The position numbers and the translations under genes were made by a program. The notes beneath the pieces are model-generated. The model did no database searches and had not been told where the DNA came from. It was given only the letters and a program-made list of their open reading frames with translations. A stretch of 64,000 nt of DNA from Zingiber officinale (taxonomy: Eukaryota > Streptophyta > Magnoliopsida > Zingiberales > Zingiberaceae). This document shows, one piece after another, positions 1 to 64,000 of this stretch (the first letter of the stretch is position 1; every line of letters starts with the position of its first letter). The DNA lies in contig NC_055996.1 of the NCBI RefSeq assembly GCF_018446385.1, forward strand, positions 126,900,532 through 126,964,531. The letters are read 5' to 3'.

Positions 1-631
1 AGGAGAAGGCCGAAACTTGGGTTCGGGTGAGCCCTATTCCGGATGATCGAGATCACCCAAGCTAACAGAGCTGGAGCGAAAGATCCGGACCGAAAGATCC
101 GGACCGAGACGAGCTGAACCGGAGCAGAGGAACTGGACCGCAAAAAGCCAACTCGATTGACTTATGTGGTCCGGACGCCCAGAACCCTTCCGGGCGCCCG
201 GAACCTAAATTTTATCAGTGATGATGTGGACGATGACTTACGCGTTGGGGATAGAATGCTATCCCCCCAGGCGCCCGGAACCCTTTCAGGCGCCCCGAAT
301 AGTGCTATAAATATAGTACTGATTTCAACAGTCAATTCAATTTACTAGTAATCCATTTCTCTATGCTATACTTTTCTTCTGTATTGTTAACACTGTAAGA
401 GGCTATTCCACCCGAAGGAGATCTTCATATAGTGCGCTACTTTCTCCTTGGATTAGAAAGCTTTTGATTGCAAACCAAGTAACTCCTTTATGTCTGCTTT
501 CTTTTAATTAGTCTCTGTTTTTTTAATTACAAGTATTCTTTATTTAGTTGATAGTCCGAGAAATGGTAGATTTATTTTTTTTTCAGGGCAATTCACCCCT
601 CCCCTCTTACCGGCCTCCAAAGGGACCAACA
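1..631 (+). repeat. 3' part of a copia-type LTR (D-like family), cut by the window edge
   Basis: The first bases match the start-proximal part of the two LTRs of element D (around 26820 and 29400): the same 'gggttcgggtgagccc' stretch, then alternating 'ggaccgaga' units, a TATA-like ctataaata near 305, a 'ccgaaggag' motif near 413 and a C-rich end finishing in CCAACA at 631. The LTR therefore reads on the plus strand and its beginning lies outside the window. No primer-binding site follows it, so it may be a solo LTR. It has diverged a good deal from D, so it is either an older copy or a sister family. The short reading frames in it are not genes. Confidence 0.7.
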
Positions 632-788
632 CTAGTGAGTGAAGCTAGGCAACCCTAGGGGAGATAACCTTAGGTTATACTTGAATTCTGTTAACACTGT
701 TTTCTCTTATCTATTGTGCTAACTCAGTGTTGCAGGGGAGTTCAGCTAGGTCGACGGGCTGACTAGGTAGCTAGCACGAAGACCAAAC
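632..788 (+). repeat. Left piece of a gypsy-like LTR remnant
   Basis: This stretch is the left side of an LTR-like sequence that continues at 5575 after the inserted gag-only element. The bridge is the TSD CAAAC (784-788 and 5570-5574), and similar 'gtcgacgggctgac' and 'gtcgacaggctgac' segments lie on the two sides of the insert. No coding capacity is seen. Confidence 0.5.
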
Positions 789-1815
789 TGTTGGAGGATC
801 GGTGGCAAGCTTGAAGGGGGGTTGGATAGACGGCACCCCCAAATCGTTCGCTTTCTACGTATTTGTTAGTTGCGCAGCGGAATACAAATAATACAAACAC
901 AAATACGAAAGCTAAATACAAATACAAAGAACAAGAAAGAGCAAGCAAACCAACAAGCGCCGATTTACGTGGTTCGGAGATAAAGCTCCTACTCCACGGT
1001 GTGTCCGTAAGGTGGACGATCCCTATCCGTCGGTGGATTGCTCCCCGGAAGACCTCCGGCTAGCTCAAACCTCCTTGTGGGTGGAGAAACCTCACCACAA
1101 CACTCACCAACAACACTTGGACACAAGGGAACCTTGAGCACTTTGGTGACTACTAATTAGGCTTTAACCAAGTCTAATTTCGTCACCTTGGCCGGCCATA
1201 CCAAGCTTCTTCTTATAGAGCTTGGAACAAATCAGAACCTGATTTGCCCGTTACCAGTCGACTGGTCCTTGCACCAGTCGATTGATGCCAGCCCAACGGC
1301 TCTCTCAACGGCTATCTGCTACAGTGCATCAGTCGACTGGTCCATACACCAGTCGACTGCTACAGTAACTGCTACAGTGCGCTACAGTTACTGCTACAGT
1401 GCCGCTACAGTAAAACCCTAAAACTAGGATTTTACTCCGAGTACAATCTCTCATGCACTCGTACCCTCACGACTCATTTGACTCTTCTTTGCAGCCTTGA
1501 CCTCTTGCCTTCAAGCCTATGACCTTTGGCTCTTGTCCCTCGGATGCATCCAAGCCCGCGACTTGTCTCCAATGTCATCCTTCGCGTATGCCTCGAAGTC
1601 GCTTACCTCGGCCATTGTCCTTGCTGCCTTGTCCATGGTCCCTCGGATGCTCCATCCTTCACCGGACCCGAAGCTGTCAACCTGAGTCACATGTGTCACC
1701 TGCAGTCCTGCACAACTCAAGTACACATATCAAATAACAAGGGTAAACCTAACTTAAACCCTTTGCCCAAACACCAAAACACATGGTCCCACGAACCATT
1801 GGGATTGCTCCAACA
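789..1815 (-). repeat. 3' LTR of the gag-only copia element
   Basis: This LTR is 1027 bp long with TG...CA ends and pairs with 4542-5569. It contains several copies of a SalI-centred palindrome (accagtcgactggt and variants, about 1255-1365) and a run of GCTACAGT units (about 1315-1410). Both are preserved in the other LTR. Confidence 0.92.
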
Positions 1816-1829
1816 ATCTCCCCCTTTTT
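1816..1829 (-). other. Polypurine tract of the gag-only copia element
   Basis: Read on the minus strand, the 14 bases directly before the 3' LTR are AAAAAGGGGGAGAT. This is the expected plus-strand primer of an LTR retrotransposon and fixes the element's orientation. Confidence 0.85.
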
Positions 1830-3041
1830 GGTGTTTGGCAATACGTTTGAGTTAGGGAAAACATATAACAAATAAACATGCTAAAACCAATGGACTTACG
1901 ATGCCAAGGCTACACACTTGGACTTACTCCGCCGAATGGACTTACGTTGCCAAGGCTACACACTTGGCAACCGCCGAATCAAAATGCAAACATGCATTGG
2001 AACCTATCACAAGGCTCCCCCTACACCTACGCTCCCCATTGAGCTAGGATTTTATCACAGGACTTTTTAAGAACCTATCCCAAGGCTCCCCCTACGCAAA
2101 GGCACTAAAGGTTTTCCCAACTAAACCTTAATTCTCCCCCTTTGCCTAACATCCAAAAAGTTCTCCAACAATATCCCAATTGTTGAAAATTTCTCATCCA
2201 AACTGACCCTAAACTCATGTATTAATCCCCCTTGGATCTCATACATCTAAGTGAGTTGTTATGGTCACAAACCAATGCTGAAAATAGTTTTAGACTGTTA
2301 TCAGTCGACTGCCCCCTTCGACGGAACCTTACAGAACCATTCTGTGGTCGAAATCTACTGTTACCAGTCGACTGGTATCGGCACCAGTCGACTGGTATCG
2401 ACAAAATGAGCTTACAGAACCATTCTGTGCTCAAAAACATTGTTACCAGTCGACTGGTACCCTATTTCTGAAAAAATCAACCTTTTCAGGCCACCTTCAG
2501 AAATGCACCAGAAATTCCCTAGACCTCCAAAAATTCCCAAATTTTGTGGAGAGGTCTATTGTGCCCTTGTCTACTTGGAAAAAATATATTAAAAAATATA
2601 TCTATTACCAATCCCAAGATTGACACAAAATCCAAAACTAGCTAAATGGTTCAATTGAACCTTGACCTAAAGTCCTAGTTTTGGCTTCCTTTTGATGTAT
2701 TTACCCATACCAACCCACAATGCATCCCTAGCATTGGTTTGTATGGCATATATACATCCAAAACTAATTATCATGCAATATGACCCCAACTGTCATATTT
2801 CTTGCATGAAACACAAACCATGTGTGCCAATTCCCTATGTTTGAGACTCAAGTCCGTCTCTAAACCACTTGGCACACTCCATGGCTCCTCTAGACCCCCA
2901 AGTAGAACCCACCTGAGATCCATTGGCCATGGGTCCCAAATTGACTCTTGGAGCTCCCCCTAGAGCTCTTTACCTTAGTCACCTCCCTAGGTGACTCATC
3001 TATTGTGACCAAACCACAATGATGTCCCTTAGAAGATCTCC
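1830..3041 (-). other. Non-coding internal region of the gag-only element
   Basis: This is the position where pol would be expected, but no pol domain can be read in any frame. The stretch carries more copies of the accagtcgactggt palindrome (about 2298-2460), two tandem 'accttgccaaggctacacacttgg'-like blocks near 1895-1970, and repeated 'aaggctccccctac' motifs. The short reading frames here appear spurious. Confidence 0.6.
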
Positions 3042-4487
3042 TTATCTTCTTGACCTTGGACACATCATCCTTGCCATAATCATATGCAACTCTAGCATAT
3101 TATTTTTATTGGCCTTGGATGACTCTCCCTTGCCCTTATCATGTGCCACCCTAGCACATGGTCTCCTTTTGACCTTGGAGGGACTAGATCGGTATCCCAA
3201 GCCCGATCTATCATTGTTGGGTTTTTGGCTACCCAACACCATACTTAATCCCTTAGATCCAATAGTGAATCTCTTAAGGAATTTCTCTAAACCATCAAGC
3301 TTTGCCTTCAAAGATTGATTCTCCCTTTCTAGGTTCCTAACCCTAGAGTCAACATGTCCACCTTGGACATTCCTAGACCTACCCTTTCTAGGCATATGTC
3401 TCCCCTTCTTGGGATTAATGCCTTGTGTCTCCTTAGATCTACCATTTCTAAATTTATCATGCATAGATTTCCTAGGGTTATGATCCACATTTACCCTATT
3501 CCGATCATGATATTTAAATCCAAAATTTTGCATGGGCATATAATGATTAACATTATTTTTCCTAGCATGCATGGAGGAGTTTAAATTTGAATTAACCTTC
3601 AAGTTAGGGTATACCTCCCTTACCCTTGAAGCTCCCCCTTAACTCTTGCTTCTCTTCTTCTCCCATTTCTTCAAATGCGCCAACTTCTTGATTTCTTTCT
3701 TCTTTAGGCATTTGGTGTGGTAATGACCCCGCTCACCACACGTGAAGCACACTATGTGCCATTTCTTCTCCTTCTTTTGGGCTTCTTTATTCCTACAACC
3801 CATGTTAGTATTCAAAATAACTTGATTGGGTTTAGGAGTTACCTTCTTCTTACCCAATGGACATCTACTCTTGTAGTGCTCCTTCTCATTGCACCCGAAG
3901 CATATTATATGGTCTTTTGACTTCACTTCGGTGGAGGTGCTTGCTAGGTTGATTTCCAAGACTTCTTCTTCTTCGCTTGTCTTGGATTGTTCTTCAACCT
4001 TTGAGGATGTCTCCTCATCCACACTAGTGGATGACATTTCTTCATCCTTCTCCTCTTTCTCCTCGGAAGTTAAGTGCTCTTCACCTTCCGATTGCTCCTC
4101 CTCTACTTGAGCTTCTTCATCCGTTTCTTCGAATTTTTCTTCTTCTTGTGTATGCATAGGTTCTTCCCATTGAGCATTCTTTATCTTGCTCCACAAATCA
4201 TGAGCATTCTCGTATTTACCTACAAGGCTCATTACGTCATAAGGCAAAATATCAATTAATATAGATATTACCTTGTCGTTTGCCTTTGACCGAGAGGTTT
4301 GCTCTTCCGTCCAATGTCGTGGTCGGAGCTTCTTCCTTTTCTTGTCCTTCGGGACTTCAAACGGCTCTTTGACCACCATCATGGTGTTCCAATCCGTGTT
4401 GAAGAAGACCTCCATCTTCATCATCCAATATGTGATGTCCCATAAGCTTCTACCTTCAAGCTTTGGCGGTTCAATCAAGCCGGTCAT
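3042..4487 (-). pseudogene. Copia gag, interrupted by one in-frame stop
   Basis: The frame opens with ATG at 4487, 41 bp from the primer-binding site, in the usual place for gag. The first part (282 codons) starts MTGLIEPPKLEGRSLW and has a capsid-like region, an acidic Glu/Ser-rich linker and two CCHC zinc knuckles (CFGCNEKEHYKSRC and CFTCGERGHYHTKC). A TAA at 3639-3641 then interrupts the frame. The same frame continues for about 200 codons through a basic region and a coiled-coil segment (ERENQSLKAKLDGLEKFLKR), with the conserved GSQKPNNDRSGLGY block near the end, and stops at 3042. Gag-type proteins of this lineage normally keep the knuckles and coiled coil in one chain, so the TAA looks like a disabling mutation or, less likely, a readthrough site. 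Particle formation in trans is possible only if the stop is tolerated. Confidence 0.8.
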
Positions 4488-4527
4488 CTTTGCTTCCTTG
4501 GCGGTTAGTCCAATGGAGAGCGGCCTC

Positions 4528-4539
4528 GCTCTGATACCA
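4528..4539 (-). other. Primer-binding site (initiator Met-tRNA) of the gag-only element
   Basis: The minus strand reads TGGTATCAGAGC, the standard copia primer-binding site, two bases inside the 5' LTR. Confidence 0.9.
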
Positions 4540-4541
4540 CT

Positions 4542-5569
4542 TGTTGGAGGATCCGTGGCCGGCTTGAAGGGGGGGTTGGATAGACGGCACCCCCAAATCG
4601 TTCGCTTTCTACGTATTTGTTAGTTGCGCAGCGGAATACAAATAATACAAACACAAATACGAAAGCTAAATACAAATACAAAGAACAAGAAAGAGCAAGC
4701 AAACCAACAAGCGCCGATTTACGTGGTTCGGAGATAAAGCTCCTACTCCACGGTGTGTCCGTAAGGTGGACGATCCCTATCCGTCGGTGGATTGCTCCCC
4801 GGAAGACCTCCGGCTAGCTCAAACCTCCTTGTGGGTGGAGAAACCTCACCACAACACTCACCAACAACACTTGGACACAAGGGAACCTTGAGCACTTTGG
4901 TGACTACTAATTAGGCTTTAACCAAGTCTAATTTCGTCACCTTGGCCGGCCATACCAAGCTTCTTCTTATAGAGCTTGGAACAAATCAGAACCTGATTTG
5001 CCCGTTACCAGTCGACTGGTCCTTGCACCAGTCGATTGATGCCAGCCCAACGGCTCTCTCAACGGCTATCTGCTACAGTGCATCAGTCGACTGGTCCATA
5101 CACCAGTCGACTGCTACAGTAACTATTACAGTGCGCTACAGTTACTGCTACAGTGCCGCTACAGTAAAACCCTAAAACTAGGATTTTACTCCGAGTACAA
5201 TCTCTCATGCACTCGTACCCTCACGACTCATTTGACTCTTCTTTGCAGCCTTGACCTCTTGCCTTCAAGCCTACTTCCTTTGGCTCTCGTCCCTCGGATG
5301 CACCCAAGCCCGCGGCTTGTCTCCAATGCCATCCTTCGCGTATGCCTCGAAGTCGCTTCCCTCGGCCATTGTCCTTGCTGCCTTGTCCATGGTCCCTCGG
5401 ATGCTCCATCCTTCACCGGACCCGAAGTTGTCAACCTGAGTCACATGTGTCACCTGCAGTCCTGCACAACTCAAGTACACATATCAAATAACAAGGGTAA
5501 ACCTAACTTAAACCCTTTGCCCAAACACCAAAACACATGGTCCCACGAACCATTGGGATTGCTCCAACA
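4542..5569 (-). repeat. 5' LTR of the gag-only copia element
   Basis: This 1028-bp LTR is the partner of 789-1815. Differences seen by eye include changes near 4554-4562, an ACTGC to ACTATT-type change near 5123, and several substitutions between 5270 and 5430. TSD CAAAC follows at 5570-5574. Confidence 0.92.
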
Positions 5570-5574
5570 CAAAC

Positions 5575-6875
5575 AAGTCGACAGGCTGACTTAATATTTG
5601 GCAGGTAAGTTAAGGCAAGTCACTGGAGGGGAGTGACTTGGTGAGGACGCGTTTCCAGTTAGGGAACTTAGGCGTCGATCCAACTTAGAACCATTTCGGG
5701 AATATAAGTTGAGATCGTGACTAGATTCTGGTCTCGATGAGACGAAATCTAATTATTACTCTGTTTTACTATATTTGTGCTAACTTTTGTTTTGCATGGT
5801 AGTTTAACTTAGGGGTGACAATTCGGTTCGGGTTCGGGTTGACGGGTTCGGGTTGACGGGTTCAGGTTGGCGGGTTAGCAAATGACAACCTGAACTCGAC
5901 CTGATTATTAATTCGGGTCAAACTATTCAACCTGAACCTGATCTATTTATTTGCACTTGACTCGAACCTGACCCATTTGACCCGTTTAATCCGTTTGACC
6001 CGAATATGATCTGAATTCATTAAAGGAATTTTGTATATTAAATTAAAAATTAAAACTAACATTTATCTACATAAATTGAAAATCCATATTATAAATGATA
6101 AGTCATAGCAACATTGCAATCAATAACATATCTCTATGTTTAGGGTTTTTAACTTTTTTTAAATTTGTAATTTTAGTTTAAATTTATAATTATTTATAAA
6201 CGGGTTCGCGGGTTGTAAGTGGATCATTTCAGGTTGACCCGAACCCGACCTGTTTATTAATTGGGTCAATTGGGTCGACCCGATTTCGACCCGAACCCGA
6301 AACTACCCAATCCTAACATGATTTTTTCGTGTTCGGTTCGGGTTGTGTTTTCGTATCAGGTTAAAAATTGTCACCCTTAGTTTAACTTTTATTTTGCCTT
6401 GGACTAACATTTTCATGCAGGAAAATGATTTTTTGAAAAATGGTAGTCCGGATGCTCAGAACTGGTCCGAGCGCCCGGAAGGGATCCGGGCGCCCAGAGC
6501 ACTCCTATAAAAGGAGCCTTCCTCTAGAGCTACAACAACTGCTTCCTACGACTGCTCTATTGTGCTCTGCTCCTGCAACGCGACGACGCTTCTCCGACAA
6601 CTTACGGCTCAAGTTATTTTTAATTGTTGTTGGTATATTTTATTTTAAAATGAGTTCTTGTACTTTCATTTGTAAACACTTTTCGAACTGCTAGTGAATT
6701 GTCTAACGAAAACACTCGACGAGTGCGGGCCTTGAAGTAGGAGTCGACGAAGGCTCCGAACCAAGTAAAACTGGTTAGAGTTAGCGTTGTAATTTTTATT
6801 TTCTACTGCATACTCGCAACGAATTTTCAATCGCTATTCACCTCACCCCCCTCTAGCAACTTCTACGATCCAACA
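5575..6875 (+). repeat. Right part of an LTR remnant, interrupted by a MITE
   Basis: LTR-like sequence continues from 632-788. It has a TATA-like tataaaag at about 6506, a following T-rich and polyadenylation-like stretch, and a pyrimidine-rich 3' end that finishes in CCAACA at 6875. The 567-bp MITE at 5811-6377 sits inside it with its own TSD. The internal part of the parent element is absent, so this is a solo or truncated LTR older than both inserts. The family is not recognised with confidence. Confidence 0.55.
5811..6377. mobile_element. Mutator-like MITE with telomere-like GGGTT-rich ends
   Basis: The element starts AGGGGTGACAATT and ends AATTGTCACCCT, giving short terminal inverted repeats. 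It is flanked by an 11-bp direct repeat TAGTTTAACTT at 5800-5810 and 6378-6388. A 9-11 bp TSD is typical of Mutator-like (MULE) elements. The two ends are rich in CGGGTTCGGGTTGACGGGTT-like tracts and their complements, so the ends can fold on each other, while the middle is AT-rich. No transposase frame is present, so it is non-autonomous. Confidence 0.85.
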
Positions 6876-6969
6876 CATGTAGAAACTAGTAAAGGCACTG
6901 CAAACAGGTGACCTTCATAATTTAGTCCTTGTTAATTGGAGAACAAATGATGTTGACAAAAACGGTTAT

Positions 6970-7740
6970 TGATGTGGTGATAAAGGGAGTCCACTAAGCA
7001 TGAGTTAAAGACGAGAACAGTAGTCGACGCGGAGGTCAAAGTCAAGGTGGTTAAAAGCAGGAAACCGCCAACTTACCAAAGTCAGTCGAGAAGGTGGCAA
7101 CGGGCCGAGCGGGCTTGAAGGGTCTGATCAGCCCGGAGGTTCATCTAAGCAGATCGCTCGCTCGACTAGGACGACTATAGAGAGGACATCCGATGCTCAT
7201 AACTGTGATGATCTTTTAAGGGCTAGCTAGTCTGACCAGACTATCTGTCCGACCGGGCGAGGAACGACCTATTGAGCCGAGTGACCATGGAGGAGAACAA
7301 CCTTGAGCGACCGGGCGGGGAACACTGGCCAAGCGGCTCCCTCGCTCGGCCAGATTGTGGGACCCCTCGCTGGGCTCATCATATCCTTCTGGGAGTTACT
7401 GTCGCTGACAATGGGGCATGGTCAATAGGCAAATCGTACGACAGAAGTTTCAACTGTCATGTCAGGGATTCACACGCCTTGTTAAGGAAGGGTGTTAGAG
7501 ACACTTTTCGGACATGTCTTTTCATAGAACAGTTGGGAAAGCATGCACCTACCTTGAAAAGTGTGCACGTCTACTACTGAAACACTATATAAAGGGGGGT
7601 CCATGCACCGGCAGAGATATGCATTATTTATGCTTGAGCTCCTATTGTTGCTATAGTTCTTTACTATCTTTCTAATATTCAGGTGTCTGATTTGATTGTC
7701 AGAGGGTCAACACCGAGAACCTCTTCTCTAATCCGAAATT
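6970..7740 (+). repeat. Truncated Tat-gypsy LTR fragment
   Basis: The sequence starts TGATGTGGTGATAAAGGG and follows the LTRs of elements A and B, read on the strand opposite to theirs, to about 7740. Shared landmarks are the 'gaggtcaaagtcaaggtgg' block, the 'agcgggcttgaagg' region, a TATA box near 7588 (actatataaa) and the 'catgcaccggcagagatatgcattatt' region. The final part of the LTR is missing and no TSD was found. The small reading frame at 7272-7580 lies inside the LTR and is not called a gene. Confidence 0.7.
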
Positions 7741-8282
7741 GACGTTCTTGATTTTGCAAAATGGAGAAGAGTGTTTGCAAGGTCATATCCCCAACTAATT
7801 GTCTTCACTATTTTCATATAGGATCAATCATCAATTAATTGAAACACATATGCTTCTAAAGGAGATTAAAAGTCTAAAGCCCAATTATATGTTTTACGAA
7901 TCAATTAATCAATTAATGCGTAGGGAATTCATATGAACATAGTGTAAATATACAAACTCACCTTTGTTATAAATATGTGCAGAGTGTAAATCCCAAGATT
8001 TGGGTGTAATTTGTGAGTGGTATCCATGAGAAAGAGGTTTAATTTGGATAAAAGGAATTTACTTTTTATACTTTGCCTTTTTAATTGCTACTTATCCTCG
8101 AATTGAATTTTTTTTCTCATATTTGTATTTAATTGCTTAGTTATTTTTGAATCTTTTGTATGAAATATTGATTAATAATAAACCATGTAATTAGAGAAAG
8201 CAAGAACATAATGAGAACACTCCACTGCCTTTGACCCCTAGATTTGTAGAGTTGTGGTAATCTTTTCAGGATGGCCATGTTT
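7741..8282. other. AT-rich stretch without a recognisable gene
   Basis: No convincing coding region, RNA gene or terminal repeat was seen. The stretch is AT-rich with several 'atcaattaatt' motifs and separates the LTR fragment from the copia element E. Confidence 0.5.
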
Positions 8283-8318
8283 TCAATTAGGTTTTGCACA
8301 AAGGAAACAAGTTCCATT
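8283..8318 (+). repeat. 36-bp direct repeat, left copy, flanking copia element E
   Basis: The 36 bases before the left LTR of E recur directly after its right LTR at 12767-12802 with one mismatch (C versus T near the end). The length far exceeds the 5-bp TSD of an LTR retrotransposon. Confidence 0.85.
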
Positions 8319-8520
8319 TGTTAGAGAAAATTAGGAGAAGGATAAAAAGACAAAGATGGACAAGTGGAATACAAACATGTAGCCTATTTATAAGCTACCT
8401 ACATAACCCACTAACTCCACAATTCACCCCACTAACTCAACTACTCTACCCCACGACTACCACTACTACCAATCATTGTCACCACTATCTCAATTGTTAG
8501 TTTTGAATCATTTATCAACA
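8319..8520 (-). repeat. 3' LTR of element E
   Basis: This 202-bp LTR has ends TGTTAG...CAACA. It lacks a stretch of about 35 bp (around 12587-12620 in the partner) that includes 'tctctcacgcttcttc', which accounts for the length difference. Confidence 0.85.
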
Positions 8521-8534
8521 CTCCCCCTTAATTC

Positions 8535-10149
8535 AAAATTACAAACACCAAGACACGATCTAAAATAAATAAACTTCTCTCTTGGAAGTAACTTCGTTAA
8601 GATATCCGTCACTTGTTCATGTATACTGCAGTGCTCCAATATAATTTCTTTATTTGCAACTAAGTCTCGATTGAAATGTAGACGAATATCAATATATTTA
8701 GTCCTCTCATGGAAAGTTAGATTTTTTTGTCATTGCAATTGTCGCCTTATTATCACAAAAAATAATAGTTGTATCATTTTGTTGTTGGTGAAGATCTGCA
8801 AGTAATCTTCTAACCCAAATTGCTTGACATGCTGCTGAAGTTGCTGTTACATATTCTGCTTCTGAAGACGATAAGGCTGTAGTAGCTTGTTTCTTTGAAC
8901 TCTATGAAATTGCTCCTGATCCAATATTAAAAACACTAGTTGAGGTGCTCCTTCGATCATCCACTGAATTTGCCCAATCACTATCAGTGAACCCGTAAAG
9001 ATCAAATTTTGAAACTTTACTATAATAAATTTCATAATCAACGGTTCCAGCAACATAGCGTAAAATCCTTTTAGCTGCTCCAAGATGATGCTTCGTAGGA
9101 TTTTGCATAAACCTGGAGATTACACCAACAGAAAAAATAATATCTGGTCTAGTATGAGTTAGATAAATTAAACCTCCAACCAAACTTCTAAAATTTCTTG
9201 CATTAGCTTTTTCTGAACCATCTTCCAATTATACTTTCTCATTTATATTCATAGGTGTAGTAGCTGGATTGCAATTGAATAAGTTGAACCTTTTCAGAAG
9301 ATCTGTCGCATATTTTCTTTGTGAGATAAAGATCCCATCAACTCCTTGCTTAACTTCAAGACCAAGAAAATAATGTAATATTCCCATATCTGACATCTCA
9401 AACCTCTTCATCATATTAGATTTAAAATCAGTCAATAGAGAATAAGAAGAAATCATATAAATTATATCATCGACATAAAGGCACGCAATAATATAATCAT
9501 CTCTACCTTATTTTTTCACATAGAGAGTGGCTTCATTTTCACTTCTTGTGAAACCATGTTGACGAAAATAACCATCAATCTTGCTATACCATGCTCGTGG
9601 GGCTTGTTTTAACCCATAAAGTACCTTTCTCAATTTATACACCTTCGTCTCTTTGCCTTCAATTATAAAACCTTCTGGCTGATCTACATAAACTTCTTCT
9701 TGCAAATTGTCATTTAGAAATGCAGATTTAACATCAAATTGATAAACAAGCCAATGCATTTGTGCAGCTAATGCTAGGACAATTCTCACAGTTTCAAATT
9801 TAGCAACTGGAGAAAAGGTTTCTTCGAAATCAATACCTTGTTGTTACGAATACCCTTTTGCAACAAGTCGAGCTTTGTATTTTTGATGGTTCCATCGGCA
9901 TGATATTTTGTTTTAAACACCCACTTGAGACCAATCACGCACATTCTTGCCTTCGGGTAGATCTACCATCTCCCATATTTCATTTTTATGGATTGCAATT
10001 AACTCTTCTTTCATTGCATTCCTCCATTCCTCTTTTGTTACTTCTTCTTCAAAGGTTGTAGGATCTATAACCAAAAGAGTAAATTGACTTGACTCATATA
10101 TTTCTCTTAAACATCTATCCTTTGCTGGAGGTGCTTCATCAAAAGATTC
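8535..10149 (-). pseudogene. Element E reverse transcriptase and RNase H, frameshifted
   Basis: On the minus strand the RT core can be followed from about 9900 down: [31 protein letters not shown], then the catalytic YVDD within ACLYVDDIIY near 9470-9485, then LHYFLGLEVKQG. RNase H follows with LTHTRPDIIFSVGVISRFM, GFTDSDWANSVDDRRS and the later SSSEAEYVTATSAACQAIW segment. The reading is spread over several ORFs (9508-9789, 9229-9456, 8902-9228) separated by stops; one stop follows YVKK directly before the YVDD block. The polypeptide cannot be made as a unit. Confidence 0.88.
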
Positions 10150-11554
10150 TTATAAGGACGATGAACTGCTACTTCTTGAATTCGATGGTGAGGGAGCTGG
10201 TGATTCCAAAGAAGATAATTCAACACCTTCTATTGTTGGAGTTCTATCCTCCATTGGGATGTGAATTCGAGTCTCTTCTCCCTGTGTATTCCAATTCCAC
10301 TTTGAATTTTCATCAAAATCTACATCTCTCCTTATAATTAATTTTCCAATAAAAGGATTATACAATTGATATGCTTTTGATTGATTGCAATATCCAACAA
10401 ATATGCATTTTTCAGATTTCTTCTCAAGTTTATGATGAAATTGAGAGTTTATCAAGGCATATGCAATACAACCAAAAATTCTTAAGTGATTTACCGATGG
10501 TTTTCTACCTCGCCATGCTTCATATGGTGTTTGATTTAAAACGACCCTTATTGGAGAAATATTCAGCAAGTAAACTGATGTGGGCACTACTTTAGCCCAG
10601 AAAATATTTGGAAGTTCTCTGATATTCAACAAACTTCTAGCCATTTCTACAACGGTTTTTTTTTCATTCGGCAATACCATTTTACTCCGATGTATAAGGC
10701 ATTGTTAATTCCCTGTGAATACCATGTTCTTCACAAAATTTACTAAACTCTATAGATAAGAACTCACCTCCTCGATCTGTACGAAGAGTCTTTATTAAAG
10801 TACCATTCTGCTTTTCTATAAGCACCTTGAATTTTCTGAAAATTTCAAAAGTCTCTGACTTATCTACTAGAAAATATACCCAACTCATCCGGTTAAAATC
10901 ATCAGTAAACATTAAACAATATTTACTCCCACCAAATGATGTAGTTCTCATAGGGCCACATAAATCAACGTGAATTAGCTCAAGGCATTCTGAAGTTCTC
11001 CATGATTTCCCACTTGGAAAAGACTTTCTTGTTTGTTTTCCATAAATACATCCTTCGCATAAACCAAGAAAACTAATTTGAGGTAATCCAAAAATCATAC
11101 CTTTCTGATTTAAAAGTTGCATGCCTTTGATATTGAAATGCCCATATCTCAAGTGCCATATCTTGGATTCATTATCTTCGCTAGCAATAAAAGCTTGGTT
11201 TCCCACATTAGAGATCTTCAGTGGAAACATCTTATTTTCTGTCATTTGCATGCTAACAATAGACTTTCCAGAATCTTTATCAGAAATAACACAAGCTCCG
11301 TTATCAAATACAATAGCATAGCCACCCATCATCAATTGTCCAACACTTAACAAACTATGTGCCAAACTAGGAACAAAATCGACATTGTAAAGCAATTTTA
11401 CTTTACCATCGCTAGTCACCACAGTAATTGTGCCTTTGCCTTCGACTTGTATCTGTCTATTATCTCCAAGTCTTACTAACATCTTATGTGATTCATCAAG
11501 CTCTTTAAATAATGACTTATTTCCAGTCATGTGATTTGAACATCCACTATCCAA
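10150..11554 (-). pseudogene. Element E protease and integrase, frameshifted
   Basis: The first frame (11554-10682) begins with a protease-like start, WIVDSGCSNHMTG-type (MDSGCSNHMTGNKS), then GAG-pre-integrase (IWHLRYGHFNIKGMQLL, CEGCIYGKQTRKSF) giving the HHCC zinc site, and the integrase core (HVDLCGPMRTTSFGGSKY, FTDDFNRMSWVYFL, LRTDRGGEF). The frame breaks at about 10680, next to an in-frame stop and an A-run. The integrase C-terminal part continues in another frame (10680-10150) with YEAWRGRKPSVNHLRIFGC and the conserved RRDVDFDE block. The domains are complete in outline but the gene is dead. Confidence 0.88.
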
Positions 11555-12487
11555 AAATCAAATATCTTTTTGAACTTCGTTAGAATGAGAATGAATCATA
11601 AATAACTTACTTTCCTCATTTTCTTCTTTCACATAGTTTGCATGTGAGTCATTTATGCAATTTGCCTTTATATGCCCAAATCTTTTGTAGTTATAACATT
11701 GAATGAAATTTTTATTCCATTTTTGATCCCCGTTAAATTACTTCTTTTGTACATTAAAATGGTTTCTTCCTCTACCATGTCCTCTACCACGAAAACCTCC
11801 TCTTCCACGACCTCTGCCAGCAAATTCTTCCTTTTTTTCTATCTCCCCCTTCACTTGAGAAGCCTGAAATTCCTTTTCTTCATCCTTCTCCACGGATCTA
11901 TTTCGCCTTACCTCATGAGCTTGCAAAGAACCCATTAGTTCATCAAAAGATAAAATCGAGAGATCTTTTGCCTCTTCGATCGCAGTTACTATGTAATCAT
12001 ATTTAGGAGTCAAACTTCGCAAAACTTTCGAAACAATAATTGCATCAGTGATCTTTTCTCCATAAGATCTCATTTGACTGATAATCGAAATTACTCTAGA
12101 TAAAAAGTCTTGTAAAGTTTCATTACCCTTCATAAGCAATGCCTCAAACTCACTTCTGAGAGTCTTGAATTTCACTGCTATCACCTTGGAGGAGCCTTGG
12201 AATTCTTTCTGCAATATTTCCCATGCTTCTTTGGAAAATGAGGCAGTTGCAATTCTTGAGAAAATTGTCTCATGTACTGCTTGTTGAAGAATAAACAGTG
12301 CCTTCGAATCTTTCTTTATGTTCTCCTTCAATCGACCTTCATCGGCATCCTCGTCGTCAAAGCATTTCTCTACTAAATCCCAAAGATCTTGAGATCTAAA
12401 TAGAGTCTTTATTTTGATACTCCAAAATTCGTAGCACTCTCCTTTGAAAATGGGGATGAGGGGTTGAGAAACTCCGTTGATTGCCAT
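11555..12487 (-). pseudogene. Element E gag with a damaged zinc knuckle
   Basis: The frame starts with ATG at 12487, 34 bases from the primer-binding site, and reads MAINGVSQPLIPIFKGECYE, a UBN2-type copia gag (QDLWDLVE, LQDFLSRVISIISQMRSYG, LTPKYDYIVTAIEE). It passes through an RGRGRGG-rich basic segment and meets a stop at 11738. The zinc knuckle lies just beyond the stop at about 11655-11697 and reads CYNYKRFGHIKANC, so the second cysteine of the CCHC motif is a tyrosine. Stop and lost ligand together mean this gag cannot bind the genome normally. An upstream extension of the frame to 12598 runs into the LTR and is not used here. Confidence 0.85.
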
Positions 12488-12520
12488 TGCGAGAAAACTA
12501 GGACACGTCAAACTCGGCGG

Positions 12521-12530
12521 TCTGATACCA
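12521..12530 (-). other. Primer-binding site of element E
   Basis: The minus strand reads TGGTATCAGA directly inside the right LTR, matching the initiator Met-tRNA 3' end as in most plant copia elements. Confidence 0.85.
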
Positions 12531-12531
12531 C

Positions 12532-12764
12532 TGTTAGAGAAAATTAGGAGGAGGATCAGAAGACAAAGATGAACAAGTGGAACACAATAATCTCTCACGC
12601 TTCTTCATTAAATCATAAAACATGTAGCCTATTTATAAGCTACATACATAACCCACTAACTCCACAATTCACCCGACTAACTCAACTACTCTACCCCACT
12701 ACTACCACTATTGTCACTCATTGTCATCACTAACTCAATTGTTAATTTTGAGTCATTTATCAAC
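12532..12764 (-). repeat. 5' LTR of element E
   Basis: About 233 bp, starting TGTTAG. The last base of the expected CAACA end is missing or merged with the flank (caac|gg), and the 36-bp repeat starts two bases later. Its TATA-like tttataag at about 12632 is on the plus strand of the window; in the element's own sense it is an inverted copy. Confidence 0.8.
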
Positions 12765-12766
12765 GG

Positions 12767-12802
12767 TCAATTAGGTTTTGCACAAAGGAAACAAGTTCTA
12801 TT
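12767..12802 (+). repeat. 36-bp direct repeat, right copy, flanking element E
   Basis: Matches 8283-8318 with one mismatch. It lies within the 155 bp left between the copia LTR and the NPF start codon. Confidence 0.85.
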
Positions 12803-12919
12803 GCCAAATCTTTTATTTTATTTTACATTTAATGTTTTTCTATTGCCAAGTGATCGACGGCCCTTTATGACATCTTCTTATATGTACAAAGACCAAATGG
12901 AAGCTCAAAGTCCCATCCC

Positions 12920-14810
12920 ATGGAGCCGGCTACTAGGTTGGAGATGCCGCGAGACGAGGAGAAATGGGTGTGCGATTCCTCCGTCGATCACAAAGGAAGG
13001 CTTCCTGACAGATCCGTCACTGGAGGTTGGAGAGCATCCTTGTTCATCATAGGTATTAATTAATTTAAGCATCCAATTAATTAATTAATCAATCTGCGTC
13101 GTCGTCTTCTTCGATTTATGTTCTTAATTGATATACGATTATGGCGGCGGCGGTTCAGTGATCGAGTTCAGTGAAAGGCTGAGCTACTTCGGACTGGCCA
13201 CCAACCTCATCATGTACCTCTCCAAGGAGTTGCATGAGGATTTGAAGACGGCCGCCAAGAACGTCAACTACTGGAACGGCGTCACCGCCGTGATGCCCCT
13301 CGTCGGAGGCTTCGTCGCCGACGCCGCTCTCGGGAGGTTCTTCTCTGCCATTATTTCCTCCCTCGTCTACATCGCGGTAAAGTGCAGAGATTCTTTCATC
13401 AGATTTGCTTTGTCGATGAGAGAATAAGAAGAAGATTCTGTATCGCAGGGACTCACTTTGCTGAGCTTGTCGCAATTAGTCCCTCGCCTGAAACCTTGCA
13501 ATGGGGCCGCCTGCGCCGGCGGAAGATCGATGCGCGTCCACGAGGTCATCTTCTTCTTAGCCATCTACTTGATCTCCGTCGGGACCGGCGGCCACAAGCC
13601 GTCTCTGGAGAGCTTCGGTGCCGACCAGTTCGACGACAACCACGCCGGGGAGCGCAAGCGGAAGATGTCCTACTTCAACTGGTGGAACTTCGCCCTCTGC
13701 GGTGGTCTTCTCTTCGGCGTCACCGTCATTCCCTACGCCCACGACGTAGTCGGGTGGTGGCTGGTTGACGTCGTGCTCACGGCCAACATGTGCTTCAGTC
13801 TGGTCGTCTTCGTCGCCGGCAAGTCATTTTATCGGTACCGCAAGCCGGTCGGAAGCCCGTTCACGCCGATGGCCCAGGTCGTAACGTCGGCGCTGGCCAA
13901 ACGAGCGCTTCCCCTGCCGTCGGACGCCGGAGAACTTTACGAAGCGCCTAAAACAGAGCAGAGGCTCCTCTGCCACACTAACAAGCTAAGGTTCCTGGAC
14001 AAAGCCGCCATAATCGAGCACAAAGACGACGCGGCGGCCTTCGCCATCGAGCAATCGAACCCATGGCGGCTCGCGACGGTGACCCAAGTCGAGGAGCTGA
14101 AGCTAATAATCGGCATGGTTCCTATTTGGCTGACGGCGCTACCTTTTGGCATCGCCGTGTCGCAGTCCTCCACCTTCTTCATAAAGCAAGCAAGCGTCAT
14201 GGACCGGAAGCTCGGCGGCTTCGAAATTCCGCCGGCCTCCGTCTTCGCCCTCGGCGCGGTGGGCATGCTCATCACGGTGACGCTGTACGACAAACTCCTG
14301 GAGCCGGCGGTGCGGAGAGCCACCGGGCAAGAGCGAGGCGTGAGCATCCTCAAGAGGATCGGGGTGGGCATGGCGCTGTCGGCGGCGGCGATGGCCGCGG
14401 CCGCGCTGGTAGAGCGGAGACGGCTGACGGCGAGGGCGCCAGTGACCGTGTTCTGGCTGGTGCCGCAGTACATGACGATGGGGCTGGGCGACGGCTTCGC
14501 GCTGGTGGGGCTGCAGGAATACTTCTACGAGCAGGTGCCCGACGGGATGCGCAGTCTGGGGATCGGCCTCTACCTGAGCATCTTCGGGGTGGCCAGCTTC
14601 CTCAGCAGCCTCCTCATCACGGCGGTGGACCGAGCCACGACCTGGTTCGCCAGGGACCTCAACGGGAGCCGATTGGACTCGTTCTACTGGTTGGTGGCGG
14701 CTCTGAACGCCGTCAACATCTGCGTGTTCGTGTGCACTGCAAGAAGCTATTCCTATAAGAGCGTACAGAGGAAGGTCGCGGTTGTCGATTCCCCTGAAGC
14801 TGATGCCTGA
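12920..14810 (+). CDS. NPF (NRT1/PTR family) proton-coupled transporter, three exons
   Basis: Proposed exons are 12920-13052, 13159-13376 and 13449-14810, with GT...AG introns of 106 and 72 bp, joining in frame to 570 residues, the usual NPF length. NPF proteins are 12-helix plasma- or vacuolar-membrane symporters for nitrate, peptides or hormones; the substrate here cannot be read from sequence. Exon 1 carries the family's N-terminal block ending TGGWRASLFII. Exon 2 starts within the proton-coupling ExxER motif (EFSER, residues 48-52) and continues RLSYFGLATNLIMYL and NVNYWNGVTAVMPLVGGF. Exon 3 has VGTGGHKPSLESFGADQFDD, FNWWNFALCGG, the central cytosolic loop, and the C-terminal QYFYE-type block LQEYFYEQVPDGMRSLGIGL. 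ATG 12920 is in frame with a second ATG at 12944, either of which could be used. It resembles subfamily NPF5 (inference). The gene is hemmed in by copia elements about 155 bp upstream and about 50 bp downstream, yet shows no stop or frameshift. Confidence 0.9.
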
Positions 14811-14862
14811 ACTGAAAATGGAAGATTTGAATAACAAATTATCAGTCGATCTATTTCTACCT

Positions 14863-15032
14863 TGGGACAACATTTTAACTGAACTATCCAGCGATAGTTC
14901 ATACATTGATATAATATGATAATTACAGTAAAAGATTCGATGGCGTCTATCCTAACAAATGACGATACACTAATTACAGTGAGAATTAAATGCTACCAAC
15001 TTAATTATTATCTTTCTTAATTCACTCCAATA
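14863..15032 (-). repeat. 3' LTR of copia element H (left half)
   Basis: It matches 53525-53791: 'gaactatccagcgata', then 'gatataatatgataatta', 'cactaattacagtgagaattaaatg' and an end at 'cactccaata' followed by a pyrimidine run (ctccctctcaaa) that is the purine tract on the minus strand. Its outer edge is uncertain because the first 20-30 bp are diverged. The element's LTRs appear to end in TA rather than CA. Confidence 0.65.
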
Positions 15033-16726
15033 CTCCCTCTCAAATTGGTAGATCTCGCAATCGTTGAGTAAGTCATGAAAATTTTTGCTATATATTATTT
15101 TTGTAAGTATATCCGCCAGTTGATCTTCAGATTTGACAAAAGGAAATCGAATTATTTTTGTTTCCAGATTTTCTTTAATAAAGTGTCGATCAACTTTCAC
15201 ATGCTTTGTCCGATCATGTTGAACTAGATTATGAGCAATAGCAATCGCTGCTTTATTATCACAAAATAAATCAATTTCATGATTAGGCGCAAAGCCTACT
15301 TCAATTAATAGATTCCTTAGCTAGAGGAGTTCGCACACCCCTTTTGCCATACCTCGGATTTATGCGTCAGCACTAGATAGAGCTACCACATTGTGCTTCT
15401 TACTTTTTCAGATGACTAGATTACAACCAACAAATGTAATATACCCAGAGGTGGACTTCCTATCTGAAATTGTACCAGCCCAATCAACATTTGTATACCC
15501 CCAATCAACAAATCGTTGTTCTCTGTAAGCATATGTCCCTTTTTCATAAATGACTTTAGATATTGGAGAATATGAATCACCACTCTCATGTGATCTTTAC
15601 TTGGGTTGTGCATGAACTGACTCACCACACTTACTGCATATGTAATATCAAGCCGAGTATGGGAGAGATAAATTAATTTTCCCACTAATTTTTTATACCT
15701 GCCCTTGTTTGTTAAAATCTGATCAGGGTATTCTCTAAGTCTGTGATTTTAGATTATTGGGGTGTCTGCGGGCTTATAATCTAGTACTCCAACTTCTGCT
15801 AATAAGTCAAGAACACATTTTCGTTGAGAAAGAAATATACCCTGCTTTGAGTGAGCAACTTCAATGCCTAAGAAATACATCAATCCTCCAAAATTCTTCA
15901 TTTCAAATTCAATTACTAGCCTTCTTTCTAAATTAGTCATTCTTTCTAGGTCATCTCCTATAATGATCATATCATCCACATATACTATTAGAGCAGTTAT
16001 CTTACCCTGATGATGCTTTAAGAATAACGTGTGGCCTGAGTGGCTTTGCTTGAACCCATATCTTCTCATGGCAGTAGTTAGATGGTCAAATCATGCTCTA
16101 GGAGATTACTTTAGCCCATACAAAGTTCTTTGCAACTTACATACCACTTTAGTTTGAGCATTTGTTTGATAACCTGGAGGCACTTCCATGTATATTTCTT
16201 CTTCTAGATCACCATGGAGGAAGACATTCTTTACATCAAACTGATGTAAAGGCCAATCAAGATTTGCTACAAGAGACAACAATACCCTGACAGTATTTAA
16301 TTTTGCTACTGGTGAGAAAGTTTCCTAATAGTCTATGTGTATGTCTGTGTATAACCTTTCGCCACCAGCCTTACTTTGTATCTCTCAATCGATCCATTGG
16401 CGTTATATTTGATAGAAAATATCCATTTACATCTAACTATATTTTATTCTTGGTAGTGATATTAGCATACATGTCTTGTTTTTAAGTAACGCTGCCATCT
16501 CTTCTCCCATTGCTTGAGTCCACCTAGGATTCCCTAATGCCTTTTCTACACTTGTAGGAACTTGATTTAAGGATAGTTCAGATACAAAGTGTTTTAGAGG
16601 ATTAGACAACCTTAGTGTAGACACATAATTTGCAATAGCATATTTAGACTGCCTAGTTTTTCCTTCAGGAGAGTACTAGTTTGGGGATTTACCCCTATTG
16701 TGCCTGAAAGGTAATTCATAGCCAAT
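15033..16726 (-). pseudogene. Copia element H, RT and RNase H half
   Basis: The minus strand carries the integrase-RT linker (LSNPLKHFVSELSLNQVPTS near 16600), RT with YVDD in LIVYVDDMIII at about 15970-15990 and FLGIEVAHSKQGIFLSQRK, then the RNase H part (IYLSHTRLDITYAVSVVSQF near 15670) and the terminal HVDRHFIKENLE-type and DQLADILTK motifs near 15130-15190. Several stops and frame changes break it. The upstream half of the same element (integrase) lies 35 kb away at 52131-53524. The reading frame of the linker continues across the gap once A and one copy of its TSD GCCAA (16722-16726, 52131-52135) are removed. Confidence 0.88.
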
Positions 16727-17587
16727 GATCCTATTCAAAAATCATGAAGAAGGTTTGCTGGGGATGTGACTTCTGCGTTGGCTGCTTGTAGACCTCGCTT
16801 CACTCTACAACACAGGAAACGTCAGTAAAGACCCAGGAAAGGAGTCCCCGACGTTGGCCCTTCGACGTTTAAGTCAATCACCAGCAAAATGGAAGAAAGT
16901 GGAGCAATATAATGGTAAGCACAGGTATGAATAGTCAATAACGCATACCTCCGTCGGTGCATGAACTCTCCCTTTATATAGCGTCATAGCAGGAGACGTG
17001 CACACTTCTCAAGACGTGGGCACGTTCTCCAAATTATCCTATGAAAGGACATGTCAGAAAAGTAGCTCTAACACCATACCTTAACGGGGCACGTAAATAT
17101 TTGACAAGACAGTAGAAACTTCTACTGTACGACCCTCCTGTTGACCATGCCTCGTTGTTAGTGGCACTATCTCCCAAAGAGATATCAATGAATATGAGAG
17201 GGCTCCCACTGCTTGACCGAGCGAAGGGCCCGCTCGATTAAGGATCCCTGCTTGGTAGACCTCCGTTGCTTCCATGCGATGACTTGGTTCAGTAAATTAT
17301 TTTGGCCCGACCGGGAGAACGCTCCTGTCGCCTTGACATTCTTCGCTTCGTGATGAGCATATGATGTTCTTGTCACATTGCTCTTGGTTGTACATGCGTC
17401 CTGCTCGAACAAGTCGCTTGCCAATCGGGCACTTCATGTCCGACTGGCAACTGCAGTAGACCTACGTTCGACCCACCTTTGGTGAGCTCGCTGGTTCCCT
17501 GGTATTGACCGTCTTGACTTTGACCTCCACACCATCTACTACCTCTGCCCTTGACCTGCACTAGGTGGGCCCCTTATAACTACATCA
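16727..17587 (-). repeat. 3' LTR of gypsy element A
   Basis: 861 bp, starting TGATCCTATTC and ending CTACATCA. A 'ccctttatatag' TATA region (on the element's strand ctatataaaggg) lies at about 16970. It is followed by 'taagtcttcccctcaag', the purine tract in reverse. Confidence 0.88.
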
Positions 17588-18369
17588 TAAGTCTTCCCCT
17601 CAAGTCTAGTCAAAGGAGACTGCAAGTTTGATTGACTGAACAGGTAGTGTCTTTGGTAGCCTCTTGATCGGGCATTCTCTATTCTCAAGCTTCCAATCGG
17701 ATTATATTATCTTCTTAGTTGTTGTTCGACTTCCTCTTACTACCCTTAGTGTGTAGTTACCGCTTGGATTTTACTCCATAGGACTGGTTTTGAGCCGTTG
17801 CTCGGCTATCATATAGTCAGAGATCCATGCCGATCGGGGTGGTTGGCAGCGACACTTAGCGATTTTTTCACAATTCATTGCTCTCTTGGACGAGTGCCTC
17901 ATAATAGTTGTTGACGCCATCTTGATTTCTTGAAGATTGTGCAAATCTCTCGCCATTATGACTAAGCACGCCGCTCATGCCTTTTAATTAAGCTTCATTA
18001 ATACTTCCCGTCGTTGGCTGCCACACGTCCCACACTTTGCCGCCGCACTCTTGACGTGACAGGCGGATATCCGCTGGTGATGTGACATGCACCTTTTCAA
18101 ATTTCAAGGCCAGATCTAGTCCTTATTTTTTTGTAACCCTTGATCGGACGGCTCGGAACAATCGCTCGCTGGGGTTTATAAGCCGTTATTTACTCGCCGC
18201 CATCTTCATTCTTCCTCGCGCTTTCCATCTCGAGCACATTCGGTGAAGCTTCTTCTCCCCCTCATTTTCGTCGGTGACCTTTCTCAGTAAGATTCTTCGT
18301 TCTTTCCTTCGTTGAATTCGCGCTTAGTTTCTTTCTCAATTTCTTATGGTTGTCTGCTTTCATCTCCTC
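17588..18369 (+). other. Remnant of element A's antisense-ORF promoter and leader
   Basis: This segment lines up with the region upstream of the antisense ORF in C (about 38504-39060) and in B (20173-20925): a 'cacgtccc' and 'gacgtgacaggcgg' block, 'gatcggacggctcgg', 'ggtttataagcc' (TATA-like), then a pyrimidine-rich leader. Around 18370 it joins integrase sequence directly, so the coding part of the antisense ORF and the integrase 3' end have been deleted in A. Confidence 0.65.
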
Positions 18370-19205
18370 GGTGGGGTCGGTGCAGGATATTATGATACTT
18401 TTGACATGATAAGCAAGTGGCCACCGTCCGAGCAACTTCATCTTACAATGTGGGCTAAAAATATTCTGCTAACAGGATCTTTCGGTCCAATGATTTACTG
18501 CACGTGTGACTTCAGCAGGAGCCCTGATGCACTTCTTACAGGATGTATTCAACGTCCTCCAATCCAACACACTTGAGCAACGGCTTTGAGAAAGCTCTTT
18601 TATATAGCTAATCCCCGATCAAAGTGAACCGCTTGGTCCTCTTTTTCAACAAGCGAGCTTCCTCCTCATCGGCTGATGTGGCACTCGATCGAAGGAACTC
18701 TATCAGTGATGTCCTCCAATTGCTTGAGAAGCTTATTCCGTCCATCCTATCGATGTGTGCGACTAGCGAAATCTGTTTGACTAGTTGATTTATCACGATC
18801 GACGATAATGAGCTGGCTCTGGTTATCCGATTAGGGGATCTTCCGTATAACCACTTCTTGGAAGTTTGCCTTCAACTTCTTGAAAGCTTCTGCATATAGC
18901 TTGAGTCGGGAGCTACTTATCTCGAACGTACCCAATAGCTGCTAAGCCGCCAGCTGAGAATTCGAGTAGATGAGGACTCTCATGGCTCCTACATGATGAG
19001 CTGCCTGTAAGTCGGCTATCAAGGCCTCATACTCAGCTTCGTTATTTATAGCCCAATAATCCAGCCACACGGACAACTGCATCCTGTCCTCCCGATGAGA
19101 AATCAAGAGGATGCTGATCCCGAGTCCTTACAGGGTGGAACCATCTACGCAGATCTTCCAATTTACATCTGACTCGGCGTTCTAGACCTCAGTCACAAAA
19201 TCAGT
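18370..19205 (-). pseudogene. Element A integrase N-terminal and RNase H fragment
   Basis: The minus strand is homologous to C's pol around 43450-44300: the integrase zinc-site region near 18380-18480, the 'RRVGRFTLIDDQLY'-like block near 18600-18640, and the RNase H stretch near 18960-19150. Only short open pieces survive (for example 18608-18796). The segment ends at the insertion of B; the matching right-hand piece resumes at 33678. Confidence 0.8.
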
Positions 19206-20172
19206 TGATCCTGTCTGAAAGTTGAAGAGACGGAAAGCTGGGGATGTGACGCTCACGCTGACCTCCTGTGGATTCTGATTAGACCTGCAACACAAACTAT
19301 ATCAGTGCCGAGGCAGGGAAGGGGTCCCCTGCGTTGGCCCTCCGACGCTCAAGTCAGTCACCGGCGATGAAGAATAAGGTGGACCAACAAAAAAACTGTA
19401 GCACAAACAGTGAATATCACATACCTCCATTGATGCTTGGACCCCCCCCCCCCTTTAGAAAGAGCTCCGGTAGCGTGCATGTACGCTTCCTAAGGTGGGC
19501 ACACTTCTCAAAGTTTTTCATAAAAAAAACTTGTCAGTAAAGTGTCCCTGACACAGTACCTTAACGGGCCGAGCATATATCTGAAGTGACAGTGGAAGTT
19601 TCCGTCGTAGGATCTTCTGGCTGTCCACGCCCGATGTCGGTGGCACCAACTTCCAAAAGGATGTTGCTGGATATCAAAGAGAGTGGACTGCTAGGTCGAG
19701 CGGGTTGGCCGCTTAGCCGGTGATTCACCGCTCTGGTTCCCCGTCCTGTCAGCCAGAACCTCGATACTCCTTTGCATGTCTGTTCGACTGAAGTTCCACT
19801 CTACCACTGTTGAGACCTGCTACCAGGCTGAGCGGGGTAGCCACTCGGCCGAAGTTGAACTCTGTCGATGTCAAGCTCAGTTCTATTTGAGCAGGGTAGC
19901 CATTCGGCCGAGGTTCTGTCTGCCAATGCCGAATACTAGTGCCTTACCGAGTGGAGAAGCCGCTCGAGTGGCTTCTACACATTGTCTTCATTAAGCATCA
20001 GTCGTTTGACTTCTCCATGTGTCGAAGGCGGCAGTCGATCGAAGCCTTATTCCCGGTCAGGGCATGCTTCGCCCGATCGGCTGATGTCATCTGCACATTG
20101 ACCGTCTTGACTATGACCTCCTTTGACCTCCACCGTGGCAGCGGGGTGGGGCCCTTCATTATCATCACATCA
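19206..20172 (-). repeat. 3' LTR of gypsy element B
   Basis: 967 bp, starting TGATCCTGTCTG and ending CACATCA, followed by the purine tract in reverse ('cctccccttcaagtctagtc'). It has a run of 13 C near 19443. Confidence 0.88.
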
Positions 20173-20924
20173 CATGCCTCCCCTTCAAGTCTAGTCGAAG
20201 GAGGCTGCAATTCTGACTGGCTGGATAATTGTCTAAGCAGCTTTCCTCCCGATTGACCTTCGGCATTAACTTGGCTTCTGATTGGGATGCGAACGCTCCC
20301 TGTCGGTCGACCTGTCGAAGCTTGTCATTCGACTGTAGGTACGCTCCCTTAATCCGATCAGCGCGACGAAGGTTTAAACTTGTGAAATCTTTTCTTGGGC
20401 TATCTTGGGCGAGCACGAGTTAGGCTTACGTCACTCAGATTTCTGGGAAATCATGCAAATCTCTTCGCATCAAGGCTGAGCACGCCCCCATGCTCTCATT
20501 AAATGTTGACCCATGGCGATGTGCCACGTGTCTTGCTCCCTGTCGCCTCACGCCTAATGTGACAGGTGGATATCTACTGTGATGTGACGTTTGGCGATTC
20601 AAGTTCAACGGTGAGATCTTGGCTTGGGTTTCTGCGACCTAGATCAGACGGCTCCGGTCGGCCGACCCCTAGGCTTATAAACCCGCGTGTGTCGCCACAT
20701 TTGCGCACATGAAACGAGTTCTTCGACGATGCTCCTGTGCTCTGGCGACATCCTTCTTTTTCGCTCCTCCGGCAACCTTTCTAGTAAGCTTTCTCCCCAT
20801 CTCCCTTTATTTTCACATCTTTCGGCGTCTGTTCTTCATCATCCTCGAGTTTTTCGACGTCTGTGTTCCAACGACAATTCCGCCAGTAGGTTTCCTTTGT
20901 ATCTCCACCTTTTTTTGTTTTGTA

Positions 20925-23195
20925 ATGGCAAGTTTCTCGCAGCCTCTCACCGGCATCCCGGGGCCCTAGTACACCTCTACCGAGTCCCGGTTTGACGCCG
21001 ACGATGCTGAGAGTCTGAAAGCCGCTTTTGAGCTTCCACCCGAACACAAAGTTGTTATTCCTTCTCCCTCTGATCGGCCAAATTCTCCGCCATTTGACAG
21101 TATTTCCTTTTTCAGGAACCATTTTACCACAAGTCTGCAATTTCCCATCCACCATTTTTTTCCCTCCCTGTGTAAATATTTCCGAGTCTCACTTCATCAA
21201 CTAGTGTCGAACTCCTTTCAGCTGTTGTGCGGGGTGGTAGTTCTTTTTCACCTGTACGACATTCCACTTACTCCCCGACTCTTTCATTACTTTTATTATC
21301 CCAAATCTTCCAAGTCGGGGGCTTTCCTTTTCCAAGCCCGAGTGGGTTTCGTTTTCTTTGATAAAATATCGACTTTCAACAAACACTAGAAGGAGTACTT
21401 CTTTTTTGTGTACTTTCCCAAGTGGTCGAACTTTCCCACCTCCTGGCAGCTCGACGTGGTGGCTCAGCCTCTATTAAAGAAGTATAAGAGCCGATCGGAC
21501 TACCTCAACGCAGCTTCGATGTTGGCTGGTTAGAAGTATGACATCCATAAGCTGTTGCTGGAGGGTGTCCTTTATATCTTCAGCTTGAGTCCGATCCGCA
21601 CCCGGCTTCCGTTCAGCCTAGGTATGCTATCTCTTTACTCATTCCTTTGATTCTAATTGATTTTTCTTCCTTTTTTTTAGCCAAAGTTATGCTACATGCA
21701 CATTTGGCCGGCAAGGCAAAGCTTGCGAACATCGTGATCAATACGGTTGCTGTAGAAGAATTGGAGAGTCGCGACCTACAGTTAGTCGGCTCCCAAGAAG
21801 AGCCGCAGGACGAGAGCGAAGCGGCTCCCGCCTTGGCAAGTGGTGGAGTGACCGATGGCTCCCAACCTACTTTCGAATGGCAGCCGGTCGTCGAGATTGA
21901 GGGGGCTTCGGGCTCAGCGTCCTCCGCTAAGCCACTAATCAGGCGCAAGAGGCGTCGGGCGGAGCCTTCATCGAGCTCCGCCACTTCGGGGGTGTGGTCC
22001 GCCGAATGGGTCGAGAAGTTGACCCTCGCTCCTATCCAAGAGTCCACCGCTCTCGAGTCGTCAGATCGGACCCCCTCCCTATCCGGTTTGCCTCAAGGAA
22101 CAGTCTGCGCACTGTCGATGGCCTTCCTGCCACCAAAATCGAAGTCCCAAAAGTCAGGGATCCATCTGGCATCTCCATCCAGGCCATCCGGACGCGCTAC
22201 TTCTGCACAATCAGCCCCGAATGGCCAACGCCATATCACGATGATTCTCCACCCGCCGATCAAAGAGTGGTGCGAGTCGGCAGACACTTCATCCCGAGCA
22301 CCAGATCATCATCCAAGGGTCACTCGCCCAAATATGGACAGATGCCCGAGCCCGCACAGTGATGATTCCTCCGGGGGCACTCGCGGACAACCACACCCAG
22401 ATATCTACTGGGGTAACTAGTAAGTGTTAATGTTCTTTTTAATCAATTTCCGCTCGGCGCTTATATTCTCTCTGTTGCTTGCAATACTAGGTGGAGAGCC
22501 TGGTCATGTGCCAAAGATTCACATTTTTGGAGGCGGAAATGAAGAAGATAAAGGCGTCGAGCGACCAATCCTCCGCCGCTCAAGAGCAAACGAACTCCGA
22601 GGTGGCCAAACTGTGGGCCGATTTGGAGAAGAGCAACAAACTGCTCGAGGCTTAACGGGACAAGAGTGCTGAGCAAGCCACTATGTTGGCTCGGCTCAAT
22701 AAGCAGGTCACCACCTTCGACAATAAAATTGAGTAGACCAATGTGAGAAAGAATCGGGCCATCGAAGACCTCGAACTGAAGAATAAGGAGGTCGGAGCCC
22801 TTACCCAAATACTTAAGGAAGTTGAAGATTTTGCTGGTCAGCAAGAGGAAGAGCTGGTCAGCCGAAGAAGCTGCCCTTCGTGGCCAACTTACCGCCAAAG
22901 ATACCGCACTGCCACCGCGAAGGATGAGCTGGAGGCCTCCCGAGCGGCGTTGAAGACTTATCAAGATATCGAGGCCGGCCGGTTTGAGGCGATGAAGAAG
23001 AATTATATTCGCTCGGATGCGTTCAACGATAAAGTTACCAACCGGGCACTCCGCCTATTCGACCTGGCGATCGACGGGACGATCAAACAGCTTAGAGAAG
23101 GTGGATACCTACCTGCGGCTCTGACCAATAGCATCATCAGTTGGGTTAAACTTACGGCATCGCTGCCTGACGATGCCCTAGACTACCTTGATTGA
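20925..23195 (+). pseudogene. Antisense ORF of element B (gypsy-type putative transposase domain), degenerate
   Basis: This ORF runs opposite to gag-pol, between integrase and the 3' LTR. Exon-like blocks are 20925-21621, 21681 to about 22420, and 22491-23195, with splice-like gtatgc...tttttttag and gtaag...actag borders at the same places as in C. Block 1 starts MASFSQPLTGIPGP and meets a TAG at once; later parts still show FQLLCGVVVLFHLYDIPLTP and FYYPKSSKSGAFLFQA. Two more stops follow (after FNKH and MLAG). Block 2 is a low-complexity Ser/Glu/Ala-rich region; block 3 is a coiled coil ending SLPDDALDYLD. The domain resembles Pfam 'putative gypsy type transposon' (PF04195), known in plant gypsy elements. 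Its role is unknown. This copy cannot encode the full protein. Confidence 0.75.
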
Positions 23196-23523
23196 GGCCA
23201 AGAGTCCCTGTAAAATTTCTATAAAGTTTTTGAATTCTTAATGGATGCTTGTCCGTTCGAACAGGCTTTATTTCCTTGTACGTTTTTTCGACTTCCATTT
23301 TTCTTTGAGCATTGCAGGAACTCGTGCCCTCGTGAATCTAATCTTCCACGATTAGTCTATCCCGCCGACCGATTCCTTTTGTATTCAGAGTTCCATCATG
23401 ATTCTACAAACTTTTGATTGGGTCTAGGAGTATCATGACGAATAGTGTCAAACGACCACTATATTTCGAAGACTTCGAGCTCGACTAATGATGTTCTGCC
23501 AAACAAATTTGATGACCATCTAT

Positions 23524-24716
23524 GTAACGACCCGACCCTTTGGCCTCTTGGGTGGCCCTTATGTCGTCGGCCCATTTGACGACCTCTCATATCGTCGACC
23601 GACGACCCTTTGGCCGTGCCGTTACTCTCTAGGACTTTCCACCCCTGGCAGTGGATTTTTGCCTTCCCCAGGATTCGAACTCTAAACCTCCAGGCTTTAG
23701 TACTAGAGTTTATGAATCCTGGTAACCAAGTGAGATGAGATGATCTCACTTGGTTACCAGGATTCATAAACTCTAGTACTTAAGCCTGGAGGTTTAGAGT
23801 TCGAATCCCAGGGGAGGCAAAAAATCCACTGTCAGGGGTGGAAAATCCTAGTGAGTAACGGTACGGCCAAAGGGTCGTCGGTCGACGACATGAGAGGTCG
23901 CCAAATGGGCCGACGACATAAGGGCCGCCAGTTGGGCCGCCACAAGGGTCGCCAAATGGGCCGACAACATAAGGGCCGACGGTCGACGACATGAGAGGTC
24001 GCCAAATGGGCCGCCAAATGGGCCAAGAGGGTCGGGTCGTTATAATAAAAACTCTACTACTTAGCCTGGAGGTCTAGAGTTCGAATCCTGGGGAAGGCAA
24101 AAATCCACTGCCAGGGGTGGAAAGTCCTAGTGAGTAACGGCACGGCCAAGGGTCGTCGGTCGACGACATGAGAGGTCGTCAAATGGGCCGACGACATAAG
24201 GGCCGATGGTCGACGACCCGAGGGTACCAAATGGGCCGCCAAATGGGCTAAGAGGGCCGGGTCGTTACAATAAAAAGGCGCCTTTTATTGTAACGACCCG
24301 ACCCTTTGGCCTCTTGGGCGGCCCTTGTGGCAGCCCAACTGGCGGCCCTTGTGGCAGCCCAACTGGCAGCCCTTATGTCGTCGGCCAATTTGGATTTTTG
24401 CCTCCCCCGGGATTCGAACTCTAAACCTCCAAGCTTAAGTATTAGAGTTTATGAATCCTGGTAACCAAGTGAGATGATTCTCACTTGGTTAGCAGGATTC
24501 ATAAACTCTAATACTTAAGCCTGGAGGTTTAGAGTTCGAATCCCAGGGGAGGTAAAAATCCACTGCCAGGGGTGGAAAGTCCTAGTGAGTAACGACACGG
24601 CCAAAGGGTCGTCGGTCGACGACATGAGAGGTCGTCAAATGGGCCGACGACATAAGGGCCGCCAGTTGGGCTGCCACAAGGGCCGCCCAAGAGGCCAAAG
24701 GGTCGGGTCGTTACAA
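23524..24716. mobile_element. Compound fold-back element with TGTAACGACCC termini
   Basis: At least three inverted segments share the terminus TGTAACGACCCGACCC. 23524-24041 is a long hairpin centred near 23735 (arms of over 200 bp meeting at 'gagatgagatgatctc'). A half unit covers 24050-24280. A second hairpin at 24287-24716 is centred near 24475. The arms contain 'tttagagttcgaatccc', which matches a tRNA-type B box (GTTCGAATCC), and many 'gggccgacgacataagggccg' repeats. No protein is encoded. The flanks share only 'atct' and show insertion into B's integrase region. It could be a fold-back MITE or inverted SINE-like copies that inserted into each other. Confidence 0.75.
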
Positions 24717-26478
24717 TCTGCTTGGTTATTTTTACAAGCGGCTCGACTTCCACCCACTTCGAGAAGTAATCGACCGCGATGAGCAGAAATTTTCGATGAC
24801 CGGTCGCCATGGGGAATGACCCAACGATATTCATGCCCCATTGGTCGAATAGGTAAGATACTGTGGATGCCTTCATTTCCTCAGTCGGTCGGTGTGGAAG
24901 GTTGTGATACTTCTAGCAAGACAAGCAGGTGGCCACCGTCCGAGCGGCATCTTCTTGGAGGGTCGGCCAAAAATATCCGACCAGGAGTATCTTTCGAGCT
25001 AACGAACGGTCGCTCGGATGGCCTCCGCAAGAGCCTTGATGCACCTCTAACAGAATGTACTCGACATCTTCCGATCCGACGCTTTTGAGTAGGGGCCTGG
25101 AGAAGGCTCTCTTATAAAGCTAGTCCCCAATCAAGGTGAACCGTCTGACCCTCTTCTTAAACAGGTGAGCTTCTTCCGGATCGACAAGTGTTACTCCCGA
25201 ACGTAGAAACTCTGTCAGAGTTGTCCTCCAGTCATTCGAGAAGGTTATTCCTTCCATTCGGTCGATATGTGCCACAAGCGAGACTTGTTCGATCGGCTGC
25301 CCTATGACGATCGACGACATCGAACTGGCTAACTTTTACCAACTTATCTGTCGCCTGGTTCTCCGATCGGGGGATCTTTTGTATAATGACCTCCTGAAAG
25401 TTGGTATTCAGCTTCTCGAAAGCCTCCGCATAGAGCCTGAGTCGAGCATTACTTATATCGAATGTCCTGGATAGCTGTTGAGCGGCCAACTGAGAGTCTG
25501 AGTGGATGAGGACTTTAACGGCTCCCACATGCTGGATTGCTTGTAGGCCAGCTATCAATGCCTCATACTCTGCTCCTTTATTACTGGCCCTGTAATCTAG
25601 CCGAACGGAGAGCTGCATCCGGTCTTCCCAAGGTGAGATAAGCAATATGTCGATTCCGCTGCCTTGCCGAGTGAACGAGCCATCAACATATATCTTCCAT
25701 GTTGCCTCTGGCTCGACACTCTAGACTTCTATGACAAAATCCGCTAAGGCCTAAGCTTTGATTGTCGCTCGGGGTTGATATTGAATGTCGAATTCGCTTA
25801 ACTCGGTCGTCCATTTGATTAGCCTTCATGATGCTTTGGGGTTGAGAAGTACTCGTCCCAAGGCTCTGTTAGTTAGCATAATAATTGAGTGCACTAGGAA
25901 GTATGGACGAAGACTCCGAGCGGCGAGAATCAAAGCATAAACTAATTTTTCGAGACCGGTGTCACGAGACTCTGCATCCTTCAATATATGGCTTAAAAAA
26001 TATACAGGTTGCTGATCTTGGCCGTTCTGCCTAACCAGAGCCGATCTAATGTATGTTCGTTGGATGACAGATAAATCTAAAGTGGCTCATCAACAACTGG
26101 TTTGGCCAATACAGGCAAGCAGTTTAGATATTCCTTGAGCTCTTCTAATGCCCAATCACACTCGGTGTCCCATTAGAATTTCGTGACTCGGCGAAGCACT
26201 TTGAAGAATGGCAGACTCCAATCGGATGACTTGGATATGAATCTAGATAACGTCGTCATCCGATCGGTCAGCCGTTGAGCTTCCTTCAAGTTTCGAGGCG
26301 GCGACATGTCTTGCAATACTTTGACTTTGCTTGGATTGGCTTCAATGCCCCGCTCGATAACAATGTGACCCAGGAAGTGACCACTCTTCATGCCGAACAG
26401 ACACTTGTCGGGATTTAGCTTTATCCCATAGGTTCTCAGTGTTTGACAAGTCTCATTGATATCTGTGCATAGGTCAGC
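24717..26478 (-). pseudogene. Element B integrase, RNase H and RT 3' part
   Basis: Minus-strand homology to C's pol is continuous: integrase core (FDQWGMNIVGSF, VDYFSKWVEVEPL near 24730-24860), the zinc-site region near 24900, RFTLIGD near 25125, RNase H (LDYRASNKGAEYEALIAGL near 25550), and RT thumb/connection (GHIVIERGIEANPSKVKVL near 26330). Stops and small indels break it into short frames. It stops at the insertion of D within RT, which resumes at 29903. Confidence 0.85.
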
Positions 26479-27428
26479 TGTTGGAACCCCAAGGTTGTTT
26501 TGGTGTGATCAACAAGTTAAGTTAGGTCCTGCGTTGTTTCTAACCTTGTGTCTAAGTGTGCAGGAGCTTAGGAGCACAGGTACTCGAGCGGAAGACGCAG
26601 CTAGCGAGAAGGACGGCACGCTGTGCGTCCGAGGGACGAGGTGCTACGGAAGAGTACACCGGCGGACGAGAAGGAAGTGCGGTGGTTCCAAGGCGTGCGA
26701 GCGGAAGATTGCTCGGGGAGCAGAGAGGCGCTAGCGAAGGTTGGCACGGGTGCGGCAGGGCGAAGTCTGCGGATGAGTCCGAGGGACGAGAAGCCGGAGG
26801 GAAGCCTGCTCGAGAAGACCGGAAGATGGGTTCGGGTGAGCCCTATTCCGGATGGCCGAGATCACTCAAGCAAGCGGAGCCGAAGCAGAAGACCCGGACC
26901 GAGGCAAACTGAACTGGAGCAAAGGGCCCGGACTGAAAAAGTCAACTCTATTGACTTTCTTAGTTTGGGCACCCAGACTTGGATATTATCCAGATCGTGG
27001 TCAAACATGATCGATGAGAGGAGGGATAAAATTTTATCCCCTCCCAGGCATCTGGAACCCTTCCAAGCGCCTCGACCAAGGCTATAAATATAGTCTTGGT
27101 CCAAGAAGCTCAATAAGACAAGCAATTCTGATCACAATACTTGTATGCTTTCATTGTTAGTTTAGCTTCTTATTTTTCTGTGCTTGAATGCTGTACGAGG
27201 TTTCTCCGCCCGAAGGAGTTTTATTGAGCTTAATCTTCCTTGGATTAACAACCACATCGGTTGTAACCAAGTAAATCTTTTGTGCCTCACTTTTCTTTAT
27301 GCTTTTAATTTATCTGCTTAACTTAATTATGCAAGTGTTAGCCTAAAGAGTTCGAGGAGGGTTTGTTTTCTTTTCTGTGTTAGCAGGATATCCAACAACC
27401 CCCTCCTAGCCGGCCCAACGGTCCTACA
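26479..27428 (+). repeat. 5' LTR of element D
   Basis: 950 bp. It has a TATA-like ctataaatatag near 27082 and a 'cgaaggagttttattgagc' block shared with the partner. It ends 'cggtcctaca'. Confidence 0.88.
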
Positions 27429-27536
27429 AGTGATATCGAGAAGCTTTCAATCAACCTAAGAACTAGCAACCAACAATGGTGAGCTAGCGACTACCCACCT
27501 GCATTCGAGGGGGAGTTTTCCATCTGGAAACAAAAC

Positions 27537-28562
27537 ATGGAGGTATACCTTAACTCAGATTCTGATATTTCTTTAATAATGAAATTTGGTTATGAAGAAC
27601 CAAAGGACACGAACGGAGAAGGACTCTATCTACGCCTCTGGAACGAAAAGCAACGTGAGGAGTCTATGGCAAATGGGCAAGCAAAATATTATCTTCTGAA
27701 TGTAATACCAAAGGAAGATTTCAAAAAGGTCGTAGATTATGAAAGCGCAAAAGAACTTTGGGAAAAGTTCTTGCAGCTCTACGAAGAACCTTCAGAAGCT
27801 GACACCTCAATAGACACCGAGCCACCGACAGAAGAGTCCGAAATCGAGGTAAGTACTACAACAGCCGAAGTACATCCCGAGATCGATGAAGGGGAAGAAT
27901 CTTCGGAAGAAAGCAACTCGATAGGGGGAGAATCAATTACTGACAAGGTAAGTCAGGTATGGACTCGAACATTTGATCAATTGAATGATTCAATCGAAGA
28001 ATTGCCTGAAAATTTTTGCGAATCATCGAAAGAGTTTTTTATATTAGAAAATCAATTGTCAAACTTATCCTGCAAATTTGAAATATTATCGAAAGAGTTC
28101 TTCGAATTTCAAAATATCTTAACAAAAGAATTTTGCAAGTTGGAAACTTTGCTAAAAAACTTTTGTGAATCACAAAGAAGTTTTTCGAAAGAATTATGCA
28201 ACTTAGAAATATTATCGAAAACTTTTTCTGGTCCTAAAAATTTGGAAGTACAAATTACTTTATTGAAAAAGTTTTATGAATTAGAAATTGATTCATCGAA
28301 AAATATTTTCGGATTAAGAAACCTATTATTAATAGATTCCTGCAAATTCTTATTGTTAAAAAATTCTGGCAAATTACAAAATATTCTTTCAAACGAATTT
28401 TGCACATTGCCGAAAGATTTTTTTATATTATTGAGGAATATTATCAAGTTAGAATTTATGCTATTTGAATATTTTTGTGAAGTTGAAATTCAAAAAATAA
28501 TAGAAATTAACATGATACAAATCGTTGCATGTTTAATATTTGTGGCTTTAAATTTGAAATAG
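27537..28562 (+). CDS. Gag-like protein of element D with heptad-like Phe/Leu repeats
   Basis: Open for 341 codons, beginning MEVYLNSDSDISLIMKFG. Homology extends upstream of this ATG in the same frame (AFEGEFSIWKQNMEVYL), but a TGA lies just before, near 27480, so the original start is lost or shifted. The first 90 residues look like a copia UBN2/DUF4219-type gag (YYLLNVIPKEDFKKV, SAKELWEKFLQLYEEP). Then comes an acidic Glu/Ser/Thr linker, and after that about 180 residues of imperfect 14-17 residue repeats of the type 'SKEFFEFQNILTKEFCKLE', rich in Phe, Leu, Lys, Glu and regularly placed Cys, predicted to be helical. No zinc knuckle is seen. The protein could still assemble in trans with another element's gag, but this is inference. 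Confidence 0.65.
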   Translation: MEVYLNSDSDISLIMKFGYEEPKDTNGEGLYLRLWNEKQREESMANGQAKYYLLNVIPKEDFKKVVDYESAKELWEKFLQLYEEPSEADTSIDTEPPTEESEIEVSTTTAEVHPEIDEGEESSEESNSIGGESITDKVSQVWTRTFDQLNDSIEELPENFCESSKEFFILENQLSNLSCKFEILSKEFFEFQNILTKEFCKLETLLKNFCESQRSFSKELCNLEILSKTFSGPKNLEVQITLLKKFYELEIDSSKNIFGLRNLLLIDSCKFLLLKNSGKLQNILSNEFCTLPKDFFILLRNIIKLEFMLFEYFCEVEIQKIIEINMIQIVACLIFVALNLK

Positions 28563-29029
28563 TATGATTTAAGAAGTTTTGATAAATTAAAATAGAAATT
28601 TAAATCCTGTTGATAAAGAACATTAGAACAACAATTAAATAAATGCAAAGAATTTTTTTTTCGTTATTAATTTTACTAAATTTTCTTAGAATGATTTTTT
28701 TTGAAAATTATTGCAAAATTTTCAAAGTTCTCGAAATTGCTCTAAAAGGATCTTAATGACTTAGAAATTCTTTTGTTTAAAGGTATTTTTTTTCTAAGTC
28801 TTTAACCCTTAGATTGTTTTTCTTGAAACCCCATTTTTATTGTGATCAAAGGGGGAGAAGAGAAAGTATAAGTCTAGGGGGAGGTAGAGAAAATTGAACT
28901 TTTCTGTTAAATTCTGTTAAAATTTAATTTTATCTATCATGTTGCATGTTATTGCAATAAACTGTTTAATTTCATATTTATTTTTGACCCTAGCTTAACT
29001 TGGGTTGATCACACCAAAAAGAGGGAGAT
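28563..29029 (+). other. Element D 3' non-coding region and purine tract
   Basis: AT-rich sequence after gag with two purine-rich G tracts ('caaagggggagaagagaaag' near 28850 and the terminal AAAAAGAGGGAGAT at 29016-29029). No pol sequence is present, unlike full-length copia elements. Confidence 0.7.
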
Positions 29030-29897
29030 TGTTGGAACCCCAAGGTTATTTTGGTGTGATCAACAAGTTAAGTTAGGTCCTGCGTTGTTTCTAACCTTGT
29101 GTCTAAGTGTGCAGGAGCTTAGGAGCAGTGCTCGGCGGAAGGCTAGCGAGAAGGGGACTCGGTGCGTCCGAGGGACGGAGCTGTGGAAGAGTACACCGCG
29201 GACGAGAAGGAAGTCACGCGGTGGTTCCGAGGTATGAAAGCCGGCGGAAGATTGCTCGGAGAGCAAGAGGCACAGCTAGCGAGAAGGAAGGTGTAGGGAC
29301 GAGGTGACTGCGGATGAGTACACGGTGGACGAGAAGGAACAGCGCGGCATTCGAGGGACGAGAAGCCGGGAAGGAAGCACGCTCGAGAAGACCTGAAGAT
29401 GGGTTCGGGTGAGCCCTATTCCGGATGGCGGAGATCACCCAAGCAAACGGAGCCGGAGCGAACATACCCGGATCGAGATGAGCTGAACCGGAGTCGAAAA
29501 GTCAACTTATGTTGACCTTAGGGCTCCGAATCGACTTTTCAACAGGATCGAGTTTTGACTCGATCCGACCGTTGGGGGATAAAATTTATCCCCTCAGGGT
29601 GCCCGGAACTGCTTGCACACTCTCTTTTAGTCTAAGCTTCTGTTTTCTGCACTTCAACGCTGTACGAGGCTTCTCCGCCAGAAGGAGTTTTATTGAGCTT
29701 AATCTTCCTTGGATTAACAACCACATCGGTTGTAACCAAGTAAATCTTTTGTGCCTCACTTTTCTTTATGCTTTTAATTTATCTGCTTAACTTAATTATG
29801 CAAGTGTTAACCTAAAGAGTTCGAGGAGGGTTTGTTTTCTTTTCTGTGTTAGCAGGATATCCAACAACCCCCTCCTAGCCGACCCAACGGTCCTACA
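29030..29897 (+). repeat. 3' LTR of element D
   Basis: 868 bp, paired with 26479-27428, ending 'cggtcctaca' before TSD TCAGC. It lacks several stretches of the U3 region seen in the left copy and shows a deletion around the TATA region (29595-29625). Confidence 0.88.
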
Positions 29898-29902
29898 TCA
29901 GC

Positions 29903-31266
29903 AACTCAGAGGGATTTAATTAATATGTCGTCGACGTATACCTCCATATTATGGTCGATCTGCCATCGGAACACCTTGTTCATCAGCCTTTGGTAGGTGG
30001 CTCCGGCATTCTTGAGTCTAAAGGCATGACGTTATAACAGTATGTTCCGTCAGCTGTAATGAAGCTGACCTTCTCCTGGTCCTCACGGGCGAGCGACACT
30101 TGGTGATACCCTTGGTATGCGTTGAGCATGCAGATCAGCTCGCAGCCTACCGTTGAGTCCACCATCTGGTCTATCATGGACAGCGGATAGAAGTCCTTCG
30201 ATCATGCCTTGTCCAGATCATGAAAGTCGATACAGATCTGTCATTTATTGTCTGGCTTGGAGACTAACACAACATTGGCTAGCCAGCTTGGCAATTGAAC
30301 TTCCCTAATATGGTCGACCTCTAGCAGCTTGTCTATCTCCGCCCTGATAATCACATTTTTCTCCACGCTGAAGTCCCTCTTTCTTTGCTTTACTGGCCGA
30401 GCATCCGGCCGGACATGAAGCTCATACTAAGCCACACTCGGGGAGATACCAGGAAGCTCATGTGTCGACCAGGCAAACACATCGTGATTTTGTTTAAGGC
30501 AGGCGACCAACTCTGCCTTCTACTCCACCTCCAGGTTGGCAGCGATAAAGGTGGTTGCTTCCGCTCGGCCGGGGTAGATCTGAACCTCCTCCTTTTCTTC
30601 ATACACCAAGGTAGGAGCCTTTTGAGTGATTTCATTTACCTCCAAGCGCGAATTCTTCCAAGCGCTCCTCGCCTCAGACTTGACCATCTCAACGTAGCAT
30701 CGCCGAGCAGCCAACTGATCGCCTTTGACCTCGCCCACCCGATCATCCACCAAGAACTTGATTTTTTGACAATAAGTAGATACCACCGCTCGGAGCTCGT
30801 TGAGGGTCGGTCGACCTAGGATGATGTTGTAGGCAGATGGTGCGTCCACCACGATGAAGTTGGTGATCCCGGTTCTCCTCAGTAGCTCCTCATCGAGCGA
30901 GATGGCCAGTCGAACCTGTCCGAGCGGCAGTACTTCATTGCCTATGAAACCGTACAGCAGGGTCGTCATGGACTGCAACTCATTTCGATCAATTTGTAAT
31001 TGATCGAACGCCTTCTTGAATATGATGTTCACTGAACTCCTTGTATCAACAAAAGTTCGATGAATTGTGTAATTAGCGATTACCGCCCGGATGATCAACG
31101 CGTCGTCATGAGGGATCTCCACTCCCCCTAAGTCGTTGGGGTCGAAGCTAATCTCGGGCCCTTCAGCCTTCTTCATGCTGCATCCCATAGCGTGGATCTC
31201 CAGCCGCTGGACGTACGACTTCCTGGCTCTATTGGAGTCACCGCCGATCGATCCTCTGGCTATCAT
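29903..31266 (-). pseudogene. Element B RT 5' part and protease; protease active site changed
   Basis: The minus strand shows RT motifs (CMLNAYQGYHQVSLAREDQE, VSFITADGTYCYNVMP) and, upstream, the protease ORF 31266-30520 with ALIIRAVIANYTIHRTFVDT followed by RSSVNIIFKKAFDQLQID. Gypsy proteases need a DTG (or DSG) triad; element C has DTGSS at this place and B has DTRSS, which should abolish activity. The ORF continues through the linker (VVDAPSAYNIILGRPTLNEL, LVYEEKEEVQIYPG). Stops interrupt RT. Confidence 0.85.
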
Positions 31267-32721
31267 GCCTATCTCTCCTTTAGATGCATTGTTCCTATTT
31301 TCTTCTTCTTGAGCGGATGGTCTATTTCGCTCGATCGGTACTTTGGAGGGGTCGGTATTATCCCTCCGCTGATGCTGGTGGTGCCGCTCGGGCGCCCTTC
31401 TGTCGTCCTCTTGCCACTCAGTAGATCAATGTCTTTGTTGTCGATCGAGAGAAGGAGATCGGTGGTGGTATCCTCTTGGAGCTGATCGGCTGACGATTGG
31501 TATTAGATCACGACAATCACGCGTGTTGTGAATTGCCGACTGGTGGAAAGAACAGAACATAGACGTCCATAACTTGCCTTTTGCCGCTTTATACCAACCG
31601 GAAGCCACATGCTACACGGCATGTGTCCTGGTCTCTTGGTGCGGCTGTGTTCCTTTGGCCCTTGGCCCTTTAGGCAGCTGATAGCTGCCTGACGGTCAGC
31701 GCTCGGTCGGCGCCAAGGGTTCGATCGACGTCTCTTTTCTTCTAGCCTCCTGGGCTTCTTCCACATTGATATATGTGTTGGCCTTCTTGAGCATGTGGTC
31801 GAAGTCCCAAGGCGGCTTCCTGATGAGTGATCGGAAGAAATCTCCCTCGACGAACCCCTAAGTAAAGGTGTTCATCATTGTTTGGAATGAGACCGAGGGG
31901 ATGTTCATGGCTACTTGATTGAAATGTTGTATGTATGCTCGAAGCGTTTCTTTTTATCCTTGCTTTAGGGAGAAGAGGCTGACGCTCGTCTTTTGATAGC
32001 GTCAGCTGCTGGTGAAGTGATGTAAGAAAGCAGTTCGGAAGTCCTCGAAGCTACGTATTGAGCCGTCTGATAATTTTTTGAACCAACGCTGCGCCGATCC
32101 GGAGAGGGTAGTGAGAAAGACTCGACACTTCACCCCGTCTGTATACTAGTGCAGCGTGACTTCATTATCGTACTGATCCAGATGATCATCTGGATCGGTC
32201 AATCCGTTGTATGTCCCGATCGCCAACGAGGTATAGTATCTAGGTAGAGGGTATTGTAAGATCTCCTCGGAGAATTATCGGTTGATCCGTTCGAGCGACG
32301 CGTTGCTTTGGGGCTCCTTGCCTTTTCGTGCATCCCGAATGGGAGCATCATCCGAAGATTATCTCCGCTCTTGATTCACCTAGGCTATCTCCGAGAGGGT
32401 TTAGAACAAGACACGATGAAACGGGATCAGCGCAGGTGGCGCTTCCCCCTATGTGTCAGTCGGTCTTCTGTTTTGCCCCCATACGGAGATTTACTCCGCT
32501 CGGCCTTCCTGCCCCACTCGCCTATCGACCGCCGATGTTGCAGGTTGTAGCGCTTATTGATTAGCTAACGCCTGTTGTTGCTGTTGCTTGATCATCTTCG
32601 CTGCTCAGGCTTGAATGAGCATCTCGAGCTCTTCCTGGGTGAGCATCACGATGGTGAGTCGTCCAACGTCCTCCATCTTCTGGGCTCGGATGCACGTGAC
32701 GTTCTCACAGACGGCGCCAAA
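31267..32721 (-). pseudogene. Element B gag, degenerate, and primer-binding region
   Basis: Homologous to C's gag (47720-46400): zinc-like FCSFHQSAIHNTRDC near 31550, the capsid segment near 31860-32200, and the leader near 32640. Many stops and indels. The region 32706-32721 reads on the minus strand 'ttggcgccgtctgtga', the primer-binding sequence shared with A and C. Confidence 0.8.
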
Positions 32722-33677
32722 TATCTATTCGAAAGTCGAAGAGACGAAAAGTTGGGGATGTGGCACTCACGCTGACCTCCTGTAGACTCTGCTCGGACCT
32801 ACAACACAAACTACGTCAGTGCCGAGCCAGGGAAGGGGTCCCCGACATTGGCCCTCTGACGCTTAAGTCAGTCACCGACGATGAAGAATAAGGCAGAGCA
32901 ACAAGAAACTGTAGCACAAACAGTGAATATCGCATATCTCCACCGATGTTTGGACCCCCCTTTATATAGAGCTTCGGTAGTGTAGGTGCACGCTTCCCAA
33001 TGTGAGCATGCTTCTCAAAGTTTTTCCTAAAAAGACTTGTCAGTAAAGTTCTCTGACACAGTACCTTAACGGGCAGTGCATATCTCTGAAGCGACAGTGG
33101 AAGCTTCCTCCGTACGATCTTCTGGCTGTCCATGCCCGGTGTCGGCGGCACCAACTTCCAAAAGGATGTTGCTGGATATCAAAGGGAATGGATTGCTAGG
33201 TCGAGCGGGTTGGCCTCTCAACCGGTGATTCGCCGCTCTGGTTCCCCGTCCTGTCGTCCAGAACCTCGATACTCCTTTGCATGTCTGTTCGACCGAAGTT
33301 CCACTCTGTCACTATCGAGACCTGCTACCAGGCCGAGCGGGGTAGCCGCTCGGCCAAAGTTGAACTCTGTCGATGTCAAGCTCGATTCTGTCTGAGCAAG
33401 GTAGCCGGTTGGCCGAAGTTCTGTCTGCCAATGCTGAATACTGGTGCCTTACCGAGTCGAGAAGCCGCTCGGGTGGCTTCTACACATTGTCTTCATTGAG
33501 CATCGATCGTTTGACTTCTCCATGTGTCGAAGGTGGCGGTCGATCGAAGCCTTATTCCAGGTCGGGGCATGATTCGCCCGACTGATCGATGTCATCTGCA
33601 CATTGATCGCCTTGACTTTTACCTCCTTTGACTTCCACCGTTGCAGCAGGGTGGGGCCCCTCATTATCACCGCATCA
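32722..33677 (-). repeat. 5' LTR of gypsy element B
   Basis: 956 bp, partner of 19206-20172. Its outer dinucleotide next to the primer site is TA instead of TG. TATA-like 'ctatataaagg' on the element strand near 32955. Confidence 0.85.
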
Positions 33678-33682
33678 TTAGC

Positions 33683-36600
33683 TAAGGCTTGTACTTTGAT
33701 TCCCATTTAGGGTTGATATTGTATGTCAAACTCGTTCAGCTTGGTTGTTTATTTGATTAGCCGTTCAAACACGTTTGGGTTAAGGAAAACTCTTCCTAGT
33801 GTGTTGCTGGTCATCACTACAATCAAATGTGATAGAAAATACGGACGAAGTCTTCGAGCGGCAAGTACTAGCGCGTATACTAATTTTTCGAGACTAGTGT
33901 CGCGGGATTCTACATATTTTAATATATGAATTAGAAAATATATAGGTTATTGCTCAGGGTCGTTCTGCCTCACCAACGTCGAGCCGATCGCATAATCTGT
34001 TGAGGACAGGTAAATTCAGAACGACTCGCCGGCATTGGGTTTCTCCAGTACAGGTAGGGAGGTAAGGTACTCCTTAAGTTCCTCTAGTACCATTTCACAC
34101 TCCGCATCCCATTGGAACTTTATCTCTCGGTTCAGCACCTTGAAGAACGGGTGACTCCGGTCGGACGATTTGGATATCAACCTTAATAATGCGGTGATCC
34201 ATCTGATCAGCCATTAGACCTACTTCAAGTTACAAGGCGGGGGGGGGGGGGGGCATGTCCTGCAGTGCTTTCACCTTGCTTGGATTTACCTCGATCTCCC
34301 ACTCAGTGACGATATAGCTCAAGAAGCAGCCACTCCTTGTTCCGAACAGGCACTTATTTGGATTTAGCTTGATTCCATATGCCCTCAAAGTCTAGCAGGT
34401 TTCTTTGATATCTACGCAGAGGTCAGTGGCTCAGAGAGACTTTATCAAGATGTCATCGACATATACCTCCATGTTACGGTCGATTTACCATCATAACACC
34501 TTATTCATAAGTCATTGATAAATGGTGCCGACATTCTTTAGTCCAAACGATATGACATTGTAACAGTAAGTCCTATTGGTCGTGATGAAGATTACCTTCT
34601 CTTGATCTTCCCAGGCGAGTAACACTTGGTGGTAACCTTGATATACGTCGAGCATACAGATCAACTCACAACCCGTCGTGGAGTTCACCATTTATTCTAT
34701 CCGAGACAGAGGATAGAAGTCTTTTAGGTAGGCCTTATTCAGATCATAGAAGTCGATGTAGACTCATCACTTGTTGCTCGACTTGGAGACTAGCACGACG
34801 TTGGCCAACCAGCTCAGAAATTATACCTCGCGGATGTGGCTTGCTTCCAACAACTTTTCAATCTCCACTCGGATAATTTGGTTCTACTCTGCGCTGAAGT
34901 CCCTCTTCCTCTGTTTCACCGGCCGAGCGTCCGATCATACATGAAGCTCTGTTGAGGCACACTTGGCGAGATGCCCGGGAGCTCGTGTGTTGACCAGGTG
35001 AACACATCATAATTTCGCTTGAGGCAGGTGACCAACTCTACCTTCTTGTCCTCTATCAGGTTGATAGTGATAAATGTAGTGTATTCCGATTAGTTGGGAT
35101 GGATCTGAACCTCCTCCTTTTCCTCATAGACCAGTGCGGGAGGTTCTTCCATGATGGTGTTCACTTGCAAGCACGGGATCTTCCGTGTGACCCTCACTTC
35201 AGATTTGACCATCTCGACGTAGCACCACCGAACTGCCAACTGGTCACCTTTAATTCCGCCCACCTCATTATCCGTCAGAAACTTGATTTTCTAGCAAAAG
35301 GTGGGCACCACCGCTCGAAACTCATCCAGGGTCGATCGCCCCAATATGACATTGTAGGCGGATGGCGTGTCCACCACAATGAAGTTTATAGTTTTGGTCC
35401 TCTTGAGAGGTTTCTCTTCAAGCGATATGGCCAGCCGAGCCTGGTCGGCAACTCGGGCGGGACTTATATAGTTTTGGTCCTCTCTGTTCCACTCAACAGA
35501 AGCTCGGGTGGGACTTGTGTTATTTCTCCGTTGAAAAGCTAATAATGGCGCTATTCAGCAACTGTTCTCTCTTCATCCCTTTGCCCCGCTGATTGGCGCC
35601 TATGATGATGATTGGGAGATGGTTACCAGCGACGATATCCTCATGGAGATGGTCTATTTGAAATTAGTGTCAGGTCGTAACAGTCGCACGTGTTATGCGT
35701 CACTGACTGATGAAAGGAGCAAAATAACGGCGTCCATGACTTGCCTTTTGCAGCTTTCAGCCGACCTGCTGCTACATGTTACACAGTATGTGTTCTTGGC
35801 TCCTGATGTGATTGTGCTACTCCCAATTGGGGGCCTTTCAACAGTTGATGATTGGTGGTCGGCTGATGTTTCATCGGAGAACTATGCTCGGCAAGTGCTT
35901 TCTTCCTCCGTGTTGCCTGGGCTTCCTCCACATTTATGTATTCGGTGGCTCTCCGGAGTAGGTGGTCGAAGTCTTTTGATGACCTCCGAATGAAGGAGAG
36001 GAAGAATTCTCCTTCGGTAAGCCTTGGACAAAGGCATTTACCAATATCTCCTAGGAGACCAATGGAATGTCCATGACCACTTGGTTGAATAGCTTAATGT
36101 AGGCCCTTGGTGTCACATTGGGCCCTTGCTTCAACGTGAATAGATTAACACTTGTCTTATGGTAGCAGAAACTGCTGGTGAAGTGGTGCAAGAATATCGC
36201 TCGAAAATCTTTGAAATTGTGAATGGATTCGATTAGCAGGCGTCTGAACCAGTGTTACACTGATCTAGAAAGGGTGGTGAGGAAGACCCTGCACTTCACT
36301 CCGTTTGTGTATTGATGGAGTGTGATCGTGTTATCGAACTTGGCCTTGTGGTTGTTTGGATCGGTCGTTCCATTATATTCCCCAATCGTCAGTGGGGTGT
36401 AATGCCGGCTAGGATCTCCTAAAAGAACTGTCTATTAATATGCTCGGGTGAATCATCACTTTTGGGTGTTTTTCCTTTCCGTGCATCTCGAACGGACGCA
36501 TCTTCCGAAGAGGATCCCAGTTCTCTCTCCTCTCAACACTTCTAGGTGTTCTCTCTCCTTTGAGGGAGTCTGGAATAGCGCGCGATGAAAGGGGATTAGC

Positions 36601-36891
36601 ACATTGGTCGTGTTCCTATATGTGACGGTTGACTTCTTATTCTACACCCAAATTGACACATTCTCTGCTTGGTCATTATATTCGGTATATTGACCTGTTG
36701 CTAATGCCGTCGGCTTATGTACCTAGCGCTCGGTTAGTGCCTGTTGTTGTTGTTGCTCTATCATTTTTGTTGCTCGGCCTTGTATCAACATATCCAGCTC
36801 CTCCTTTGTTAAAGTCATTGTGGTGAGTCATCCAGTGTCCTCCATCTTCCCGTATTGGTTGCATGCTACGTTCCTACAGACGGCGCCAATA
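33683..36891 (-). pseudogene. Element A RNase H remainder, RT, protease and gag, heavily decayed
   Basis: This is the continuation of 18370-19205 after removal of B. Minus-strand homology to C can be followed in order: RNase H start near 33690, RT palm and YVDD region near 34440-34500, RT 5' motifs near 34560-34760, protease-linker region 35090-35420, gag capsid 36000-36400, gag start near 36830, then the primer-binding region (36871-36891). Stops and indels are frequent. A run of 15 G occurs at about 34239-34253. The plus-strand frames in this segment are shadows. Confidence 0.8.
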
Positions 36892-36982
36892 TGATCCTAT
36901 CAGAAAATCATGAAGAAGGCTTACTGGGATGTGGCTTCTGCGTTAACTGCTTGTAAAACTCACTTCGCTCTGCAACACAGAA
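36892..36982 (-). repeat. 5' LTR of gypsy element A, first of three pieces
   Basis: It starts TGATCCTATCAGAAAATC beside the primer site and matches 16727-16818. It breaks at TSD CAGAA (36978-36982) where the 36983-49852 insert begins. The LTR resumes at 49853-49947 and again at 51456-52130. Confidence 0.87.
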
Positions 36983-37616
36983 TGTAGGATCGAAAAGAAT
37001 ATTGTAGGATCGAAAAGAATTTAGATATCTCCATAATGATATGATATTGTCCAATTTGGGCCTAAGCCCTCATGATTTTGCTCTTGGTTTCTTCCCAAAA
37101 GGCCTCATACCAATGGAGATATCTTTCTCTTATAAACCCATGATCTTTCCTATGTGTTTTCATTGTGGGACTATATTTGTAACCTTGCAATCCCAACAAT
37201 CCCCCCTCAAACAAAGGATCATAGGCTTCCCACGTCCGATCCTCGACCTACTAGGTCTTCCTGCCCCTCGGTCCACCTGACCTACTAGGACTTCCTTACT
37301 TAGTCGCAACTAGGACTTCCTGCCTGGTGTCTGGTCATCTTGATCCGAACATAGGAGCCTCCACTTTCTTTGTTTGAGGTCAATATTGTACTCACATGGC
37401 TCAATCAGACCATAGCTCTTGTGCACAATCGGCGATTAAACCTTCTTGCATGTCCGGGCTCTGATCCCAATTGTAGGATCGAAAAGAACTTAGATATCTC
37501 CACAATAATATAATATTATTCACTTTGGGCCTAAGCTCTCATGATTTTGCTCTTGGGCTCTACCCCAAGAGTAAAACCATGAGAGCTTAGTCTTAAAGTG
37601 GACAATATCATACTAT
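36983..37616 (-). mobile_element. TRIM-like miniature LTR element, right end rearranged
   Basis: A short LTR, TGTAGGATCGAAAAGAA...CCCAACA (about 37003-37198, with its first 20 bp duplicated at 36983), is followed by a non-coding interior of about 270 bp. A second copy of the LTR start lies at 37472. A primer-binding-like TGGGATCAGAGC (minus strand, about 37458-37469) lies beside the second LTR, placing the element on the minus strand. The second LTR is cut after about 90 bp and continues as an inverted copy of itself (37559-37616, 'aaaccatgagagcttag'). There is no coding capacity. It is not Cassandra, since no 5S rRNA-like segment is seen. Confidence 0.7.
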
Positions 37617-37673
37617 TGTTGGATCGAGAAGCGCTAGAGAGGGGGGTGAATAACGCTCGTGGCTTTCACTTAT

Positions 37674-38503
37674 TGATCCTGTCCGAATGCTAAATCAATG
37701 GACGCTGAGCACGGAGCGCTCTTCGACTGTTGACGTGGCTCTTCAACTGCTGGAACGAAGCTCCGACGAACCTACACAGAAGTCGAGCCGGGAAGGGGGT
37801 TCCCGGCGGCGACCCTCCGACGCTCAAGTCAGGTAAGCAACGATGAAAAAGGTGGCTCCCAAAATCTCAGAATGCGTACCTCCGGCGAAGTCTGAGGCTC
37901 TTTATATAGAGTTGTGAAGGGTTAGGGCATGCATACCGAGGTGCATATGTGTCCTCTGTCCTTTCCTCGGTATGCGGTTGTCAGAAAGTCCACCTGACCC
38001 ATACCGCTATAGTCAAAACATGTCCTCGATGGGACAGCAGAATCCCCTGTCACAAGATTTGGAGCATGGCCTACACGTGAAACATACCTGCTGTCAGAAA
38101 AAGACCTCCCTTGTCCTTTTCCCCTTTGCTCCAGATCTAGCGTCCGGGCGGACAACTCCCTCAACATCCGGCCGGACATATGCGGTGGTTTACTTGGGGA
38201 GATTCTCCATCACATGCTTTATGGGGACTATTAGCAGTGTTACCTTATGACTTTGGCCGAGCGTGGGGTCCGCTCGGCCCACGACCTTTTCCCCTGAGCG
38301 TCGGAACTCTGCTTTCGACAGGGTGCCTTTAACCATCAGCTGTATATCGTCCGGTCGGCAAGCCGATCGGACCCATCCCTCTCCGGGCGTTCGATTCCAT
38401 CGGCCGGTCGGACCCTGCCCTCTCCGGACGGACGACTACCACTATGGCTTCCACGTGGCGTTGACTTCCCATGGCGGGGCCCCCTGCTCTTACTACCGGA
38501 TCA
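37674..38503 (-). repeat. 3' LTR of gypsy element C
   Basis: 830 bp, starting TGATCCTGTCCG and ending CCGGATCA. Followed by 'cttgcctccccttcaagtc', the purine tract in reverse. TATA 'ctctatataaag' on the element strand near 37905. Confidence 0.93.
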
Positions 38504-39148
38504 CTTGCCTCCCCTTCAAGTCTAGTCGAAGGAGGCGAATAGTCCGACTGACTGGACTAAGAATCCGGCCGAGCGGTTCCTACGTGCTTGTATCATCCGC
38601 TCGGCCAACCATAGAGGTAGCCTAAGCGAATCAACAATGGTCTTCACCGGATCTCCTCGTATTCTGCGCCAATTTTCGACATTAAGGTTGAGCACGCTTT
38701 CATTAAATGCTCAGAATGATTCAATGCCACGTGGAGCACTGTCATCGGTGTACGGCGGCGGTAGCATGATATTTTGACGTGATCGAAGCAATTCGAAATG
38801 GACGGCTAGATGCATGCTTTGATTCCCGTGACCTGGATCCGACGGTTGAGGCCGCCCGGTCTTCACCCTATAAATTCTTCGTTTCCTTCTCTCCCTCACT
38901 CGCCTCCGCGACTTCTGCTACTGCCCTCTGCGCTTTGGAGCTCCGGCAATCTCGTTTCTGCCCTCCGACGCTCTCCGGCGCCTTTCCTTAATCCCTCTCC
39001 CTGTAGTAAGGTTTTATATCTTTCCTCCCTCTTTTCCGGTGTCTCATTCGCATTTCTCTCCCTAGCTCCAATCTTTGAAACTTCTTTTCTTCGTCGGTTG
39101 TTTTCCTCTGGCCTTTCCGCTCCTTTTTTTATTTCTTCCGTCCGGATC

Positions 39149-41294
39149 ATGGCCAGTTCTTCTTATCCTGAAGAACAATCCCTCGGCCCATGGTATACTA
39201 CCATGCGGTCCCGATTCGAACAACGGGATTTCGATATTTTGACAGACAATTTCGAAATCCCCGAGGATTTCGAAGTTTGCCTTGCTGGTCCCTCCGCTCG
39301 GCCAAACAGATCGCCGCGCGGCGCTTTCTGTGTCTTTCGTAACCAATTTACCGCTGGTCTACGGTTTCCTGTACATCCCTTCATAGTAGATGTATGTAAT
39401 TATTTTGGTGTGCCGCTCGGCAGTTTAGTACCCAATACCTTCCGTCTCCTCTGTGGCGTTGTTGTTTTGTTCAAGATTCACAACATCCCCCTCCGACCGG
39501 AGGTCTTCTTTTATTTTTACTACCCTAAGCAAGCCGAGCCGGGCACCTTTATGTTCCAAGCTCGACCCGGCTTGGTCTTCTTCAACAAACTACCAACCTC
39601 CAATAAACATTGGAAGGATTATTATTTCTACATCCGCATGCCTAGTCAGCTAAACTTCCCGACCCAGTGGCAGGTCAGTCTGCCTCCTACTCCCGAGTTG
39701 AAGAAATTCAAGACCCGACTGGATTATCTTCATGCCGCAAATGTACTAGCCGGTCTGCGACTCGACATCAACAAACTTCTTCACGAGGGAGTGATGTACA
39801 TTTTCGGGCTGAGTCCTATACGGACCCCACTCCCGACCGGCTTCGGTAAGAATTTTGTTTGGGAATTTGCTTTAATTGCTAACTGATTTCTTCTCCTTTC
39901 CATGCAGCTAACATCGTCATGGACTCGGTGATGGCCGGCGTTCTGAAAAGAAAGGCAGCGGCGTTGGAGGCCACTGCGGCTAAGGAAATGGAAGCGCTAG
40001 GTATTCAGCCGGTCGGTTCTCACGAAGGAGAGAGCGGCACCCAGGCTGAATCGGCCGCTCAGGCCTCTCAACAGCAGGTGGCCAGCGGAGCTATCCCCTC
40101 CGGGGAACCAACGGCCCCCGAGGAAGGGTCCGCTCTGGAGGAGGAACGACCCCTGCAAAAGAGGCGCCGGGTGGAGACTCCGCTGCGCTCGGCTACCTCA
40201 GCGGTCCAACCCTCCGACCGGGCCGCCGAGACTGCTAGAGGCAAAGCGCCTATGGCAGAAACCATTTCGTCCGACCAGACTCCTTCTGACTGGGATGAGC
40301 TGACTGCTCCGGTTGAGGCCACTCCGGTCAACACTCTCCCCCCTGCTCGCCATTCAGTCCAACGCTCGACCATCCATTCGCGGTTTTTCGCGCCGGCTTC
40401 TGATCCTGGTCGAGCGATCCCTGGTCACAGCCGCACAATACGGGTCACTCTTCATCTCCCGACTGAAGAGTTGCTACCACTTTGAAAGGGCCCCTAGTCG
40501 AGATGTGGGCCGACGCTCGGGCGCGGTTGCAATGATCCCCTCCGGAACTTAGCCAACAGCCACATGCGGGAGGCTACGGGGTAAGTTCTGTTGTTAATAA
40601 TTTTCCGCTCGGCTTTTAACAACTGCGCCTTCTTGCTTCAGAGATGGGTGGAAGAGATAGTGGTTTCCAGCCGCCTGGCTATGGCGGACGAGGAGATAAG
40701 GCAACTGCGGGCGGCAGGCGGTCCGAGCGGCTCTCAAGGCCCCTCGTACGCCGAGTTACAGAAGGAGCTGAAGAACTCTCTACTGTGGCGGCGGCGAAGA
40801 AGGTTAAACGCCCAGCCCCCACCGAGTCCGAGCGACAAGTCAAGTCGCTTGACACAAAAATAACTCTGGCCACCACTCGGAAGAATACTGCTATCTCCGA
40901 CCTGGAGAAAAAGAATGTTGAGGCCAGAGGACTGGAGTTGAAGATAAAGGAGCTGACGGAGCAGCTCGACCGGGAGAAGGTGGGCCGCTCGGCCGACACG
41001 GAGAAGATTGAGCATCTGAATGAGGCCCTCACAAGCTCCCAGGCGGCCTTCAAAGAATACCAGGATGCCGAACCGAGCCGAGTGGCTGCTCTTCGACAAA
41101 ACCACATCCGATCGCCTGAATTCTCGGAGAAAATTTACGAGCGGATGTACTCAGCTTTCGACTTGGCCATTACGGCCACCATGACCTATCTGAAGTCGAA
41201 GGGCCTTCTTCCGGAGTCCACCAATATTTCAGCCGGCGATCAGGTGGAGCTCCTGAGCAATATTCCGAGGGACCTCTACGACTATATTGAGTAA
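39149..41294 (+). CDS. Antisense ORF of element C: gypsy-type putative transposase domain plus coiled coil
   Basis: Transcribed opposite to gag-pol. Proposed exons are 39149-39845, 39908-40580 and 40642-41294, with introns gtaaga...catgcag and gtaagt...gcttcag. Exon 1 starts MASSSYPEEQSLGPWY and contains the domain resembling PF04195 (FRNQFTAGLRFPVHPFIVDV, FRLLCGVVVLFKIHNIPL, YYPKQAEPGTFMFQA). Exon 2 is Ala/Ser/Glu-rich with a basic RRRVETPL patch and no clear fold. Exon 3 is a long coiled coil (AISDLEKKNVEARGLELKIK, ending LLSNIPRDLYDYIE). Relative to a single frame, exon 2 shifts before its end (stop at 40485) and exon 3 shifts near 40775, so this copy may no longer make the full protein. 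Upstream 38850-38880 has a TATA-like 'cctataaattc'. Function is unknown; the same layout in B argues that it is a conserved part of the family. Confidence 0.72.
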
Positions 41295-41635
41295 TTCTTG
41301 TAATTTTGCCGCTCGGCTGAATATGAACCTTTTTGTACTTAGGCCACTCGGCCCAAGGTTTTAATTTCAATGAAATGCTTTCCTTTCATGCACTCTATCT
41401 TCTTGCACTTTGTCCCTTTGCTAATATGTGTGTTACCCGCTCGCCTATTATCCTACCTTCGGCATATGCCAAGCCCTTCCGATCGGACAACTATCATTCT
41501 GTGTTGCTATCAAGAGTCGCTCGCTATAGACCGACCAGAACCTTTATGCCTTGAGTCCGAGCGGAACTTTGAATCGGTCGAACGATATCGGCGGAGAATA
41601 CGGATAATCGCAGTTTCGACGATATTCCGCTCGGA

Positions 41636-41978
41636 TTATTTATAGACGCCGGCCCGTCTCTCGATCTTTAACGACGAAGCTCGTCGGCGCGGATATTTAT
41701 AGACGCCGGCCCGTCTCTCGATCTTTAACGACGGAGCTCGTCGGCGCGGATATTTATAGTCGGTCGGCGCGGCTCTCGATCTTTAACGACGGAGCTCGTC
41801 GGCGTGGATATTTATAGCCGGTCGGCGCGGCTCTCGATCTTTAACGACGGAACTCGTCGGCGCGGATATTTATAGCCTGTCGGCGCGGCTCTCGATCTTT
41901 AACGACGGAACTCGTCGGTGCGGATATTTATAGCCGGTCGGCGCGGCTCTCGATCTTTAACGACGGAGCTCGTCGGGC
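41636..41978. repeat. 58-bp tandem array in element C
   Basis: About six head-to-tail copies of a 58-bp unit containing 'atatttatag', 'cggcgcggctctcgatc' and 'tttaacgacggagctcg'. The first two copies have a slightly different second segment ('acgccggcccgtctc'). Confidence 0.9.
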
Positions 41979-42050
41979 TTTTAAGCCTAATTTTGGACAA
42001 CGTTTACTGGGCCGAACGGCACAGGGTCTTCGGAATTGAGCCTTTGGCTC

Positions 42051-42465
42051 GTACAATATACTTCCGGCTGAGCAGCTCGGGGCCTTCGTTGTCGAGCGCT
42101 TGGCTCAGATAATTTACCTCCGGCCGAGCGGCACGGGGCCTTCAGATACTATACCTCCGGCTGAGCAGCTCGGGGCCTTCGTTGTCGAGCGCTTAGCTCA
42201 GATAATTTACCTCCGGCCGAGCGGCACGGGGCCTTCAGATACTATACCTCCGGCTGAGTAGCTCGGGGCCTTCGTTGTCGAGCGCTTGGCTCAGATAATT
42301 TACCTCCGGCCGAGCGGCACGGGGCCTTCAGATACTATATCTCCGGCTGAGCAGCTCGGGGCCTTCGTTGTCGAGCGCTTGGCTCAGATAATTTACCTCC
42401 GGTCGAGCGGCATGGGGCCTTCAGATACTATACCTCCGGCTGAGCAGCTCGGGGCCTTCGTTTTC
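42051..42465. repeat. 93-bp tandem array in element C
   Basis: About four and a half copies of a 93-bp unit with two related halves ('cctccggctgagcagctcgg' and 'cctccggccgagcggcacgg'), each followed by 'ggccttc'. Copies differ by single bases only. The open frame at 42286-42672 arises from this repeat. Confidence 0.9.
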
Positions 42466-42599
42466 TCGTCGACGATGCCTTATATTTGTTCTCTTGATTT
42501 TTCATTTCTGCATTTCAAGTATTCAGTTGACAAAAGTGCACAGGATGATTTACATTCGCACACCTTTCACCCGCCCGGTAAGGCTGGAGGTGGTTCGCG

Positions 42600-45500
42600 C
42601 TCCACGGCCTATCTAACTACCGACCGTCTTCATCCTCCAGATAATACGCGCCCGAGCGGAGTTTTTCGATGACTTTGAAGGGACTTGCCCACGGAGCTTC
42701 AAGCTTGCCGACGTCGCCGACCGGCTTGACTTTCTTCCAGACCAGATCGCCGACCTGGAATGATCTGGGAATGACGCGTCGGTTGTAGTTTTGCTTCATC
42801 CGTTGCCGGTACGCCATCAGCCGAACGGATGGCTTGGCTCGCTCCTCGTCAACCAAATCCAGCTCCATGTTCCTCCGCTCGGCGTTGCCTTCATCGTAAC
42901 TTAGAACCCGGACGGACTCGACGCCGACTTCAACTGGAATAACCGCTTCGCCGCCGTACACCAGATGGAAAGGTGTGACGCCAGTTCCTTCCTTAGGAGT
43001 CGTTCGGATGACCCATAAAACGCCCGGCACTTCATCTACCCAACTTCCTCCTAAATGATTGAGCCGAGGGCGCAGAATACGAAGAATTTCCCGATTGACT
43101 ACTTCGGCTTGACCGTTGCTTTGGGGATAGGCTACAGATGTGAAGTGATGTTCAATGCCGAAGCTTTGGCACCAATCTTCGAGAATTTTGCCTGTGAATT
43201 GCCGTCCGTTGTCGGAAATCAGTCGACGAGGGATGCCGAACCGACATATGATGTGCCGCCATATGAATTTTTTTAACCATCTGTTCGGTGATCCTGGCTA
43301 GCGGCTCGGTTTCCACCCACTTGGAAAAATAATCAACCGCCACTAGCAAAAATTTCCGCTGCCCGGTCGCCATCGTGAACGGACCAACGATATCCATTCC
43401 CCATTGGTCGAACGGACATGAAACTGTTGATGCCTTCATTTCCTCTGCCGGTCGGTGGTAGGAATTATGATACTTCTGGCACGACAGGCATGTTGATACG
43501 GTCCGAGCGGCGTCTGCTTGTAGGGTTGGCCAAAAGTATCCAGCTAGCAAGATCTTCTTGGCCAATGATCGTCCGCCCGGATGACCTCCGCATGATCCTT
43601 GATGTACTTCTTGGAGAATGTAAGCTGAGTCTTCCGAGCTTACACATTTCAACAGCGGACGTGAGAATGCTTTTTTGTAAAGCTGATCGTCGATGAGTGT
43701 GAACCGACCGACTCTCCTTCTTAGTAGTTGGGCCTCATTTCGGTCGGCCGATGTAGCTCCCGAGCGGAGGAACTCTATGATGGGTGTCCTCCAGTCGCTT
43801 GGAAAAGTGAGGCCTTCCATCCGGTCGACGTGCGCCGCCAGCAGTACTTTTTCAATTGGTTGCTGAATGGCGACTGGCGTTATTGAGCTTGCGAGTTTGG
43901 CTAACTCATCAGCTGCTTGGTTTTCTGCTCTGGGTATCTTCTGGACGATAACTTCTCTGAAATTGGCTTTAAGTTTCCCAAATGCATCAGCATAGAGCTT
44001 GATCCGGGCGCTGTTAATTTCAAATGCACCAGAGAGTTGCTGCGCGGCCAATTGCGAATCAGAATGAAGCGTTACCCGACCGGCGCCAACATGCTGAGCT
44101 GCCTGCAATCCGGCTATGAGGGCCTCATACTCTGATTCATTGTTGGTAGCTTTGTAATCCAGCCGGACGGATAGGTGCATCTTTTCTTCTTGAGGTGAGA
44201 GCAGCAATATTCCAATCCCACTTCCGAGCCGAGTGGAAGACCCATCCACATATATTCTCCACATAGCTTCCGGCTCTGGTCTTTGCACTTCGGTCACAAA
44301 ATCAGCCAAGGATTGCGCTTTGATCGCCAAGCGGGGCTGGTACTGGATGTCAAATTCACTTAGTTCTGTCGTCCACTTGATGAGCCGTCCGGACGCTTCT
44401 GGATTCAACAATACTCTTCCTAGTGGACTATTCGTCCGGACAATGATGGTATGAGCCAAGAAATATGGTCGAATGCGCCGAGCGGCAAGAACCAAAGCAA
44501 AGGCCAACTTCTCGAGCCCAGTGTAACGAGATTCGGCATCTTTTAAAATGTGGCTCAGAAAATACACCGGCTGCTCCTCGCCGCTGGACCTTACAAGTGC
44601 CGAGCCTACAGCATGCTCGGTTGAAGACAGATAAATATAAAGTGACTCACCCCCGATCGGCTTGGCTAGTATAGGCAGAGAATTAAGATATGTCTTCAAT
44701 TCTTCGAATGCTCGGTCGCATTCCTCGTCCCAGTGAAATTTAGTGGCCTTGCGCAAAATTTTGAAGAAAGGGAGGCTCCGGTCGGCAGTTTTGGAGATGA
44801 ATCGGGACAATGCGGTTATCCGACCGGTCAAACGCTGCACTTCCCTTGTATTTCTCGGAGGCGGCATGTCTTGGAGAGCTCGCACCTTGCTGGGATTTGC
44901 TTCAATTCCCCGCTCGGTCACTATGTACCCCAAGAAACGCCCTCCTTTTGCTCCGAACAGGCACTTCTGGGGATTTAGCTTGGCTCCATATTTGCGTAGC
45001 GTTCGGAAGGTTTCTTCCATGTCCTTGAAGAGATCGGCCGCTCGGGCGGATTTGATAAGAATGTCGTCCACATAGACTTCCAGATTCCGCCCGATCTGCT
45101 CCCTGAATACTTTGTTCATCAAGCGTTGATAGGTGGTCCCGGCATTCTTCAATCCGAACGGCATCACATTATAGCAATAAGTGTCGTCGGCCGTCACGAA
45201 GCTGACTTTTTCTTGATCTTCACGGGCGAGCGGCACTTGATGATAGTCTTGGTAGGCGTCGAGCATACAAATTAATTCGCAGCCGACCGTAGAGTCCACC
45301 AGCTGATCTATCCGGGGCAAAGGATAAAAGTCCTTAGGGCATGCTTTGTTCAAGTCCCGGAAATCAATGCAAACTCTCCACTTGCCGCCCGGCTTAGAGA
45401 CTAATACTACGTTAGCCAGCCAGCTCGGGAACTGTACTTCTCGTATATGGCCTGCCTCCAGAAGTTTCTCGACTTCCGCCCGGATGATGGCATTCTGCTC

Positions 45501-45977
45501 GGCACTGAAATCCCTTTTTCTCTGCTTCACTGGCCGAGCGTCCGGTCGGACATGTAACTCGTGCTGCGCTATGCTCGGCGAAATTCCGGGCAGCTCGTGT
45601 GTCGACCAGACGAAGACATCATGATTTCGCCGGAGGCATCGGATCAGCTCCTCCTTCTGCTTCTCCTCCAGATCAGAGGCAATAAAAGTCGTGGCCTCCG
45701 ATCGGGTCGGATGAATCTGCACTTCCTCTTTTTCTTCATAAATTAAAGAGGGTGGCTTTTCAGTGATGGCATTTACCTCGATTCGAGGCGCCTTCCGAGC
45801 GGAGTTGGATTCTGCTCGGACCATCTCGATGTAGCATCGCCGAGCTGCTAGCTGATCTCCCCCTACTTCTCCCACTTTGTCCTCCACGGGGAACTTGATC
45901 TTCTGGTGGAAGGTTGAGATGACCGCTCGAAATTCGCTGAGCGCCGGTCGTCCCAAAATGACGTTGTAGGACGAGGG
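42600..45977 (-). pseudogene. Element C reverse transcriptase, RNase H and integrase
   Basis: The main ORF (45956-43152, 934 codons) contains the linker VYEEKEEVQI-type region, RT (WRVCIDFRDLNKACPKDFYP, CYNVMPFGLKNAGTTYQRLM, YVDDILIKS), the RT thumb (GYIVTERGIEANPSKVRAL), RNase H (WRIYVDGSSTRLGSGIGILL, NNESEYEALIAGL) and integrase (zinc-site CLSCQKYHNSYHRPAEE, core WGMDIVGPFTMATGQRKFLL, VDYFSKWVETEPL). Within the integrase core a frame change occurs at a run of seven T (43268-43274). The remaining integrase, with PGVLWVIRTTPKEGTGVTPF, GGEAVIPVEVG and FQVGDLVWKKVKP, reads in another frame to about 42600. Otherwise all catalytic motifs are present. Confidence 0.92.
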
Positions 45978-47720
45978 CTAGTCGACCACCACGAAATTTA
46001 TTGTCCTGGTCCTCCTGAGCGGCTCCTCTCCCAGCGAGGTAGCCAGCCGGATCTGTCCGACCGGCTGAACTTCGTTACCCGTAAACCCGTAGAGCGGGGT
46101 TGTCATGGGCAGCAACTCGGCTCGATCAATTTGCAGCTGATCAAACGCCTTCTTGAATATGATGTTGACCGAACTCCCTGTGTCAACAAATATGCGATGA
46201 ACAGTGTAATTTGCTATTACCGCTTTAATGAGCAGAGCGTCGTCGTGGGGCACTTCAACTCCTTCTAAGTCCCCGGGCCCGAAAGTGATTTCCGGTCCAC
46301 TTGCCCGCTCTTGGCTGCAACCGACTGCGTGGATCTGGAGCTGCCGGACGCCCGCCTTTCTGGCTCGGTTGGAGTCTCCTCCTGTCGGCCCACCAGCAAT
46401 AACGTTGATCTCGCCCCGGGAAGTATTGCTCCTATTTTCCTCTTCCCGAGTGGACGGTCGGGACCGTTCTCTGGACGCTCGGCGATTCTCCTGTCTTGGA
46501 GATCGGTGCCGATCGGGCGTCTGCTGATGTCGCCTCTCGGTGCGGGTCCGGTCGGCTTCATGGATCCTTTGTCTCCTGTCGATGGAAGGAGATCGTCGTT
46601 CGGCATTCCTGGGAACGGGATTAGCCACGAAGGGAAGACTTCGACAATCCCTCGTGTTGTGCGTATCCGTCCGGTGGAAGGAGCAGAACATAGGGGTCCA
46701 TCTCTTCCTTGGCTTGGGCCGAGCGGCAGCTACCTCTTGTACGTGTGATCTGGCGTGGGGGGATCGGATTGCTTCGGCCCTCGGTCCTCTGGGCGGCTGA
46801 TGAGCGGCGTGCTGTTTCCGTTCGGCATGAGTAGGTGCCCGCTCGATTGGAGTTTCCTTTTTCCGGGCGGCTTGCGCTTCTTCCACGTTGATGTATTCGT
46901 TGGCCCGGTGTAGCATGTGATCATAATCTCGGGGCGACTTTCGAATGAGCGACCGGAAGAAGTCCCCATCCACTAGGCCTTGTGTGAAGGCATTCATCAT
47001 GGTCTCCGATGTGGCCGTTGGAATATCCATCGCCACTTTGTTGAATCACTGGATGTAAGCTCGAAGCGATTCCCGGGCTTCTTGCTTGATGGCGAACAGA
47101 CTAACACTGGTTTTTTGATATCGCCGACTGCTTGCAAAGTGGTGGAGGAAGGCCGTTCGGAAGTCTTTGAAGCTGGTGATAGATCCGTCCGGCAACCTCC
47201 GAAACCACCGTTGAGCCGATCCCGAGAGAGTAGTAAGAAAAACTCGGCATTTTACTCCATCTGTGTATTGATGGAGCGTAGCTGTGTTATCAAACTTACC
47301 CAGATGATCATCCGGGTCTGTTGTTCCATTGTACTCGCCGATCGTCGGAGGCACGTAGTGCTTGGGCAGAGGGTCTTGTACAATAGCCTCCGAAAATTGG
47401 CGATTGATCCGTTCGGGAGATGAGTCCGCTCGGGGGGCTTTCCCCTTTCTGTCATCTCGCCTAGGCATCTCGTCTGAAGAAGATCCTCTATCTTTTCGAG
47501 CTGGTACGGCTTCAGGGGTGCGAAATAAGGCCCGGTGGAATGCGACGGTGGCTGGAGGTGCTTCCGCTCGGCCAACAGACGCTGACGTTGCTTGTTGCTC
47601 CGGCCGTTCGACTGCTGCTTTCTGTTTTTGCTCCACAAGTTTGGCGGCCCTTATCTCGACCAGAGCGTCGAGTTCTTCTGTCGAAAGCGCCACCGTGTGT
47701 TGTCGTCCAGCCTCGTCCAT
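45978..47720 (-). pseudogene. Element C gag and protease, with two in-frame stops
   Basis: The frame opens with ATG at 47720, 25 bp from the primer-binding region, reading MDEAGRQHTVALSTEELDAL. The capsid-like part (VPPTIGEYNGTTDPDDHLGK, SGSAQRWFRRLPDGSITSF, SLFAIKQEARESLRAYIQ) ends at a TGA at 47046-47048; the same frame continues directly, so this looks like a single nonsense change. A zinc-like CSFHRTDTHNTRDC follows near 46660-46700, then a basic region and the protease with VDTGSSVNIIFKKAFDQ near 46180. A TAG at 45978-45980 interrupts the protease-RT linker, after which the frame continues in RT. Gag and protease otherwise appear complete. Confidence 0.9.
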
Positions 47721-47744
47721 TGTTCCCGTTCGGATGCAGGTGCG

Positions 47745-47764
47745 TTCCCACAGACGGCGCCAAA
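47745..47764 (-). other. Primer-binding region of element C
   Basis: The minus strand reads TTTGGCGCCGTCTGTGGGAA just inside the 5' LTR. The same core is present in A (36871-36891) and B (32706-32721), each with small changes. The tRNA used was not determined here. Confidence 0.8.
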
Positions 47765-47765
47765 T

Positions 47766-48608
47766 TGATCCTGTCCGAATGCTAAATCAATGGACGCTGG
47801 GCACGGAGCGCTCTTCGACTGTTGACGTGGCTCTTCAACTGCTGGAACGAAGCTCCGACGAACCTACACAGAAGTCGAGCCGGGAAGGGGGTTCCCGGCG
47901 GTGACCCTCCGACGCTCAAGTCAGGTAAGCAACGATGAAAAAGGTGGCTCCCAAAATCTCAGAATGCGTACCTCCGGCGAAGTCTGAGGCTCTTTATATA
48001 GAGTTGTGAAGGGTTAGGGCACGCATACCGAGGTGCATATGTGTCCTCTGTCCTTTCCTCGGTATGCGGTTGTCAGAAAGCCCACCTGACCCATACCGCT
48101 ATAGTCAAATCATGTCCTCGATGGGACAGCAGAATCCCCTGTCACAAGATTTGGAGCATGGCCTACACGTGAAACATACCTGCTGTCATAAAAAGACCTC
48201 CCTTGTCCTTTTCCCCTTTGCTCCAGATCTAGCGTCCAGGCGGACAACTCCCTCAACATCCGGCCGGACATATGCGGTGGTTTACTTGGGGAGATTCTCC
48301 ATCACATGCTTTATGGGGACTATTAGCAGTGTTACCTTATGGCTTTGGCCGAGCGTGGGGTCCGCTCGGCCCACGACCTTTTCCCCTGAGCGCCGGAACT
48401 CTGCTTTCGACAGGGCGCCTTTAACCATCAGCTGTATATTGTCCGGTCGGCAAGCCGATCGGACCCATCCCTCTCCGGGCGTTCGATTCCATCGGCCGGT
48501 CGAACGTCCGGTCGGACCCTGCCCTCTCCGGACGGACGACTACCACTATGGCTTCCACGTGGCGTTGACTTCCCATGGCGAGGCCCCCCTGCTCTTACTA
48601 CCGGATCA
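47766..48608 (-). repeat. 5' LTR of gypsy element C
   Basis: 843 bp, nearly identical to 37674-38503. It carries an extra 12-13 bp ('cggtcgaacgtc' region near 48500). Confidence 0.93.
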
Positions 48609-48962
48609 CTTATCATTTTTGGAAATTTGACGAGAGTTAAGCAGCGGAATAAGAAAACAAACACACAAAGACGCCAAGTATTTACTTGGTTCGGAGTCTA
48701 GGGTGACTCCTACTCCAAGGCCCACGCTTGTTGAGCGTTTACTTTGGGCAACAACTATAATAACACAAACGAGTACAATTGAATATTATAGTTAAATGTA
48801 CTAGAAATTATACTGACACTAAGAAATCGTAAATTTGAAGCTCCGAGTTGTCGGGGTGTTGCTACAGCACTTTTGGAACGTCTCTTGAGCAGCACACGGA
48901 AGAAGGATCGCTTGGAATGTGTTTTATTTAAAGTGCTGGTCGAGATCTCCTTATAAAGCCTG

Positions 48963-49150
48963 CTGAGGGTGCCCTCAACCTCCTTGAGGGTGCCTCCAAT
49001 TGTCGAGTCAGCCGCGCGTGGATAAGCTGAGACTTCTTCGTCGCTCATCCTGTTGAAGGCGCCTCCATGCTCCTTGAGGGTGCCTTCAAGGATGTCCGAG
49101 GCGCCTCAAGTCTCCATGAGGGTGCCTCCAAACTCCATGAGGGCGCCTCG
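48963..49150. repeat. Short GC-rich repeats in the SIRE-like solo LTR
   Basis: Units of the type 'ctccttgagggtgcctcc' and 'ctccatgagggcgcctcg' recur about seven times, likely arisen by slippage inside the LTR U3 region. Confidence 0.7.
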
Positions 49151-49435
49151 GGTACTGTTCATCCGATGCACACTTTATTTTTAGTCCCTGCAAAACATGT
49201 TAGTCTACAAAATACCAACATATCTTGCAAAACAAAGTTAACACATAATAAACATAATAATATAAATATTTTGACAGTCTCCGGATTGTCCGGTTCTAAC
49301 TTCGAATTTTCGATCGGAAACCCTAGGTTGAACCGACGCCTACTGTTCCTTCCGCGGGGAACGCGTCCTCACCTACTCCACTTAGGAGAGCATACCTGAT
49401 GTCAGTCCGGTCCTCCAGACTGACTGGACTTTCTG

Positions 49436-49722
49436 CCTAGGGTTACCTTCCCCTAGGATTTTCCACCACCTAGGGTTACCACCCCCTAGAACCTAAGATT
49501 ACCGTCCCTTAACGTTTTCCACTACCTAGAGTTACCACCCCCTAGACCTAAGGTTATCGCCCCTTAGGGTTTTCCACCACCTAGGGTTACCACCCCCTAG
49601 GGTTTTCCGCCACCTAGGGTTACCACCCCCTAGGATTTAAGGTTACCGTCCCTTAGGGGCTTCCACCATCTAGGGTTACCACCCCCTCGGACCTAAGATT
49701 GCCGCCCCTTAGGGTTTTTCAC
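49436..49722. repeat. CCACCTAGGGTTACC tandem repeats in the solo LTR
   Basis: Repeats alternate 'ccacctagggttaccacccc' with 'acctaaggttaccgtccc' and 'ttagggttttcc' in about five irregular copies. The AGGGTT core resembles the plant telomere repeat, but spacing and sequence show it is an LTR-internal array. Confidence 0.75.
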
Positions 49723-49852
49723 CTGCCTAACCGCAGTTAGGACTTTCCTGCAAATTCATTCACACATATCAGATGACAAAATACCTTAACTTTGAATCCC
49801 TTTGCCATTATCAAAACTTGGGTTCGATAGTCGGATGCTTCCCGCACCAACA

Positions 49853-49947
49853 CAGAAAACGTCAATGCCGAGCCAGGGAAGAGGTCCCCAGCATTGGCTC
49901 TTCGACGCTCAAGTCAATTACTGAAAAAATAACAGGAAGTGGAACAA
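49853..49947 (-). repeat. 5' LTR of gypsy element A, second piece
   Basis: It continues the LTR from 36982 (TSD CAGAA) with 'aacgtcaatgccgagcc', matching 16814-16910 of the 3' LTR. It ends at TSD AACAA (49943-49947) where a solo LTR is inserted. Confidence 0.85.
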
Positions 49948-51450
49948 TGATAACGAGCAATTTTATATTATTTTGGCTCTTGTATTTGATATTTTTATCC
50001 TCTCATTTGCTTAATTCCTTATTAATATCATGTTTTACGAGTAGAAATATATTTTGGGCTTAATCATAAATTTTCCTAAATTTTGGCATTATTTCATGCT
50101 TTTATAGGGAATTAAAGAAGAGCCATGGATTATGATCAAATCGGATCGAATTTGGCTTAATTCGGAGGTCAAGTGGAGGAAAAACCAATATGAACCATTG
50201 ATCTAGATTTAGAGAGATTTTGTTCTTTCATTTAGATCTAAGTCATCCAACCCTTGATTCAGAACTAAAATAATATGGACCATTGGATTAAAACAAGAAG
50301 GCAAACTTAACTAATATGATCTGGACCACTCATCTCTTCATCCTTAAGATCAAATGGATAACCCTTATCTAAAAATAGACGATCAAATTTTAGATCCCTC
50401 TTCTTGGATAGCTAGGATGAAGAGGGGCTCCTCTCTTCTTTTCGCACAGATGGACAAGGAGGAGGGGGGATCACACGCACCTTCTGGGACGTATGGAGAC
50501 AAGGTCGCAACTCCTCTCTTCTCCATCTCTTCCTCACGGCCGGTGGTCCACTTCTACCTCACCACCGCTGGCCCGTCATCCCTAACCCCCTTCCCTTTCC
50601 TACTTCCACCTCCGCTCGTTCATCGCCGCCCTTCACGATTTTCTACCCCAACGCCGCTGACAACAGCATCCAAGCCTCCGCTGGAGTTCATCCACTTCAG
50701 ATCTGGACAGAACAAGCTCCAACTTCTAATCAGATCTAATCTTCTTCAAGCTTCAACAGAAGACACCTTCAGCCGATCAATTCTTCAAGCATCCAACAAC
50801 AACTTCTTTGTCACCAAGATTGGTCTATTTCTTTGATTGTTGATTGCTTCTTTGGTTTTTATGTTTTGAATGAGTTCTTGATTGTTGATTGTAATTAAAT
50901 TTAATTTCCCATATTCTGGATTCTCTAGATTAGGCTTAAGTTGAATGTTGCTCACAAGTTGTTCGATGTAATACCCCAAACACTTTTGATAGCTTTATTG
51001 ATGCATTTTAGTTCCTTAATTTATTTCAATGCTTTGTTTGGTTAAATGTTAGTGATAGTTGTCCTTTGATTGAATGCAATTAGGATAGATTAGATTAGGT
51101 TTCTTTAATGCTCTAGATTTCATTCAATTTTTACTTTATGTTACTTTAATTTCCTTGCAATCATAGTTTAAGTTAGACTAGATTTTCATACTTGCATTGC
51201 TCTTTTGTTCATTAGGTTTAGTTTCATACTTGTTTTGTTATTTCATATCGTAGTTTAGAACTCAAACCCAACCTCTCCATTTTCATGTTAAAAATTCAAA
51301 ACAATAATCAATCCTGAAGATATCATCCTATCATTACATTCCTTGTGAGACGACCCGAGTCATCCCTATACTACTTTAGTATTGAGAGGCTTCAGTAACT
51401 TTAATTATAATTTGATAAGCTCCCGTAGTACGACACTCGAGCCTGTATCA
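49948..51450 (+). mobile_element. Solo LTR (1503 bp, gypsy-like) inside element A's 5' LTR
   Basis: It starts TGATAACGAGCAATTTT and ends CGAGCCTGTATCA, with perfect TSD AACAA at 49943-49947 and 51451-51455. A 'ccttgtgagacgacccgag' motif near 51345 resembles the U5 region of many plant gypsy LTRs and suggests plus orientation. No internal sequence or second LTR was seen, so it is a solo LTR formed by LTR-LTR recombination. The 160-codon frame at 50354-50836 has no recognised domain and is not called as a gene. Confidence 0.87.
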
Positions 51451-51455
51451 AACAA

Positions 51456-52130
51456 CAGTAAGCACATGCGTAAATAGTAAATAATGCGTACCTTCACCTG
51501 TGCATAGACCCCTATTTAAACAGCGCCCTAGTGGGCAATGTGCACGCTCCTCAATGCGTGGGAACGTTCTCTAAATTATCTTATGAAAGGATATGCCAGA
51601 AAAATAACTCTGACATCATACCTTAACGGGGCACGCAAATCCCTAACAAGGCAGTAGAAGCTTCCGCCATACCATTCGCCTATTGACTATATCTTGTTGT
51701 CAGCGGCACTATTTCCCAAAGGGATATCAATGGATATGAGAGGGGTCCCACTGTTTGATCGAGCGAAGGGGCCGCTCGGTTAGGGATTCTTGCTTGGTAA
51801 ACCCTCCGCTGCTCTCATGTAATGACTTGGTTTGGTAGATTATTTTCGCCCGACCGGGAGAGCGCTCCGGTCGCCTTGACATTCTTCACTTCATGATGAG
51901 CATTTAATGTTCTTGTCGTAGTGCTCTTAGCTATACAGGCGTCCTACTCGAACAAGTTGCTTGCCAATCGGACACTTCATGTCCGACCAGCAACTGCAAT
52001 AGACCTCCATTCGACCCACCTTTGGTGAGCTCGCTGGTTCCATGGTGTTGATTACTTTGACTTTGACCTCCGCGCCATCTGCTAGCTCTGCCCTTGACCC
52101 GCACTAAGTGGGCCCCTTATCACCGCATCA
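51456..52130 (-). repeat. 5' LTR of gypsy element A, third piece
   Basis: Matches 16916-17587 of the 3' LTR ('taccttcacctgtgcatagacccc', 'cgcccgaccgggagagcgctc', ending 'accgcatca'). TSD GCCAA follows. Confidence 0.88.
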
Positions 52131-53524
52131 GCCAACAATAGTAGTTTTATCACTAGCATAAGAATGTACCTCAATGATACTCTCAGGAGATAGGCTGGTG
52201 GATACTAGAAAGGGAGGGGTTTCGAGCGGTACTTGCATGGTGTTGCTTGGGCCAGAATGAGTTTTGTTCGGCAGGTTTGCTGTGCTGCCCGGACAAGGAG
52301 TGGTTCCTCCTTGGCAATCTTCTATTTGCACCGGACAATTTGTTGTTTCTCTTGGGCAAGTAGTCATTCTCGGATAGCTCAATTGTTTATTTGAGTTAGA
52401 AAGTGGAATGCTTGCTTTATTTAGTTGGTCATATGAGAGCCACGTAGTTCCTTCTAATACAGTCTTCCCCTGAAGGGAAGTAATGCGGGAGTAAAATAAT
52501 TCAGATTCCATGAAGGTAACATCCAGAGTAACATATATACGGTGAGCCAACGGGTTATAATATCGATACCGCTTTTGGTGAGTACCAAATACCACAAAAA
52601 CACAGCGGATGGCATAGTGATCAAACTTGGTCCGTTGGGTTTCAAGAAGATAGAGAAAGGCCACACATCCAAAAATACGAGGTGGAAGCATCAGAATAGT
52701 AGGTAATGAGACCGAGGTTGCCAGAACTTGTAAAGGAGTTTGGAACCCCAAGACTTTAAAGAGCATTCGATTAATGAGATATACAGCGGCACAAACGACA
52801 TCAACCCAAAGGTGCGACAAGGCATGGGCCCCAAAATATGTCGATTTTTATGCTCCGTAATGCCATTTTGTTGGGGAGTGTGGGGGTAGGAGGTCTCATG
52901 AATGAGACTATGTGAACTGAAATATTAACAGAAGGACTGATTAACATACTCGCCCCCATTGTCAGAGTGAAGCGTCTGGATTTTAGCCCCAAATTGTATC
53001 TGAATAAGAGTTTGAAAACAATGAAATATAGTGAACACTTCCTTTTTATGTCGTAGTAGATAAATCCAAGTCATGTGGGTACAATCATCAATAAAGGTTA
53101 CAAACTATCGGTAACCAGATGACGTGGGATTTGGAGCAGGACCCCAAATATCAGAATGGACTAATGTAAAAGGAATGTCACATTTATTATATCGTAACGG
53201 ATAAGAGACTCTCTGGTTTTTTGCTAACAAACAAGTTTCGCATTTAAAATTCATAGAAGATAAATCCAAAAATAACTCTGGAAACACATGTTGCAAATAA
53301 CTGAAAGAAGGGTGGCCCAGTCGGTGATGCCATAGAAGAACCTGTTGTGTTTGATAATCACTAGATGTGTAGTGTACACTACTGTTAATATAATCATCTA
53401 TGTAATAGAGTCTCCCTCTCTTAGTATCATGCCTAATTGATCTCCTTTGTGAGAATATCCTAAGAAAGTAGGTAGGTTATCATGTCCAATGGTCTACCCT
53501 AAATCACTGAGTAATCTGATACCA
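52131..53524 (-). pseudogene. Copia element H, integrase half; gag and protease deleted
   Basis: The minus strand reads from the primer-binding site TGGTATCAGA (53515-53524) almost at once into the GAG-pre-integrase HHCC region near 53330-53200 (CETCLLAKNQRVSYPLRYNK, LVHSDIWGPAP), then integrase (HLWVDVVCAAVYLINRM, PRIFGCVAFLYLLETQRTKF, the YVTLDVTFMESELFYS block) and the Ser/Thr/Pro-rich linker to RT at 52131. Fewer than 200 bp lie between primer site and integrase, so gag and protease are missing. Frames are broken in at least three places. The element continues at 16726-15033. Confidence 0.88.
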
Positions 53525-53791
53525 TGTCAAAATCTTTAGGTAGAATAAAAATATTTTCTTTTCTTGAACTATCCAGTGATAACTACTTAAACATATTTTC
53601 TTTTCTTGACTATCCAGTGATAATATACACATTATATAATGATACAATATCATATGATAATTATAATAAAAAAAATTAAATGATGTCTATCTACTAAATT
53701 TAAAGGTTGTATTTCTAATAAATAATATACTAATTACAATAAAAATTAAATGTAGATTACCAATTATTATCTTTACAAACTCACTCCAATA
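53525..53791 (-). repeat. 5' LTR of copia element H
   Basis: About 267 bp from TGTCAAAATC next to the primer site to 'cactccaata'. It contains a local duplication ('ttttcttttcttgaactatccagtgata', two copies) that the 170-bp partner at 14863-15032 lacks. Confidence 0.7.
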
Positions 53792-54600
53792 AAACCCTAG
53801 TTAAATTGAATTAACTTAACGAATCGTCTCATCCGTGATTACGAACAGCGGCAGCTCCCTACAGTGTCCAGGTCGTCCTCGGTAGAAGCGAATCGACGGA
53901 AAACTCGGGCGCACCTCCCTCTGCGCGCCCACCTTTAACTTGAAAGCAAAACTGCCCAATTAGCACCAACAATGCAACGTCGCCGGTGACCGGGATGAGG
54001 AGCCGCTTGACTTGTTTTGGCCGCGAGCGACGACAGTGATCCCTGAGCTAAGTGCGTACGGCCCGTCCAATCGCAGGCGGACACCTGGTCGGACACCACC
54101 GTTGTTGCGGGCCTCCGTTCTGTTGGCTTTTGCAGCTAAGCGGTATGATCAATTTCGCCGCCGCCGCCGGCGAGCAGCGAGGGCGTCCCACGTGCGCGCG
54201 CCGGGCGGCCTGGCTTTTAATCAATTGCTGTAGTACTGTAGCCACTTTTAATACAACTAGCAGTGAGCTGCGGTGCGAGGGTACTGTTAAACAGCGCAAA
54301 GGAAGAAAGATGGAACGAGTGAGATTAATTATTATAGTTAAGAGAGGGAGAGAGAAGGCTCTAGATCAGAGATTAGATAAATATGAATACGATCGCCAGT
54401 CGCAACTGAACCATATTCCTCCTCAGTGGCTCAGCCTTTGGCTAACTGTTCATCCGCTGGTTTTCTTTCTTTTTTTTTTTCCTTTGTGACTTGATCTGTG
54501 GAAAGCGAGAGGCAAAAAGATATAGGGGCCTCCATCGTTACTCTCTCCAGGGCGGAGCTTAAGATTACGCTGACCACCCACCGAGAATCAGATAGAGGTC
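53792..54600 (+). promoter_or_regulatory. Upstream region and leader of the BELL homeobox gene
   Basis: This is gene-proximal DNA between copia H and the BELL start codon. 54060-54240 is GC-rich; 54300-54600 has GA-rich ('gagagggagagagaag') and T-rich (a 10-T run near 54472) tracts as in plant core promoters and leaders. No clear TATA box could be assigned. The overlapping short frames on both strands look like chance. Confidence 0.4.
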
Positions 54601-57600
54601 ATGGCTTCTTCGGCCGCGGATCGGTTCGGCGGCGGCGGCGGGGGAGCAGGAGCAGGGGATGAGCAGCTGCTGCTGCTGCACCACCACCACCATCCGCAGA
54701 TGTACTATCACGTGCCGCAGTACAGCCGAAGGGAGAAGCTGCGGTTCCCTTCGGTGGCGGCGGCGGAGGAGGAAGAGGCGTCTCCGGCGTCGAGGTCTCT
54801 GCTTGTACTGCACGAGCCCGGCGGCGCGGCGGCGCCGATCTACTCGGCGGGAGCGAATTCTCTGACCGCCTTCCACTCCGCCTCCACGTCGCCCTCCATC
54901 TACCACAATAACTACGGCAGCGTCGCGCAATTCGACGGCCACGGTGTGCTCCCGGTCGCGCCGCCGTCGCTGCAGGGGCAGCGCCGCCAGATCCCCACGC
55001 AAGGCTTCTCCCTCTCGCTCTCATCCTCCCCCTCCGCGCGCCCGCGGAGCCACCTCGCTGGCCGGCCCGCCCCGCTCGGCCCCTTCACCGGCTACGCCGC
55101 CGTCCTCAACCGCTCCCGGTTCCTCCAGCCGGCGAGGAGGCTGCTCGAGGAGGCGTGCCAGGTGGGACCCAGCCAAGCCTCCGCCGACGGCGGAGGCAGC
55201 GCTAGCCGCGGCGCCTGCCAGCAGGAGTTGCTCCTGGATGCCGATCCGCCGCCGAGGGAGCCGGCGCTGGTGGACGATCACGGCATGGATGATGACGTCG
55301 CCGGCTCTGGCTCGGAGCACCAGTGGAAGAAGACCACGCTCATCTCAATGTTGGACGAGGTAATTAAGCTACCCAATTAACTTGATCAAGCATTAAATAG
55401 TAATAAAACTTCTTATTTATCGTTCGAATTAACTACTACTGATCGTCTTGATATGACTTGTTTAAAAATTTTTTTGTCGATATTATTATTATTATTATTA
55501 TTATCTCTCCCTCTCCTTTGGATTTTCTTGATCCAGTGCAAGTTTCCGAGGAGAATACTTTATTGCATCAGTAGCATTTTTACCCTTGTGTTCTATCTTG
55601 TCAACTGGTTTTCAATCAACAGGTGTGAGACTTCCTTCCATCTTTGAAATGGATGATAATCTTTAAAGAAAAAACATGGTGCAGTAATATTATATATAGA
55701 TAGAGGGTAAATTTACTTCAAATTAGGGTTACACATTTTCCTTCTTTTGTTAGCCCTAGACACTGTGATATGATTTGCATGTTGAAGGAATATCAGCTCA
55801 TGATCCTACTCTAAACTTTGATTAATTATATAACACAGACATAGTTATCAATATGTTGAAGGTATTTCATGATCCTAATCTAGTTCCTGAACTCTCATGA
55901 TTTACCCTAGAGAATATAGTTAAAAATGGTGTGCCTTTACTACATAATTCATTAAATCAGTGAAGCTAAATAATCTATTTAGGAAAAGAATTTACATCAG
56001 AAGAAATAAATAATGTTCATTTATAAAAAATACTAAATTTTATTACTCAAAGTTCCAAATCATAGATTGTTTACAAACTTTGCTATACTACTTATCTGTT
56101 AAGAATATAAATTGGTAGCTTTCTTACATATTGAGCTTGTGGGACATAATATAAGATCATAGATATCAATTATGATTGATTTCATAATATCAAATTAATG
56201 AATGATAGAATGAGTAAATGGGATATCTTGTTGCCTTTTGATCCACAATGAGCAAGTGAGAGCTAGGTGAATCGTCAATTTAGCAAGTAGTGACAAGGAT
56301 GAATGAGTGGTCGCGGAGCTCATGGTATATCTTGAGCTATGGTGACGCTAACAGATTCAATGTGGGATTTGAGCAAGTGACGAAGACTCTACCTCTAGTG
56401 CGATCGACTTTAATAGGAAGTCAAAATTGGGATGAGTCTGAAGTCGGCTAAATTGGTTGAGTCTCCAAAATCATCTTTATTCAATTGAATTTTTTATGAA
56501 GTTTCATTTGATTCCATCCAATTTCTAGTGAAGTTTAATCTTTTCAAAGTCGTCTCTTTTTACTGTTTCCATCAATATTCATAAGATTTCCATTTTATCG
56601 AGGAAGATCAGATAGATTTTTTTCAATACCTATCCAATTCGTGCAATTTGTGTCGGTAGAGACAGATTTAGACAACTATGACGGACATCAAAGAAGATGA
56701 AGCAAAACTACTTGTTGTAACTTTGATCTTTTTTAGTCTGACAAGCCCATAGGAGGAAGTATTATATAAACAAGCATCGACTACCAAGAATGCCTAGACA
56801 CCAAGAAAATGAAGTTCATCCTGTCTGTAGTCCTTAAAATTTGCTTGCCACATTTGAAATCCCTGAGATTACAAGTTCACTTTTGCAACCACAATTTTGT
56901 GTCAAAACTTAAATTTATTGCGAACCATCTTGCAATTTACAAAATTTTTGAAGCCTGAGAGTGTTCGTTCATCGAACTTTTTGATTGTCATCTCTGATTT
57001 CTGCCTTTCCAACTGCTGCTTTTTCAGGTCTGCAGAAGATACAAACAATACTATCAGCAAGTGCAAGATGTTATCACATCTTTTGAGTCAGTCGCGGGGT
57101 TGAGCTCCGCTGCTCCATACGCCTCGATCGCCCTCAAAATCATGTCCAAACACTTCCGATGCCTGAAGAACATCATCTCTGACCAACTCCACCAGGTGAA
57201 CAAAAGCACCAAAGCCACTGTCCGAAGAGAAGATATCTCAAGCTTTGGTCTACTAAACAACACTGGATTCCTTCAAAGACCAACCAATATCACTGACCAT
57301 GCTGCCTTGGCAGCTCAAGCTCAACCACACATATGGCGGCCTCAAAGGGGGCTTCCGGAGCGAGCCGTCTCCGTCCTCCGGGCATGGCTCTTTGAGCACT
57401 TCTTGCATCCGTAAGTAAACAACTTCTTAGCTAACGATGCAGTGATCTTAATCTTGTTTCTGTTGCATTTCAATATGATAAATTTGCTGTTCATGCAACA
57501 AGATAAGATATCAAACAGTACTAGTCAATGATGTGCACTATAATTTGGTAGGGTTTGCTATGGTTTAAATATTGGTTTAGTCCATGTTGCTTACTACTTG

Positions 57601-58183
57601 TGGATCAGTACTAAGTTATTATAATCTTATAGTTTCATGTTCCATGCAGTGGCATTTGTTTGATCATAGTTAAATAATTCTCTAGGTATCCCACTGATGT
57701 GGACAAGCATAACTTGGCGAAACAAACTGGTCTCACAAGAAACCAGGTAATTAATGGTGTTACTAATTATTAGTTAACACTAATTGCATGTGTTGTTTGA
57801 TGTAGCTTAATTATGGTTTTAATGCTCATGGCCAGGTCTCTAATTGGTTTATCAATGCACGAGTCCGTCTTTGGAAGCCAATGGTTGAGGAGATCCACTC
57901 GCTCGATATGCGTCAGAAGAACAAAACGAGCAGTCACCAACCACAGCCGTCGTCCTCCAACTTCCCGTACTCCGATGTGCCTTCAAGTGGAGTGAACATT
58001 TCGCCGGCCCGGGTTAACGTCGTGTCACTCACCCTCGGCCTGCAGAACGACAGTGGGGCTCGCTTTGCCGGGGAACCACTGCCGGTGAGTGTGGCAAGCC
58101 GGTTCGGGCTGGAGGAGTGCAATGACCCCTATTTGGTGAGAGCTTTTGGGAAGGATCGTTTGCTGCATGACTTCGTTGGGTGA
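54601..58183 (+). CDS. BELL-class (BEL1-like) TALE homeodomain transcription factor, four exons
   Basis: Proposed exons are 54601-55359, 57028-57410, 57686-57746 and 57836-58183, all with GT...AG borders, joining to 516 residues. BELL proteins form DNA-binding heterodimers with KNOX partners in the nucleus and control meristem and organ development. Residues 21-31 are a Leu/His run and 36-50 read [15 protein letters not shown]. The SKY box ([20 protein letters not shown]) is at about 164-183, and the BELL domain spans about 238-305 across the exon 1/2 border ([32 protein letters not shown]). The homeodomain is at about 356-418 with the TALE PYP insertion and recognition helix [16 protein letters not shown]; its 61-bp exon is typical of the family. 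The C-terminus has VSLTLGLQ, the VSLTLGL (ZIBEL-like) motif. Intron 1 is 1.67 kb. No defect is seen. The exact subgroup was not determined. Confidence 0.95.
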
Positions 58184-58858
58184 TCAATCAAAATGTGCGA
58201 TGCATGAAGTGGATAATTAATTAAGCATGTAAGATTGGTTACGAACGTGTATTTATTTATTCAGGACGTATTAATTCATCCTGACTCAATTGGTGCATAC
58301 AAATGGTTGATGACTTGGAATGTTTCCCTCCCTTTTTTTTCTGTCTTCTTTTGGATTTGGGGTGTCGTCCTTGCTAATCTAAGACCCAGAGGCATATGGC
58401 TTTTGATAGATTTGGTTAGCCTACTCAACACCTCAAAACGGTTTTGTTTGTCTGACGGAGTAGTTGTTATGGCCGCTCAAACTTCCGGAGGAGATGACGA
58501 TGAAGCCGCTTGGAAGAGGTTGGTGCCGCTTAGGCAAAGATGCTATTTGAGAGCCTGTAAGATACTGAAATATATGTGAGAGTTTGGAGGTATCTTACGA
58601 TGGTAGTAATTAGATATTGTGTTGAGAGGGTTGTTGCATAGTAATTTGCTGATAAAATTTCATGAGCAAACTTGAGTTAAAGTATTTCTGTATGCTACAA
58701 CCCAAACATCTTGATACGTCGCAAATCTCCGTTTCTGCTTACTCATATATTACACCAACACTGCCACCCCTGCCTTGCTTACTCATATTACACCAACAGA
58801 GCCACCCCTGCCTCCGCGTCAGAGACACCTCTGTTTGTCATTGCCATGGTCAGTTGCT
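58184..58858 (+). other. BELL gene 3' region and intergenic DNA
   Basis: The first part is probably 3' UTR. The 114-codon frame at 58235-58579 shows no known domain and overlaps this presumed UTR. Near 58739-58812 a 35-40 bp segment ('cttactcatatattacacc...gccacccctgcc') is tandemly duplicated. Confidence 0.45.
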
Positions 58859-59028
58859 TACAAATGTCTCATTTTTCTTGAATCAGTTAGAAGATTGAAA
58901 CTTGCTTTGGCTTCTCATTAGATACCAAATTCCAAACCATGCGTACAAATGTCTCATTTTTCTTGAATCAGTTGGAAGATTGAAACCTGCTTTGGCTTCT
59001 CATTAGACACCAAATTCCAAGATATGCG
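58859..59028. repeat. 85-bp perfect-length tandem duplication
   Basis: 58859-58943 and 58944-59028 are two adjacent copies of an 85-bp unit starting 'tacaaatgtctcatttttc' and ending 'atgcg', differing at about seven positions. It lies between the BELL and PP2C genes. Confidence 0.9.
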
Positions 59029-59407
59029 CATGTGATAGTAAGAGATGGGAGGACTCCTCAGAGACTATCACTCCTGTTTCCTTAGACAATAAAAATTCCA
59101 AACACTATGTAATGCCGGACCTCCTTTGACAATAAAAATTCCAAAAGGCATTACTATGAAATGAAGGACCGATTATCTCTATTGCTTTAAAACCATCGAT
59201 TTAAAACCAACGATCATTCAAATCAAGCCATCGATTTAAAACCAACGATCTCGATTGCTTTTCTTTTGAATCGGGATTGGATGATTTCCTAATCCTACGG
59301 CCAAAAAACATGAACATGCCTTCAAAAAAAAAAAAAGTCCCCTACTAAAAACTAAAGAGACCCGTTTGACAGTCCGACGTCCCAGCCACTGACACGCGGC
59401 GCTTCGT
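59029..59407. other. Intergenic DNA and PP2C 3' flank
   Basis: No gene is seen. A short 'ccatcgatttaaaaccaacgatc' segment is duplicated near 59190-59250. An A-run near 59325 lies in the presumed 3' flank of the minus-strand PP2C gene. Confidence 0.45.
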
Positions 59408-60830
59408 TCAGCGTCTTGTTCTGAGATCGACGACGACGACGCTGATGTTGTCCGTGCTGCGCCGCGCCAACGCTAGCTTCGTCAACAGAAGCGCTGCGTC
59501 CGAGCATGCCCTGTCCGACCCCGTTTCTTCCTCTTCCCTCATCGCCACCGCGGTCCTCGCCCTCGGGCCGCTGTTCCGCAGGCACGTCCTCGCGATCTCG
59601 CACGCCATTTCGTTGCTCACCACGTCCCAGAGTCCGTCGCTTCCCAGTATCAGACACTCGTCCTCCTCCTTCCTTTCCGTCACCGTCACCTCCGGCTCCG
59701 CTATCACGTACGGCTTCAGATAACTATCGCCTGCAGAGTAATCAAATCGCATAGTTAATGAACCACCAGATGCCACGCAGAAGGGCAGGAGGAAGAGGAA
59801 TTTAGCTTACCTATCGCTCGCGACATGGCCAGGACACCCAGAACTCTGGCGCCGTCCCAGTAGATGACTCGACCACCGGCCTCCTCGATCCGCCTCAGCT
59901 CGTCGGGTCGGTCCGGCTACCAAACATTGGGAGCAAAGTCGTCAGGATGCATCGTGCAGAAAAGGGGATTTTGCAATCGGAAAGCTCACCTTATGATCGG
60001 ACGAGAGAGGGACGGGCACGCCGTTTCGGCAGAGCACAGCACGAGAGTCGCCGCAGTTGGCTACGACGATCCTTGTCGGCTCCACCACCGCGACCACGGC
60101 GGTGGAGCCGACGTGATCGCACTTGGTCGTCTGCATCTCGCACCGGCAGGACGCCACCACTGTGCCTGGCGCCGACCCTCCGTTGCAACAGGCCACAGCC
60201 TCCGCATCCATCCGCGCGAAGCTGATCTCCATGATGGCGGGCCAATCCAAACCCTTCCCAGGCATCGATGCCGATATTTCCTCCACCACCATCTCATGCA
60301 TCCGATCTCTGCATGATTCCGCCACCTGAAAAGGCCGGCACCAATTTGCCCCATCCGGTAGCAACTAAAGATCAGAGACAAAAGATCGGAAGAGATAGAC
60401 AAGCTTGCGAAACAAAAAGAAGAAGAGCTAGAGCTCTTCTTACATGCGAGCATCCATGGCCGTCGTAGACGCCGAAGAAATGGTGTCGATGAACGAAGTC
60501 TAAGCGAACAGTAACGGCGTCCTCCATTTCCCTCCTCCGACCGCGGACCGATGTCACCCCATACCTTGGACGCCCATCCCCAACCATCGACTCCAAATCT
60601 CTAGCTCTGCAAATACGCTCCGATTCCATCAATGCTGCTCTTGTCCTCTGTGTCGACCCATTCCTTGTATCCTCTCCGTGGTTCTCAACGTAGTCGCAGC
60701 CAGGATCCACTCTATGCCTCTTCTTGCCCGTATCCTCCCCCACCGCAGTGACGATCCTAAACCGCCGCAGCCTGGTCTCACCGATTGATGCCGAGGAGAC
60801 CTTCGTCGCCTGCTTGCAGATCTCGGCCAT
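59408..60830 (-). CDS. Clade A protein phosphatase 2C (ABA co-receptor type), four exons
   Basis: Proposed exons on the minus strand are 60830-60444, 60325-59990, 59916-59811 and 59730-59408, each with GT...AG borders, giving 383 residues. Clade A PP2Cs are Mg/Mn-dependent Ser/Thr phosphatases that hold SnRK2 kinases off until ABA-bound PYR/PYL receptors block them. Seen here: an N-terminal MAEICKQA start, [17 protein letters not shown], the metal-binding VYDGHGCSH at about 121-129, [14 protein letters not shown] in exon 2, [11 protein letters not shown] near 306-316 and [10 protein letters not shown] near the end. Trp261 in [17 protein letters not shown] is at the place of the conserved tryptophan that docks into the ABA-receptor gate, supporting clade A. 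An in-frame ATG six codons upstream (60848) is an alternative start. Length, motifs and splicing are intact. Closest to the HAI/PP2CA branch by N-terminus (inference). Confidence 0.93.
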
Positions 60831-61591
60831 ACTGTCCCAAACCAGCACAGATCAAGGCCACTGCATCCAAAATCCCTCACCTGCGAGAGCCTCCCGAGGA
60901 ATGAGGAACTAGGGAGATGAAGAAGAATAAAAACGCACGGGCCGAGTTCGTCAATGCCGGCCCGGAACAAAGCGGATGTGCCACCAAAACGGGGCAGCTG
61001 GCAGTCACGATTACGGTACCGTCGTCGCCTGGCGCATCTCAGCCGTTCTTCTGACTGCCCATCGAGCATCTCCGGTTCTCCCATCTGACGCCGGGACGCG
61101 TGGATGGTTTGCCGTCGGCGCGTGTCCGACACGTGTTTCGATCGGTAGGGCTGCCTTTGCTGTCTTTTTATTTTATTTTATTCTTTTCTTTTACTGGAAG
61201 GGCATGGAAGGGCACGTGTCCATTGTCGGAAGATATTTTCAAACTCGGAAGTTAGGCTATGCAAAACGTGGCGCGGTGCAGTTACTGGCAGGAACGTGTA
61301 CGCGAAAGATGGGCATCGATTGCGACGCCGTGAGACAAATACCCGAACAATAATGGCGAAGATCTTTTGATTGAAAGCGAGGTGGTTGGCGGAGAAAGAA
61401 GGGAAGAGCGGGACCACGTGGGTTGGCTGCGGTTTCGGTGCTGGTACAAATGGGGTTAAGGAGACGTTGATATTGAAAATGGATTGGGTCGAACATGGTC
61501 TCGACTTGCCGGGCTAAGCCTGGCCCACTCTTCTATCACAATCCATGTATAAAACTATGTAGTAGAAGGCCTTTCTGCCTGTTGCCTCCGA
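60831..61591. promoter_or_regulatory. Bidirectional promoter region between PP2C and PPR genes
   Basis: The PP2C (minus) and PPR (plus) genes are head to head with about 760 bp between start codons. The region has 'ccacgtg' (61415) and 'gcacgtgtcc' (61213) G-box/ABRE-like ACGTG cores and 'gacacgtgt' (61127). ABA-responsive elements would fit a clade A PP2C, which is commonly ABA-induced (known for the family; regulation here is inference). No TATA box was assigned. Confidence 0.45.
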
Positions 61592-62977
61592 ATGGGTAAG
61601 ACAAATCTCAGCCACTGGATCGCACTCATCCACGGCTCCTCCCGCCAAGCCCTCCACCGCCGCACCCTCCAACTCTTCCGACAGATGCTCCATCAAGGCT
61701 TCGCTCCCGACCGTTACGTCCTCCCCACCATCCTCCGGGCTTGCGCCCGCATTCCCGACTCAAACACCGGCCGAGCTCTCCACGCCGTCGCCATCCGCTC
61801 CTCCCTCCACCACGACGCCTTCGTCCGCAGTGCCCTCATCGACATGTACTGCAAGTGCAGCCATGTTCCCGACGCCCGACGCCTGTTCGACGCAACGCTC
61901 GACACGGACCTGGTCATCTGGAACGCCATCGTCTCCGGCTACGCTCACTTTATCGCGGCAGAAGCCGCGCTTGTTCTCGCCGTCAAGATGCCGTCTTTGG
62001 GGTTAAAACCCGATCTTGTCACGTGGAACGCCCTCATCTCCGGATTCGCTCACCAGGGCGAGAATGAAATGGCCACGGAGTTGTTGAGATCGATGCAGTC
62101 GGATGGGATCGAGCCCGACGTGTTCTCCTGGACCTCCATCATCTCCGGCTTTGTGTTCAATTTCAAATACGATAAAGCCTTTGAGATCTTTATCCATATG
62201 GTGAAGATTGCAAGACTCCGGCCGAGCTCGATCACCATCAGTAACCTCTTGCCAGCTTGTGCCAATGCAGCGGATTTGCGCCGCGGGAAACAGATTCACG
62301 GCTTCGCTCTGGTTGCAGGAATTGCAGAGGATTTGTATGTTGGTAGCGCGCTGATTGACATGTATACCAAATGCGGCCTCGCTCACGAAGCGCACAAGGT
62401 GTTCGATGATATGCCGGAAAGAAGCACGGTTTCATGGAATTCTATGATATTTGGCTACGCTAATCAAGGCTACTGCAAGGAAGCAATCGAGCTCTTCTAT
62501 CGAATGGGAAGCACAGGAGAGAGACCCGATCATCTTTCATTTACGGCCGCGCTGTCGGCTTGTAGTCATGGCGGAATGGTCGAGCTCGGTAAGGGATTGT
62601 TCCACTCAATGCAGGCGAAGCACAGGATCGAGCCAAGGATGGAGCACTATGCTTGCATGGTGGACATGCTGGGGAGAGCAGGCGAGCTCACAGAGGCCTG
62701 CGATTTGATCGCAGAGATGCCCATGGAGCCTGACGCTTTCGTATGGGGAGCATTGCTTGCGGCAAGTCGGAGCCACAGCAATATCGAGCTCGCAAAGTTG
62801 GCAGCTTCGCATCTGCTTAAGCTCGAGCCAGAGAGCGCAGGGAGCTGTCTGCTGCTGTCAAATGCTCTAGCAGACGCTGGGAGACATAGAGATGCTGTTC
62901 AGGTGAAGAAACTAATCAAGAGAAGGAAATTGAGAACGTTGTTGGGTCGCAGTTGGTTGGAAGTTGCATCAGTGTGA
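61592..62977 (+). CDS. PLS-class pentatricopeptide repeat protein with E-type C-terminus
   Basis: A single uninterrupted 461-codon exon, as is usual for plant PPR genes. PLS PPR proteins bind organelle RNA and many guide C-to-U editing or processing in plastids or mitochondria. Repeats visible in order include APDRYVLPTILRACARIPDS, FVRSALIDMYCKCSHVPDAR, DLVIWNAIVSGYAHF, KPDLVTWNALISGFAHQGEN, EPDVFSWTSIISGFV, RPSSITISNLLPACANAADL, LYVGSALIDMYTKCGLAHEA, STVSWNSMIFGYANQGYC, RPDHLSFTAALSACSHGGMV and HYACMVDMLGRAGELTEA. The tail FVWGALLAASRSHSNIELA and LEPESAGSCLLLSNALADAG is the E motif. No E+ extension or DYW deaminase domain follows. It is shorter than most family members, and the N-terminus lacks an evident transit peptide, so the start may be further upstream or the gene truncated. 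Confidence 0.93.
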   Translation: MGKTNLSHWIALIHGSSRQALHRRTLQLFRQMLHQGFAPDRYVLPTILRACARIPDSNTGRALHAVAIRSSLHHDAFVRSALIDMYCKCSHVPDARRLFDATLDTDLVIWNAIVSGYAHFIAAEAALVLAVKMPSLGLKPDLVTWNALISGFAHQGENEMATELLRSMQSDGIEPDVFSWTSIISGFVFNFKYDKAFEIFIHMVKIARLRPSSITISNLLPACANAADLRRGKQIHGFALVAGIAEDLYVGSALIDMYTKCGLAHEAHKVFDDMPERSTVSWNSMIFGYANQGYCKEAIELFYRMGSTGERPDHLSFTAALSACSHGGMVELGKGLFHSMQAKHRIEPRMEHYACMVDMLGRAGELTEACDLIAEMPMEPDAFVWGALLAASRSHSNIELAKLAASHLLKLEPESAGSCLLLSNALADAGRHRDAVQVKKLIKRRKLRTLLGRSWLEVASV

Positions 62978-63163
62978 TCATGCCTTTTGTACCACCTAGG
63001 CACGCTCAAACAGAGCCGATGCCAATGGCTTCTGAATTTGAAGATTTCTAAAGAGGGACGGAGATTTCATGGCCAATGCCAACCAGTGATAAGCATGCAC
63101 AAGGATGCCAGACAACATCCAAACTGCATGTATTGCTTGATTAGGAATTGTAAAGTAGCTTGT
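62978..63163. other. Short intergenic stretch after the PPR gene
   Basis: No gene is seen. It probably contains the PPR 3' UTR and abuts the end of the broken GARP gene. Confidence 0.4.
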
Positions 63164-63883
63164 TCATAAGTAGCAATGATCAGGAGAACCACAACCACCA
63201 AGTTTAAGCTCTTGAATGACGAGGAGTCTCAAATCCATGGAAACCCTACCCATCTGGTGGCTTTTAACGAAGGGCATCATGACCATGGGGTTTCCTTGGG
63301 GCACGATGTGGAAGGGCGTCGGAAACATGGTGGGCATGGTGTAGGGAAGGAGAACGGTTTGAGGTGGCGTCTGGGACGGTTGGTGTTGGTGCTCTCGGAG
63401 GCTCTGCGGAACGGGCATGGAGGCAAAGGCACAATCGGAGGAGGAAGGAACCTCGCTGGAGTTTCCCTCCTTGCTCCTTAGATAAATGCGGTACTTTTGG
63501 AGGTGGCTTGCGACGTTCACACTCCACGTTCATCATCTGCATGATGGTCTTCGGGACGGCGTTCTTGGTGCCGAGCCACGAACCGCTTGTGGAGCTGCGG
63601 CGTCCACACTTCCTGCAGCTGCTTCTGGCCCCTCGCCGACCTTTCGTCGATCGAGTTATTCGTCCGTAAGGCCGACAAGGCCTCGACTTGCCGACGCTTG
63701 GGATGGGGAACTCTCTATTCCATAGTTTACTTTGGGCACCACAGCATCGCTTCCTTCTTCCTCCTTGCCCTCGTCATTGTTTTCAACAAGGGACTGGAAA
63801 GGAATGAAGTACCGGAGCGAGGAGGCGGAAATGAGGGAGGGGAAGGTGCCGTGGAGGTTATTTAGGTGTTCTACCGTTTCCAT
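63164..63883 (-). pseudogene. Broken GARP (LUX/PCL1-like) transcription factor gene
   Basis: On the minus strand an N-terminal frame starts at 63883 and stops at 63656. A different frame then carries the start of a GARP DNA-binding domain, EVWTPQLHKRFV, near 63600. After an apparent small deletion another frame gives GTKNAVPKTIMQMMNVE (near 63530-63575), and after a second one, the frame 63520-63164 gives NVASHLQKYRIYLRSKEG followed by FASMPVPQSL, a pattern of the LUX/PCL1 branch. Between MNVE and NVASHL the family normally has a GLTRE-type segment, which is replaced by four unrelated bases. In LUX-like proteins this domain is intact and sits in one exon. The breaks (at least three) make this a pseudogene unless the assembly is wrong. 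LUX-class proteins belong to the evening complex of the plant clock. Confidence 0.75.
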
Positions 63884-64000
63884 AAATATTGGAAAATTTT
63901 AGTTAAATTGAAATTACAAAAAATTAATTTAAATTTATTTAGCAAGATTATCTGTGTAAATAATCTCATGCCATCAATTGGACTGATTCGGTCATGCTTT
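63884..64000. other. AT-rich end of the window
   Basis: No feature was recognised. It may be the upstream flank of the broken GARP gene. Confidence 0.4.

Follow-up and report, generated by a model that had tools for sequence, protein, structure and literature searches.

Organization of the Locus

The window, that is, the whole stretch of 64,000 nucleotides of Zingiber officinale DNA analysed here (C11:126900532-126964531), holds a stack of mobile elements inserted one into another. Element boundaries and target-site duplications (TSDs) were re-read directly from the sequence, and the genome (3.09 Gb, 211 contigs) was searched for relatives, 40 candidates being scored in each search, so that genome counts are lower bounds. 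A phased ginger assembly, described as comprising 11 chromosome pairs with a scaffold N50 of 141.27 Mb and a largest pseudochromosome of 194.39 Mb, is available (PMC8342452). Rfam and tRNA scans of the whole window gave no matches. The features are the following:

14950..53461 (14950-16725 and 52131-53461), minus: H, partial Ty1/copia-like pol copy, outermost host, split by A
16726..52130, minus: A, Ty3/gypsy-type LTR element; TSD GCCAA, exact, 16721-16725 and 52131-52135
16726-17587, minus: 3' LTR of A
36892-36982, 49857-49947 and 51456-52130, minus: 5' LTR of A, in three pieces
19206..33677, minus: B, Ty3/gypsy-type LTR element in the RNase H region of A; TSD TCAGC, decayed to TCAGT (19201-19205) and TTAGC (33678-33682)
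about 19206-20172 and 32725-33677, minus: LTRs of B
23523..24715, no strand: fold-back element, from its inverted repeats and sequence, with inverted arms and TGTAACGACCCGACCC termini, in the integrase core of B; flanking pair ATCTA and ATCTG
26479..29897, plus: D, non-autonomous copia-like element with a gag-like ORF only, in the RT of B; TSD TCAGC, exact, 26474-26478 and 29898-29902
26479-27428 and 29030-29897, plus: LTRs of D, mosaic
26883..27195, plus: foreign tract in the 5' LTR of D, by similarity to a copy on C6
36983..37616, minus: TRIM-derived part of a composite (20-bp repeat of the LTR start, LTR, internal region, truncated second LTR, about 55 bp of inverted LTR)
37617..49851, minus: X, copia-type LTR (TGTTGG...CCAACA) interrupted by C; shares with the TRIM piece the TSD CAGAA, exact, 36978-36982 and 49852-49856
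37674..48608, minus: C, young Ty3/gypsy-type element with an antisense ORF; TSD CTTAT, exact, 37669-37673 and 48609-48613
37674-38508 and 47766-48608, minus: LTRs of C
38810-39886, plus: antisense ORF of C, between pol and the 3' LTR, from a domain match (PF04195)
49948..51450, plus: probable solo LTR, Athila-like, in the 5' LTR of A; TSD AACAA, exact, 49943-49947 and 51451-51455

H and its seven inserts make eight named components, or nine when the TRIM and X parts of the composite are counted separately. Exact 5-bp TSDs flank five of the seven inserts (A, D, the composite, C and the solo LTR); with roughly one chance in 1000 for each by simple arithmetic, five such perfect matches at the ends of LTRs go well past anything that chance would give. 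The nested stack is confirmed as real. The initial annotation had placed A in H, the composite and the solo LTR in the 5' LTR of A, and C in the composite; each placement is borne out by its exact pair of duplications, that of A also by abutting H flanks in relatives, and C lies inside X. Its end for A (52130) stands and its start moves from 16727 to 16726, and the nest that it counted as seven components has eight or nine.

A, B and C have TG...CA LTRs with a 5-bp TSD (exact in A and C, decayed in B) and a pol in the order RT, RNase H, integrase, the pieces of A and B aligning to C in that order. C carries gag, RT, RNase H and integrase domains, and its pol ORF (RVT_1 187-346, RNase H-type 409-689, integrase 779-901, the rve match lying under its cut-off) was used as the map for insertion points in A and B. 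An antisense ORF lies between pol and the 3' LTR in C; B retains stretches homologous to it (20922-23192), and in A it is present on the C12 copy only. Elements with this ORF (A, B and C) are putatively Tat-type gypsy.

Element A, Its Host, and the Homologous Chromosome

The pol of H is of copia type, as indicated by an SH3_retrovirus domain (PF25597, a family that we assign to copia) at 52128-52820 on the minus strand (E 3.2e-17). The extent of H was defined from its relatives. No direct repeat pair surrounds H in the self-comparison of the window, and none was found in the six relative pairs compared; having no LTR pair, H cannot be dated by LTRs. When the two flanks were searched separately (left, 15800-16725; right, 52136-53600), 22 of the left-flank matches listed extended to the junction base. 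Two of these are the window and C12, where A is present; among the remaining 20, the right flank is observed to begin at the next base in 16, leaving the A site uninterrupted; the other four (C8:47.0 Mb, C16:43.96 Mb, C10:69.19 Mb and C123) have no abutting flanks, the right match being elsewhere or unlisted.

The three pieces of the 5' LTR of A total 857 bp against 862 bp for the 3' LTR, much as first estimated by subtracting the inserts (about 855 and 861 bp). At 18372/18373, the sequence next to the 3' LTR of A is joined directly to integrase residue 836. The antisense-ORF region and the integrase C-terminus are missing there on C11, and A on C12 runs on into the antisense ORF; the gap is an internal deletion and no insertion.

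C11 and C12 behave as homologues: a BEL-type gene (54601-55380) is 98% identical on C12, and the listed flank stretches align at 90-99%. A is directly observed on both, on C12 at the same site and between the same GCCAA copies, and its insertion therefore predates haplotype divergence; H came first, then A, both before the haplotypes diverged. Between C11 and C12, K2P distances of A are 0.169 for the 3' LTR, 0.170 for part of the 5' LTR and 0.145-0.171 for three internal stretches. Within elements, the 5'-3' LTR distance on C11 is 0.220 (se 0.019), falling to 0.182 when restricted to the part that was compared with C12; on C12 it is 0.236. The non-orthologous cross-pairs give 0.179 (se 0.023; 3' LTR of C11 with 5' LTR of C12) and 0.217. 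LTR distances by themselves resolve little of the history of A, 0.179 being barely above the orthologous 0.169-0.170. Methylation alone may not account for the high haplotype divergence of A, transversions being about twice those of a neighbouring element (0.0254 vs. 0.0130). Transitions show an excess in each of the three C contexts, and the piece 51657-52130, outside that transversion count, has 2 transversions against 65 transitions in 463 sites, which goes against the transversion argument.

In the C12 copy of A, the equivalent of 36625 joins that of 51657 directly, and pol ends before the B site. C12 was dropped as a presence/absence test of B, the composite, C, D and the solo LTR, since its copy of A is without those sites. 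The homologue has inserts of its own, a TRIM that interrupts A at the counterpart of 17704-17708 and an X-like LTR in H, as well as a D-like element, with LTRs 99.5% identical, immediately to the right of A.

Insertions within A

B interrupts A at about residue 552-567 of the C pol, between two RNase H-type domains. The B site is uninterrupted in all three A-family copies fetched (from 40 scored), which read TCATC, TCAGC and TCAGC; as for the B family below, the copies fetched were chosen for a match that extended to the site or stopped no more than a few bases short. The pol of C also reads TCAGC at the equivalent place. Because uninterrupted relatives mostly read TCAGC, each copy of the B duplication carries one C>T change, and the decayed TCAGC first proposed for B in the pol of A fits two of the three relatives and C. 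The B LTR pair has a K2P of 0.131 (se 0.013), below the haplotype distance of A, and B may for this reason have inserted after the haplotypes split.

Within B, the fold-back element interrupts the integrase core at about residue 894 (C pol numbering); the homologous site in C is uninterrupted and reads ATCTG, supporting the ATCTA/ATCTG pair. D interrupts the RT at about residue 306-309 (same numbering), where the three B-family copies fetched (from 40 scored) are all continuous, reading TCAGT, TTAGT and TCAAC. Domain mapping thus agrees with the earlier placement of D in the RT of B (TCAGC) and of the fold-back in its integrase. The gag-like ORF of D matches PF14223, a copia gag family, weakly, at 21.2 bits under a cut-off of 27.

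The LTRs of C differ by a K2P of 0.0146 (se 0.004). The element at 49948-51450 has the ends TGATA...TATCA, and of two relatives inspected, the one on C1 has directly after it the PBS-like TGGCGTCGTTGCCGGGGA, of Athila type, and the one on C15 does not. It is probably the solo LTR of a larger Athila-like element.

In the composite (36983-49851 with C inside), the TRIM-derived piece directly adjoins X within one CAGAA pair. TRIM copies elsewhere (40 scored, the window's own excluded) match in line only to about 37571, and many of those scored have terminal repeats of about 200 bp. The C12 TRIM copy is about 680 bp long with a 5-bp TSD, and that of the window is truncated. A PBS-like reverse complement stands before 37472; short LTRs, small size and the PBS and PPT motifs fit a TRIM, which would lack coding capacity. 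The TRIM LTR piece has a K2P of 0.160 (se 0.045, 99 bp). A plasmid search with the TRIM sequence found no match. X is LTR-like, with many copies in the genome (40 scored of 19114); one of two inspected left ends is preceded by a PBS-like string, the reverse complement of TTGATATCAAAGC, which we read as a PBS motif.

Age of D and Origin of the Composite

Hosts were expected to have the more diverged LTRs, and the distances do fall from A through B to C; H has no LTR pair. D formally runs the other way: its whole-LTR K2P of 0.182 (se 0.017) exceeds the 0.131 of its host, the result that the initial annotation had named as speaking against its order. Taken at face value, this would make D older than B and the order of the nest wrong at that point, a reading that we consider hardly tenable, since D sits between exact TCAGC copies inside the RT of B at a site that all the B-family copies fetched have uninterrupted. 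Its LTRs, moreover, are mosaic. Over their ends (97 aligned bases at the beginning and 229 at the end) only 5 of 326 sites differ (K2P 0.0155), and between those ends they align poorly. In the 5' LTR, a tract of 313 bases (26883-27195) is directly seen to be 98.7% identical to a C6 copy of another subfamily, against 52.6% over 215 aligned bases to the 3' LTR of D itself; it contains a TATA-like segment with no counterpart in that 3' LTR. The internal region of D is 97.1% identical to a C18 element whose LTRs resemble the 3' LTR of D across the tract stretch. Through a repeat-rich stretch ahead of the tract, at about 26579-26620, it is the 5' LTR of D, of the two, that lies nearer to the C18 element; the 3' LTR therefore holds changes of its own. 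The two middle segments of the D LTRs were found in no common place except D itself (40 scored of 8371 and 40 of 6601). The mosaic makes a whole-LTR date invalid, and the excess divergence is set aside on that account: the seemingly greater age of D comes solely from DNA of another element carried in one of its ends. D is thus a young insertion whose 5' LTR holds a tract of another subfamily; we infer that the tract was acquired through gene conversion or template switching, the exact TSDs arguing against a crossover between two insertions. An assembly error is conceivable at the guest junctions, which are known from assembled sequence. That some junctions of the nest are assembly chimeras is nonetheless very improbable, given that insertion ends carry TSDs, exact or with one to two changes, at the element termini, and that both A junctions recur on C12.

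The composite is where two histories have to be weighed. At its inner junction, ACTAT stands before X and CAGAA after it, with no match between them, and only the outer CAGAA pair exists. It may tentatively be read as a single chimeric cDNA in which a TRIM was joined to an LTR from a different copia family and snap-back DNA lies where the two meet. A stepwise origin is a real possibility, if short of an even chance: X (or the full element) would have entered at CAGAA first, the TRIM then at or beside its end, with a later deletion that left inverted filler. That deletion would have taken the end of the second TRIM LTR together with any second TSD copy. A truncated TRIM with some 55 bp of inverted LTR behind it is what breakage and repair would be expected to leave, and the similar outer LTRs known from published template-switch complexes are lacking here. 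Yet the deletion must have its endpoint exactly at the first base of X, and the bases beside X differ from the CAGAA on its other side. The single chimeric cDNA and stepwise insertion with deletion are about equally likely. The composite as a mobile unit was rejected, as no other locus spans the TRIM-X junction among 40 scored of 3865 candidates (126-bp query spanning it).

Discussion

In this study, we followed a stack of LTR elements in ginger, which is very probably an ordinary plant LTR-retrotransposon nest built by successive integrase-mediated insertions. The nest is ordinary, of a well-known type typical of plant genomes; nested LTR retrotransposons described in plants (PMC6911290, PMC7251063) likewise consist of LTR elements within LTR elements and are the same in kind. 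In the history that we propose, the fragmentary copia copy H would have received the gypsy element A before the haplotypes split. A would next have taken B in its pol and, in its 5' LTR, the TRIM/X-LTR composite and the Athila-like element, now a solo LTR. B would have taken the fold-back element and, recently, D, and the X LTR would recently have taken C. Most of these integrase-mediated insertions would have left a 5-bp duplication. The nesting itself, the uninterrupted relatives and the presence of A on the homologue all support the order given in the initial annotation (H, then A, then B and the LTR inserts, then C and D). The empty sites that this annotation proposed to look for occur in the same genome for B and D as well as for A, the last in 16 copies of H. 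Its claim that TSDs fully unpack the nest is too strong, the inner junction of the composite being without a TSD; the internal deletion in A, the missing LTR pair of H and the excess LTR divergence of D limit it further.

In one survey, about one fourth of nested elements were more LTR-diverged than their host (PMC7251063), which makes the excess divergence of D a known kind of exception; as described there, conversion within an element's own LTRs is held to be commoner than between elements, whereas the divergence of D goes back to DNA of a different subfamily. The Onsen recombinants of Arabidopsis, reported to arise from co-packaged transcripts, have LTRs built from two family members, like those of D, and in both cases LTR divergence can misdate an insertion (PMC5668417). 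Recombination of Onsen is reported from experiment (PMC5668417); that of D is inferred from one copy, with a 313-bp tract in one LTR only. Template-switch complexes described in Triticeae hold two elements within one 5-bp TSD, as does the composite, and were interpreted as single integrations of chimeric cDNA (PMC1950507). These complexes have three LTRs, the outer ones similar (PMC1950507), whereas the composite consists of a TRIM and the LTR of another family with inverted filler. Similar outer LTRs, as from one cycle of reverse transcription, are absent from the composite, one of whose outer ends belongs to the TRIM and the other to X.

If the composite is indeed chimeric, it and the TATA-bearing tract of D would represent two independent switches of reverse transcription between unlike templates in one nest. 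Overall, the locus offers a worked example in which the order given by nesting can be compared with LTR dating. Such dating fails for one guest, D, and the cause can be identified; the phased homologue serves as an outside time mark, A being older than the divergence of the haplotypes.

Elements and Genes within and around the Nest

The nest lies among three genes, and a separate LTR element is found to its left; two tandem arrays occur in C, the young Ty3/gypsy-type element, and a relative of D, the non-autonomous copia-like element, is present on the homologous contig (C12):

789-5569, separate LTR element, TSD CAAAC
13458-14810, POT-family transporter gene, adjoining the nest
41632-41976, tandem array 1 in C, 58-bp unit x 6.0
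42057-42462, tandem array 2 in C, 93-bp unit x 4.4
54601-55380, POX gene (BEL-type homeodomain), adjoining the nest
61592-62977, PPR protein gene, adjoining the nest
C12:140916928-140921096, D-like element, TSD GGATG

The LTRs of the 789-5569 element are 98.6% identical (K2P 0.0138), and comparison of the homologues reveals an uninterrupted site, without this element, on the homologous chromosome. The D-like element of C12, with an LTR pair identity of 99.5%, sits inside H, the copia-like host, ~36 bp off the right end of A, the Ty3/gypsy-type element inserted there. In D itself, the 3' LTR (29030-29897) lacks ~80 bp of its relative on contig C18, TATA-like segment included, and the TATA-like segment of the 5' LTR is located inside the foreign tract derived from another subfamily. 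Both arrays of C lie between the pol and antisense ORFs.

Divergence between Homologues

Homologue divergence rises sharply at 16726, the left edge of A, and drops back at ~53.8 kb. Transitions and transversions number 67 and 23 over 1773 sites in the left part of H, 415 and 92 over 3628 sites in the A block, and 60 and 15 over 706 sites in the right part of H; a copia element close by (9044-12598) displays 145 and 46 over 3545 sites. This step at A may mark a block boundary, or it may stem from ectopic conversion or from the mutation rate.
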